DNA from: Xanthostigma xanthostigma
Taxonomy: Eukaryota > Arthropoda > Insecta > Raphidioptera > Raphidiidae
NCBI GenBank assembly: GCA_963575645.1
Contig: OY754466.1
Span: 13,246,001 to 13,310,000, forward strand
DNA length: 64,000 bases
Reading direction: 5' to 3'
Positions within the stretch are counted from its first letter, which is position 1. Every line of letters starts with the position of its first letter. Shown piece after piece: positions 1 through 64,000 of the stretch. Below the pieces are notes generated by a model, which had not been told where the DNA came from, made no database searches, and worked only from the letters and a program-made list of their open reading frames with translations. The position numbers and the translations under genes are program-made.

Positions 1-3
1 TAC

Positions 4-3000
4 CTGTCAGAGGTCTTCGATTTCCACCAACCATATAGTAGTGCAGCGTATCGGGCATTGCCAGATCAGCAAGACCGGAAGGCCTTCCTCCCAATCCGAG
101 AGTGACGAGACCTAGTGCCAAACCGGCCGCAAGGGAGTAAGCCTCGCGGTCGACGCAGTTTTCCATTTCGGGACCGGGAGGTCTACCTGCAAAATGGGCA
201 TTAATTCGTTTACGACGAATCTAGTGAATGTCGCGAAAGTCTACTATAGTCTAATCCAGGCTTGGGCAAATGGCGGCCCGCGGGCCGGGTTCGGCCCGCA
301 GTAGACTTTTGTCCGGCCCGCGAAGCATATTATTAATATAATTAAGAACGAAAATAGTTTGCCAATATAATTTGGCGCATAAAAATTTGTTTTGAAAAAT
401 AGTAAATAGCAAGGGCCACAACAGACGAAAAAAGACCTTTTTGTTGTGGAAATTATGACTTTTTTTTTTGCTCTCAAAATTTTTGGCCCACGGTCAAATT
501 TTCATCAGTAATGTGGCCCGACGATCAAAGGATTTGCCCGCCCCTGGTCTAATCCATTTTTAAAGTGTTCGTAAATTGTCTTTTGTAAATGGACAGATGA
601 AAAACCAAACATGCGTTTGTATTCTGCTCCTTTTGCTTTTGTAATGGGTGCAATATACTTATTTAATTATTTATTATAAAATCACAAACCGATTTCCGCC
701 AGCAATACTTCTGTGATATGTCTGTGAGCCGAGCCTTGGTAGACTAGGCCGATGCCCATAAGCGCAGCTACTTGCACATTCTGTGGAATGTCCATCTCCA
801 TCGATGTAGGCGGCAGAAGAGCCTCAAGGTGAATGCTAAGCATCTTAGTCATCATCGTATCCATTGTACCTCGTTTCGTAGCCGACAATCCTGCAAATAT
901 TATTTGTTTCATTCACAGCGAAATTTAATCGGTTTGCTATTTGCTATTTAATACGAACCTAACAAAAGTCCCACACTGGTCATTTCATTAACTTTTTTCA
1001 AATACTCGTATGTATTCAAGATGTCAAGATTTTTCAAATGACCATTCAGACCGAGCGCCATTAGAAAGCCGGCATGTTCTGTCGGAGTCTCTGGTCCCTA
1101 AAATTAATCGACAATCATGAAGTGCAACAACTTACATAGGGTATGTTCCGATATGCACTGCGAGCACTGCACAGTGCTATCACTGTAGAAAAATTCGTTC
1201 CGTTATGAACTGCCAGTATACTGCCGCAGTACCCTAGGAAAATATATGACGTCATAAATCGCCGGCATATTCTACTGCGAGCACTGGCGTTTTCGAGGTA
1301 CTTTGATCACGTGATCTGTCAAAACAACTCGAGTGACTAACGTCTTATAAACAATCTACAGTTTAATCACAAAAATTATAAAGTTCTATAATTAGTTTGA
1401 ATTAATAACTAAAACAATGGAAGAATTGCAAAAAATAATCTTATTAGACATTAAAACATATTCTTTTTAATGAAAAACTATTTACTTTTATTATATTATA
1501 AATCCAATTTACAATTAATATTAATTAAGATATTTTTAATTTGACAGTACTCCAACAACAGTTTTTTTTAATGAACTAGAAAACTGTATTACACTCATTT
1601 GAACGCTCCGTCAAAATTTCAAAAATTGCGGCTGACAGTATACGGGATTGCGTTCCGTTTTAAATAGTAACCAGTATAACTGTCTATAAAGGAACGTGTT
1701 CACAGTATACTAAATTGACGTCACACTGTACAGTGGTCGCAGTGCATATCGGAACATAGCCATAAACTTTTACAAGGGTCGACTTAAAAAAAAGAATGCG
1801 ACAGTCCAATTAGTACTCTAACAGTATGTGTAAACATCTCATGTGTGGAATAGCCGACTTGCGCACTGGCTATATTTGATTTTTCGTCACATAGCTTTCC
1901 TAAGATTATTATAATACGCGCCACCGATCTAAAAGGTTCGGAAGCTAGTCACAAACAGCGTCGCAAAGGCACATTTTAGAGCCGTTGATACTCCCACCAC
2001 CTCCCAGCTATCTGCACGGAACGTGCGCTCGTCGGTGATTGGCCGTGATCGCTCGTTGCCTTTGTCACTTGTCGCTTTCCTGCTTTAAAGTACAGTCGAG
2101 TACGCTATTGCCAAGTTGTTATTTTAGTTTTGTTGAGTTGCGAGTTTGTAGTTTTTCAACAGACTGTACAAGCGCAATCTAACTTCCGAGCCTTTTAGAT
2201 TCGTAGCGCGTATTATAATGTCGTTTAAGATTTCATTGAATGAACACAAAAACATGACTTTTAAAAATATGGATTGGCTAATCCCAATAACTCTGACAGT
2301 TGTTGATCCGAAATAAAATTAAAACATTATAATTATTTACTTTAGGTTTGTTGAATACGATCCACGGAGAATTGATGTCTGTCGCGTTGGGGTTAACGCT
2401 GAGCCCGGCGGCCACTCCGTTATGGAATAACGGCCACAGATTCATGTTAGCCGGCGTGTCAATATGAGTCAGCTCAACTGCGGTTCCGCGGGGCGGTGCT
2501 TTGCCCCCCAAACACAGTCGCGGTATCGGCAGCACTTCGGTTATGACCGGCGTGTGGGTACGCAATGTAAACATACCGCTGAAAAATCGGTTAGATTGCA
2601 TTATAACGAATGTAAACGCGAGTAGCGTCATCCTGAGAGAGATAATTGGAATCAATAAAAAAAAAAACAATTGCTGCTTACCGTCCTGCAGGTAGCGCCA
2701 TTGTCCTGTGACTGATAGCGTACAAATGTTTCTCTTGCTCTTCGATGAAGTCGTGGTCAGTCACTTCAGGTCGTTGGACTAGTCTAATAGTCACAGGCGA
2801 AGCACTTTGCAATAATCGACGGACCTCAGCAACACGTCTGTCTTTCGGAAAGCGTAGTCGCAATATTTCACTCTCAATCTGCAAAAAAAATATAAACTAC
2901 TAAACACTGGCAAAACTTTAGACGACTAAATCTGACCTATGCACACAATAGGTGTGTTCTTTGGTTTCTTATTTTGTTTTTGAAGATTTTCATCAAAATG

Positions 3001-6000
3001 ATGGTCGCGCATGCGCGTTATCAATTTTTAGATTACGCATGCCCCTCCTATCATTTAGATGGTAATCTACAAAAAGAAAAAAAACAATGAAAATAAGAAT
3101 TATTATTGACAATTGAGCCTTACGTGTTCCATGCCATCATCGACGCCAGATTTCGGAGCGTTCGTAAAGAATTGTGGACATCTGAGATCATCCTGAATAC
3201 CTGGTTCAGCATAACGATTCAATTTTTCTTCAGTATTCGATGTCATCCCCACAGTCTATTGCAAACAATATATGGCATACGTATAAAAATACTTAAAAGA
3301 AAAAAATTACTTTATTTAGATTAAAAATCTACTTTATAAAAACTGTTTAGAAGTAACATAGGCTATATACAGTATGTAAACACGTAAGGTGCACATTGGG
3401 AACATTGGGAAAAAATGACTGGATCAGAGTGAGCCTTGAAATCTTGTTTTTTAATTTGACAGATAATATTCTTTTGCAAAATGAATGTGTATACTACCGA
3501 AGAAAATATTCAAATGATTACAACATAATCGGACTTTTTTTATTAATGGGACAAAAATACTTAAATATGGTGCGAGATCAAATATCTCCGCCTATTCGTA
3601 TTGAACCTAAAGACATTTGGTCACTGATTTACCAACGCGCATACGTCATACCAGTCAGACAATTTTTAAATGAAATGTTTCCAAACAGATGGAGTAGTTT
3701 TTTTGTTTTATTTTTGTACAAAAAAATTAAAATAATGATTTATAAGAGCTTTTTATTATTAAAAAAGCCAAGTAAAATAAAAATAAATCAAAATAAAATA
3801 GAAATCCTCAAGATTACCACGATAATTCAATAGAAATAACAATTAATGCAGTCATGGCTAACGCTAATCCAAGTATTTTTTTCCCAATGCTAATTTCCCT
3901 GCGTGCACCTTACGCGTTTACATACTGTATACAAATAAATAGCTATAGTTTATATATTATGAAACATCCATTGTTGGCGTTACAATGCAATACAAGAAAA
4001 ATATATTAATCAAGCAATGTCATTATCGAGACTTAAATCCTAATATTCCCCTATCGAGGCGGATGACTTATCATTTACTCTACAGTGACATATCCACACA
4101 AGTTAACAACCAGCCTCTCTCATATAAAAGCATAATTTGCAACTGTTTTCACACCATGCGAGAGCTAATTTTTATCTTAACACGAAATGTATCCAATTAT
4201 TATAGGCTACATATTATTACGCTAAAACAAAATGAAGACAAGCAGTGAGAAAAAATGTAAATCAAGCCGAGGATCCCTCACACGATTTCTGAGCTAAACT
4301 GTCCGAACTAAGATACATTGTAAGGTGATATATTCTGAGAAGTTTGTTGCTTTGCCACACCAAAATCTACTCGGACGAAGCTAGTAAAAGACAAAGATAA
4401 ATAAATTTACAAAATATCTCAAAAGGCTATTTGGAAGGATAAATATAATTATTTTACCTTAACGGTGTCAACTTGAGCCGCCAGGTCAGGCCTCCCGAGC
4501 AAATAGTAAGCGTCGATGGGCCACGTCGACGGAGGATTTTCCCTGCACTGCCACAGTGCATCGTGCAGAAGTAGTGCGATGCTCGGCGGCAAATTATCCA
4601 ATTCCTGTCTGACGAAGCCAAGCTCTGTCATCAACAGTACAGTCCTTTCAGCCAACGAGCCACTGCCCCCGCCTTCTGTCGTCTGATTGGCGAATGTTAT
4701 GTGTTTGGCAACCGAGCGATTGCCTCCGCCGCCACCCACCGGGATGATCTGACGCACCGGGGTCGCAGCGCAATGATGAGGCTCCGTGGCACCTTTACGA
4801 TACGCCAGGATCATTGAGCTCAACTGATTGATAAAAAGTCAAGTTAGTTGATTTGACATCCGACAGGCATTTTTAAGTTGCATCAAACAATTGAATATCG
4901 ATTCTAGTTCATTTTTTAACGAAACAAAATTTGTACAGTACACTCTCTTTAATCCATCCCCACGAAAACAAAGCTAGTTTTGTTGACTGAGCAGAAATTT
5001 CGCACTTTTGAAAAAAATGTCTGTTCGCCTGTATGTTTGTTTGCTTATAACTAGAAAACTACGGCATCAATTTCGTTAAAATTATTATCAATTGTTAGCT
5101 TAAAGGAAGTACCCTCCATAAATAAATTAACAAACAGAAAATTACGAAAATTTGCAGATATGTGGAAACCTTTTCAAAAATTACTCAGTTAAATTTTTGT
5201 GATCTTTGGTTGACTTTGAAAAAAGATATTGATAATTTTATTTCGCTGCATTTAACATGGAGTCTTATGGGAATCTGTGATTTTGACGCACTCCATCATT
5301 TATTACGTTGGAATTGACAAACAAATTTTGATAAAATTTTGAGGAAATATAAACGAATATTCTTGAACATTTTTCTTTTTTCAAAACGTCTAAAGCTTGC
5401 TTATGTTAATAGAAATATCTAAAACAAAGCCGAGATTTTTTAGCAATTCATAAACATGGCAACACCGCAATATTATAGGTTATGGCGCTTCATTCAAAGG
5501 TAAGTTACGAAACTGCAGCAATTTCGATAATGTAAGAACATACGTAAATTGAGTAAATGCTAAATGCTATCGTACAATTTTTGACGTGATAACGTCTTAT
5601 AAATTGATGAATCACCAATCTTATAAATTGATAAAACACCGGCTGCATGCACGAAAAAGTGTAACGTTCCTAACGCGTAACGTTCCTAACGCGTAACGTT
5701 TCTAACGCGTAACGTTCCTAACGTTCGTAACGCGTAACGTTCCGCCTGACCCTGTGCGTGCTTTTTGCTAATTTCTCGCTCAATTTAAATCAGATCGGTT
5801 TGAAACCAGTCTTAAACGAAAGAGGAGAACATTTTACATAGATTTCGTATAACAGAATTTGCCTAAACAATTTTTTTATACAAATTTATATAGAAAAATA
5901 GTTGTATAAATGCAATGTTGTCTATTGCATGGCGCGCGCGCGACGCGGTCGGTCGTCTTTGTTTGCCGTACATGGAAATTAGAAAATAACGTATGTCTTG

Positions 6001-9000
6001 TCTTAACATGAAAACGGCTGCATTTCTAATGTTTATTTTTTTACATTAGTATTTTGTGAAATGCAAAGCCTTCTAAGTTAACTATTGGAATAACTAATTA
6101 TTATTAGAACATAATACTTTGTAAGTTGCAAACGTCACTTTTGACATTTCTTATCATTCCGACACCAAGGATAAGCGGATTGAAACCAAATTTTGGGAGG
6201 TTTAGGTTATGTATTACGGAATACGTTATCACGTAAAACTATCGTCCATAAACCGACTTTACAGACAACCAATTTTTTTTAGAAACTTTTCTTCCCTTCC
6301 AATAATATTTTTTTTCGCTCATTTTCATAAATTAATGCGAATTTGACGAATATATACGGACACCGCGTGCTGACTATTCTATGCTGCGTACATAAGCACT
6401 ATAGTTGTACGTGAGCACTTACACTACAGCAAGGAATGCGGTGTTGCCAAATTATATACTACGTTACTCAAGTAGAAGACTGAAATTCTTTGACTTACTG
6501 CGTACCAAAGGGTACTTCCTTAAAGTCGAACTTAAAATTTCAAACACAGATACTAACATCAGAATCCCGTTATGTATGACACGGCGAGCAAAGTCATGAG
6601 TACAGCATTATTTTGACTATTACCTTTCTTTAAGCAATTGTACAATGAATCATTTACCTGTATGATGTCCCTGGTACGCGTATTGACCATATTGATGTAT
6701 GGATATTGCTTAACTGTTTTTCCGCAGAGCATATCGTACAATTGTCTCATGACATCCGGCGGTTGTTCTTCAACAAACGTCGGTCGAATCACTTTTTCAA
6801 GATCACGCTCCGCGATCTGGCCGGCGTCTGAATGAAGTGCGCACGCGTCAGGAAAGTCCAGCCAATAGTGCAACGAATACGCTTCGGCTCGCAGATCGAT
6901 CGCTAACAGATGCAACAGTTCGACCAACATCGGCAATTCGGAAGATAAGAGAGTGTTCAGTTTGATTTCTTCGTAGACAAGATGCAGCGTGAAAAGGACA
7001 AGAGGAATGTGTTGAAACAAGGTGGCGCCGGTGTTGATGTTACCCGACAAAGAATGTTTATTATTCGTCTGGAAACCGATCGTCGATTCGAGTCCCAATA
7101 GACGACTGAGCCCTTCGGATAACAAAGCGTTGTGTTCGTTGGTGAACAGTTGTTGCCAATCGGATTCTCGGCCTTCTTCGAGACCGCGTTTACGTTTCGA
7201 AGCCAAGACCGGAGAACTCGAATGCACGCTCCTCTGCCCGAATTTCAACAGTTCGGTGTTGTAGCCAAGCATGCCGAGTAAAAGGTTCGCAAACATGTGC
7301 CATTCGTGCTTGACGCTCATGTCGACCGGTCCGGGAGCGTTTCTTGCCGCGTACCATCGCGACAGCAAAGATATAGCAGAGTCGCGCTGCAGCGTCTGGC
7401 ACAATGCCGACAGACAACGACGCGTCAACGAACCTTCGGCAAGAGATGGTAATCTGATGCGGTAATGGACGCCGTCCGAATATTGCAATGTCAAACGGTC
7501 GAATACGGCATCGCGCAAGCCGGATATGTACGGGGAACGATCGATCGAGCCTACAAAACGACGTTGTTTATCATTACAATAAAAAAAAAATACGTGTGGC
7601 ACTCGGGGACTGCCGCGGTAAAGCTATTGCATATTCTTTTTAGGTCTTTAAGTTTTTCTTCTCTATAAAACGAAAATAGCTAGGTATAAATAATAAGGTA
7701 TAAATAGTGTAATTACACACCAAAACAATTATTCATTCAAAAAATTTGAACAAAAAGAACGATATTAAGAGTTTGATCATAGAATTTCGCGCGATGTACA
7801 TTTATATAGATATAATATCATATATACTTTCTCTGCACATAACCTAAATAATTTAGGTTATTTTTATAGCAGTATTATATATAAATTCATTTATACACAA
7901 ATAAAGATAGAATTCGCGCGATGTACATTTATATAGATATAATATCATATATACTTTCTCTGCACATATACCTAAATAATTTAGGTTATTTTTATAGCAG
8001 TATTATATATAAATTCATTTATACACAAAAAAAGATAGAATTCGCGCGATGTACATTTATATAGATATAATATCATATATACTTTCTCTGCACATAACCT
8101 AAATAATTTAGGTTATTTTTATAGCAGTATTATTATATATAAATTCATTTATACACAAATAAAGATAGAATCAGTTATGAGCACACAAACACCGTGCCGA
8201 AGTCTGCCGAACTGAAACGACGTTAGACGATGCACGGCTGTCAACGCCGCACCACTGTGCCGGTCGGAGTGGGGGGTGTTAGGTTTTTTTTCGTTACGGA
8301 ATTTCTTGATTCGGTCGCCGCGCTCAAAGCCCGCGATAGAAGCTATACAATAGCTTAAAAATGCATTAGTACTCTGATAGTACGTGTAAGCATCGTGTAT
8401 GTATGTTAGTACTCTCACAGTATGTGTAAACATCCTGCTTGTGTACAGTTTAGTGGAATAACTGACGTATATACATTCGGTCTGTTGTCAATTTTCTGAG
8501 ATTACTGTCGTATAAAAATTTGGGGTACGAACTTAGATGTTGACGCATCAATAAACGATACAACACAACTCTCAACTAATCCGAGTGTCAATATTTTCTG
8601 GGTTAAGAAACAGCAGTTCCAATTTCAGAATTAGGCTTTTGAAAAAAAAAATAATTATCGATTTTTTTATTGTATTTTAAAACTTTATTATAAATAATAT
8701 TGATAATCGATGCGAAAAACTGTCAAAAAACTTTTTTTAAATTAATTATAAGCAATTTAAAATTGATAAAATATTTAAAAAAATCACGTGACTGCAAACG
8801 CACTAAAATTGTTTTTGACAGTTGTGACGTCATAATGGTAAAATGTATATACGCAGTATACTATCAATGGCTTCTACATGTGTATTGACTAAAACATTAT
8901 GACGTCACATTATGTTCGGGAAATGGCGCGTTCTCGGAACTGGGTACAAAAATTTATTTTTAATTTGATATAACTTTTGAATTATAACGAAAATAAAAAA

Positions 9001-12000
9001 AAGAAAAATAGTTTTGTTATAAAACTTATATACGATCTTTCCATTTATGACAAAAAAAAATTTCATTCAAAAGCCCAATTGGCCTTTTCTATGAAAACGG
9101 TACATTTGTAATTAAATCAACCGTTTTTTTAACTGACCGTCATCTATTAACAAAATAATGTTGCTTATTAAAATAGGCGAGGCCAACAGAGCGTTAGCCA
9201 AGGTCTGCGCAAGTCCTTCAATTTATATAAATAAAAATCTATGGATGACTGACCCGATCCACTTTCGCTGATCATTGAACTGCAAAGCGGCGTCCTGTTC
9301 ACAAAACAATGCTGACTCGAACTGATGTTCGGAACCGGAGACAAAATCGGATACATTGAATCTTCAAATTTCAGGTCGACCGACGGCGATTTGAACTGCG
9401 GTAACAAGCTACTACGCCTGAACAATCAAAGAAACGATATAATTAAATTATTGTAGCGCAACCAATTAGGCTTTTGAAAAAAAAATAATTATCGATTTTT
9501 TTATTGTATTTTAAAACTTTATTATAAATAATATTGATAATCGATGCGAAAAACTTTCAAAAAACTTTTTTTAAATTAATTATAAGCAATTTAAAATTGA
9601 TAAAATATTTTAAAAAATCACGTGACTGCAAACGCACTAAAATAGTTTTTGACAGTTGTGACGTCATAATGTTAAAATGTATATACGCAGTATACTATCA
9701 ATGGCTTCTACATGTATTATTATAATAATATAAATTACCATTATGACGTCACATTATGTTCGGGAAATGTCGGCGCGTTCTCGGAACTGGGTACAAAAAT
9801 TTATTTTTAATTTGATATAACTTTTGAATTATAACAAAAATAAAAAAAAGAAAAAGAGTTTTCTTATAAAACTTATATACGACTTTCCATTTATGACAAA
9901 AAAAAATTCATTCAAAAGCCCAATTATCTGTCCAATGTGAAATCTCAACATAGTCTGAGTGTGATGTAAGCGCGATCACACGCAGTCGTTTATAAAGTGT
10001 AAATTATTATAGACGCCCGACAACTAAGTGCGAATACTTCAAAAAAATTATGGAGTATGGAACGTTACCTGGGAAACGGCGATTTAAGGATGGCAGCTGG
10101 AGTAGCCCGTTCAGCGAGAATCCCTCCAACAAGCAGCTTGCCAACGACTGCGACTCCCGAATACAAAACAACTGAACCATCGAGCTCAAGGACCGCCATT
10201 AAATGCAAATGCTACACATAAAACATATTTATTGCTATTTTAAGTCGTACAACTAAAATAACACGAGAACAAAAAAAAAAACTAGTTGAGCTGTGAAATC
10301 GTATTCTATTCAAATTTCGTCAAAATCGAATGATTCTATAGAGATTGTAAGATGGTGGATACAAGATGACGAAGTTTCTCTATATTTTTTAATAATAATA
10401 ATAATAATAGATTTATTTTAAAAGACTGTGGTATACAATGTTAAAAACGTCAAAATGTATGTCTGGATCACAATAATTCGTTAATATTATAATAAATATT
10501 GTTTAAAAAAAACTAAAAAACACGCTTTATATCGAACTAAAAAGTAAAAAATATTTTTTTTAAAATAAGCTTAAAACAATAATGAATAAAAAATACTAGT
10601 ATTATTGTGAAAAAAGCGTGGGGCGCTTTGTTCCACATTTTCGTACATCGAGCGCCCCACGCTTTTTTCACAATAATACTAGTATTTTTTATTCATTATT
10701 GTTTCAAGCTTATTTTAAAAAAATTATTTTTTACTTTTTAGTTCGATATAAAGCGTGTTTTTTTAGTTTTTTTTTAAACTATATTTATTTTCCACTTTTT
10801 AGTTCGATTTATTGTCAAAAATTTGCCGAAAAAAAACAATTTTTTTTTCGGCGTGGACGGGATTAGAACCCACGACTCGTGATTCCGAGAGTTGACGTCA
10901 GCGAAGACCCGTGCCTTAGACCGCACGGCTAACCACTGTAGTTACAGTGCTGGCATATTATACTACAGTAATAAACCACTTGCTGTAGTCCAAACGAAGG
11001 TTACAAACAAACATACATACATACAAACTTACAAGTGAAGTTAATATAAAGCGTGTAAAAATAACTTTCCAGCAAATAATTTTCAGGCACCTTATTAAAG
11101 ATGGTAACGCCTAGGAATGCAGGGGACTTTTTGCTTACATTTAAGCGACTGTAGGGCACTCGTAAGGTGTTTTTTTGACGAGTGTTGATATCGTGGATAT
11201 CAGAGCCAAGATCATATTTATGCATATTTTTGTACCCCATAACCTTGTAAAATGTTCCGTGTTAAGAAAATCAGTCCACCCATCGAGCAGTAATTGATGA
11301 TGTCATATGCAGTTAATAATCGACATTCCTCTATTTGGGTCGTTGGTTATTATAATTTTTGCAGAATAAAAGAAAAGAAAATAATAAATGAATATTACCG
11401 GTATGGAAATGGCGTCCTTCGCAGATATATAGGTGATAACACCGAAAATAAGATGTCGACTATTGGTCAAGTCCACTCTAATTACGCACAGTCGAGTTCC
11501 AACAAGATAGCAAAGATATGTCTGTCCAATAAAGTCAGTCGACAGGAATACTTTCGTAGCCGCACCTCCATTTGTGCTGCTGTTCTCTCTTCATGAAACA
11601 AAATAGTAACAAACAAATGAAAACGTTACAAATGTGAGTCGCATGTTTAATAAAACTTTTCGATTAAAGTGAACGACGGGAATATATACTTAAGTTATGT
11701 GCACCCTGTTTCGGGAATAACATAACATATATATTTATTTCATTTTACCCATCGGGCATAAAACGTGCCATACAAGGAATCTAAAAACTTTTTGACGTGA
11801 TAACGTCTTATAAATTGATGAATCACGTCAATATAAAAAGATGAAACACCGGCTGCATGCACGAAAAAGTGTAACGTTCCTAACGTTCCGCCTGACCCTG
11901 TGCGTGATTATTAAATATGATATTCGAGTGGAATACATTATCACGTAGAACTATCGTCCATAAACCGACTTTACAGACAACCAATTTTACAACAATATAT

Positions 12001-15000
12001 CAATTAAAATTACTTAAAATTCATCAATACTGTATACACATTTATTTACCAGGTGAATTTTTAACTTTTTTCAAACTGTTTATTATCCAGCTTTTTAATT
12101 TCTTCTGGGACTTTATTAAAAAATTTTAACAGTCTAACATAGACTCCTTTTCGCGTTACTGCATTTTTTGTATTTGGTACACGTAATGTGTTTTTTGACA
12201 AATGTCATGGCCATGATTGAGTACATCCTTTGTAAAGTACTCGTAATTTTTTTTACAAAGCACGCTGCTTCCAAGATATATAATGCTATCAATGTTAGCA
12301 TACCATATATTTTAAAGTATGGTTTGCATGATTCCCGTTTCGTTATTTTAGCTATTCCTCTTATACTGCACCTTTTTTGTAATCTAAATAAATCAATTAG
12401 TTTCGCGTTTCCACCCAGAAGATTATTCCAATATGTGCCTATAACCTAAACTGGAGTAATAACATTTTTTTTATTGTTCCAAGTTACTAATATATAAAAA
12501 AAATGTGAGCCGTCGCGGGACGCCTGACAGATGTGAAACCTAATTTAATCTACCAAGAGAGTAGATTTTACATTTACTGGCGTTTCAAACACACCAAATA
12601 TACGCGTGCTTAATGCACAGATGAATGCACACTTTAATTATAATAGTAAACAACACTGTATACCCTGTGGAGTATACACTATAGGTATCGCACAGTCGAT
12701 TGCGTGGCGACGCGTCGCCACGTCGCCACGCCAGAAATCTGTTTTACGTGCGGCTATAGATGTTTCACATCAATAAAATGATAGTTTCTGTCTGTACTTT
12801 AATTTGTTTCGTGGGTTTTTGGTTCTTTTAAAAATCGGCACAGACGGATTCAAATATTTTCAACTGTTTTCACTAGTTTCTTTCAAAATTTTAGTTCCTG
12901 CTCCTCTTACGCCGCTCAACTAATAGAATAAATTTATAAAGTGTCAAAAATGTAAAGAGATTGGTCTATAACTGTCATGAATCGGGGATGAAGAAGTCGA
13001 CTAGTTCGATCAGTTGAAAATAAATGACTTCTATTACGTCATCAAAAAAATTAACAAACCTGCTTGTAGCCTGACCTTCCGTCCACACAAGTTCCAAACA
13101 GAACTGTGGCGTCGATCTGTATGGCGCCGGTGCTCGAAGAACACTCGTCGTATCGCCATATTGAAACGGAGTCTCTGAACTTATTGACTCAGGTACGGAC
13201 GGAGAAGCAACCGGATGCGACTTATTCACCCAGCCGGGTAAGGAGCCTGCTACGAGGGGCGACATGCTGGGGGACTGACATCGACTGATCGACGCCATGG
13301 GACTTTGCGCTCGAGACGGTGCGGTATACGAGCCGCTCAAACTCGTCGTGCTCGTCGCTCGGCTACAAAACGGACTTGCTGCCGCCGACGTTAGACCAAA
13401 ACTTAATCGGCCATGTGACGAGAAATTCTGACGAAGCTGCAAGAAGTATTTTACAAAATAAGCACGCGATTTTTACAACAATTTATAAACATATTATTCA
13501 AATCTTTGATTAACGTCTGAATAGATCTCTTCAAGTAAATAAATCCGGATCGAAACGTCATCTTGTGTTATATTGATTTGTATTTTTATTATTTTTTGTC
13601 AATATAACAGGGTGTCCCATTAAGAATGGGACATAGAACAACCGCAGATACTCCAATTCAAAATAAAACGATTAAGCGAAATATGCTTAGATAAAATGTT
13701 ACTCGTTTCCGAAATACGGGGTGTTGAAGTTGAAAACTGAAAAATTATTAATGTCCATAATTTTTTTAATACACCGTATAATTTTACTCAAATCGGCACA
13801 CTTGTTAAATATCATAAAATGCACCTAACAATAAAAAAATTAGTTCAGTACGCTCTACCAGTGGCGTACGGCAGGAGTAAGTAATGCTTGTACCCTTTCT
13901 AAATGTTACGCCACTGTCTAAATTTTAATTTTGACTATAATTTTAATTTTTTTCATATTTTCTAAGTCAATAACATACACTTGTTAGTTTGTTGTAAAGT
14001 CATTGGTTTTCGAGATATTCGCAGTTTTTTTAAGACAAAATTGTAAAAATGAATATTATTGATAATAATACAAATAAAAAGTATATGTCTATCTATCTTT
14101 AACTGCGAATATCTCGAAAACCAATGACTTTACAACAAACTAACAAGTGTACATTATTGACTTAGAAAATATCAAAAAAATTAAAATTATAGTCAAAATT
14201 AAAATTTAGACAGCGGCGTAACATTTAGAAGGGGTACAAGCATTACTTACTCCTGCCGTACGCCACTGGTAGAGCGAGTAACATTTTATCTAAGCATATT
14301 TCGCTTAATCGTTTTATTTTGAATTGGAGAATCTGCGGTTGTTCTATGTCCCATTCTTAATGGGACACCCTGTATATGGTCTGAGAAAAATTGGTCAAGA
14401 ATTTTATTTACTTATAAACATATTAGTATGAAAAAAGTTTAAATGCAATACAGTACAAGCCCAATATCCGACCTTACATAATCCCAAACTCCCCGTAATT
14501 CGACATTTTAATGATTTCGACGGACCTTCAATAATCTGATGGTTGGATTACTGAGCTGGTACTGTATGTAATAAAGTTGTTTCACTGTAGAAAGGTATGA
14601 TTACTTTTGAAGAATGATTGCTAGCAACCGATATCTTGGACAAGCTCGCCGTGTAATCTTGAACTTCTCCCGGGTTGATCTTTCTGTAGCGGAGCACACT
14701 GTGAAGCCCCGTGTTTCCGTCATAAACCATACACAAACTCGGTTCCGAACAAGTAAACACTATACGTTGCATTGGATCGTGGGCAATCGTCGCTCCATGT
14801 CCGGGTCTAATCAGCACCGGGCATGCTTCATCTAGTGGATGGACCAACGAATAAAGGGACGGAATCTGGACCTGCACTTCCTCCGATAAACTGTTCTTGT
14901 TGTGACTCTTGTTATACGAGACTTGTTTTGAATCGAGCGATTGATTCTGTTCAGTTTCGAGAAGCACGCCGTAACGAGTCGTCCAAACAGACGATACCTG

Positions 15001-17529
15001 AAACTAAAAAAAAAATTGGTTGTCTGTAAAGTCGGTTTACGGACGATAGTTTTACGTGATAACGTATTCCGTAATACATAACCTAAACCTTCCAAAATTT
15101 GGTTTCAATCCGCTTATCCTTGGTGTCGGAATGATAAGAAATGTCAAAAGTGACGTTTGCAACAGCTGTCAAAGTATTATGTTCTAATAATAATTAGTTA
15201 TTCCAATAGTTAACTTAGAAGGCGTTGCATTTCACAAAATACTAATGTCAAAAAATTGAATTAAACATTAGAAATGCAGCCGTTTTCATGTTAAGACAAG
15301 ACATACGTTATTTTCTAATTTCCATGTACGGCAAACAAAGACGACCGACCGCGTCGCGCCATGCATTAGACAACATTGCATTTATACAGCTATTTTTCTA
15401 TATAAATTTGTATAAAAAAACTGTTTAGGCAAATTCTGTTATACGAAATCTATGTAAAATGTTCTCCTCTTTCGTTTAAGACTGGTTTCAAACCGATCTG
15501 ATTTAAATTGAGCGAGAAATTAGCAAACACAGGGTCAGGCGGAACGTTACGCGTTACGAACGTTACGTTAGGAACGTTACACTTTTTCGTGCATGCAGCC
15601 GGTATTTTATCAATTTATAAGATTGGTGATTCATCAATTTATAAGACGTTATCACGTCAAAAGACACTTTTAAGTAGAGCTGCACAAATAGCTGTATTAA
15701 ATTTACTTTGCTACCATTACTGCCATCTACAAATTACAGTACAAACTATTATCTTAACATAAAGTATAAAGCTTATTTATTCCGTTGACATATCTAAAGA
15801 ACCCCAAAAGGGTGAAATGTTATCCTTCATGACAATGACAGGATGATTCCCATTTTAAAATGACCAATTATAATAAATTTCGTCCGTGGTTTGTATGGTC
15901 AAGGCTGGCGTTGCCTGTGGCTTAGCATAGCGTTATGTAGCTTATTATACTTCCAGAACAATGCTCTACACAATCGTAAAAAGCAAATTGAAATAAGATG
16001 AGCAGTTTTCAAGGAAATCGCGAAAAAGAAACTTTATTATAATAGCATTATCCGGAAAAGTTCTAAGCTATGGATTATTTACTTAATTACAATTTCTACT
16101 AGACGAAAAATTATTTTTTTCTGCTAGTAATGATTTATTAGCTCACCAACAAAGTTTGACATTAAAAAAAAAAAAAACACTAATGTTTTGTTATTAACAA
16201 GTAAATAGAGCGAATGCTTATATGTTTAATTCCTTAAATGATTGAAGAGAGGCAAATTTTGCTCAATACAATTTTTTTAAAATTATAAGTTTATCGGTGA
16301 TCTAAAAAATCACCATATAAAATATGTAGCACTACAGCTATATTTAAAACACATATTAACTAGTTCAAATGCTCACCTGTAGGTTCGTTACAAAATCTTC
16401 GCCACTTTTAGTGAAAACTCGCATATTATAAGCATCGATCAAACAGACCGATGGAATCTCTTCGCCATCGGTGTAGGTTTCGTCTAGTCTCAATGTTAAC
16501 GACGCATCTAAATTATATTTCGGCCGATCCGAATAAAAATTGCACCACAAGGCGTGTCTAATAGGGCTGTCCATTGTGTAGGAACAGACGGTGACGCGGG
16601 ATTCATTGAATGAAATGGCCGATTCAGGTGAGGAAGATAAGCCTTTCGACCAAATCGCTATGTTACCTGAAATAATCGATTGATGAAATGGCATTATTTT
16701 ATTTTACTTCCGAAGTTCCAGAAAAACTATTGTATTTATGATGTTTTCATGGCTCATCTGGCACAAACCCCTAGATTCTAATCAGAGAGCTGGCAAAAGT
16801 ACTTTCAATGTATTTTCTAACCATAAAAATACAAAAAAAAGAGACACAACATTTTGCCTTACCTTTAATGTACAATTCTTCTTCAATAGGATTTGAAATA
16901 TTTCCCTGTAAATCGCGGACGCAATTCAAACCACGTTTGCTACTCGAACTAAGATACATTTTGCTCGTAGAATTACTGCCTGACTTTGTATCGTTCCGAA
17001 CTATCCCATACTCGTTCGTCGGGAAATTTTTGGTCTGATTTGTTTTAAACGAATTAGAGTCCATTGGACGGGTGTTACGCAATGACACGTTTGGATCAAT
17101 AGTTCTCCAACTCCAAGACTCCTCTGAAACTAATTCGCTCAACATTTTACTTTTGTTCCAATCAGAAGTTTGGCTCGTTTGAGCTTCTTTTATTTTGTCG
17201 GAATGTATTCGCTCATAGTTCTGGGTGGATTCTGGTGATTCTCTGACAATCCAACGATCGGAATTGTCCTTTTCGGATATTGTGACGCGTTGAAAACAAT
17301 GTGACAAAAAGGCTTCTGCTGCGACATTTAAATTTGTAGGTGTTGGGTTCAACTGTCCTGGGTGACGCCATAATAACTGCCGTCCACTCGGGATGAACTC
17401 CTTGAAAAGCAGAATATGTTTCAAATTATTTTTATGTTCAGTAGGAAGTTTCCCCAACATTTTCCGATAAATTTTAAATATTAAATATGCTAGTTAATAT
17501 TTTACCTGAGGCTCAGTGGCAGATATCAT
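4..17529 (-). CDS. ANAPC1: Anaphase-promoting complex subunit 1 (16 exons, 3' end beyond window)
   Basis: APC1 is the largest scaffold subunit of the APC/C, the ubiquitin ligase that drives mitotic exit; the Drosophila orthologue is shattered. Visible exons, in transcription order: 17529-17506, 17400-16863, 16666-16377, 14997-14605, 13436-13060, 11576-11399, 10211-10069, 9417-9254, 7550-6658, 4823-4458, 3255-3124, 2878-2682, 2578-2341, 1097-959, 890-690, 186-4. Phases agree throughout, giving about 1485 codons; the rest of the gene lies left of base 1. The first exon codes only MISATEPQ and the second continues EFIPSGR, the conserved APC1 start. Further landmarks are NIAIWSKG (exon 3), LQSASPV and HDFIEEQEKHL (12), HNGVAAGL and WIVFNKPK (13), and the proteasome/cyclosome-type repeats starting at LMALGLNGHL (14) and VAALMGIGLVYQG (15). 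A low-complexity Ser/Pro-rich stretch in exon 5 fits the disordered phosphorylated loops of the family. Intron ends all follow GT-AG. Exon 4's 5' end and exon 5's 3' limits are the least certain junctions. Confidence 0.95.
257..546. mobile_element. Non-autonomous hAT-type element in ANAPC1 intron
   Basis: Terminal repeats CAGGCTTGGGCAAA and TTTGCCCGCCCCTG, with the perfect 8-bp target duplication GTCTAATC at 249-256 and 547-554. The interior has GGCCCGC-rich stretches. Type and target size fit hAT; no transposase. Confidence 0.85.
1142..1758. mobile_element. Inverted-repeat element in ANAPC1 intron
   Basis: Ends are TATGTTCCGATATGCACTGC and its near-complement at 1737-1758; about 620 bp, no ORF. 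Confidence 0.7.
1909..2219. mobile_element. MITE, copy 1 of two
   Basis: Ends ATTATAATACGCGCCAC and complementary GCGCGTATTATAAT, with a second inner match GATCTAAAAGG. About 310 bp. A near-identical copy lies at 63666-63990. Confidence 0.8.
3366..3931. mobile_element. Inverted-repeat element with a degenerate ORF
   Basis: Arms ACAGTATGTAAACACGTAAG and its complement (3908-3928), followed by GTGCAC and a GGGAA-rich stretch. It spans an ORF at 3396-3833 of unclear origin, which I do not treat as a gene. Confidence 0.65.
5579..6280 (+). mobile_element. GTGATAACGT-family element, long copy
   Basis: Starts TTGACGTGATAACGTCTTAT and ends with ACGTTATCACGT, then ACTTTACAGACAACCAATT. It carries a tandem array of GTAACGTTCCTAACGC units at about 5660-5745. 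Other copies: 11791-11988, 15014-15661 (reversed), 26269-26430. Confidence 0.75.
7780..8166. repeat. Three tandem copies of an about 127-bp unit
   Basis: Near-identical copies start at about 7780, 7906 and 8035; each has TTCGCGCGATGTACATTTAT, a 5'-TTTAGGTTATTTTT block and ATTTATACACAAA. It lies in an ANAPC1 intron. Confidence 0.85.
8629..9080 (+). mobile_element. AATTAGGCTTTTGAA element, copy 1
   Basis: Terminal repeats AATTAGGCTTTTGAA and TTCAAAAGCCCAATT, about 455 bp, no ORF. Three copies in the window in the same orientation: 8629-9080, 9464-9925 and 53327-53780. Confidence 0.85.
9464..9925 (+). mobile_element. AATTAGGCTTTTGAA element, copy 2
   Basis: Nearly identical to copy 1, on the other side of the 164-nt ANAPC1 exon 9417-9254 and in the same orientation. 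Confidence 0.85.
10489..10790. repeat. Large palindrome around 10640
   Basis: AAAAACACGCTTTATATCGAAC and the following block return as complement; the centre is GCGTGGGGCGCTTTGTTCC with CGAGCGCCCCACGC. About 130-bp arms; a stable hairpin is expected. Confidence 0.8.
10849..10940 (-). repeat. tRNA-like SINE or pseudo-tRNA
   Basis: On the minus strand GTGGTTAGCCGTGCGGTCTA (A-box-like) and GTGGGTTCTAATCCC (B-box-like, with one mismatch to GGTTCGANTCC), ending GTCCACGCC. The 5' acceptor half does not pair, so it is not a functional tRNA; it is a likely SINE head joined to the palindrome. Confidence 0.55.
11010..11240 (-). mobile_element. LINE reverse-transcriptase C-terminal fragment
   Basis: The ORF reads HDINTRQKNTLRVPYSRL and later GVTIFNKVPENYLLES, the conserved end of Jockey/CR1-type LINE ORF2. 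A 5'-truncated remnant. Confidence 0.7.
11791..11988 (+). mobile_element. GTGATAACGT-family element, short copy
   Basis: Shares both ends with 5579-6280 but has one GTAACGTTCC unit and a deleted middle. Confidence 0.75.
12060..12450 (-). mobile_element. LINE reverse-transcriptase C-terminal fragment, second copy
   Basis: Minus strand: LFRLQKRCSIRGIAKI, KPYFKIYGMLTLIALYILEA, then in another frame TLRVPNTKNAVTRKGVYV and FFNKVPEEI. Frameshifted and truncated, it abuts the element at 11791-11988. Confidence 0.7.
13605..14376. mobile_element. Foldback element ending GGGTGTCCCATTAAGAATGG
   Basis: The two halves (13605-about 13920 and about 14050-14376) are complementary for over 250 bp; TA-flanked ends ACAGGGTGTCCC / GGGACACCCTGT. 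Located in an ANAPC1 intron. Confidence 0.85.
15014..15661 (-). mobile_element. GTGATAACGT-family element, reversed, next to ANAPC1 exon 4
   Basis: Read on the minus strand it ends ACAGACAACCAATT plus a T-run, only about 10 bp before the acceptor of exon 4 (start 14997). The element therefore supplies most of the polypyrimidine tract. Confidence 0.8.
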
Positions 17530-17856
17530 AATTTCTTTATTGACTTCCAGATTTGCTAAATATGAATTTACGGACAAGAAAATATTTTATTATTTTCAAA
17601 TACATTCAAATTTGAGATTTATTTTCCGAACCGCCATCGAAACATAACCTGCATGTTTTTAACTTTTGACAGTCGTTGACCTGCGCAGTGCGCAGAAGTG
17701 CTGACCAGGACCTACGTCAAAAAAACATGCTTTGCTAATAACCTTACTTTTTAAAAGCATGCCTTAAAACGATAAATAAATCGAAATTAGAATATTAAAT
17801 ACAGTTAATATTTTTTTTTTCATTCTTTACACGTCTTATAAAAAGCTGTTTTCAAA
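17530..17856. promoter_or_regulatory. Shared divergent promoter region, ANAPC1 / DDX51
   Basis: The start codons of ANAPC1 (17529, minus) and DDX51 (17857, plus) are 327 bp apart, head to head, with no other gene between. The interval is AT-rich and includes a GC-richer stretch with CTGCGCAGTGCGCAGAAG at about 17680-17698, a small palindrome-like motif. No clear TATA box was assigned. That the two genes share control is inference from spacing. Confidence 0.5.
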
Positions 17857-20800
17857 ATGAGTATGTTTCTTGTGAACAGGTATGGTTGCTTTATAATTTT
17901 GATTTGATTACAAAACATCTTCAGTACAAATTATTTAGGGATTCTGTTCATTATAAAATAGCTTACGAAATTTATGTTTATAATTTTTATGACAGATATG
18001 AAGACGAGCCAGAGAAAAAAATAGACGAAGAGAAAAATTTACAAAAGTTGTTAAAAAAAGTTGAAAAACGTAGAAAAGCCCGGGAGGCTGCAAAACTAAA
18101 GAATGTGGTAAAAAGTCATCTACCGAAAGAAAAGAAAAAAAAGCTTAAAATTCAAGAAGACACAAATATAAATAAAACACCTGTAGAGATAACAGAACCC
18201 GAAATAAACTCTCAAACTGAAATAAGCGAAGAACCAAAAAACTCTGAGTCAATCACGGGCTTTACCATAATTGGAAATGATAATTTTGAACGAAGACGAA
18301 AGGTAATTCATGATATTATAACGTTTTATTTGACTACAGTGAGTTTTCTATAAGTAATGTATAGTATGATAGGGTTGGGTAACTCAGATCTGAACCGGTT
18401 CAAAGAGCCGACAGAAGATCCGTGAGAGCCGGCTCACTTTTTTATGAGCCGACGGATCAACGGATCCGCATTACTCAGTGAAACACTTAACACACAAAGC
18501 AAATAAGTATCTGTCAGCTCAAATGACTCATGCATATGTTTGGCTATGCATTCTATACATACATTATACAACTATACAGTGTACTCACTATGCATTAGGC
18601 GATACAGTTATTACAGTGTTTCACTTTAGTCACAACTATTTAAGGTATTTGTATTGCATATTGTAATATGCTTTCTGTAACATAGCAAGTAGAAACCTGT
18701 AAAACCCCGCCTTATAATATGTGAGTCAGTCACTGGCATAATATTAGGTGATATGATTGACTTGACTCAACTAACTCAGTGGCTCAGTTGACTCGAATAA
18801 CATATTCAGAACTCGGCTCTTTTTGAACCGGTTCAGGGAGCCGGCTCACATACAGGATCCAGATGCAAAGATGCAGATCACTAAAAAGACCCGTTTGTCT
18901 CATCTCTATAGTATGAGACAGACATCACGTTTTCGGTAAAATTTTATTGAATGAACGATTTCGCCGAATTGTGAAACGCACGAAACAGCCTATTGCTATA
19001 GGCTGTGTGCATGAAGCCTATTAGCGCCGCTAGCGGGTAATAGAGAATTATTGAACTAACTTTTTATGGAAATCGCGACATGTTTCTATGGTGATAAATC
19101 AAAAACTTTAGTTGGCCATGATGTGTCAAAAAAAATGTAATAAGGAAAACCGATGTTAATTTGTTTACACTGACAGCGGAACGTCAAATTAGGGCGCCAA
19201 TGGTCTTTATTTTACTTAAATCGCCATCAGCGCAACAGCCCGGAACACAACAAGCATTTCCAGATCGCTTAGTTTTCCTATGTTTTCTTTGTAATTAAAA
19301 AACTTTATAAAATCATAACTGCTTTCACTTTTAATAAACATTGGAGATCGAAGTTTCCCCTAGTGCTCACCACAAACGCTCGCATCGAAAAATTTGTAAC
19401 TCCGCCTCCGTGCACATAGCCCATAGAACAGTTGAAGAAGTGAGTTTCATTTGAAACACACTTTTTTGCTAAAAAAAAAAAACTACAAACGCCCGAAATT
19501 AATAGCACCGAAAAAAACAATTACGGGGTTATGTCGATGCAATAGACAGTTTCGTGCGTTTCACAATTTACCAATTTCGAAAACGTCCATTCAGTAAAAT
19601 TTTACCGTAGTCAGTGATACAGTACTTTCACCTCACAATGAACATTTGTCCAGTTGCTTTTAGTTTGAATCTAAGTGTATTTGTTGTATTTAAAATGAAC
19701 TAAAGTAACATTACTATTGTTCTATGTAGGCCAAAAGAGTTTTGCCGTACTGGTTGTCTCATCCAACAAAATTGTCGACCGATTTGCACAACTCAGTAAC
19801 ACCGATCGTCGATGTGATAGACTTGGACATAGTGTTGCGATCAGAACTTGAGAAGAGCGGCGTAAACAGTCTGTTTCCAGTTCAATCTGCAGTGATTCCG
19901 TTCCTACTTGAGGAAAATAGGAAACGGCGGTGGATTCGACCACGAGATGTATGCGTATCGGCTCCAACAGGGAGCGGTAAAACCCTAGCATTTGTTTTAC
20001 CAATTGTTCAGGTAATAATAATATTTCCTCACGTGCGTCAAGTCAGATTGACCAAATTAGATTTTTGAATGTTTCGTGTGCTCATCGTTAGTGCCGTCAA
20101 ACCCCAAAATTTGTTTGTTAATGCTCGAAAAGTGTAGAACATGGGTATTTTTGTGGACGATCTAACTTCATGTAAGAAACTGTGGCACGCGCACATTTTT
20201 AAATTTATAAATTTGAATGACAAGATTATCAGGAGCAGGCCAGGCATTTCCGCGTGCTCGAGTTTTTTGACTACTTGTCCACAATGGGGAATAATATATT
20301 AAAAATCTTTGCACAATCGCTCTAGTCTTGAAAAGTTTGTAATTTCGTTATTCTTCAAATATACTTTATCAATTATATTATGAAAAATATATGTATGCAT
20401 AACGCATGCGCTAAATGTACCAATATTATTTTGTTTCAGATTTTAAAAAATCGATTCACGAGACAGATTCGAGCATTAATTGTACTGCCTGTTCAGGAAT
20501 TAGCAGCTCAAGTGTTTTCTGTTTTTAATCAGTATTCTAAAATCTTTGATTTGAAAGTTGTTCTACTCTCAGGGGCAACGTCGTTCAGTGTGGAGCAATC
20601 AAAATTAGTAAGAAAATGTAATGCGATTTTTTTTTATACACATACTTTGTAAAATTCAATACGATATATATTAGCTATGTTCCAACCTCTTTGCGAACGG
20701 TAATATTATCGTGACGTCATGCGCAGTAGTTAAAACGAAACTGTTTTGTATCGGTTTTGTGCGCATGCGTCAACTTGGCATTGTTTTGTGGCTAAAAGAA

Positions 20801-23800
20801 CAGTTCTAATCTCAGTTGGAACACGTTTTAGCTACTGAGCATGACTGTGACGATAATATTACCGTTCGCAGAGAGGTTGGAACTGAGCTATTAATTACTG
20901 TATCTGTCACAGGTTCTCAGGACGAATACAGCTGCGAAGCAGATATTGTTGTTGCAACACCTGGGCGTTTAGTTGAGCACATACACAACACTCCCGGTTT
21001 GTCAATGAAACAATTACAGTTTCTTATTGTAGATGAAGCAGATCGAGTTATGGACAACATTCAAAACGATTGGTTAAGTCATCTTGAAAAATTCGTCGGT
21101 TCAGGTAAGTTATAAATCATCAGTCGAGTGTCTATACCCGAATTTGGTCAATGTCCGAAATAAATGCGCAAAACTAGTTTTGACCAACAAATATATACCA
21201 AATCCGAAATCTTACATTTAAAAGGGTATTGAGTGTTATAAAATGAGCAAAACTAGTTTTGCGCATTTTCATTTGGGCACAGGCGCGGTCCGAAGGGGGG
21301 GGTCACAGGGGACATGACCCCCCCCAAAATCTATGTCAAATTGAAAATCTCAAAAATTTGCCAAATAATGTATAAAATAAAATTGTGTCTTGTGCAATAC
21401 CTAATGTTTATTTTATTCCAGATACCTATTTTTTATTAGTGTAGTGAGTGACCCCCTCCAAAATTTCAGGCTGCGACCACGCCTGTTTGGGCAAAACTAG
21501 TTCTGTCCATTTCTGAACGGACAGTACTAGTATGGCATTGGAATCTTCTCCCGAAATCTTACATTTAAAAGGGTATTACTATTGAGTGTTATAAAATGAG
21601 CAAAACTAGTTTTGCGCATTTTCAATTGGACAAAACTAGATCTGTCCATTTCTGAATGGACAGTACTAGTATGGCATCGGAATCTTATTTGCGTTTTTTA
21701 ATTAACTTTTCCATATCAATGATACTTATTGTATCAAAGCGATTTATTCTTCTGTATTGTTTAGCAGACAGAGGTTTTAATTCAGCTTTCAACAAATTTG
21801 CTTTCTTAACCTCACTTAGTGTAGTAAGGTAATTATGTTTCGTCATAAAATTATGTTTCAGATGCCTCCAATAGGCGAACAGGAGAACAATTCAATAGAT
21901 AGGTACATAAACAAGAACATAACCCTACTTTTATTCGGGTATGGACGTTGATTGAATGAAACAAGCAGAACTAGTACTGTCCGTTCAGAAAGGGACAGAA
22001 CTAGTTTAGTCCAACTGAAAATGCCCAAAACTAGTTTTACTAATTTTATAACACTCAATACCCGTTTAAATGTAAGATTTCGGGTTTGGGAAATATTCAT
22101 TGCTCAAAACTAGTTTTGCGCATTTATTTCGGCCATTGACCGAATTCGGGTATAGACTGTAAAATCTATAATTTACTATTTCGCTATAAATGCTCAATGC
22201 TCATGGCTTACCAAGATTCAGAGCCGGATTTACTGTGTAGGCGTTATAGGCGGCGCCTATAGGCCCCCCAAATCTTAGGGCCCCACCAAAGTGAAAAAAT
22301 TGAGAAAAAAATGAAAATGAATAAAAAAAAATGAAAATAAATTTTTTTTTGGATTAGAAAAAAAATCATATCATACAAACATGAAAGCTAGAAAATTTTA
22401 AATTTTTTGTTCAAAATTCTTCGTCATAATTTCTTTTAAGATCTCCAGAAGGTGATAGAATATTTTCATTTATGTTATGCTAATTTGAGAAAATGTGAAG
22501 GTACAGCGTGTTTATGTTGCAAGTTACAGACTGATCATTGTATTTAGGTATATATTTATTTTTTGGCATAGTATAAATAAATTAATAATTTTTCATATTG
22601 TTTCAAAAGTTCATTTTCAAATGCTATTCTTATTTCAATTGATTTTCGTCCCCTTACATAGGCGATAGGCCCCCCCTCAGGGTCCCGCCTACGGGCCCCT
22701 TCGCTTCTTAATCCGGCTCTGCCAAGATTGCGCCAACGTTGGCGGGCTGCCGTAATTATTTTCTGACTTGTATTTGTAGACGTATCGTCTAGTTTCTTCC
22801 CGAGATTTCTCTTGCGTTATTTAATTTGTTTAATATTTTATAGGTTTAACAAACATAGCGACCAACTTAATTTCATTGAAATCCAAGTCGACATATGTTC
22901 AGAAGCTTTTATTTTCTGCTACGCTTTCCACCGATCCGGAAAAACTAGAGAAACTTCATTTGTTTCAACCGAGACTGTTTACTACTGCCGTTGAACAAGA
23001 AAAGACAGTAGATGATATAAACACTGTCGGCAAATACGTAACCCCCAAAGAAGTTACGGAACAATATATTGTTTGCTCACCGGACATGAAACCGCTCGCA
23101 CTGTACCGTCTGATGGTTGCAGCAAACATGAAGCGTGTTTTGTGCTTTACGAGCAGTGCTTTGGCCGCGCATCGGCTATGTTTACTTATGAGGTCGATCG
23201 GTGGCGAGACATTAAAGGTAGCCGAGCTCTCTTCTGCTGTCAGTTCATTCGCACGAGACAAAGTTTTGAAACAATTTACTGACTCGGAAATTGACATGTA
23301 AGTAATTCCAGTCTTATATATTTTAGGTTCTGAAAATTTACAATATAAAAAATATTTCGCTATTATGACATGTAACTGTTTCAACTCGCTGGCGCTCGAT
23401 TTAACATAATGTCACTAGTCGTCAGTAATATACCTCATTACGGTACTAGATATACAATCTGTGTATTAAAATTTAAAAATATGCAGGTGACTCCATTATG
23501 TCGATTTTAAATAAACTGTTTTTTATTTTTTAGTTTGATAAGCTCAGACGCCTTAGCAAGAGGTATTGATGTGCCTGATGTGGATTATGTAATATCGTAC
23601 GACGCTCCGAAGTATATAAAAAATTATATACACAGAATCGGTCGTACAGGAAGAGCTGGCAAAACTGGTACAGCTGTGACGATGATAACACAAAATCAAA
23701 AGAACAAATTTTTAAATATGGTTAAACATATAGATAAGGCTATAGAAGAAATTAATGTAAATAAAAACGATTTTGATGAACATATAGAAGCTTACAAAAA

Positions 23801-23954
23801 AGCATTAGAAGTGTTGAAGGAGCAATTAGAAAAAGAAAATTCTGAGAAAGCTAAGAAATCTAAGAAAGAACAAATACCAGTGTCTAAAAGAAAAAGAAAA
23901 GCTAAGCATGATGTCAATGGGAATTCTGAAAATAAAAAAATTAAATTAAATTGA
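17857..23954 (+). CDS. DDX51: ATP-dependent RNA helicase DDX51 / Dbp73D (7 exons, complete)
   Basis: Nucleolar DEAD-box helicase of the DDX51/Dbp6 family, involved in 60S ribosomal subunit maturation. Exons: 17857-17879, 17996-18302, 19730-20011, 20440-20607, 20921-21104, 22844-23297, 23534-23954; the joined length is 1839 nt (612 residues plus stop) and every junction is in phase. The N terminus [11 protein letters not shown] resembles the fly protein. A lysine-rich stretch (exon 2) is followed by [10 protein letters not shown], motif I APTGSGKT (exon 3), PVQELAAQ as the Ia motif and ATPGRL plus VDEADRVMD (exons 4-5), FSATL (exon 6) and [11 protein letters not shown] with [10 protein letters not shown] (exon 7). 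The tail is Lys/Glu-rich and ends in a basic nuclear-type stretch. For exon 5 the acceptor ending at 20920 keeps the frame; the AG eight bases earlier does not. A polyadenylation-like AATAAA follows at about 23973. Introns 2, 4 and 5 hold mobile elements. Confidence 0.95.
18372..18860. mobile_element. GAACCGGTTC inverted-repeat element
   Basis: GAACCGGTTCAAAGAGCC near 18390 and complementary TTTTTGAACCGGTTCAGGGA near 18825; both continue with GAGCCGGCTCA. Located in DDX51 intron 2. Confidence 0.5.
18935..19605. mobile_element. Outer inverted-repeat element with an inner insertion
   Basis: Outer arms GTAAAATTTTATTGAATGAACG and TTCGCCGAATTGTGAAACGC (18935-18990), returned as near-complement at 19545-19605. 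The interior is interrupted by the element at 19000-19423. Confidence 0.65.
19000..19423. mobile_element. Inner MITE GGCTGTGTGCATGAAGCC, copy 1
   Basis: Ends GGCTGTGTGCATGAAGCC and near-complementary CTCCGTGCACATAGCCCA; TA flanks. A copy lies at 30181-30620. Confidence 0.75.
20675..20889. mobile_element. MITE TATGTTCCAACCTCT, copy 1
   Basis: Arms TGTTCCAACCTCTTTGCGAA and complement, each followed by CGGTAATATTATCGT. In DDX51 intron 4, directly before exon 5; copy 2 at 44101-44280. Confidence 0.75.
21129..22158. mobile_element. ACTAGT-rich inverted-repeat element
   Basis: Ends GTCTATACCCGAATTTGGTC and complement at 22138-22158; repeated CAAAACTAGTTTTGCGCATT motifs in both arms. About 1 kb, in DDX51 intron 5. 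Confidence 0.7.
22219..22721. mobile_element. Non-autonomous hAT-type element
   Basis: Ends CAGAGCCGGATT and AATCCGGCTCTG; the exact 8-bp target duplication CCAAGATT lies at 22211-22218 and 22722-22729. GGCCCCCC-rich near the ends. In DDX51 intron 5. Confidence 0.9.
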
Positions 23955-24073
23955 TATGTACACAAATGCTAAATAAATATTTTTAATCTGTTATTAATTT
24001 CATTATTATGTTAAGACGTATGCTTGCCCGAATTAAGTTTCTATTGGGTTTCGAATCTATTCGGTATCGACAT

Positions 24074-24272
24074 ATTCGGAACCCAAAGGAATGGCGAGAC
24101 CTCTGGTGAGAAATGCGCCGAACTGTCCTAAGGTAAACTATGGAGGCATGATGAAGGCTAACCTAGCTTCCATCATGCTTTTCTAAATCAATGTTTACCT
24201 GTCAAAAACCCCCCTTATGGCAGTTCGGCGCATTTTTCACCAGAGGTCTCACCATTCCTTTGGGTTCCGAAT
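24074..24272. mobile_element. Short inverted-repeat element between DDX51 and FDXR
   Basis: Arms ATTCGGAACCCAAAGGAATG and complement, extending through AGACCTCTGGTGA and CGCCGAACTG; about 200 bp. Confidence 0.75.
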
Positions 24273-24755
24273 ACTAATGCTTTGGTATCAGGATGGGATT
24301 ATAGAAATTTCCGTGAAAAATTAAGGTGATAACACGAATTGAAGTATATAGTTTTTTAATACAAAATTATAAAAAAATACTTATAATATACTATCTATAA
24401 TAGAAAATATTTCTATAATAAACCACTACTTCCCTTTCTTTTTTACGTGTACTTAGAAAAAAAATGATTTTCAGAGCTAACAATATTTCTAATCAAAGTA
24501 GCGATAAAGTACGTGCTATACCTACTGTGTTTAATTAAATATAAAAAAAAATACAAACCGTATGCACACGTATGATGTTCTCTCGTCGTTGTTTGTTTCA
24601 GTTTGCATGATATTTAAATTTTTAGTAACTTTGTCTCCGTACAAAAATTCTTCACAAATATTGCTGTAGATGCGCAGCGCAAGAATATTGAAGTTCTTAA
24701 CGAATGAGTGGATGCAAGTAGAAAAAAATATAATCTTCGTATTCCACAAGGAATT
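24273..24755. other. FDXR 3' flank
   Basis: AT-rich spacer between the convergent DDX51 and FDXR genes; expected 3' UTR of FDXR. An ORF at 24531-24749 is adjacent to the FDXR stop but shows no family. Confidence 0.5.
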
Positions 24756-26934
24756 TTAACTTTGTGCAATTTCAAGCATTTTATTTATATCTACTATTTT
24801 TTCTCTGAGTTTTCCTACTTTATTTCCTTCTTCAATTTCATATTTATCTATTTTCTCCCAACCTTTCCAATTAACTAAATCTTTATTTTTGAGAAGGGCA
24901 CACAATCCCTCATAGCCCGGTTTTGAACGTTCCAGCAAACTGAGGCTATTCAAATCTTGACAAAGCGCTTTCGCTGAATCATACGACCCGATTCTAGTAT
25001 CGGCAATAATTCCAACGGGTCCTCGACTGAGCCAGCCGGTCGAGTATAACCCGTCTGAAATCTTCCCGCCTACATTAACGGTAACGCCCCTTTTATCATC
25101 GAACGGGATAGTAGGATCAGCTTGTACAGCTTTATAACCGATACTTCTGACGACAAAGTCGCTTCGAATAAATTCCACTTCGTTAGTCGATATGGTTTGC
25201 ATCGAAAAAATATCGTTTTCGTCGTTGATTTCTTTTTCGTCTAAAATGTTTACTGCGAATTTCACACTCGACTTTGAAATATTTAACGGAGTACGATAAA
25301 ATATCGGCCGTAAGAATTTCCTTCCGCTCGATTCGTTTAATTCGTTTTGTTTCTTTAACGATTCCAGAGTTAGTTGAATTTTTTGTTTACGTTTTTTGAT
25401 ATACTGCTGGTATTTATCGATGTCATTAAAATCTTCCTCTCTCCATTTAATGTCGAAGTAATCCGAAAGCTTTGTCATTCCTCTTAGTTCTTTGGCTGTG
25501 TAAGCCGCCTGTAGGGGACCACGACGACCCACTAAATATACTTCTTCGATTTTGCTGTTGGCTAAATGACTAAGTGCGTGCTGAGCAATGTCGGTTTTCT
25601 GAAACAGGCACGGACTATACAGGTGAATGTTCGACAATAAACACAGAGAGTTCTTTCTGAAATACAATTAAATTATATTACCTTTAATTCATCGATTGGT
25701 TTAAGCAAAATTCTTGCCACATCAACGGCCACATTTCCTTGTCCCAGCACGATAGCGGCGCGTCCTCTCAGATCCGGTCGGGAAGATGCTTCCTCCGGCG
25801 CACCGTTGTACCAAGCAACAAACCGTTTCGCTGACCACACATTGTCTAACGATTCGCCAGGAATTGCCAAAGTGCGATCACTATCGGCACCGTACGCCTT
25901 GGAGAAAAATTGTTTGTTTAGTTTATAGATCGTATCAAATTTAAAGACAATCAACTTACCAACATAACGGCATGATAACAGTCTTGCAACTGCTGTAAAG
26001 ACACATCGGATCCCAAATTTACATTTCCTATGAACTGAAATTTGGGATTTGCTGCTACTTTATTAAATGTCGTGTTTATTACATTCTTGTCACCTTGATG
26101 ATCTGGGGCAACGCCGTATCTGAAAAGTATATAAATAATGTGTCTTTAAAAATGTCACGTAAATATATTGCTAATAATACTTAATTAGACTGACCCCCTA
26201 GAAATTTGATGGAGTACCTACAGTTAGTAGTAATTAATTATTCAGTTTAGTTCATTCTAATACAAACATTTTGATGTGATAACGTCTTATAAATTGATGA
26301 AACACCGGCTGCATGCACGAAAAAGTGTCACGTTCCGAAATGTGTTACGTTCCGCCTGACCTTCGAGCGGAATACGTTATCACGTAAAACTATCGTCCGT
26401 AAACCGACTTTACAGACAACCAATTTTTTTTATATTAAGGAAACCAACAGTCAATGTCATTTAGACCTAACACAACTTATATTTCAAATTTATAATTTCT
26501 CAACAATAAACTGCAATCTCTAATTGATACTTTCGCCACTTTGCAGATTAGAACCTGGGGGCTTGTAACAGAGAAACTGTGGACAGTGGAAATACTATAT
26601 ACGTACAACAATTCTCAAGTCAACAAACAGTTTTCAAACAAATGAATATAACCACTACCTACAATATAGGTATATGTTTTGTTTTATAAAAAAACTTTGT
26701 TGTAACTAAAGTTTAATGCTATATTGATAAAATAAAACACCTTACTAATCCAAAAGGAACAGGTAAACGTTCAATAACATCCACCTCAGAATTTTGTAAG
26801 TTTTTCAAAATATACTGAGCAGCGTAAAATCCTGCTGGTCCAGAGCCAATCACACAAATTTTCGGTTTGATAGCATTATTCAGCACAGAATAAAATCGAG
26901 AAATTAACTTCATATTAATTTCCTTCGTTTTCAT
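24756..26934 (-). CDS. FDXR: NADPH:adrenodoxin oxidoreductase, mitochondrial (4 exons, complete)
   Basis: Flavoenzyme that passes electrons from NADPH to mitochondrial ferredoxin, used for steroid (in insects, ecdysteroid) synthesis and iron-sulfur cluster assembly; the fly orthologue is dare. Exons in order: 26934-26741, 26119-25960, 25897-25682, 25598-24756; joined length 1413 nt (470 residues), all in phase. A short basic N terminus with a mitochondrial targeting look (a second in-frame Met, MKLISRFYS, follows at residue 8) precedes the FAD dinucleotide-binding motif GSGPAGFYAA. Then come PFGLVRYGVAPDH, the NADP-binding GQGNVAVDVAR (exon 3), VGRRGPLQAAYT (exon 4) and the C-terminal GYKAVQADPTIPFD, GLYSTGWLSRGP and GVIADTRIGSYDSA. 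It is convergent with DDX51 and its stop lies about 800 bp from that gene's stop. Only the start Met choice is open. Confidence 0.95.
26269..26430 (+). mobile_element. GTGATAACGT-family element, short copy in FDXR intron 1
   Basis: Has both ends of the family but almost no interior. Confidence 0.75.
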
Positions 26935-28926
26935 TTAATATTATCTCTTAAAATTGAATATTTTACGCGTCAAAATTCATTATAATAAATTATAACTCTA
27001 ACCAAACTTTTGTCACCAATGTGGGTAAAAACAATTGCAGACGCAAACCTAATTTTAACAGTTTTTATTACATTATTTTTATCATGCATAAAAAAGTTTT
27101 TTTATTAAATATTAGCCATCACTCGCCGCTTTCATCGCGCAAATGACAATTTTTGGGCATGCCAATTTTTGGATATTACTGTGTCCCTTTTAATAAAAGT
27201 ACGATATTATGCTAATAAGCCTATCAGATATCCTTATCTCATTTCCTGATGTGTAAGGAACACTGGATCGAAATCAAAATTAATTCAACAATTCACCTGT
27301 TAATTTACTTGTACACCTAGAATAATGTTTTCTGTTTTTCTTTTGTACCGGCACCATAAGAAGACGGCTGGACCGATTTTATGACGTTTGATACACTACC
27401 AACTGATACTCGAACTTAAATTATAGAAAACTTTTTATCCCTTTAAACTCGAGTTGTGACTGTGGGCTGGACATTTCTAACTATGAATTTGAACTTGTTC
27501 CGGATGTAAAAGATTATGAAGTATTTTATGCAAAAACATCGAAACGTATGTAATGAATTTAATTTAGAATTTTTATAAGACTAAAATGTGCAATGTACAT
27601 TTAACGATAAGAAAAAGAGAAGATCCATCCAAATTCCAAAGAAATTTGAGTCTAGGATTTAAATATTGTCTTCTTCAGAGTTTATTACTAAAACGGTTGG
27701 CTATGTCCGCTGGGTTTTGTAATACATTAAATATGGGCCTGCTGAAAGAGAAATTCAGACGCTACAATTAAGCCATTAACAAATATAGTTTTTAATTTGT
27801 ATTTGTCGGGGTTTCCGTCTAAATTGCTAATGACTGAAATAAACGAGGCCAGAAAGTACATACTGCATTGAAGAACAAAAAAAAATATGAGAATACTATA
27901 TTTATTTTTATTTCAACAATGAAAAATTTGAATATCTATTATTATACATAATAATACAAAATTATATACAGGTTATCGAGTAGGTTAACCATGGTCATCT
28001 GTAAAATGCGGCAGCTTTATAGACGATTCTTTAATTGCATCGTTCTTTGATAAAATAAAACTGCTCTCTCACTAAAAAAATACTCTTATTTGGCTACAAA
28101 CGACCATAAATCGAATTACAATAATGAACGATACACAGCACAAATTTAATGTTTTATAAATAAAATTGTCGAGAAAATAAAACCAATTCTTAAATGTTAC
28201 ATATAGTCAAATAAAAATGTAGTTTCATCAACATTTTCAATAAGAAATTAATGATAAGCGAAAATATTAAACATTTCTATTAGGCTAAGGTTATAGTGGA
28301 TGCGTGTTCCGCCGAATTACCGTTCTGACGAATACGTCCGAATTGTATTCGTCAGAACGTTGCGGTTATAGTAGTTACATTATCTGACAAATAGTAGTAT
28401 TTATTTGCTCTCAGAAAATGGATGTAGCTGAAGATTACTATTATTTCTTAGATAGTTTTTTACTAAAAATTTTACTATCTAGAAAGTCTAGATCAGAATT
28501 TCAGAGTTTCATTTATTTCCTTGCTAATCTTCTCCCACATCCTTCGAGATATATCCCTGTTATGATATTGTTTGCTTTTCATATCCCACAAACATCTATT
28601 TTCATAGACAAGTGTAATTAGTTTTTCACTATTGTCAACGCAACACTTCTGACGAACAAATCAAATTTATTTGAATGGCTGCGTATTCTGACGAACTAGT
28701 CGTATGTAGTATAACCAAAAGCATTGCATGTCATTTGTTTGATTTATTCGTGCGTGTTCGGACGTATTCGTCAGAACGGTAATTCGGCAGAACACATATC
28801 CACTATAAGCTTAGCCTTAAAAGCAAATGAACTTTTTTTTCTCTATAAAATAATCTTTTGTTTTTACCATTAAAACGAAATTAAAGAAACAGTTGCATTG
28901 TACCAACAATAATTATATGATTGTAT
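26935..28926. other. FDXR upstream region and CDC73 3' flank
   Basis: About 2 kb with no gene recognised; contains the FDXR promoter and, from about 28280, one inverted-repeat element. Confidence 0.5.
28281..28820. mobile_element. Inverted-repeat element 3' of CDC73
   Basis: Arms AGGCTAAGGTTATAGTGGAT and complement (28799-28818), with inner TTCTGACGAATACGTCCGAA. It includes a 67-codon ORF at 28418-28621 of no recognised family, perhaps a transposase scrap. Confidence 0.75.
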
Positions 28927-31900
28927 TTAGAATCTAAGATGAGGCTTGAACTGCATGATATGTTTGTCCAATCGTTCCCAGAATACCATCAACGCCGCCC
29001 TATCCAAATGGCGTTTGGTTCGAGACAACTCAATTACGGACACGGCCCAACGAGCCACGTTTGCATCAAGGCGCATCTCGTCGTACTTCAGATGGAAAGC
29101 GCAAACTGAAAACAAAAATAAACAATTGCGAATTTATGCTTTGTACTGTCATCACAGCATTTTGTATTTTAAGAAAGTGTTTAGCTATGAAACAAAGAGA
29201 AATCTGAAAATCGTTAAAATAAGTAATATTTATTTATACAGCGTGTCCCATTTTAATGTCCCACCCCGGATAACTTTTGTCAGTGACCTTGAATGAAAAA
29301 TTGTTTGGTACAAAAGTTGTACAACTTGGAGGGGGACATTCGATGGCACTAATACTTTTGACCTTGGGTATAAGGTTCAAGGTCATTCAAGGTCAACTTT
29401 GTTTTTTTTAATGGAACGTCCTATTTTTGACATCGGCAATCGATTGCGCGTGAAAAAATATGAGACTTTTGTCTGAAACTTTTTTCGAGAACGGGCAAAA
29501 CTCTGTGCGTATGTTAGTCTGTTAGTCGGTTATTCGGTTAGTCTGTGAACACTATACAGGTCAAACGGATGAACGGATTGAAACAAAATTTTGGGAAGAT
29601 GTTTGGTATGCAAATATGAAAAGCCCTATTGTTTTTGAAGAAAATCTCACCATTCTCGAGTTGAAAATTCAAAAATTTTCAATTTTGAAGGCTAAATTAA
29701 TTGAGAAAATTTGCCCGTTCTCAAAAAAAGTTTCAGACAAAAGTCTCATATTTTTTCACGCGCAATCGATTGCCGATGTCAAAAATAGGACGTTCCATTA
29801 AAAAAAACAAAGTTGACCTTGAATGACCTTGAACCTTATACCCAAGGTCAAAAGTATTAGTGCCATCGAATGTCCCCCTCCAAGTTGTACAACTTTTGTA
29901 CCAAACAATTTTTCATTCAAGGTCACTGACAAAAGTTATCCGGGGTGGGACATTAAAATGGGACACGCTGTATAGTCACGTCTAAGACGTATTAATGGGC
30001 GTGTTTGGCCGAAGTAAGTACTTACTATTTCTAGTAAGTCACTCACTATACTTACAAAATTTTCGGCCGGGACACAAAATAAGTGCCAACGCAATAAGCA
30101 TGGCTTAACATTTTGCTTATTGTTGATGTAAACAAAACAGACAGGAACAGACCTGTCATTGTTCAGATACACAAGCACTTAGGCTGTGTGCACGAAGCCT
30201 ATTAGCGCCGCTAGCGGGTAATAGAGAATTATTGAACTAACTTTATATGGAAATCGCGACATGTTTCTAAGGTGATAAGTCAAAAACTTTAGTTGGCCAT
30301 GATGTGTCAAAAAAAATGTAATAAGGAAAACTGATGTTTATTTGTTTACAGCGGAACGTCAAATTAGAGCGCCAATGGTCTTTATTTTACTTAAATCGCC
30401 ATCAGCGTAACTGCCCGGAACACAACAAGCATTTCCAGATCGCTTAGTTTTCCTATGTTTTCTTTGTAATTAAAAAACTTTATAAAATTATAACTACTTT
30501 CACTTTTAATAAACATTGCTCACTGACATACGATAAATTGGAGATCGAAGTTTCCCCTAGTGCTCACCACAAACGCTCGCATCGAAAAATTTGTAACTCC
30601 GCCTCCGTGCACATAGCCCATAAATAAATAATAATTGATAAATTTAGTACTGTCAATTATATTCAGTCTATGAGGTTATGTACGGGATATAACGTAAACC
30701 GGTGTTTTGAGTTATGTTAAGCCAGTAAGTCTGTCCTGGCCGAAAAGTGCTATAGTCAGCTTGTAAGATTTTAATTTTTTTATGCTAGCTGGCTTACTAA
30801 GTTTAGTAAGTACTTATTTCGGCCAAACAGGCCCATATCACGTGAAATTCACTTCTGGTTAGGATACATAATATAATGAACTCCCAGAGCCTCTGTCGGC
30901 AATGCAGACCTCTTCAGAAACAACATTTTTTAAGAATTCAAATATAATCTTCGCAGCATGTACTCACTTTTGGCGAATATTTCGACAGGATTCTCCCACG
31001 GGTAGCCTTTGAACTGCCAGGCTGGACCCATAACAAAAACAGCCACGACCCTATCCCAGTCAGCGGGGCTTAGTTTAGCCGGATTGTCCACGACTCTGTA
31101 TGGTACTGTAGAATTTGACCTCTGTCTCTGAAGCAAAACTTCGTTGTCTCTCTTTGTTCCTAAAGACTTTTTCGCTTCCGTCGAAATAAACCTCAGGTCC
31201 TGCAGTATATCTTTGGCGTTATACATTGTTATTAACGACGTGGTTGCCGCAGGGATGATGATAATCGGAGTCCTTGACGTACGCTTTGAATTTGCGCTGA
31301 GTCCTGGAGGAGGTCGAGCCGCTGACACTGGCAATGGACTTTGCGGAGTAGGAATTGCTGGTCTGGTTTTCGCTTGGCCTTCCGTTACTGACTTCAAAGT
31401 CATTCCATGATATGTACCCATCGTGTCGATTTTAAATCCTTTAAGAAACACATACTTATGTACAATAACAAACGCCAATATAACATGTATCATAAAATAA
31501 TATAATCAAATAAGCAAACAAAAATTACCTTCGGTTTCTTCCTTCTGGCGAATGAATCTTTCTTGATCGTATCGATTGTAAACAGCAGGTTGTGTAGTCT
31601 GTCTAATGGGCGTAGCCCGAGGCGTCACTATTGGAGGCTGCGGTGGCCTCTGTCTGCCCTCCTCACGAGCTTTAATTCCATGCAATATGGCGAGGATGTT
31701 CTTTGCGAATATCTGTAACATAAATCGAACATTATTTTTCATTATCGATTTTGAATAAATAGTTGAAAGTATTCGCGCTAAAAATTAATTTTTAATTATC
31801 ATATAAATCATTTATTGAAATAAAATAATATAAGTACTGGAGTAAGATTAGCATAAATACAGCTACGTGCATACGCACATGGTCTCTACCATACTCTACT

Positions 31901-33914
31901 CTCCTCACTCAGTGAACCGAAAAACAACTATAACAATATAATATGGCAAAGGCATGTCCACTAGTCAACATGTGCTACATCTATTCTATTGATATTTTTT
32001 TCTACGAGCAACTTAATTCTGTTAATTTTTATGTTACAGTGTGCGCGCGCATCGTAACGCGCCAAAAGAATTACAACTTCAAAAAAAAATGCAATGAAAT
32101 ACAAAATTATGCATTCTCGCGAGTTTTTCGAGTACCTTTTGCATACAATACTGTGATTAATATTTACCTTGCCCGCAGATTGTAGTATAGTTGTCCGAGT
32201 TCTCCATTGGCGCTCCCTGCTAATAATATCCTTCGTCACGTCGACATCAAAGTCAAGTATAACACGTAAGTCTGATCCCATCCCAATATCATCGTTGCCT
32301 TTGATTGTCGTCCTCTTTTTGGCTAAACGTTTAGCTTTGATTGCAGCGATCTTTTCGACTGACATGGCTTCCGACAACGATCTGTATAAAAAGAAAAGTA
32401 AAACAGTGTTCCTCACAGAAGGCATTGTATAGCGATAAAATTAATCGAGTGAAGCAGCTACCTATTCAATAGGTTATGGCAATAAAGGGTAATTATACAC
32501 TTTCGCGGTCACCTGGTTTTTTGGCTCTAGAAAATCGAAAAATCATCCGATTTCGATGAATTTTTTTTTAAAATCTTCGTTTTTATGGCGGATCTATGGA
32601 AAAAAATACGAAAATTGAAAAAATCAATATTTCTCACAGTTTCATGACTTTAAATGCAAAAAAAAATTGACTTTCTACATATAATTCTTTATAACTGTTT
32701 CTGACGTCAATTCCGGGGTGAACGATAAACGGGTATGCGAATTGTAATTTCGGGGTGAACGATAAACGGGTATGCGAATTGTAATTCCGGAGTGAAAGAT
32801 AAAGGGGTATGCGAATTGTCTCGCAGTGAAACGGGAAGGGGCAAATGTGGAGTTTTTAAAAAAACAATTCCGGGGTGAACGATAAACGGGTATGCGAATT
32901 GTAATTCCGGGGTGAACGATAAACGGGTATGCGAATTGTAATTCCGGGGTGAACGATAAAGGGGTATGCGAATTGTAATTCCGGCGTGAACGATAAAGGG
33001 GTATGCGAATTGTCTCGCAGTGAAACGGGAAGGGTCAAATGTGGAGTTTTTAAAAAAACAATTCCGGGGTGAACGATAAACGGGTATGTGAATTGTAATT
33101 CCGGGGTGAACTAATTTTTTTCATAAATCCGCCGTAAAATGGAACTTTTTGAGACAGAGATCATTGAAATCCATCTATTTTTCGATTTTCTAGAGCCAAA
33201 AAACCAGGTGACCGTGAAAGTGTATAGTTACCCAATAAAGTACTTACTTGATATTGTCAACAGTTACGGAGGCTTCTTTGGGCGCATCGAGACGCGCTGC
33301 AAGTTGCTCCCTGACTTTTTGTACATGAGTATCTTCGAACCGCGGCTTCTTTGCCAAACTTTCAATGCCATCAGAATCCGCTGGCCTTTTCACTTGAGTC
33401 GGAATTTCCAAAGGAGCGCTTTTATCAATTGACGCTGAAGTCGCTGTTTCTCCATTTAGATATGCTAACAGTTCCTTTCTGTCTGGACGTCTCACTACTT
33501 GTATGTTTTCGGCCTACAGAAACAAATGACATGAGAAAAATCATGTTTGTCTTGACAGTACCCCATACACAATTATTTATAATTGAGAACTTACAGCAGC
33601 TTGTCGAGCATACAGTGGATGCGAAAGCGATACATTTTTCAAAATGAACAACAAGCATTCCAATGTATAATATTCTTTTACAGCTCCATCTTTTCCTGAC
33701 CTGAAATTGATAAAAAGTATTGAAACATTTAAAAAATTGTAGGAACGTTACACAAGATTCTAATACTTCTCGTAGATACTTACCCATACATAAGGTAATT
33801 TGTTTTTACATTTTTCGGCCATGAAAATTCTCCAAATATTATCTGTCCGTCGCGTTCAATAATTTCTTTTCTATTTACATTATATTGGCGAAGTAAACTA
33901 AGAGGATCAGCCAT
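28927..33914 (-). CDS. CDC73: Parafibromin / CDC73, Paf1 complex subunit (7 exons, complete)
   Basis: Nuclear subunit of the RNA polymerase II-associated Paf1 complex, acting in elongation, histone modification and Wnt signalling (fly hyrax). Exons: 33914-33784, 33700-33595, 33513-33248, 32381-32168, 31712-31529, 31438-30968, 29105-28927; 1551 nt joined (516 residues), all junctions in phase. The N terminus [13 protein letters not shown] and [20 protein letters not shown] are near-diagnostic. Exon 2 carries [10 protein letters not shown], exon 3 [16 protein letters not shown] and [10 protein letters not shown], exon 4 [18 protein letters not shown], exon 5 a Pro/Arg-rich linker. Exon 6 starts the C-terminal Ras-like domain ([37 protein letters not shown]), completed in exon 7 by [14 protein letters not shown] and a C-terminal HLRF. 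The intron between exons 3 and 4 holds a foldback element with a minisatellite; that between 6 and 7 holds two larger nested or foldback elements. Confidence 0.96.
29236..29974. mobile_element. Foldback element in CDC73 intron 6
   Basis: ACAGCGTGTCCCATTTTAAT and complement at the ends; arms are about 250 bp long including GTGACCTTGAATGAAAAATT. It resembles the foldback at 13605 in end type but differs in sequence. Confidence 0.8.
29997..30834. mobile_element. Outer inverted-repeat element with inner insertion, CDC73 intron 6
   Basis: Outer ends TGTTTGGCCGAAGTAAGTAC and complement at 30808-30834; the inner MITE is at 30181-30620. Confidence 0.7.
30181..30620. mobile_element. Inner MITE GGCTGTGTGCACGAAGCC, copy 2
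   Basis: Near-identical to 19000-19423, with a small indel. Confidence 0.8.
31890..32125. repeat. Dispersed repeat, copy 1
   Basis: TGTTACAGTGTGCGCGCGCA and flanks are repeated at 42400-42625 with moderate divergence. In CDC73 intron 4. Confidence 0.5.
32487..33233. mobile_element. Foldback with interior minisatellite in CDC73 intron 3
   Basis: Ends share ACACTTTCGCGGTCACCTGG and complement, with GGCTCTAGAAAATCGAAAAA. The interior has an about 37-bp unit around GGGTGAACGATAAACGGGTA, seven or more copies, with the last at about 33100. Confidence 0.8.
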
Positions 33915-34625
33915 TTTAACAGACTATTTTAAAGCTTAATTTGCCAATCACACACTAAAAATATTTTAATGCATAAAGTATATGCAAACACGTTCACTAA
34001 AATATGTCACTATTTTTTTTCACACAAGTCACAAATTGTTGCAATAATTACAATAATAATATGTCCTTTTGACCATAAAAGCTTACAAATATTGACACTT
34101 TGTGACTATAACAACTTGGTTATGTTTGATCCATAGAGATATTTGAATGTCACAGACGCCAGAGAAAATACACACACTGCCCGGGAGACACATCGACTAT
34201 AGATATGGGTTCACCAGGGACGTATTTGTAAAATTTGAGCTGTGAATTTCAATTCTATTTCTCTGCGTTCTACTTCTGATATTTTAAACAGTTTGTTAAA
34301 TTCGCTCTTGTCCTTGACGATTTGAAATTCTGTTTTATTTCTGAAATTCATGTTTAACATATCGCACAAATTAATTGTTCGTATTATTTTTTTAATTTAA
34401 AAAAAGTAGTTATATTTTAGATTCAAAAATAAAATAAACCTAAAAATTCTTAAATGAATTTCAGAAATAAAACTGAATTCTAAATTATTATCTTTGATGC
34501 ATGGATAAGACCACAGTCTGGGTTTTTTTAGTAAATTTCTTAACTTTTTTACATTAAGACAAACACATTTTAAAAGAGTTAAGATTTTTAATGTAAACAA
34601 TATTTACAAACATGAAAAAAATTGT
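33915..34625. other. CDC73 upstream region and spacer to the FLYWCH array
   Basis: About 700 bp, AT-rich, between the CDC73 start and the stop of the leftmost FLYWCH exon. It must hold the CDC73 promoter and the 3' UTR/polyadenylation region of that FLYWCH exon, since both are read on the minus strand. No repeat or further ORF was recognised. Confidence 0.5.
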
Positions 34626-34930
34626 TTAATTTAATTCGTCCCTAATACCTTCGGAATAAATAGCTGAAAGCTGTTGTTCTTGTAACTTTTTTTTGAGACA
34701 CTTCTGTTGCCTTTTTCTTATCTTCTCTTCATTGGAAGGATGGTTGTGAAGACCAGGTCGCATAAACACATTTCCTTCAGGAGTTGTCGAGCATATAATC
34801 CGACAACCTTGGACGTCCTTTTCCACACACGACCACAGTGTTTTGTTCTTCTGACGTTTATTGAGTCTAAACAGATGCTCCCCAATCACCAGCATGTGAT
34901 GTCCTCGCTGACTCTCTATGTAATATGCGT
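34626..34930 (-). CDS. mod(mdg4): Alternative 3' exon with FLYWCH finger (mod(mdg4)-like), F1
   Basis: Leftmost exon of the array. The acceptor (tttctag) precedes 34930; length 305 nt, needing one upstream base, so it reads (G)AC GCA TAT. The FLYWCH pattern is YYIESQRG, LVIGEHLFRLN, WSC, GCRIIC and LHNHPSN, giving a C2H2 zinc site (W-x-C, G-C-R, H-N-H). A basic, glutamine-rich tail with clusters such as KKKLQEQQ ends in RDELN. In mod(mdg4) such exons give each BTB isoform its own DNA- or partner-binding end; assignment to that gene rests on the array, not on a BTB exon, which is outside the window. Confidence 0.85.
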
Positions 34931-36384
34931 CTAGAAAGGAAAATCCATCATTTAATTGTTTCATCACACTTGGGAATTGTAATCGACGTAATTGTTATTT
35001 TTTTGTAACAGTTGTAACTGTTACTTAAAATAGCTAGTCTTCAAGAACTGGTAAAAGTTAAAAAATGATAAATTCAACTTTGAAAACATGAATCAGTACT
35101 AGGCCCGAACAACCCTGCCCGTTGGTGATTTTAAAAATGGTAACGGTTCCAAAATAGCTGAACTACTGGTAATTTGTCCGACATGTGCTTTAAGGATCAA
35201 TAGTAAGTAAACTAATTAATATGTTAGAAAGACAAAACATAATCTTACCGTTAAAATATTTTAATGTTTGACACATCGGATAGAGGAACTTTTTCTCATT
35301 TGGATTGAATTAAGTTTTGTACACAATTCATCTTTTAATTAATTTATTAGTAATATTTACACTACAAAATAAAACTAGAATAATAAAATTGTAATAAAAG
35401 CTTTAGAAAAATAAAACTAATTAGAATTGAGAGAACTTTAGATTATAGACGCTCAACAGCTCTTATTACAATTTATTAGAAAAGGAGCTAAATCAAGCAA
35501 AATAAACACAATTATAATTTATGATGATACAAATGGTTAATGCCAAATAGTCATCTGGTGCTTTCAACACGCTGGTTAATAATTAATCAGTATCATCATA
35601 CTTTTATCGAATAAATCATTTGGCTACTTCCCCGTGAAACATTTAATAAATTGAAAAATATATGCACTTTTCTTAAAACTTATGATTGATTGATTTTTTC
35701 TAATGAAAGATAAAAAAAAAACAATCTGCTCTGTGAAAATAAGACTGTTCACACAAGAAATTAAATACATGCTCAATATATTATATTCAAAGGATATTTT
35801 AACAATTTTAAAATTTAAAAACTCGGTAATTATAGCAAGTTGAATTACACTAATAAAATCACTAATAACACTCCTCTAACACATGTTAGATTAATAAAAT
35901 GATGAAACCAATAAATTAATAAGAATTCAGTTATTAAAGAAAATATATTTCAATTCAGCAATACAATCGATATGAATTATATCCTGTCTCTACACAGAAT
36001 GTCCGTGTGTCGCACCAACTACTACGTATCCGTTTTTTCAACCTTCACAATATCAAAACTCAGTTTATATAACATAAAGTATTATTTACAAAATTCATAG
36101 AACAATAATATAACACACTGAATAAAATTTGCTTACAAACATGAAAAGAAAAAAAGGCGTTACGATGTAAAGAAAGTTAGTTATTTATTTAAAAAATTGT
36201 GTTAATGAACAAATAAAGTTATTCGTACTTTGTGTATGACAATTATTATTTTTTTAGCAGTTAATTTGACCAGTCCAATTTCACATTATTTATTCATTGT
36301 GTTAATATTGAAAGTTGTACACCACAGTTCAGAAAAAGCTAAATTGTTGCTTCACAAATCAAGATGAATGAGAAGTGAGGTTGT
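34931..36384. other. Spacer F1-F2
   Basis: AT-rich with no supported exon. Confidence 0.4.
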
Positions 36385-36659
36385 CTACATGAGTCCTAAG
36401 ACTCCGCCTGGTCCGTTAAGCTTTCGAAACCGTTTTCTTTGCCTTGCTAGTATCTTTTCTCTATTAGACGGATGCGTGTGGTGACCTGGCCTGATTGTTA
36501 ACAGTCCATCCTTAGTCGTATAACATATCATCCTGCAGCCATCCTTCTTCTCAATGCAAGACCACTGGATCTTCGTTTTGTATCTATTGTTAGTGCGGTA
36601 CAGATGGTCGCCGATCACCAAAAGAGGATGTCCTCGTTGGCTCTCGATGAAGTACACTT
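36385..36659 (-). CDS. mod(mdg4): Alternative 3' exon with FLYWCH finger, F2
   Basis: The acceptor (ctgttgcag) precedes 36659; 275 nt in the shared phase ((G)AA GTG TAC). Motifs: VYFIESQRGHPLLVIGDHLY, WSC, GCRMICYT, and the last histidine pair as HHTHPSN, where the usual HNH reads HTH. The tail is short and basic (RQRKRFRKLN) and ends LGLM. It is close in sequence to F1, which suggests a local duplication. Confidence 0.85.
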
Positions 36660-37027
36660 CTGCAACAGAACAACTTATTTTAATAATAATACCGCCTGAA
36701 GCTTTGCAAATACTAAATACCCATGCAGTGACAACTGAGTACGATTGGACATCTATGTCAAGGCGTTTATTCTTATTTGTTGTCGTGACAACAGTATGTT
36801 TATGGACAATAAATAATTCAGCTAGTTATTATGTACTTAGTACTTACTTATGCTTTTTTATTATGTCATACAAAGATGTAAGTTTCATAGTGTTATTTAA
36901 GGTGTGTGGAATTAATAAGAGTTTTCATAAAATATTTAACATCTTTATTTGTTATATAATTATTTCATATATTATATCAACAGTTGATTGTTAAGACTTC
37001 GATTGTAGTCAATACAATAATAGCTTT

Positions 37028-37151
37028 GTTCACAGAAAATCCCAGATCATCAGCTAACTGACTACGCGTGCGCAATGCTTAAAACCATTCGAAGCGAGCA
37101 AAGCAAATGCGCATGCGTCGTCACTTTGCGGATGATTTGGGATCGTTGAGC
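37028..37151. repeat. Short imperfect inverted repeat
   Basis: ATCCCAGATCATCAGC near the left and GCGGATGATTTGGGATCG near the right, about 120 bp apart. Confidence 0.45.
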
Positions 37152-37393
37152 TATATATACAATACAATTTTATGAAGAAATAACCATCATTTGTTTAAAA
37201 TAAAGATAAATTCAAAATACAAAACTTACATGATCTATTATATTTGTCAACAATTTAGAAAAAATTACATTCTTACAATTTTTTCTAGGAAATGCACAAA
37301 TGATGAGATATATGTACATATATATAATAATTTGAATAAAATCATTTATTTTTAGGTCACTTTTCATTGAAGGATGAAACCTTTTCATTAGTT

Positions 37394-37680
37394 TCAAAAG
37401 CTGCCAGTGCGTAATATATTAGGATCTTTGACCAAAACCGTTCTCTTCTCCAGTAGTTTCTTAACAATCTTATCGTGATGATTGAGATGGTTGTGCATGC
37501 CCATGGATTCGGTAATCAGACCGCTATCTTTCATTGTGAACATCTTCTTTCGACACCTGGTAACATTGCGATCGGCGCAGACCCATTCCAATCGGTATTT
37601 TTGTTTGTTCTTCAGTCTGAACATGTTCTCTTGAATCACCAGAATCGGTGTCCCCGTCTGACTTTGGATGAAATAGTAAT
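37394..37680 (-). CDS. mod(mdg4): Alternative 3' exon with FLYWCH finger, F3
   Basis: The acceptor (tcaattgcag) precedes 37680; 287 nt in the shared phase ((G)AT TAC TAT). Motifs: YYFIQSQTGTPILVIQE, WVCADRNVTRC, MHNHLNHHDK. The gap between the two cysteines is slightly longer than in F2, and Lys replaces the usual Gly/Arg around the second Cys. The tail reads KKLLEKR and ends in RTGSF. Confidence 0.84.
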
Positions 37681-38454
37681 CTGCAATTGAAACGTTCGTT
37701 TGTTTTATGTCTTATCACCAAAACAAAAGATGAATGATGATGCGGGTAATAAATGAGCCATTTTTACACTGATTGTTACAATTTCATAATTTCTGACTTT
37801 CTTTGATAATTTGTTGAGAATAATAAAAGATATACACCTAGCACTAGTCACACCCGGAAAAAGCGTCAGAAACGATCGAGGCAAGAAAACAGTCGACTGT
37901 CGGATTCAAAAGATGGATATAAATATGTAGCTGAAAGTGACGTAGCGTTCAGATCCTAATCTATTCCTCCTAATAATAATTAAAACTTTGTTAACGACTA
38001 CATTTTCAATACCATTTTTTCTCATTGCGTACTACATAAATATTACGTAGGCTGATTAAATGTTTTTTTGTCTGTCTCAAATTTTTTTTCACAATTAAAA
38101 AAAAAGGTGGATAACAGAACATTTCTTCTTTGATATTTCCAGTTTCAATTGTGCTAGATACGTGCAAAAATTTGGGGTTCACAAGTGGTTCGTTACTATA
38201 CACAGAAGATGGTGGAATTAAGCTTTGGTCCTGTGGACACAGATGCCGCCTATATACGACTTTTCCTTATGGATTTTACATACCTGGTACATGGAATTAT
38301 TTCCTTGAAGCATAGGATTTTTTAAAAAAATAGGCTTATCCCCTACAGTCGTTGAGGATAAGAAAAAAAAATAGCAATTCATTTTATTATACTATTTAAT
38401 TTGAATAACATTTTTATACAAATCAAATAACAAAATAATATTTCATTCGTAAGC

Positions 38455-38759
38455 TTACGGGGAACACAAATTCTGTTTCCAAGTGCCCGTCATTAATACT
38501 TGGGTATTATAGCTGACTGCACATCCTCTTTCGCGCAACATCTTTTCAATCTTGTCATGGGGATGCGGGTGGTTATGTTGACCCAATTCCACAATTAAAT
38601 TTTTATCTCTATGAGCGCGAATCGACTTGCAACAGCCATTTTTGATCTTTTCGATACAAGCCCAGTGCACGCACCTCTTTAAGTAGTTATTGACACGAAA
38701 TATGTTGTTATCCATCACGCACCATGGTCTGCCCCACTTACTTTTGATAAAAAAGTAAC
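38455..38759 (-). CDS. mod(mdg4): Alternative 3' exon with FLYWCH finger, F4
   Basis: The acceptor (tttctttcgtag) precedes 38759; 305 nt in the shared phase ((G)GT TAC TTT). Motifs: YFFIKSKWGRPWCVMDNN, WACIEKIKNGC, QHNHPHPHDK. An extra cysteine pair sits around the second ligand (GCCKS). The spacer after HNH and MLRERGCAV resembles F3, so the two may be sister exons. The C terminus has further cysteines (NLCSP). Confidence 0.84.
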
Positions 38760-39663
38760 CTACGAAAGAAATACGCTCTGTAATATGAATCTCACCGCGT
38801 CCACAATCAGGTGATCAAAACAAAAACCAATCGGTCTATCATTAAAGAAGAAAAAACACTATCATAGAATAATATATCATTTATTTCTTTTAAATAAAAC
38901 TATGTATATGAACAATAATAATTACAATTACATTACTACATTTCTGAAATAGTAGAGAGTTATCATTATAGTACAATTCGCTTAACGGAGTAGCAAAGCA
39001 ATGAAACAATGTAAAAGCATACCTGTCCCATACATGAAAACTATGCTACCTATATTACACTGTGAAAGATACGTGTATGAATCACTTTCTACTATTTTTA
39101 TACCTTACTATTATAGTTGTGAACAGAAATTACTAAAAGTACAAAATAAATTATTGCTACAAATATAGTTTCAAAAATTCAATCTTGCGTCTATAATCTA
39201 CAAAATTCATATTCAAACATTCAACATCTGATTTAAAAATAAATACATTTTATATCTCGAAAAAAAGCAGTTTTCATATTTTGATTTAACTGGTTTCAAA
39301 TAAAACAAAAGAAAACCAAAACAAGTAGTGAGAATAAAAACAGAGTCGTACAACATGTTGTTCGCCAATATGTTAAAAATTAATCAAAAAAATAAACATA
39401 AAAACGATATAATATTTTATATATTTTTTTTGTTTGGGAAAAGTAAATATAATACTGTGAAATAGAACAAAATATATTAAGTTTTATTTTATATTTTCAA
39501 TTTATCATTTTTAATAATAATAAAATTGATACTTTCACCAGCTCTCAGAGATTATAATATGGAAGCTGCAGTTTTTAAAAATTTGATTTTGACTCCTCAC
39601 AATCAGCTGTTTCTTTACCCATGCGCACTCGACTTTTGTATCACTGACATTATTAAATTATAT

Positions 39664-39998
39664 CTAGATTGGAATTTTAGAGTGATGTGATATTAAAAAG
39701 GCCGATTTCCCTTCCACATCGTATACAGGACACTCATTCATTACTAAGTTACCGACTTCTATTCTAGGTCTCGCTTGAATCTTTTTTTTATTGCTCGGAT
39801 GATTGTGCAGTTGCCCGGGTCGCATTTTTATAACCCCGTTCTTGGTGATGCATTTAACGTTACAACCCGTCGACTTCTCTACGCAACACCAGAGCGTCGT
39901 TGGGCATTGGGCACTTCCGTACCGATTGTTCGCCATGAACAGCTGTTCGCCTAGCACTAGCATCGGGTTGCCTCGTTGACTCTTTATGAAATATACAT
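39664..39998 (-). CDS. mod(mdg4): Alternative 3' exon with FLYWCH finger, F5
   Basis: The acceptor (tttgttacag) precedes 39998; 335 nt in the shared phase ((G)AT GTA TAT). Motifs: VYFIKSQRGNPMLVLGEQLF, a loop lengthened by SAQCPTT, WCCVEKSTGC, LHNHPSNKKK. The tail is longer than in its neighbours, with an acidic-hydrophobic stretch (ECPVYDVEGKSAF) and end SKIPI. Confidence 0.85.
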
Positions 39999-41379
39999 CT
40001 GTAACAAATCAATCACATTGTTAGTCTCAAGGATCATTACATATACTAACAATTATCACACTGTAATTAAACAAAATAAAACTAACCTTCAATTTAACCG
40101 ATACAAATCGCTAATATACTGGTTCGTATTCAGAAAGATAAGCAATTAATTTGTAATCGAGAAATGTTTTCTTTTTGGAGGAACCTTACGAAACAACGAC
40201 CTTCCGGTTCCATAATGTTTTCCCTGGCTTTATAAGACTCCGGCCCACTAGGCATATTACACGATTGCCTGTTAGTCTTATCTAGATCTAGTTTTTGTAA
40301 CGGATGACTTTAGGAAAACGGTTGGTTTGAAATTGCGTTAGAAAAACAACGTTGAAACATAGCTTAAAAATTTATTAGTAGGTATTTTGTATTCATCTTA
40401 CAAATTATAATCTTTAAAAAATATATTTTTATTTACAAATTTTAAATTTCGTCAGGAATAAAATTGAAAGTTCAGCGACAGCCAGTCAAGCGCTTATTTG
40501 TGGTCAACAGAGGGCATTATTCAGTATTATCATAATTGATATAATAATTAAAAATTGATTAGAAAATCGTTTGGTTTCTGCGACACTAATTTCAAATAAG
40601 ATAACTTTTCTACGTTTTTTTATGACTAAATAAAACCATTCGTTAACCTCCAATAATGAAAAATAATTTCATACTTTCAAATCCTATTCAGTATATAACA
40701 ATAATACTGATCTACTTGTTTTGATATATAACTAAACTACGAGATCATCTCAAAATCGTCTCGGAAATTTGCAAACAGGCTCATTTGTTTTCAAAAACAA
40801 AAAACGCGCGTCGAACCTCAACTACTCTTCTGTTTATTGTTAAATGTATAAGAGAAATGTAAGTGATTTTTATAATGTCCAGCTGCCAATTATTCCTTAC
40901 AAATCTCTGGATCGACCTTCGATATGATTTATCCGTAAGTCACAGATCTGCTAATTCAATTTAATTTTAATATTTCAATAAGTTGGTCGAGCTTTAACAC
41001 CCCAATAAATCACATTTCGTTTATTTTTAATTGGATACAATTTTTCAACAAATAATTAATTCTTCAATTTATATATTAACCGCCACATTTACCGATTTAC
41101 AAAATCTTCAGATGTTTGAGTTTTCTAATGGTAATCGTGTATGAATTTAAAAATACATCTCGTCTATACTGTCGTCAAATTATAAATAAAATGTTAAAGA
41201 AATAAAACATTTATTGTGTAACGAAACTTAATATAGAATAATACAATTGAATATGCAACTTAAATGAGCTGCAGTTAACCAACCCTTACGGTAATTTATT
41301 CTTTCATTTGTACACGGTGAGTTTTTTTAATAAACATGGTAATATAATCTTTAATTTTTTATGAACAATTGAAAGGAAT
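39999..41379. other. Spacer F5-F6
   Basis: About 1.4 kb, no supported exon; AT-rich. Confidence 0.4.
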
Positions 41380-41642
41380 CTATAAGCTGTTGAAATCGAC
41401 ACAGATGACTTCGCTGTACTTGATTTTGTCGAGGTTCGGCGGATGGTTGTGTATTTGGCCGGGTCGCATAACGATGAAACCATTTTTGATCCGGCACATT
41501 ACGCGGCAACCGGACGCACTCTTACAGCAAATCCAGTTCGAGTTGTTGTAGCGGTTTTGCTGACACTTGACGAACACGTGATCCTGTAACACCAGCAGTG
41601 GCCTGTTCTTCTGCGACCTGATGAAGTAGTACGAGCTGCCGT
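41380..41642 (-). CDS. mod(mdg4): Alternative 3' exon with FLYWCH finger, F6
   Basis: The acceptor (gtgttttgcag) precedes 41642; 263 nt in the shared phase ((G)AC GGC AGC). Motifs: SYYFIRSQKNRPLLVLQDHV, WICCKSASGCRVMC, MRPGQIHNHPPN. The tail is short, ending in a hydrophobic CVDFNSL; a similar hydrophobic tail occurs in the decayed exon at 49219. Confidence 0.85.
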
Positions 41643-41837
41643 CTGCAAAACACAAAACGTTAAACTGCCAATCGGATCGTTCTAGATTATGTTTAAAAAA
41701 CAAACGCTATTTCATGTTTTCCCTTTATATTATAGTTGTAGACGGCAAACATCGGGTTTCGGTCGAATCGTGAAATTATAAACAAAATACAATGGTCCTT
41801 TGTCGTATAACGCGGTTCATTCAGCTAAAAATGGTCT

Positions 41838-42126
41838 GGACACACATAGCCAAACCGCGCCCAAAGCGTCACTCAGCCGAGTGACGTGTTGGACCTAGTG
41901 AGATCACACTTGTCCGCACCTGGTCTGGCTTGGCGTGGTCCTCAACCCGCTGGTTAGTATTCTTTTAGAAGATCTTTCTGAGACGGGCAAAATATGAACA
42001 AAACTATTCTCGCACGATGCGCACGCACGGACGCGGACGTGGACTATGGCATATGAATACACGGTACAATTCACCATTCAGACACGGCCGTACTATAGGA
42101 CGGACTTGGTGCGGTCATGTGTGTCC
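41838..42126. mobile_element. Inverted-repeat element between F6 and F7
   Basis: Ends GGACACACATAGCCAAACCG and GGTGCGGTCATGTGTGTCC are near-complements; about 290 bp, GC-richer than the surroundings. Confidence 0.65.
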
Positions 42127-42399
42127 CGAACTTAACACGGTTTATATTTTTTTTAATTTATTAGAGGCTGTCAACTCTGAGACTAATCTACTCAGTACCA
42201 ATTTGTATTTTCAAATTTTAATACTAAATTGAAAATCCAATAAATATCTTCAAGAGGTTTGCAACTGATTTGGCAGCATGTGACCACAGTGCATGACTCT
42301 TTAGGACACTTCAATTTCACTTATTACCAATGCAGTTTACTTGCTTAATGTGCAGTTTCATGTACAGTAAAATTGAAAATAAACAAGGAAATGGAAGAT

Positions 42400-42625
42400 T
42401 TTGTTTATCTCTGAGTTAGCTACTGGAGTGAAATAAGTACACCTATCATACTCTATTCTCAAGTCAATAGTTCCTACCTCTATTTTGTTGGTAGCCTTTT
42501 TCAGTGAGCAATTTAATTTCATTCTGTTAATTTTGATGTTACAGTGTGCGCGCGCATCATAAAAATTCACTCTCATCATTTTTTCATAGCGCGCCGAAAG
42601 AAGTACCTATAACTTCAACAATCAT
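42400..42625. repeat. Dispersed repeat, copy 2
   Basis: Similar to 31890-32125, with GTTACAGTGTGCGCGCGCAT and neighbouring blocks. Confidence 0.5.
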
Positions 42626-43578
42626 ACTCGTATGAATATTTCACGGGAGCTAGTCGAAAATACATGGGTCGAATTGGCTACCGCGCTGCAGCATTTAATT
42701 ATAGATTTTTTTCTGTTCATTTTAGCAAGTGACATTTTGTTCTTTATTACTCTCTGGTAAATGAAAGGTTGTCACATCTTTCTCGGTGATTTTTTATGAT
42801 GTAAAAAAACAGGTAATCTTTTGTATGTATAATAAATCGATAAATATGTTTAGATATCTTACTTTATTACACAAATAAATATAGTACAAATTTAAACTAT
42901 CAGCTAGTTATATATTATAATAAATTATTATTGTTAACAAAAATATCAATTGTAATGGTTGAATTTGATCTGATTCGGATCCCTTCTTTGACGAATTTAA
43001 ATCAATTTTACAAGCATTCGAATTGAACAGATTGCAGACATTTAGTTTTTATTAGTAATCAGTATGGCGTCCGCATGAGGATTACAGATGGATACTCGAC
43101 CTTTAAAAGAATTTTTTAAGAAGTCAAAGCATTAGATATCTTTATAAAAACAACATCCCAGTTGTTCCCCCATAAAAAATTCTACAGTTGTTCTCAGTGC
43201 AACTTTCAATTGGATCAAAAATAAATAAAAAAAGCCTACACACTTGAATAAATAAACGACTTCAACATTCAGCACAAATTCGCGATAATAACTTTCTGGT
43301 TTAAAAAACAAATGCAACCCAACAAGTAGCTGCTATGGTTACGCCAACAAAAGACTACTAGTTTTAACTAATTGCAACACAGAACGTTGCAAATGTATTT
43401 CGGTTTGCAATTTCTTTTAGCCCGAAGATAAACTTTTAATTACATATTAATCTTTCCAGATTAAATCATGTTTTTAAAATGTATTGTACAAGAAAATAAC
43501 GGCCTCGTTAAGATAAAAAATAGTACTTAAAATCTACGTTTGTAATATTATGAACTACTTCGATAAGCACCATATGCA

Positions 43579-43931
43579 TTAGGCGAAGTTTGATGAGGAA
43601 GAAGTAGCAGCCGCTGCGGCAGCAGCAGCGGCATTTAGATCGTATTCGTTGAGAAGGTCATTGAAGGTTATGTAAAGTGGTGTGCTCATGATGATCTTCT
43701 CGATATCGCTGCTATGGTTGTGGATTTGACCAGGCCGCATTAGCAAAGTACCATCTTTGTATGTACAGATTACCTTGCATCCGTGTGTCTCACGTTTACG
43801 ACATATCCAAAATATAGTGTTCTTGTAGCGCTTATTCATGCAGTAAACGTAGTGTCCTATGACCAACATTGGCCGTTTGCCAATACTCTTGATGAAGAAC
43901 ACTTTCTGCTGCGTTGACGTCGAACAGCCCC
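43579..43931 (-). CDS. mod(mdg4): Alternative 3' exon with FLYWCH finger and polyalanine tail, F7
   Basis: The acceptor (gcgatttgcag) precedes 43931; 353 nt, the longest exon of the array, in the shared phase. A short CSTSTQQ lead precedes VFFIKSIGKRPMLVIGHYVY, WICRKRETHGCKVIC and IHNHSSD. After TFNDLLNEYDLN the tail is a run of nine alanines, then TSSSSNFA. The alanine run uses mixed GCx codons, so it is not a simple trinucleotide slip. Confidence 0.85.
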
Positions 43932-44100
43932 CTGCAAATCGCAATTCAAATGGTCATTCAGGCTCCAAAGCTCGTTGAGTATGAAAAAAATCAACATTTT
44001 TGAGAATTCTAATTTATTTTTTGATTATTTTACGAACACAACTGACAGAGTTACCTAAGCCTAGTATCAGAACGTGTAGTTTTTTTTAAGATGACAGCCC

Positions 44101-44280
44101 TGTTCCAGCCTCTCTGCGAACGGTAATATTATTGTTACAGTCATGCGCACTAGCTAAAACGTGTTCCAACCGAGATTAGAGCGGTTCTAGAACTGTCCTT
44201 TAATCAAATTCAAAACATTTTCGTTTTAGCTACTGCGCATGACTGTGACGATAATATTCGTTCGCAGAGAGGTTGGAACA
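44101..44280. mobile_element. MITE TGTTCCAGCCTCT, copy 2
   Basis: Same family as 20675-20889; arms GTTCCAGCCTCTCTGCGAAC and complement. Confidence 0.7.
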
Positions 44281-45529
44281 TACTCTATTTAATTACGAAT
44301 CCAATCAGTTCTCAGATTAGAACCTGGAAATTACAGAGATCTGTACGAGTTCAGCTATTCAAACTCCCCGTGCAATGAAAATTAGAATCTGAATATTATT
44401 GAATCTTCGTCAAAATAGAAAAAAGAAACGTTTTATGATCTTTAGAAGTCTCAAAATTGTAAGATTTAATATACTTATTAATTATATTATAATTTGTAAA
44501 GGTAAATAAAAACCACAGATTTTTTTTATTACTCAATGTAAAAACTCACGATACTTCTCGTTTTTTAAAGAACACGAAATGTAATTGACGCGCAGTAAAA
44601 TATTATTATAATTGTTAAGTTCAAAATGACGGTTCAAAATTTGGCTTTTTATCCTTTTCTAAAACATATTCAATATACATATAATTTATTAATTTGAATG
44701 AAAGGTCTCTAAAACTAGTACACGGTTTTTATTTTATGGCGTAACATAAATATTGGATAAAAAGGTAAGAATTCAAAGCTTCAACGATAATTATGTCCGA
44801 GAATGCTTGGTAGCGATATCAATCACGTAGCAGTTCTTTATCACTTAGTTAACTTCAACTCACAGAGCTACTTCAACTCGACTGTTGATAGGCTTAAATT
44901 TTTGTTCAGAAAAAAAATTGAGCGGTTGGCAATTCGTTTGTTACACAACACTTTCATTTTTAACTTCGTAAGATCTTTTAGATTCTGGATAAAAACTGAA
45001 AGGAACAAAAGTTTCAATATTAACAAGAATTATAACTGTTTTTAAAAAAGTTTATTTGAATACATTGATAAAAACGGATAACTAATTAATCAAAATATTA
45101 TATCAATATATACATATAAACAGCCTACATTTATGTTAGTTATTAAATGATAAATTACCTACACTTTTTTAGGCTTTGTCAATATTTTGAACTAACATAT
45201 TATTTTATAGAGATTTGATATGGAGGCGTGTCAGCAGCAAAGAACCATATTTTTGTTTTATTTTCAACTTCTGTCACCAGATGTCACAGCAATAAATGTC
45301 AAATCACTACAAAGGTATTAATGGATGAATGTCTTTAGCGTAGAGCCATATTTTGCTATACTTTCATTTTGTTTCATCAGAGTCGTCAAATGTCAAATTT
45401 CTATACAAAAACATTTTATCAAAAAGAAAAAAGTATGATCAAACTATTGCAAACACATAACTAGTCTGGAACATTGCAAAGCTGATCGTTCCGAAGATCG
45501 ATAGTTTGATCAGTAAGATCGACGGTTGC

Positions 45530-45834
45530 TCATCTGGATAGCGCCGTTAGAGGTGGCAGTTGTCGGCAGGCCACAAAACGGTTCAATTGTTCGGTAGTTT
45601 TAATTGGAAAGGCACCACCACCGATGCGGTTGGGCGGATGATTATGTGGCTTGGTCGGCTGCTTCAGGAGCGTCTCCCCAAACGTGATACAAGTAGTACG
45701 GCAGTGGAGCGATACTTTGCTCTTGCAACACCAGGCTATTTTACCGTCGTATTTCTTGTTCACTTGGAATTCGTAGCCATCGATCACCAGAATCGGGTTG
45801 CCTTTAAATCGTTCGATTAACATCGGCGACAAAC
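45530..45834 (-). CDS. mod(mdg4): Alternative 3' exon with FLYWCH finger, F8
   Basis: The acceptor (atttccgttgcag) precedes 45834; 305 nt in the shared phase ((G)GT TTG TCG). Motifs: MLIERFKGNPILVIDGYEFQ, WCCKSKVSLHCRTTC, PHNHPPN. It is diverged: the aromatic pair before the S-x-x-G element is lost (LIERFKG). The tail LPPLTALSR is proline/leucine-rich. Confidence 0.82.
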
Positions 45835-48720
45835 CTGCAACGGAAATATCGGTACGGGTTTTAGGTTCCTTCAACAATCACCAAAAGTCTCTTCGTTTAA
45901 AAAAACGAATATTAATATTGAACTTACAATTTAATCAGGCATGGTCAGAGTCACTGAAATATAGTTTTGTAAGTATAGACTTCGGGTCAACTGAAAACAG
46001 TCGAACGACGTCACGTTTCAGAGAAATTTTGTGTATCAAATACAGTGCAACATCTTCAATCTAAACAGTTAAGTGAAAGGGTTCAGTCTGGAAATATATA
46101 GCTATTGTCTTAAATACCGAATCGTTTAATTTTCTTATTTATTTCATTTTTGAAAATAAGTTTTTTACAGTATCGCAAGCTACTATAATTATAAACTGTC
46201 ATAGTTTAAACAAAAGAAGAAAAAAAGTAAAAAAATATTTTTTAGATAAAACAAAAACCACTTGGAATGCTGAGTAAAGTTTCTGAAACAAAAATACTCA
46301 ATGAGTTAATTATACAAGTGTTAACCAATTTATGTAGTTTCAATAAACGAACTTCACTCAGATCATGATTTGGCAAGATCGTAATTCGAATTATAGCGGT
46401 TACACTGTATTTACGTAACACGATTTTTCTCCGCCGTTTGTTACAATTACTACAAAACGATTTTATCGACTTTTTGTACACATTTTTTTTTATAGAGCAC
46501 TAACAATCTACGGCATTCAGTGAGTTTTAAAAACAATTTTGTCTTATATATATAAAATCATTCTTTAAATTTCTGTATACGACCATAGTTATATATAATT
46601 GTTCATGTAACTTGTTTTCGATTTGTTCTAGAGCTATGCAGATGAGAATAAATCTTTCGAAACGTTAGCAATAAATGAGAATTCAAAATATCAGTATTAC
46701 TTTAGTTAAAGTAGTGTTGATCCAATAGAATATTAAGATGAAGGAAGGTTTTGGTTGAGGATCATAAAATAAGCTTTACCAGTGTTTCGCTAGTGGCCAA
46801 CGTTTCGAAAAATTTATTTTCATCTTCAGGGCCTCAAGCTGGTCAAGTAGTGGTAAATTGTTCTAACAGTATACATAACCATAATTATTATGAGTTAATA
46901 TAATTTTAAACATATCTTATTATAAAAAAATTAATTAAAAAATTTATTCAATTTTTATAAAATTGTCACGCGGTGAAAAAATTAAAATATTTATTTGAGA
47001 ATTTAATTTAACCAAATTTGAGAACTTTTTCGAAACGTTGGCCACTAGCGAAACACTGGTAAATCTTATTTTATGATCCTCAACCAAAACCTTCCTTCAT
47101 CTTATCAGTATTACTGTTTTTTAAAGTAAAACTTCTCTTGGCCCGGTAGAGTAAAATAATTTGATTCTTGGCATTGAAAATGTAACGAACGCGTTGCTGT
47201 ATACTCGTACTATAAAAACCGCCTGTAGAACATCAGCTAAGTTGGCGGCCAGGTAGCATACTTGCCTTGTAACCAAAAGGTCGTTTTTTTTTACAATTAT
47301 ACCAGTTTTACTTCTGTAACGTGCAGTTTAAAATACACAGTCTCTTTTTTAACCTTATGCCAAAATAAAGAAGATTTTCTTCAAAAGTTCAACTCAGAAT
47401 CTCTTCCAGGATCGCTACTGTCCACATTAAACAGTAGCAATTCAAACAAATCTACAGTATTGTAATATTGTTTTATAGGCCCCGAGAATGGCGATCACAG
47501 CGCTGCCTGTCGTTGAAAAATTGAAGTGCAGGAGTAAAAATTTGACAGTGATAGTTGCACTTATATACAATTTTCGCCAAAATAATTTGGTAATACATTT
47601 AATTTCACTGACTTTTAAATTTAATTGTATATTGAACTTTTTGAATGAACGCTTGAGGAATTACTTTTCCTGTTATTAATAAGAAAAAATTCGCGAATTT
47701 TTTCTTATTAATTATTACCGATGAACACGATATCTAATATATTAATTTTCCTGTTATCTTTATATTTAATACGTTATCTATTATTTTTAAAATTATTTTA
47801 AAACTGTCACTGTTTTGTAAACTTTATAATCACTGTCCATTTTCCTGATTTTTGAAGATTTATATCCTTAGAATTTTTTCAAACACGTTGTTTAAAAATT
47901 ATTTCATAAAAATTACACTGAATTACTAGTCGAGATTCTGGCCTTCAGGAAGCTCGATCAAAAATCCACCTATGGAGCATTCTCAGTATCTATAAATTTT
48001 GTTACCTACATAATTTCTTAAATATTTTATAATACTATGAAAATAATGACTAATGGGTGTCACTAAACAAACCAATTTTTATTTCTAACACAACCAATTA
48101 AATTTTTTATATATTTTTAAAATAATCATAAAAAATATAATCTTGTATTATCAGTTAAAACCGGAAGTTAGTGATCTAAAAAAATTAAAGAGCTACGTTT
48201 AATGAAAAATAAACACGACTTTTATTTTTAGACATAATTTATTAACTATATTTAATACGATTACAAAAAATTAAAAATACATTGTTTTATGGATAGTATG
48301 TAATATTTCATACAAAAAAAGTAAGCAAAGTAAATTTGGACGTGTAAGAAAATTAATAATCCATATTAATAATAATTATAAAAATTAAATTTTTACCCGT
48401 AAACACAAATATTTAGTCTAAAAAATCCTATCGCATTGCAGTCACAAATTGAGCCAAAATTCTCTGATAAAAATCATCAGAATCGGTCTATAAGATTTCT
48501 TTGTTCACAATTAAAAAAAAGATCATACAAAAAAAAAATGAATATCTGAAGTTTTCTTGGTAGATATTTAAACTTGCACTTTTCTTTAAAAGAGCAAGAC
48601 AAATGACTGTCACAAATACTGATACAATTTCGGGATTCTTAATTCTAACAACACCTTTTCGAAAATAAAATCAATAAACAAATGAACTAAACTAAATGCC
48701 TTGTTGCTATGGAATGTATT
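45835..48720. other. Large spacer F8-F9
   Basis: About 2.9 kb with no FLYWCH exon. It includes the foldback at 46735-47104. Confidence 0.45.
46735..47104. mobile_element. Foldback element
   Basis: AAGATGAAGGAAGGTTTTGG with GCTAGTGGCCAACGTTTCGA, returned as complement near 47030-47104; arms about 85 bp. Confidence 0.8.
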
Positions 48721-48983
48721 CTATTTGACCCTATTGAGAACAGTGACTCTATCGATACTCTTTCTATCGACCAACTCAAAGTCCGGTTGATGGTTGTGTC
48801 CTTCGATGATGACGACATTCCTCTGCGAGGTGACAAGACTGCCGCGACAGCCTTGTTTGCTGACCTTGTACAAGGCGCAGCGCCAGAACGTCTTCTGGGC
48901 GATGGCGCGTTCCCTGTTGTATATGTAGTCAGACACTATGATCTGCACGTTGCCGCGTAGACTCGTCGTATATCTGATCAGTT
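48721..48983 (-). CDS. mod(mdg4): Alternative 3' exon with FLYWCH finger, F9
   Basis: The acceptor (ccttttttcacag) precedes 48983; 263 nt in the shared phase ((G)AA CTG ATC). Motifs: IRYTTSLRGNVQIIVSDYIY, FWRCALYKVSKQGCRG, IIEGHNHQPDF. It belongs to a more divergent subgroup with F11, with an arginine-rich first half and no basic tail; it ends VTVLNRVK. Confidence 0.82.
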
Positions 48984-49218
48984 CTGTGAAAAAAGGTTGC
49001 CAACATTACAAATTTCGTTCATTTTAATACACGCCGGCTTAGCTGTCTCAATGCTGGTTCCATAGTACAACATTAAAAATTGCATCAAAACAAAAGTCTA
49101 CGTTCGTTTGTTTAATGTTACAGTCAATCGTTTGCTGTGTTGAAAATATTTTGTTTTGTTCGTTTTATCCTATTATTTTAAATATAGCAATCGCGACACG
49201 AATATTGGACACGGATAA

Positions 49219-49494
49219 TTAGTATAGGATTGTGAGACTGTTGAAACCGATACAGTGGCAGAGTCGAAGACTCGATCGACCATGACAAACAGTTTCAATT
49301 TGAGCAGCCTGTCGATTTTTTTGTTGCGGAGGGTTGTGTTGAATGTATAGCATCATGTCCGTAGCTCTGCACCAGGTCTTGCATTTTTTGTTTGGTGTAC
49401 TGACTGCTCTTTCAAAACGGCCTGTCATCTGCATGGTTATTCATATTGAAGATATCATTGTTATGTATCCCTATTTAGCTGGAGTTCGGAATCG
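49219..49494 (-). pseudogene. Decayed FLYWCH exon (stops and frameshift), F10
   Basis: FLYWCH-like pieces lie in order but not in one frame. A possible acceptor (cgctgtag) precedes 49494. One frame gives RFRTPAK, a stop, then GYITM; another gives NNDIFNMNN, then a stop where the usual Trp is expected; the first frame returns with KKCKTWCR, LYIQHNPPQQ and a hydrophobic end. The final HNH reads HNP. At least two in-frame stops and one frame change are needed. It could be a dead exon or one hit by assembly errors; the absence of the third zinc ligand favours real decay. Confidence 0.5.
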
Positions 49495-49680
49495 CTACAG
49501 CGAAGTGATTTTCAGTAAAAACTAAACACAAACGCCGACTTCAACAATATAATATTCTAAACAAATGAAGAATAACTGCTGTTGTATTGTTTCTGCAACA
49601 GCGACACTTCAAACATCCAAGTCATCTTTGTTTCGAGGAAGGATTTTTTCTGCCCCTTACCGGCATCTTGCGAGACAGAT

Positions 49681-50006
49681 TTAAATCTCGCCAAGTGACA
49701 AATCATTCGCTGCCGACAGTTTCGCTTCTCTCTTTAACTCAAGCATTTCCGCAAACGAATAGATTTCATTCTTAGACATTGCTACGGATATGCGTGCCAT
49801 CTGATTAGGGTGATTATGATCCAACTTATACGAATGAACGCGATCGTCTACTGTTACGATTTTACTTGAACAACCGTCTTTGAATTTGTTGCAGCGATAA
49901 CGTCGCATCTCGCCGGTTCTGTAGTAAATTGAAAATAGGTTTTCGTCCCATACAAGCAGGAATTTGTCACTCGTAAAGCGCCAATAAGTTGGTATCCACG
50001 CCGATT
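49681..50006 (-). CDS. mod(mdg4): Alternative 3' exon with FLYWCH finger, F11
   Basis: The rightmost FLYWCH exon. The acceptor (aacccttttacag) precedes 50006; 326 nt in the shared phase ((G)AA TCG GCG). Motifs: TYWRFTSDKFLLVWDENLFS, RYRCNKFKDGCSSKI, YKLDHNHPNQ. The tail forms a probable short helix (AEMLELKREAKLSAAND). As the exon nearest to the presumed common donor it would be the first met by a transcript coming from the right. Confidence 0.84.
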
Positions 50007-50239
50007 CTGTAAAAGGGTTACGTTACGTGTTAACAGTCAATCTGACATCTGGATCCACTTTTGATGACAGTTATTACATTGCCTGTTCCACACATACGAT
50101 AATTCAAACAGAACCGAGTATCACATTATTTAGATTTGACTAAAAGCTTTAAGAGACTTTAAGAACTCCAATCTATTACAGTTCCTTTAAGGCTTAAAAG
50201 GATACGACCAATTTGATATTTTCGACAATATATTATTGT

Positions 50240-50480
50240 GAACAAGTTCTAAACGTTCTAAACTCTCAAAGCGTCTGTCGGCAATACAGAACTCTTCGGA
50301 CATAGCTGCGTGTTTGTTGGTCAAGTTATCGAACTGTTTGAAATTTGTTTTAGTAGTCCTACACATGTTCTAGATTCATAAAACTGCTAGAATCAAGTTC
50401 AAACAGCACGCAGTGCCCAACACGCAGTTGTGTCCGAAGAGCTCTGTATTACCGACAGATCCCTTGAGAGTTCACAACTT
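50240..50480. repeat. Imperfect foldback, copy A
   Basis: CTGTCGGCAATACAGAACTC and complement within 240 bp. Copy B is at 50886-51110 and related pieces at about 30873-30925 and 60840-60910. Confidence 0.6.
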
Positions 50481-50885
50481 ACCAACAAACACATCTATTA
50501 TAACACATTTATAAGATTAGTAATGTTTTTCCATTTGGAGAATTTGTCCCTTTTTGAAAAACATAGTTTTATTTTTCTGAACATTTTTTTAAACAGGATA
50601 ATTGTGCTGGTTTATACAAAGAAATTATCTAACAAATCTCAAAGATTTTTATGTTATTTAAAAAGTTTGTGTAAATATAAAATCTGTCACTGAAGTAACT
50701 TATGATCTGAGTTCATTCTGCTTGAAACAAAATGTTCGAGACAGAGACAGAAAGTGCTACGAGAAGTTTAAAATTTCTTTGCTTATTGTACCTAGTCGCG
50801 ATTCAAACCTTTCACAGCACGAAAACAAAACTTCGTAAAGATTTTGGTAAGATCAGCGTGCCCTAAATATATATCTGTGGTAAGT

Positions 50886-51110
50886 TCTGAACTCCTAAAG
50901 CGTATGTTGGCAATACAGAATTCTTCAGACAATAATGCGTGTAGGTTGAACAAATTCTACGACTTTTCGAACAAGGTTTTAGCAGTTCTAGGCTCCTAAA
51001 ACTGCTAGAACCACATTCTCAAACAGTCCAAGAAGTTGTTCAACAAACAAGCATTTGTGTTTGAAGAGTTCTGTTTTGCCAACATACGCTTGTTCAGAAC
51101 TTACCAACTA
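50886..51110. repeat. Imperfect foldback, copy B
   Basis: GTTGGCAATACAGAATTCTT and complement; related to copy A. Confidence 0.6.
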
Positions 51111-53326
51111 ACACACACTAACGTAACAGATATAATTCCACACGACATAATTTTAAAGCCATCAATATTTTTAAGTTTAATTGGTTCGTCGATTTATCAA
51201 TTAATAAATTGTATTTTTTATATAATTTTAGGCTTGAAACTTTTTTTCACTGCCGCGCAAACCTCAGTACCGAACAAAATTTATATACCAACGTATATCA
51301 TATATATTATTACCATTGATTAACGTGTTTATAATACGTTAGCCAATGTTAATACGCTAAGGTTACAGATGTTTGCCTCCCTTTTTAGAAAAAACCACAC
51401 AATTTCTCCACATAAATTATGTATCATTTTACATATAATTTCTTGCTCTACTGACATCGAAAACTAAAAAATTTATTATTGCTTTTGTTTTTGTAAATTA
51501 ATTAAAATACAGCAACGCTGAACAACATTTGCCATCTGACGGTTTTAATTTTGAAACAACGTCAACACTTCGATCTGTCATCTGACCTTCATATTATAAT
51601 ACAACAGAGACAATACTGCATACTGCCATCTAACAGCGTTAATTTTGAAACAGCGAGCAATGCTGAACAACGTCACAGCAATGCTGCATGATGCCATCTG
51701 ACGGCTTAGCTCAACGCTTTTGCTACTTGCGCCTCTATATGACAATTTTAGTAAAATATTTCTTCGATCCGTCATTTGAGCTTCATATTGTAATACAACA
51801 AAAAGAAGAACGTTATAAGCAGTGTGCAAAATTAGAAACGAATTGAATAGGTACCTACAATCATATTAAAAAAAATAATTTTGTAAAGTGATAATTATTA
51901 TACTTATTTAGTGCGAATAATTCGCACAGGTCACACTAGTTTAAAATCTAAATAGTCCCGAAATAGTGTCGTCTTCTGCGAGGTCGCATTGTTTCCGCAT
52001 GATTATTTAGACTTAAAATCTAAGTCGATGACGCGTATAGGAAAGAAACAATAGTGCTGAACCATTACAGAAAAAAAATGGACACTGAAGAGTTACAGCG
52101 TTTTCGATTCGGTCGCACTATACCTACACACTTTGATGTGTGCCTATTGTTACCGCTGTATGTTAAATGAACTGAACTACATAAATCGAACTAAGGCACA
52201 TTTAATGATTGTAATAAATATTTTTATAGAAATCTATTTATTTTATATAGTTTTAATAAAACAAAAAATGGTTTTTTTCTTTGATACTTACCGTTTATAT
52301 TTATATAACTTAACGTACTGAACATAACGAAACGGAACTACATAAAGCAGAATTTACTTCTTTTTTACCGAGGCAATCAACCCGAACAAGGCAGACAAAA
52401 AAATAAGAAAACAAATATTTGTTGACCTAAATACATTTTTGGAGCTATCACTTACCGTAAATTTTAGGACTAAACGAGTTTCATACAAAATTTGATAAGA
52501 TATTTTTTAGTCTTAACGGATTAACCATGTCAGAAAAATTGCGTTTTAATGAGAAAGAAAAATGTTAGAAAACAAACGATACCAAATGAAATATTCACTA
52601 CAATAATTTTTCGATTGCTACGGTTTAATATTTTAAATATTACAAAAATTATAAATATTTAATTTGACTTACCTACTTTTGTTTCATTATTAAAATAACA
52701 CTACATTACGTCGAAAAAAGACTTTACTACAATAAAATGAAAGAAGAGTATCTACAAAACAAAAATGAGCACAATCTACGCCAAAAGTATATTCCACTGA
52801 TAGAATATACTAGATCCAAAAAAAATATTTTGCGTGTTGACAAATTTCACATATTTTGTGTATAATTGATAAAGAATTTTGCTGGGTTCCAACAATAAAC
52901 CAAATAAATAACAAAAACAAAAGACAACATGTAACTTACCTTTCATTTGTTTCAATTAGGGAAGCACTGATCACTGGTTTGTTTTAAAAAATTCAATGAC
53001 CGAGCAATTTTCCAGAGTTTTAGACATGATTTTGACAATTTATTCAAAAGTAAGTATTTTTTCATTTCAGTTTTTTAATTTTTATTTAATATTAACGTTT
53101 AATGAACGGTATTCTAAACGTTTACAAAAAAAAAACTTAAGGTCCAAATACTCTCATTAAAGCACATTATTTACATATTAAATGCGCAAAAATACAAGTA
53201 AGACATCTGCTCATATCTTCATACGCGATACTTTAATGATGTCACTAAAGTGCCATTGACTAAATTTGCTACTATTCATGGCTGTATTTCGTAACTAAAT
53301 TTCAAAGCAGAGCACCGCGCAAAGAC

Positions 53327-53780
53327 AATTAGGCTTTTGAAAAAAAAATAATTATCGATTTTTTTATTGTATTTTAAAACTTTATTATAAATAATATTGA
53401 TAATCGATGCGAAAAACTTTCAAAAAACTTTTTTTAAATCAATTATAAGCAATTTAAAATTGATAAAATATTAAAAAAAATCACGTGACTGCAAACGCAC
53501 TAAAATTGTTTTTGACAGTTGTGACGTCATAATGGTAAAATGTATATACGCAGTATACTATCAATGGCTTCTACATGTGTATTGACTAAAACATTATGAC
53601 GTCACATTATGTTCGGGAAATGTCGGCGCGTTCTCGGAACTGGGTACAAAAATTTATTTTTAATTTGATATAACTTTTGAATTATAACGAAAATAAAAAA
53701 AAGAAAAATAGTTTTGTTATAAAACTTATATACGATCTTTCCATTTATGACAAAAAAAAAATTCATTCAAAAGCCCAATT
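53327..53780 (+). mobile_element. AATTAGGCTTTTGAA element, copy 3
   Basis: About 454 bp, same ends and interior as the two copies in ANAPC1. Confidence 0.85.
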
Positions 53781-54503
53781 ATGACAATAAACATGAACTT
53801 CGTATTTCTTTTTTTTACTTCGGATTGGAGTAAACGGTGCTCCAGGCAGTCTCGCCAATTTATCGCCCCGGCTCTTCACTAACAACTACATGATAAATAA
53901 CGTAATCGTTGAAACATTTAATATTAATATTCATTCAGAAAAAAAAATGAAAAGAAAAAAGTTTAATCGATCGAAATATTTCCAAGACAGGAATATGAAT
54001 TTAAAAAGATTTCGGTGATTTAGTTTAACCTACGCTACTGTGCACGCGCTAAATTTTTTGTAAACAAATGCAACTAAGTGCCGTAATAAAAAAGACATAA
54101 TATCACTATTCTTTTTCCCCCCAATTTATTGTGCGTATAATACGATAATAAATTCTTCGTCCATTGCTAAGAATACATTTCGAAATGATTTAAAACAGAT
54201 AGACATTAATGCCCTCAGCTACCGAGCGTCTATAATTTTCACCTTTTCTTAAAACAGATGTCGAAAATTCAACTGGGTTTCAGAAGGTTAGTTTTAATTT
54301 TGAAAGAAAACATTGACCACGTTTAAAAAACCAAATGACTCGACTAGTGAATTAATGATACTAAGCTAGGATAAGAAATCGACTGGTGATTTTTTTCTAA
54401 ATAACATTTTATTAAAAAAGTAAACAATATTACGTAATAAAAATACAATATATTATGTAATGTTCATTTCATCGGGGGCCGATACTTTGGCGGGACTGCG
54501 AGC

Positions 54504-54682
54504 TCAATGCATCCGTGCCGCGTGGTACTCCTGGAAGCACCTCTTTATATGAAGTGGGTTTCCGCACGAAGCACACATGTAGCGAGTCTCCCTGCGACCG
54601 GGACAGTTTCTGCACACGCGGGCTGGATACTTTTTTTTGGGCGTCGGTGGAATTCGAATTGGGTAGTGCGATTCGAATAAAG
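54504..54682 (-). CDS. Isolated piggyBac C-terminal cysteine-rich domain exon, P1
   Basis: A 59-codon exon (179 nt) with an acceptor (tatcggatgtag) before 54682, read (G)CT TTA TTC in the same phase as the FLYWCH exons. After ESHYPIRIPPTPKKKYPARV comes the cross-brace zinc pattern CRNC-x8-CASC-x9-CFQEYH, then a stop after ARMH. In piggyBac transposases this domain is the C-terminal end that binds the transposon ends. No transposase core was seen within 2.4 kb upstream; the nearest is the ORF at 57115. The exon is in a different frame from the long ORF that overlaps it. Confidence 0.75.
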
Positions 54683-57114
54683 CTACATCCGATAAACAAT
54701 CAGTTAAATTCCATTTTCATACAGACTCTACAAGTAACAATCTATGATCGACATTCAATTATTGATTCTCCCGGTCTACACTTTTTATTCCGCTGTACCT
54801 TTAGCTTTTCTTCTACTAGCCACAAAAAATCTAAGCTGTAACATTTTCAACACGATATTTTAAATATGCCTTTTAAAATTCGATTTTTAACCTTTTACGC
54901 AAAAAAGAGGGGTGTTATAAATTTGCAGCCTTTGTCTGTCTTTGGCACCATAGCTCCGAAACGGATGATCCGATTTTAATACGTTCTTTTTTTTTGTGTG
55001 AAAGCATACGATTGCGAGATAGCTTAGTTTCAAAAAAGGTCCAAAATAAATTGAAATAGGTACGAAAATTATTTAATTTGAAAAATTACTGACGCGTACG
55101 CAAACCAAACGTACACCGACAGACGGTGAATTGCCTGTCTCATAGTCAATTTAATTTAATGTTTCATCGATTCTTACATTCTATTCCATAATGCCGTAAA
55201 AACAATTGAAATTGGAGTTTTCATTTATTCACACTTAACATTTTAATACAATTATTTTGTTTTGTCAGAGCCAAATGTGCAAAACAATTGTTATAAAAGT
55301 TCATACATGTAAATAAATTAAAACGCTGTTCTTTATTAACGTAACGGCCGATTCGATTATTGTATTATGTCCATAATATTGTCTCGACAACGATATAATC
55401 CTTATAATAGTTATTGGCGTAACTAGTAGTCTAAGTCATTCATGGCGTGTCAGCGTGGCGCTGACAGGTCATGACTTAGCCTACAAGTTGCGCCCATAAT
55501 TTTATTCAACAATTGCGCGTTATTCATGTTTTAATTATAATGTTATGTTGTAAATATCTATTTATTTCTTTATAAAAAAAACTGTCAATACTAACAGCAC
55601 CAAACAGCACGATTCAATGTTTTGGTTTGCAGTTAGCCGGTTATGAATAAACTCCATGTCGAAAACATTTGGCCTCTCAATTTTAGTCTCAATGGGTAAC
55701 AACGGAGTTGTTGTTACCTACTATTTCGTTACGACTCAGAAAATAGTTACGTTTATTTTCATTTCTCCACAATGGCCGAGCTAGTAGGAATCTTCATTGA
55801 GTTATGACAAGTAATTGTCACCAGTCGGTAAATGGCTATTTAGGGTTCGGTTTTTAGGCATGATAAAACATGAATAACGCGCATGAGTTAAATAAAAGAT
55901 ATAACTTCGTCCTGAGAATAAAAAACTTATATAGGTTACCGTTTTTCTTATTTATCAGGTTGCGTTAGCGACAAACGTTTACAATTTATATTCGCTAGAT
56001 GGCGCTAGTGGCAAGGAAGGTATACCACAAGCGTTTAGATATTGACTAAGGTATTACTATACTAATATTTTAGTCAATGGTTTTTATCCATTAGTAAAAA
56101 TAATTAATTAAACAAGTGCAAAAAGCGATAATGTAGAAAAACCATTTATATAATAAGTATATATCAAGCGTTGTCTATTTACTCAATGTGCGGTGAGCGA
56201 AGGCAACAAAGCGTATCGAAAATATAACTGGGTCTCTTTTTTTGAAGTAATTCCTTGGTTATTCCGACAATGTATGAGCATGGAGTATATCTCTCTTTAT
56301 CAAAAATTTTGCCTTTATCTATGGCGTTAGCCAATCAAAACAAACGAGCTCTTACGACAAAAAAAAAGATAGAAATACGTTCTGCACCCTAATAGTTCGA
56401 TTGCGATTTTATCCCTATGCTCGGTGACATATATAAAAGTATATGAGAAAAACAGTACTGACATTTGGATGACAAATACTTCACTGGCTAGTGGCGCCAT
56501 CAGGTGGCCGAAAATATAAGCAGTACTAACAATAGAATGACACATACTTTACTTGCCAGTGGCGATATCGGGTGACAGAAAAAAGTTTTGTAAACCTACT
56601 GAACTTGCAGAGCTAAATAATATTTCATAAAGATTTACGCCTAAAATCCAACGAGAGCTAAGTAATTGCAACGTATTACTTTTGTTTTCATTATCTTTAT
56701 GTTTACATTTCTTCCGTCTTAGATTAGATTGTAGATTATACACGGTTAACATCTAAGGTTATCAGCGTCTATTTTATCTTCTACAAAATCTACATTTGAT
56801 ACGTTCTATTTTTTCCAGCACTCAAAACAAAAAACATCCTATTCCACTAATTTTAAATGACGCTATAATAATTACATCACTAATAAGCCACGCCCACACG
56901 TTTCACTTAGGTGTACTTATTAAAAAACAAATATTTACGCAACATTCATTTTCTTAAAATCTATATTGCGATTATGTACACTATATACGACCATGATCGG
57001 AAAAAACAAAATTCTCGATAAATTTAACACCTCAGTAAGTTGAACAGTGTTCGTTTGTACCGTAGACGCCTCACACAAGTGTCACTATACATGGAACTTT
57101 TTAAATTTTCACAT
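54683..57114. other. Non-coding stretch with small repeats
   Basis: No exon recognised. It includes a hairpin at about 55428-55490 (arms GTCTAAGTCATTCATG and its near-complement), an insect-repeat-like stretch at 54890-55140 and two tandem copies of an about 80-bp unit at 56455-56585 (both with CAGTGGCGMYATC-type motifs). Confidence 0.5.
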
Positions 57115-58755
57115 TTAATAACTGTCTTCAAAACAGTCACTGCAAAGACACGTGACATGTTCCAAGCACAAGAACCTGCCACATCGTTTACAAAAGTATC
57201 TTGTCCGTCTGTTCTGACTCGACTTGCAGAACTGACAGCGACCTCTCTTATCGGCTCTAGTTTCGACGGGCCGTTGTTCCGCTTCCATACCGCAGATTTC
57301 TCTGATCCTATTTCGGACCGTTCTCGGCAAGGGCACCCCACACTCCTTAGACAGAGCGCGTATTCTTAGGTGATCGTTGATCAGCTCGAAAGCCAGTCGA
57401 CGTAAAAAGTCCCTGTACGCGAATCGTTGTCCACCATCGGCGATTTCACCGCAAACGATCCACGCGTTTGCAGCCGCCGCATTCATTACAGCGCAAAGCG
57501 CTATATTCGGTCGATTGCGGCGGCATCCGACGCCCGTCGCGTCGCAGGCATAGCGCAATTGTAGCGCTCTGACGGCGTCGACTTTACTCAACGACTTGTC
57601 ATAGAATGTAACAATTGCGGGCCGGCTGTTGTCTGGATCCGTGGCGTTGTCGTGATGCTTAGTCGAAATAAAGAGAGCGTTTTTTCTCTTCTTCGCCATG
57701 TACGACACGAGAGTACAATTCTCCTGGAATCCAAACATGCTAGACTTAACGCTACGGTTGATGAGGCTGACGAAATCGATGGGTAGCTCGGAGTTATGTT
57801 TATGAACAGCCGCGACTACAGTTAACCCGCGTTTGTCCAACAATTTGTTCGCCACTTCAACGACGTTCGGTAACCGCGCGTTTACAATTACGTTTCTTCC
57901 AGAGTTGTAGATCGGTGCGCAAAGTCGATCAATGACTGCTTCCGGCCGATCTGTACATCCTTTCAAATCTACTTTCAGATTGTACGTAAAACCAGTTTGC
58001 GCATCGGTCAAAAAATACATTTGGACGCTGTGTTTGAGACCTTCTTTTGTCTCAGACTGAAGAAAGTTAGTTTTTCCCCTGAAAATTTCAACTTTCTCAT
58101 CGAAGACCAAGTTTTCGGACACGCTGTAACAATCTATACAATTGCTGACGAAAGCATTGTAAGTGTTCTTTATATGCGCCAGCTCTTCCTTTGTTTCAGC
58201 GTCGTTGCAGCTTAAACATTTCATAAGTAAGCGGAATCGAGGCGCTGACATTGTCAAGCGAAACATTTCAATTCCCATACCGTCTGGTTTCCACAGTTCC
58301 CTCGTGGTGTGATGGCTAGCCCTGTAAATCCCCGACAAATAAAGCAAACCGAATAACGCATAAAGTTCCCCTTTGTCGGTAGGTTTTACATCCTTGTCGT
58401 TTACGTATTTTTCAGATACCATTTTCATACATTTGTTTGCGTGTTCCACTAAAGAATTTATCATCGCATCGTCGAAAAAACATTTCCAAATTTCTAAAGG
58501 AGTACAACGATCTTTCAAGTGCGATTTAACACCCGCCACGCAAGTGACTGGATGTTCTGTTTTTTTTACCGGGCCGCATTTATTCCATATGGTTTTCATA
58601 TCTCTTCCGATAAAGTACGGGCCGCTGCTACTTTCAAATATTTCTTGATCACTGTCACTTGTTTCTTGTTCGCTGTCGTCTATTCGTTTGATCGCAAAAT
58701 CATCATAAATATCTTCGTCGTCGTCAGAATCAAGATTTTCTTCGAAATGTTCCAT
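57115..58755 (-). CDS. piggyBac-type transposase-derived protein, probably catalytically dead
   Basis: Intronless, 546 residues from the Met at 58755; the ORF is open 25 codons further upstream. It has an acidic N terminus (DSDDDEDIYDD), a DDE_Tnp_1_7-like core and a C-terminal cysteine-rich domain from residue 507 (CQFC, CKRC, LCLEH, CSDCF). Of the piggyBac catalytic aspartates, the first is in VFDEKVEIFRG (D219), but the second motif reads VNARLPNVVEVANKLL (about 291-306) with no Asp where families carry a D-N-x-F/W block. The third site VDAVRAL keeps D393 but has Arg where a further Asp is usual. The gene lacks obvious flanking inverted repeats with TTAA. An intact frame with lost catalysis suggests domestication; recent inactivation is the alternative. 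Confidence 0.8.
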   Translation of the reverse strand: MEHFEENLDSDDDEDIYDDFAIKRIDDSEQETSDSDQEIFESSSGPYFIGRDMKTIWNKCGPVKKTEHPVTCVAGVKSHLKDRCTPLEIWKCFFDDAMINSLVEHANKCMKMVSEKYVNDKDVKPTDKGELYALFGLLYLSGIYRASHHTTRELWKPDGMGIEMFRLTMSAPRFRLLMKCLSCNDAETKEELAHIKNTYNAFVSNCIDCYSVSENLVFDEKVEIFRGKTNFLQSETKEGLKHSVQMYFLTDAQTGFTYNLKVDLKGCTDRPEAVIDRLCAPIYNSGRNVIVNARLPNVVEVANKLLDKRGLTVVAAVHKHNSELPIDFVSLINRSVKSSMFGFQENCTLVSYMAKKRKNALFISTKHHDNATDPDNSRPAIVTFYDKSLSKVDAVRALQLRYACDATGVGCRRNRPNIALCAVMNAAAANAWIVCGEIADGGQRFAYRDFLRRLAFELINDHLRIRALSKECGVPLPRTVRNRIREICGMEAEQRPVETRADKRGRCQFCKSSQNRRTRYFCKRCGRFLCLEHVTCLCSDCFEDSY

Positions 58756-61249
58756 TTTTAATTGAATTATTGCGATTTCTAAAAAAATTTTGGCGCATAA
58801 ATATACGTGCACAAAATCGAATTTCAACATTTGTACACAAACAAAAGAGTAACTGTATCAAACAAGTGACATTCACCTGAACATATCTTTAATAATCACA
58901 GTTCTCGTTCGTTTCAAGTTTAAAAACAGCCGGCACGCGAATCCACGGCATTTTTTTGTTTCCAACCACTAGTTTTTTGATTTTACTTATTCAGTTTTTT
59001 GCAATAAATTCAATTGAAAGAAAAGGCGATCAGATTTCGAGATAAAGTTTATAAAAACGCAAGGTCTGATTAAATTACTTTTTATTATAACACGTGAAAA
59101 GATTCTAATCGAAGATTTGTCAATGTAGGTCGAAAATAAAATACTTCCAAAATTCATTGTTTAATGGTTTGTTATGTTATAAAATTTTCCGAAATTTAAT
59201 TCTTGTTTAAAAAATCATTGTTCACAAGTAATGGATGTTTTAAATTTACATATAGGTACCTATTTCTTAATTTTTCGTCGCTGCATCTTTTCAACAGATT
59301 TAAAAAAAAGAGGCTATCAATTCGATATGTATATTTTTTTTAAATGTTTGTTCAGCCATAACTTTTCAAGGAGTTAACTGATTGAATAAATTTCGACGCT
59401 ATTTTGTTCACAAATTGGTTCCACAAAATTTTATTTTAATTAGTTCAGTCGTTTTTAATTGACTTAAAAAAAGGAGTTTTTTTAAACAGTAGAAAAGCTT
59501 AGTCATTTGTCTGGGCGCTTTTCAAGAGCCTTAAAAATAGATTTCTTATCGCGGACAAAATCCGCAACAACAAGCATCATAAATTTAAAAGCATCACACG
59601 CAATCGCAATCGTAGCTTCAGTTTCGAAACTAATCAGAATTACTTTGGTCCAATTTTTTCGCGTTGAAATTTTATTTAAGTCTCTACTGTTGCTATAAGA
59701 GTGCACAAAAATACCGTCCACATTTTGAAATCACTATATACACGATTACCAACATAAAAAAAAAAAACAAAACACAAACTAAACACTGCACTGACAGGAT
59801 TTCTACAAACAGATGATGACTTTCTGTCTCAAAAGTCGCATCTCTTTGTTTTTTTTTTTTTGACTTTGAGGTTAAGCGGATCTCCTAAAACACTCGAGAG
59901 CTCCGTCTTCACTTTGTCCCGATTAAGTATCGAATCACGTTCAACGGTAACAGATGACCGCAGGTCTTCGAACGAAATAACAACTGATCGTTGTAACAAC
60001 TAACCGTTATCAAAAACAAATCAACCGTTTTGAAGGCATTCGGTGTTTCCAAATTGCCGCTACATCTTTATAACGGACGTTGCACGGAGGGCACACAGTA
60101 AAAACAACAGTTGTAATAATTGTCACCATTGGAACCCAGCATTGCACAACATGGAAGGGCGGCGCGCCGGAGGCACCGTAACGCCGTCGGCGCGTCGAGC
60201 GACGCACCCAACGAGGTGATATTTATACTGGTCCTAACCTAAAAACCAGCATCTCAAATTGTTAGATGCTTTCCAGCGTGTTAGGGTTAACGACTATTCC
60301 CAAAATAAACCTACAAAATTAATTTTACTACATACAAGTGAAAAAAATGGAGATACTAATTTTTAGATTAGGACGGCAGTATAATGAATTACTGTTTCCA
60401 TTTTTTAGAATTAGAAAAGTTGTTGAAAACAATTTGTTGTTGCAGAAGTTCAAATCGAAACAACTGCATATTGACAAAAACATGAAACGTTGTGTGCGTC
60501 ACTGAATATTGAATAATATTAAAAAAATATATATGTACAGATATTATGAAATACAATGTTATATATGCTAGAAATTTAAAGTATATTATATAATACGGGA
60601 ATGGTAAGTGGGCAAAAAACAGAAAATAATGTCAAAATTTGTACATTTAAACATATTTTTTATATACATACCATATAAATAACATTTTCTTTAAAATTTG
60701 AAAATACAAAAATATACTCTTTCTAACTAAATTAATTATTATATAACTCTTTTTATTTTTAAGTTATCTGTAACGGTTAAGGATCCCATTTATTCGATTT
60801 TCCAACGACAGCTTTCGATTTTATGAACTCAATTCAAACTGAACTATTAGTATTGCCAACAACCGTTTTTAGAACTGTCAGAACCAGTTCAGAACTACTA
60901 ATGTCCTGAAGAAGCAAACAAATTGTGCAACGTGAACGTAGATTATAAGAAAACACTGTAGTTTAGTATTATTGTTTTAACTTTAGAGAAGACACTACCA
61001 AGATGGCCAATCTACGCAGTAGGAGTAGTGGAGATAGCTTAGTCTTACCAGTGGTGGAATTTGGACTCGTCCTGCATAAAATATATGGTTGTCTTTCATG
61101 CGTCAACCCTTTAAATACGCTAGGAAAGTATCTTTTGACACGCGATCTTTGCGCCCTCTCGTGTCTTTTTTTTTTAAATTCTGGTTCAGTCAAAACCTTA
61201 GTGTCATATGTTATACGTGCATTTTAATAAGAATTAATTGTTGAATAAA
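58756..61249. other. Non-coding stretch
   Basis: About 2.5 kb. No complete exon supported. A 72-codon ORF on the minus strand at 59503-59721 (VLISFETEATIAIACD, ending RPDK) has coding-like composition but no recognised family and no acceptor in the shared phase. A half C2H2-like motif is listed separately at 60010-60207. Confidence 0.4.
60010..60207 (-). other. ORF with a C2H2-like half finger
   Basis: The ORF reads VCPPCNVRYKDVAAIWKHR. Its spacing C-x2-C-x3-Y-x5-I-x2-H matches the first part of a C2H2 finger as in lola-type alternative exons, but the second His is absent and no in-phase acceptor was found (an in-frame TAA lies just upstream). It may be a decayed exon or chance. Confidence 0.25.
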
Positions 61250-61880
61250 ATGGGAAAAAAGCTATCAAATCGGAAGTGCTGTGTTGTTGATTGTAAAGAT
61301 ACACCAACTAAAAATCCAGAATTACAATTCCACCATTTTCCTGGATTTTCTTATGAATTAGAGAGGAAAAAAAAATTGATTGCATTGGTACGTCGTCAAG
61401 GGTAATTAAATTTTATTTTACGTCTGTAATAATTATTAAATACATGAAAAATATTATAATTGTTATTTTGTTAACAAAAATAAGATTTAAGAACTGTTGA
61501 AATAAAAACTGTATATCATTTATGTAGTTTTTTACTGATATAGAGCGTAATTTTTTTATGGTTAAGAATAAAGCTGGTTTCCATGTGTTTGTAAGTTTTG
61601 GGTGAACCAGATTTTAAAAAATCAAACACGAGATGGCGCAAAGAACGCATGTCAAAGATACTTTCCTAGCGTATAGAATATAGACTCTACCGGGCATAAA
61701 CCTCATTTGTGCGCATGTATGACGCTGGTGTCTTCTCTAAAAAATCATTGTCATTGTCTGAATTCTGCGAATCTTATCTCCTAGTGCATTTATAAATTAC
61801 TTTGTTTTTGTTTAGATGAGGATATACTTTTTTTTCTCTCCCACATTAACTGTCACGGTTAAGAAATAAATGGGATCCCT
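60771..61880. mobile_element. Nested inverted repeats around the THAP exon
   Basis: Three sets of inverted pairs are centred on about 61300. The inner pair starts TACGCTAGGAAAGTATCTTT (61118 onward) and its complement ends at about 61674, with over 60 bp of arm similarity. The middle pair is TTTAGAGAAGACAC at about 60983 and its complement at 61729-61742. The outer pair is GGATCCCATTTATT at about 60782 and its complement at 61862-61876. No 8-bp target duplication was found at the inner ends; a TA is possible. Confidence 0.5.
61250..61401 (+). CDS. THAP-type zinc-finger first exon
   Basis: From ATG 61250 the frame gives RKCCVVDCKDTPTKN, LQFHHFPGF and LIALVRRQ, then GGTAATT, a usable donor (stop TAA overlaps it if unspliced). 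C-x-x-x-C followed by FHxFP is the start of the C2CH THAP DNA-binding domain; the later Cys and His would be in the next exon, not identified here. Exon 1 ending after the R-x-G position is common in THAP genes. Inverted repeats surround it (61119-61674 and wider), so it may belong to a P-like or other THAP-bearing transposon rather than a host gene. Confidence 0.65.
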
Positions 61881-61922
61881 AGTAACCGAGAATGCTCTAT
61901 CATTTCTGTTCGCTTGTCGATT

Positions 61923-62185
61923 TTAAGAGACCGTATTATCGTTCTGATGATATTTTTGGAAACACATCAAACAAAACGCCTTTCTGCACACGCAACACTG
62001 CGTCGCCACCTGTTTGGCCCATTTGGTAGCGCTCTGGGTATTCATTCCTTGTTTAATTCCTCGATAACAACCTATGCACCGCTTTCTAACCATTCTACCG
62101 TTATCTTTCCTCGGTATCTGTTGTAAAAAGTGACGTTCCGAAGCGCCGTCGGTCGCCGACTGCCACTGCAGTGACGCGCCGACAC
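61923..62185 (-). CDS. Isolated piggyBac C-terminal cysteine-rich domain exon, P2
   Basis: 263 nt (2 + 87 codons) with a strong acceptor (ttttggcttttag) before 62185, shared phase ((G)GT GTC GGC). It reads GASLQWQSATDGASERHFLQ, the strand leading to the CRD, then KRCIGC, a longer loop with ATQCCVC, FCLMCFQKYHQ and a stop after DNTVS. The SERHFL-x-x-IP element is the typical lead-in of piggyBac CRDs. The spacer between the first and second Cys pair is enlarged compared with P1. Confidence 0.72.
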
Positions 62186-62385
62186 CTAAAAGCCAAAAGG
62201 AGGCCTCGTAAGCGATATTCAACAATTTTAAGTTTTTCTGAAATACGAATGTCTCCGCTAGGCCATTTCAAACAAAATAACATTTAAAACTTGTTTGTCT
62301 CTTACGTTCTTTTGACATTTAAGCGGATTTCTTTCTTTAGTGTGATTTTAATTCGCAAAGCACGCACTCGTCGCCTTGTATGGCA

Positions 62386-62585
62386 TCAATTTAGCTTCAT
62401 CGCATGGAACAGCTGGAAGCAAGGCGCAACGCATAGCGTGACGTCACATCCATTGCAGTAAAATCGCGACTCTTTCCTGACACCTCTGTTGGTACAAAGA
62501 ACACACCGCCTCGTTGGAAATTTCTTTTTCTCCGTTGCTTCGATTCGTTTAGGAAAGCACGCCGCCGCAATTGCCAGTTCAATCC
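62386..62585 (-). CDS. Isolated piggyBac C-terminal cysteine-rich domain exon, P3
   Basis: 200 nt (2 + 66 codons); acceptor (gtttacttgacag) before 62585, shared phase ((G)GG ATT GAA). Lead-in ACFPKRIEATEKKKFPTR, then RRCVLC, RFYCNGC, LCVAPCFQLFH and stop after KLN: a complete CRD. It lies only 200 bp upstream (on the minus strand) of P2, with no transposase core near either; the next upstream sequence to 63665 shows none. Confidence 0.72.
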
Positions 62586-63664
62586 CTGTCAAGTAAACGT
62601 TCACAGCGATTAATGATCGAGTTGCTCACGCGCGTGCGCAACGCTCTGTGCTACTGCGTACAAAACAAATGACCGTCTTTCTCGCAACTAATCTGTCATT
62701 AACTTAGAGATTTTTCAGTTTTGTCAGAAAACCGGGAAATGATATGAATTTTTTTTTAATAGTTATTTTTCTAGCGGATCTATTTTCGTGACTTTTCATT
62801 CAATCTATTTTTGTTAAACATTTTGAAAATCATACTTTGAGTGCGGCATTTCACAGGAGGCGGCGTTCAAATTTATTTCATTTTACTTATTTAGTAAACT
62901 TAGAACATTCTTGCACAGTTTCTACTAGTTCTCAACGCCTGATTAATATGTTTGAAGCAAGGATAAAAAACAAGTAGAACACTGACACAAAAGATGAGAA
63001 TTTGGCTTTATCGAGCCTACCAACGGCTCCGTTTATTTGAATCTAGCGACTATTCAATGTATTAATTTTTAATTTGTATTTGACATGTGGACGGAGATTA
63101 GACCAAATGTAATGTTGAATCCGGCATTTTTTCATATACCTATTATATAGTAATACTAACAGCATGTAAAATGTAATGTGTTTACGATTTAAATTTCTGT
63201 CACCTGATGTATAGTTTTTTATCAAATTTTAATAGTCGGAGCTCACGAAATGTCGAAAATATTATCTTTTTTATTGTTTTTTTATTTTTTATTGTTAGAT
63301 CAGAATCCGCATACAACAACGTTTCGCGCTGACTGCGATATTAGTCAAAAATTTGACAATAGGACATCAAGATTGTCGAGCGTCTATAATTCACAATACC
63401 ATTGAGACCTTAAAATAATGAAGATAATTACCACAAATATATGTATTTGTTTCCTTTTATCATTAAAAAAAGACAGCCAGTTTTTCACCACGTTTTATAA
63501 ACAGAAATACAAAAACAATACCTAAATACCGACGTTTTTTTTAAGTTATTTTTCAACGATATAACATTCAAAATCTCTTTTTCCAGCGCGCGCTAGATGT
63601 AATGAAAACGTTGCGTAATTGTTAATCGTTGAAGTCATTTGACTATTGAACAACAAAATAAACA
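62586..63664. other. Non-coding stretch
   Basis: No exon or repeat recognised on either strand apart from AT-rich sequence; ends at an inverted-repeat element. Confidence 0.4.
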
Positions 63665-63665
63665 T

Positions 63666-63990
63666 ATAATACGCGCCACGGATCTAAAAGATTCGAAAGT
63701 TAGTCACAAACAGCGTCGCAAAGGCACATTTTAGAGCCGTTGATACTCCCACCACCTCCCAGCTACCTGCACCGAACATGCACTCGTCGGTGATTGGCCG
63801 TGATCGCTCGTTGCCTTTGTCACTTGTCGCTTACCTGCTTAAAGTACAGTCGAGTACGCTATTGTCAAGTTGTTATTGTTATTTGAGTTTTGTTGAGTTG
63901 CGATTTTGTAGTTTTTCAACAGACTGTATAAGCGCAAGCCCGAATTCGCATCTAACTTCCGAGCATTTTAGATTCATGGCACGTATTATA
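63666..63990. mobile_element. MITE, copy 2 of two
   Basis: Very similar to 1909-2219 in the interior (CTCCCACCACCTCCCAGCTA) and ends; reaches near the window edge. Confidence 0.75.
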
Positions 63991-64000
63991 CTGATAATTT

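Follow-up and report, generated by a model that had tools for sequence, protein, structure and literature searches.

The DNA analysed here most probably belongs to a mod(mdg4)-like gene, in which a BTB exon and a linker exon would be spliced to a single terminal exon chosen from a set of at least 14. FLYWCH zinc fingers are encoded by ten of these endings, and the remaining four correspond to the C-terminal cysteine-rich domain (CRD) of piggyBac-type transposases, so that the predicted products would include BTB-CRD proteins of 328–371 residues. In such proteins the BTB module would multimerise, and the CRD would bind DNA or chromatin, perhaps still the ends of piggyBac elements. The CRDs themselves may stem from more than one capture of piggyBac elements, and the acceptor site of at least one exon, C66, would lie within the transposase sequence so acquired. 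The window, to which the plain positions below refer, is the whole stretch of 64,000 nucleotides; the features are compiled in Table 1.

Table 1. Terminal exons, linker end and piggyBac-derived reading frame of the BTB locus
Feature	Position	Strand	Remarks
Linker exon end	C3:13313629	(-)	best donor
C66, CRD terminal exon outside the window	L009:2382-2075 (C3:13312382)	(-)	phase 1; zf-Tnp_2 over cut-off
C626, piggyBac-type CRD terminal exon	62386..62585 (C3:13308585)	(-)	top acceptor of 5 AGs, phase 1
C622, divergent CRD-like terminal exon	61923..62185 (C3:13308185)	(-)	top acceptor of 11 AGs, phase 1
piggyBac-derived ORF	57118..58857	(-)	DDE_Tnp_1_7 E 1.9e-41
C54, piggyBac-type CRD terminal exon	54504..54682 (C3:13300682)	(-)	best of 3 AGs, phase 1, weak acceptor
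FLYWCH terminal exon 10	49681..50006	(-)	phase-1 best acceptor, open join
FLYWCH terminal exon 9	48721..48983	(-)	phase-1 best acceptor, open join
FLYWCH terminal exon 8	45530..45834	(-)	phase-1 best acceptor, open join
FLYWCH terminal exon 7	43579..43931	(-)	phase-1 best acceptor, open join
FLYWCH terminal exon 6	41380..41642	(-)	phase-1 best acceptor, open join
FLYWCH terminal exon 5	39664..39998	(-)	phase-1 best acceptor, open join
FLYWCH terminal exon 4	38455..38759	(-)	just below Pfam cut-off; phase-1 best acceptor
FLYWCH terminal exon 3	37394..37680	(-)	phase-1 best acceptor, open join
FLYWCH terminal exon 2	36385..36659	(-)	phase-1 best acceptor, open join
FLYWCH terminal exon 1	34626..34930	(-)	phase-1 best acceptor, open join

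Architecture of the locus

A first-pass annotation of the window had described ten FLYWCH and three CRD exons on the same strand, and this inventory is borne out, with nine of the ten minus-strand FLYWCH ORFs exceeding the Pfam cut-off and the tenth (38458-38757; E 9.3e-5) reaching 23.0 bits against a cut-off of 23.6. The common 5' exons, expected there to encode a BTB domain and a Gln-rich segment, were located in part: a BTB exon and a linker exon are found on the same strand, the minus strand, 3.6–6.9 kb past the high end of the window, while the Gln-rich exon was not found, the linker looking Ser/Thr-rich and acidic. The BTB exon matches Pfam BTB with an E of 9.5e-28 and is 62% identical to the fly Mod(mdg4) BTB sequence used as query; judged by its N-terminal motif, it is presumably of the TTK type. 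The best donor of the linker, CAAG/GTCAGT, leaves one base and is thus in phase 1, and scores 4.6 in the splice-site model, as against -2.4 for the next best GT nearby.

Along the minus strand the order is BTB, linker, three CRD exons, the piggyBac-derived ORF, one further CRD exon and the ten FLYWCH exons. The CRD exon absent from the first-pass annotation, C66, lies beyond the window directly after the linker; on the minus strand no exon was found closer upstream of C66 than this linker, 1.2 kb away, and all four CRD exons fall inside 12 kb of a single strand. The join from the linker to the terminal exon is open in 14 of 14 cases, and the lengths of 2 modulo 3 given earlier for the terminal exons hold for all 14, C66 included, as follows from phase 1. 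Since all exons lie on one strand, cis-splicing would be sufficient. Taken with the BTB exon and the linker, the phase-1 donor supports at the DNA level the earlier proposal that CRDs were recruited into the same exon choice. All 14 exons are followed within 600 nt by poly(A)-signal words, which in such A+T-rich DNA are not used as evidence. In the same genome a multi-copy FLYWCH element is also present, and a MULE transposase adjoins the copy that was scanned.

The CRD exons

A clear sequence match to piggyBac-type CRDs is seen in three of the four exons, namely C626, C66 and C54. C626 is above the Pfam cut-off for zf-Tnp_2 (E 1.1e-6) and matches piggyBat at E 5.2e-5, C66 is 62% identical to piggyBat, and C54, below the zf-Tnp_2 cut-off (E 0.0024), matches piggyBat at E 4.1e-6. 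C622 gave no Pfam match to zf-Tnp_2, only IBR below the cut-off, and on its own no match to piggyBac in the PDB; among 8719 ORFs it was picked out, at E 7e-4, by a profile made from the other CRDs, whose C..C/C..C/CF..YH pattern it shares, with the six Cys/His positions kept. It is weakly recognisable as a CRD, and the assignment is uncertain. In leave-one-out profile searches the other three were recovered at E 8.5e-18 (C626), 2.5e-16 (C54) and 1.5e-15 (C66), and the profile of all four matches piggyBat at E 7e-23, with C66 contributing. The positions C,C,C,C,C,H, which we take to be zinc ligands, are invariant in 4/4, at an identity to C626 of 21–42%.

The exons differ in how well domain and splice site go together. 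C626 and C66 are clear CRDs with fair to good acceptors, C622 combines a good acceptor with a weak CRD, and C54 is a clear CRD with a weak acceptor, an equally good one being present in 69.5% of control ORFs. It is accordingly possible, if clearly less probable than the full set of endings, that only some of the CRD exons are functional, most likely C626 and C66, and that the others are decaying; this reading overlaps with the main one, and that all four frames are open with the ligand positions intact argues against it.

Splice phase and possible transposon relics

A single fixed splice-site model places the best acceptor in phase 1 for 10/10 FLYWCH and 4/4 CRD exons, and the acceptors that the first-pass annotation had picked for its three CRD exons also received the highest score among the AGs scanned, each in phase 1. 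Among control ORFs, scanned over their first 96 nt (12–282 nt in the exons), phase 1 was best in 203 of 610. By chance the CRD match would be expected about once in 81, provided that the CRDs are independent; the model, built on background splice-site frequencies, was drawn up once the CRD sites had been inspected by eye. The FLYWCH exons, and perhaps the CRD exons too, are duplicates of one another, so their phases are not independent.

The phase match would be luck if the CRD stretches were unspliced piggyBac relics in the large intron between linker and FLYWCH exons, which we consider unlikely. The genome is indeed rich in piggyBac sequence, with 69 matches to the local piggyBac-derived ORF (itself included), 36 of them on C10. 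The piggyBat homology of C66 extends upstream of the predicted acceptor, so a truncated transposon relic with a surviving frame is possible for this exon, and the weak acceptor of C54 would likewise be accounted for. Of eight CRDs examined elsewhere in the genome, six have transposase core pieces beside them and two, which belong to a single repeated type on C10, do not. Beside the CRDs of the BTB locus, on the other hand, core remnants were found in 0/4 with three piggyBac queries, none of piggyBat type, over 144 kb; core remnants of the piggyBat lineage could have escaped this search. Relics would also have to explain four CRD-only pieces within so short a distance on the strand of the gene, with frames and zinc-ligand positions intact and phase 1 throughout. 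Moreover, a genome-wide search with C626, C54 and C66 found no close copies of these three, the next best place reaching 54% for C626 and 47–49% for C54.

The piggyBac-derived ORF

The reading frame among the CRD exons matches piggyBac 6x67 (E 2.5e-40) and lacks a complete catalytic triad, as an Asn takes the place of the second catalytic Asp in the alignment with piggyBac. Its next best match in the genome is at 33%, and there are no near-identical copies. As to flanking terminal inverted repeats, inverted pairs of at least 20 nt number 13 between 50 and 64 kb, none of them close around the ORF, which is spanned by two pairs, both imperfect, whose arms are 7.4 and 9.9 kb apart. The ORF possesses an ATG, a terminal CRD and a stop of its own; with this CRD left out of the CRD profiles, 4/5 runs listed it, at E 0.04–3.9. 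The ORF is probably its own gene. It is not claimed as a further alternative ending, given its ATG and a best acceptor in phase 2, its phase-1 acceptor scoring lower.

That the CRD exons form a separate gene within the BTB locus, such as a domesticated piggyBac gene, is very improbable: such an ORF does lie among them, one that has no close copies and in which a catalytic Asp is replaced, yet it is complete with CRD and stop, belongs to another lineage and is situated downstream of C66, C626 and C622, and C66 follows directly on the linker of the BTB gene. The CRD exons as endings of the ORF were rejected on the same order and lineage. The case named earlier as refuting, CRDs joined to a piggyBac core, finds no cis candidate for these three CRDs: the sole core detected in 144 kb with the three piggyBac queries is this downstream ORF.

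Other BTB loci and the origin of the CRDs

A second BTB-FLYWCH locus is present at C3:29.148-29.201 Mb, with BTB pieces of 68% and 61% identity to the same fly Mod(mdg4) BTB query and a phase-1 best acceptor in 4/4 FLYWCH exons; because of it, orthology with mod(mdg4) is not fixed by the BTB domain alone. CRD exons in this second locus were ruled out, as no match was obtained there at E<0.3. On C4, one CRD-like frame lies 11 kb downstream of a BTB domain. Its direct joining to the third BTB exon on C4 was rejected, the donor being in phase 0 and the best acceptor in phase 2; a join would require that the second exon, in phase 2, be spliced past the third, or that additional exons lie in the unread 10 kb. 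On C11, a LOLA-like BTB domain is followed, 540 kb downstream, by a CRD frame whose best acceptor is in phase 1. The pattern may reach three BTB neighbourhoods, C3 with four CRDs, C4 and C11.

Sequence relationships suggest that the CRDs were captured repeatedly, since C66 shows 62% identity to piggyBat and the closest sequences to C626 and C54 (49% and 46%, respectively) are those of transposons in this genome. The CRD tree leaves the grouping weak: no branch is well supported, the branches are long, and the four CRDs of the locus are grouped in 0/200 bootstrap trees.

Relation to known systems

FLYWCH alternative exons are the hallmark of mod(mdg4), for which trans-splicing is known in Drosophila and the silkworm. 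Trans-splicing of separately transcribed 3' exons of mod(mdg4) is a feature of Diptera and Lepidoptera; in the present locus all exons found are on one strand. According to the available text of PMC4667647, mod(mdg4) of Drosophila, mosquitoes and Lepidoptera likewise combines common BTB exons with many alternative 3' exons, mostly FLYWCH (26/31 isoforms in D. melanogaster, 37/40 in D. plexippus), and cis-spliced homologues occur in Tribolium, Apis, Camponotus and Daphnia. A transposase CRD is not named in that text among the endings without FLYWCH, and no word in it begins with 'transpos'. Judged by titles and abstract openings, a full-text literature search returned nothing about BTB-piggyBac CRD endings.

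In CSB-PGBD3, PGBD3 serves as an alternative 3' terminal exon and comprises the whole transposase, whereas the locus described here would have taken up the CRD only, several times, and within an existing exon menu. The likeness lies in the fusion of a host gene with a coding unit of piggyBac origin, as described in the portion of PMC12062965 available. The same portion describes a BTB protein with a mobile-element zinc domain, 97.6% in Chordata, which resembles the predicted BTB-CRD proteins but has an integrase domain N-terminal to the BTB and C-terminal zinc-finger arrays. Host regulators among the transposon-derived transcription factors likewise use transposase DNA-binding domains, and FLYWCH is described as derived from Mutator transposase (PMC10027918); the available text of that source does not contain 'piggybac', and capture in the present locus would apparently have proceeded by terminal exons added at a shared donor.

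A broader and distinctly tentative reading is that such BTB loci act as standing traps for the DNA-binding ends of transposases. The shared donor would let a captured 3' fragment with an in-phase acceptor become a terminal exon; CRDs from different piggyBac families would have been gathered repeatedly, as FLYWCH would have been earlier from MULE elements, and the BTB-CRD factors may recognise and silence the transposons of their origin. As this genome has a multi-copy FLYWCH element and many piggyBac matches, it allows a direct comparison of captured exons with their possible donors. Should the joins be real, a known exon-choice locus has gained a second, unrelated transposase DNA-binding module, apparently repeatedly, and would illustrate how transposases can be captured in portions, as alternative terminal exons, instead of through fusion of whole genes. 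It is then a testable idea that the BTB-CRD proteins regulate, in a sequence-specific manner, piggyBac elements or host sites that arose from these.

Architecture of the locus

Three questions were addressed for the window (C3:13246001-13310000, from an assembly of 623 Mb in 28 contigs): the existence of the thirteen terminal exons, the possibility that their common phase is luck, and the presence of a BTB gene upstream. The minus strand of the window carries ten FLYWCH ORFs, nine of which pass the Pfam cut-off, the tenth falling slightly short (23.0 vs 23.6 bits); with the exons at 62585, 62185 and 54682, which encode the C-terminal cysteine-rich domain (CRD) of piggyBac-type transposases, all thirteen terminal exons claimed in the first-pass annotation are present, and that observation is confirmed. 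The three CRD exons are unequal in quality. The exon at 62585 (CRD626) passes zf-Tnp_2 (Pfam), and the exon at 54682 (CRD54) fails this cut-off and matches the CRD of the piggyBat transposase (E 4e-6); the exon at 62185 (CRD622) by itself matched neither, and is recognised only through its Cys/His pattern and a profile built from the remaining CRDs (E 7e-4 in the leave-one-out search of 8719 ORFs). Six Cys/His positions are kept across the CRDs despite 21-42% overall identity to CRD626.

The 5' part was sought in the next 80 kb beyond the window, whose numbering is continued here. The common upstream exons that had been predicted, BTB and a linker of matching phase, were both found on the minus strand, the donor of the linker scoring 4.6 against -2.4 for the runner-up GT nearby. 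Furthermore, a fourth CRD exon (CRD66), which the earlier interpretation had not predicted, has the top acceptor score (5.1) among the four CRDs. The order along the locus is BTB, linker, CRD66, CRD626, CRD622, a piggyBac-derived ORF, CRD54 and FLYWCH 10 to 1. Past the FLYWCH cluster, a Cdc73-type frame occupies 30933-31505.

Features of the locus and of related neighbourhoods (window numbering unless a contig is named)
Feature	Position	Strand	Remarks
BTB exon, coding part	70887 to 70528	minus	donor ACG/GTACGT, phase 0
Linker exon	68076-67629	minus	acceptor phase 0; donor CAAG/GTCAGT, phase 1
Fourth CRD exon (CRD66)	66382-66075 (L009:2382-2075)	minus	acceptor phase 1; zf-Tnp_2 over cut-off
piggyBac-derived ORF	57118-58857	minus	no close copies; next best genome match 33%
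CRD frame on C11	C11:4196945-4197247 (within C11:4196943-4197250, L036:1444-1751)	BTB's strand	best acceptor phase 1
CRD-like frame on C4	C4:51234181-51234480 (L039:182-481)	BTB's strand	11 kb downstream of split BTB (L040, L041)
Second BTB-FLYWCH locus	C3:29148048-29201102 (L018-L024)	plus	BTB divided between two exons; four FLYWCH exons

Phase of the terminal exons

Each AG between the opening stop and the conserved core of an ORF was scored with one fixed generic splice model, written after the CRD sites had been viewed by eye. The top-scoring AG is in phase 1 in 10/10 FLYWCH exons and in 4/4 CRD exons; among other ORFs of the region, scanned over their first 96 nt, this holds for 203 of 610. 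The first-pass annotation had worried about its own choice of acceptors, and its three CRD sites prove to be the best-scoring AGs, in phase 1. The FLYWCH exons of the second BTB-FLYWCH locus are likewise in phase 1; a CRD was sought there and none was found at E<0.3. Since the FLYWCH exons are mutual duplicates, their agreement does not represent ten independent events, and the CRD exons may be non-independent through duplication as well. BTB and linker joined to each exon remain open in 14/14 cases (328-386 residues, CRD forms 328-371), which says little beyond phase.

The exception to the phase rule is the piggyBac-derived ORF inside the locus: its best acceptor is in phase 2, and a start of its own is probable. 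Among PDB entries, the transposase of 6x67 matches it best, with the CRD part of the match, and 5lme, a piggyBac CRD, matches as well. Asn stands where the second catalytic Asp aligns, and the ORF looks domesticated.

Exons or relics of insertions

piggyBac matches are common in this genome (the local ORF has 69, counting itself), and it must therefore be considered that the CRD stretches are relics of piggyBac insertions rather than exons. The homology of CRD66 to piggyBat extends upstream of its acceptor (alignment from piggyBat residue 454), so that a larger transposase piece entered, with the acceptor within it; moreover, CRD frames lacking a core are known elsewhere in the genome. On the other hand, no core was found beside any of the four CRDs in 144 kb around the locus, with three piggyBac proteins of this genome, none piggyBat-type, as queries, whereas core pieces adjoin six of eight comparison CRDs from seven loci on C10 and C13 (L029, L030, L031 second, L032, L033 and L035), the remaining two (L034 and L031 first) being near copies of each other. 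CRD66, CRD54 and CRD626 have no close copies in the genome (next best 47%, 49% and 54%, respectively), and the Cys/His positions are intact in spite of the low overall identity. As a separate observation, C10 holds 36 of the 69 matches, 34 of them within 8.9-16.4 Mb, and is possibly a transposon-rich or special chromosome.

Origin of the CRD and FLYWCH modules

CRD66 shares 62% identity with piggyBat and at most 40% with the other CRDs of the locus, while the nearest relatives of CRD626 and CRD54 are a transposon CRD on C10 (49%) and another transposon CRD (46%). These sequence comparisons favour several captures from different piggyBac families. A single capture with later divergence may also account for them, because no branch of the CRD tree is well supported and the branches are long.

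The FLYWCH domain is described as transposon-derived (PMC10027918). An identical 65-residue stretch of a FLYWCH unit occurs in six fetched loci (L001-L006) on four chromosomes, and in L002 the adjacent ORF that was scanned encodes a MULE transposase; these units may be related to the elements that donated the FLYWCH module. A repeat with several open frames on the minus strand lies at window 32675-33120, and its unit is found again at L002:1-792, next to the MULE copy, the two sharing 118 exact 20-mers.

Other BTB neighbourhoods

In two other neighbourhoods, a small part of each having been read, a CRD frame is located downstream of a BTB exon and shares its strand. The frame on C11 (zf-Tnp_2 under cut-off, E 0.016) is without close copy, its nearest relatives being CRD54 and CRD66, and lies 540 kb downstream of a LOLA-like BTB (L037); it is possibly a distant or trans-spliced ending. 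The frame on C4 (zf-Tnp_2 under cut-off, E 0.0026) gave no piggyBac match in the PDB and is matched by piggyBac proteins of this genome (E 4e-8). Its direct join to BTB is rejected for mismatched phases; a skipped or unseen exon would be needed. Since more short CRD frames exist, e.g. on C10, C13 and C6, both are leads only.

Proposed working of the locus

Because the predicted BTB and linker phase were found, together with one unpredicted CRD, a mod(mdg4)-like exon choice that includes CRD endings is supported at the DNA level. One phase-1 donor, common to all, would be joinable to many acceptors. TTK-type BTB domains, including those of Mod(mdg4) and LOLA, are reported to form high-order multimers and to cross-interact in Drosophila (PMC11426971); an important role in contacting transposon DNA is ascribed to the piggyBac CRD, although its necessity is disputed, and one domesticated CRD is described as lacking DNA binding (PMC9499001). 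From BTB multimerisation combined with CRD-DNA interaction, it can be rationalized that the BTB-CRD proteins may be multivalent regulators binding DNA or chromatin.
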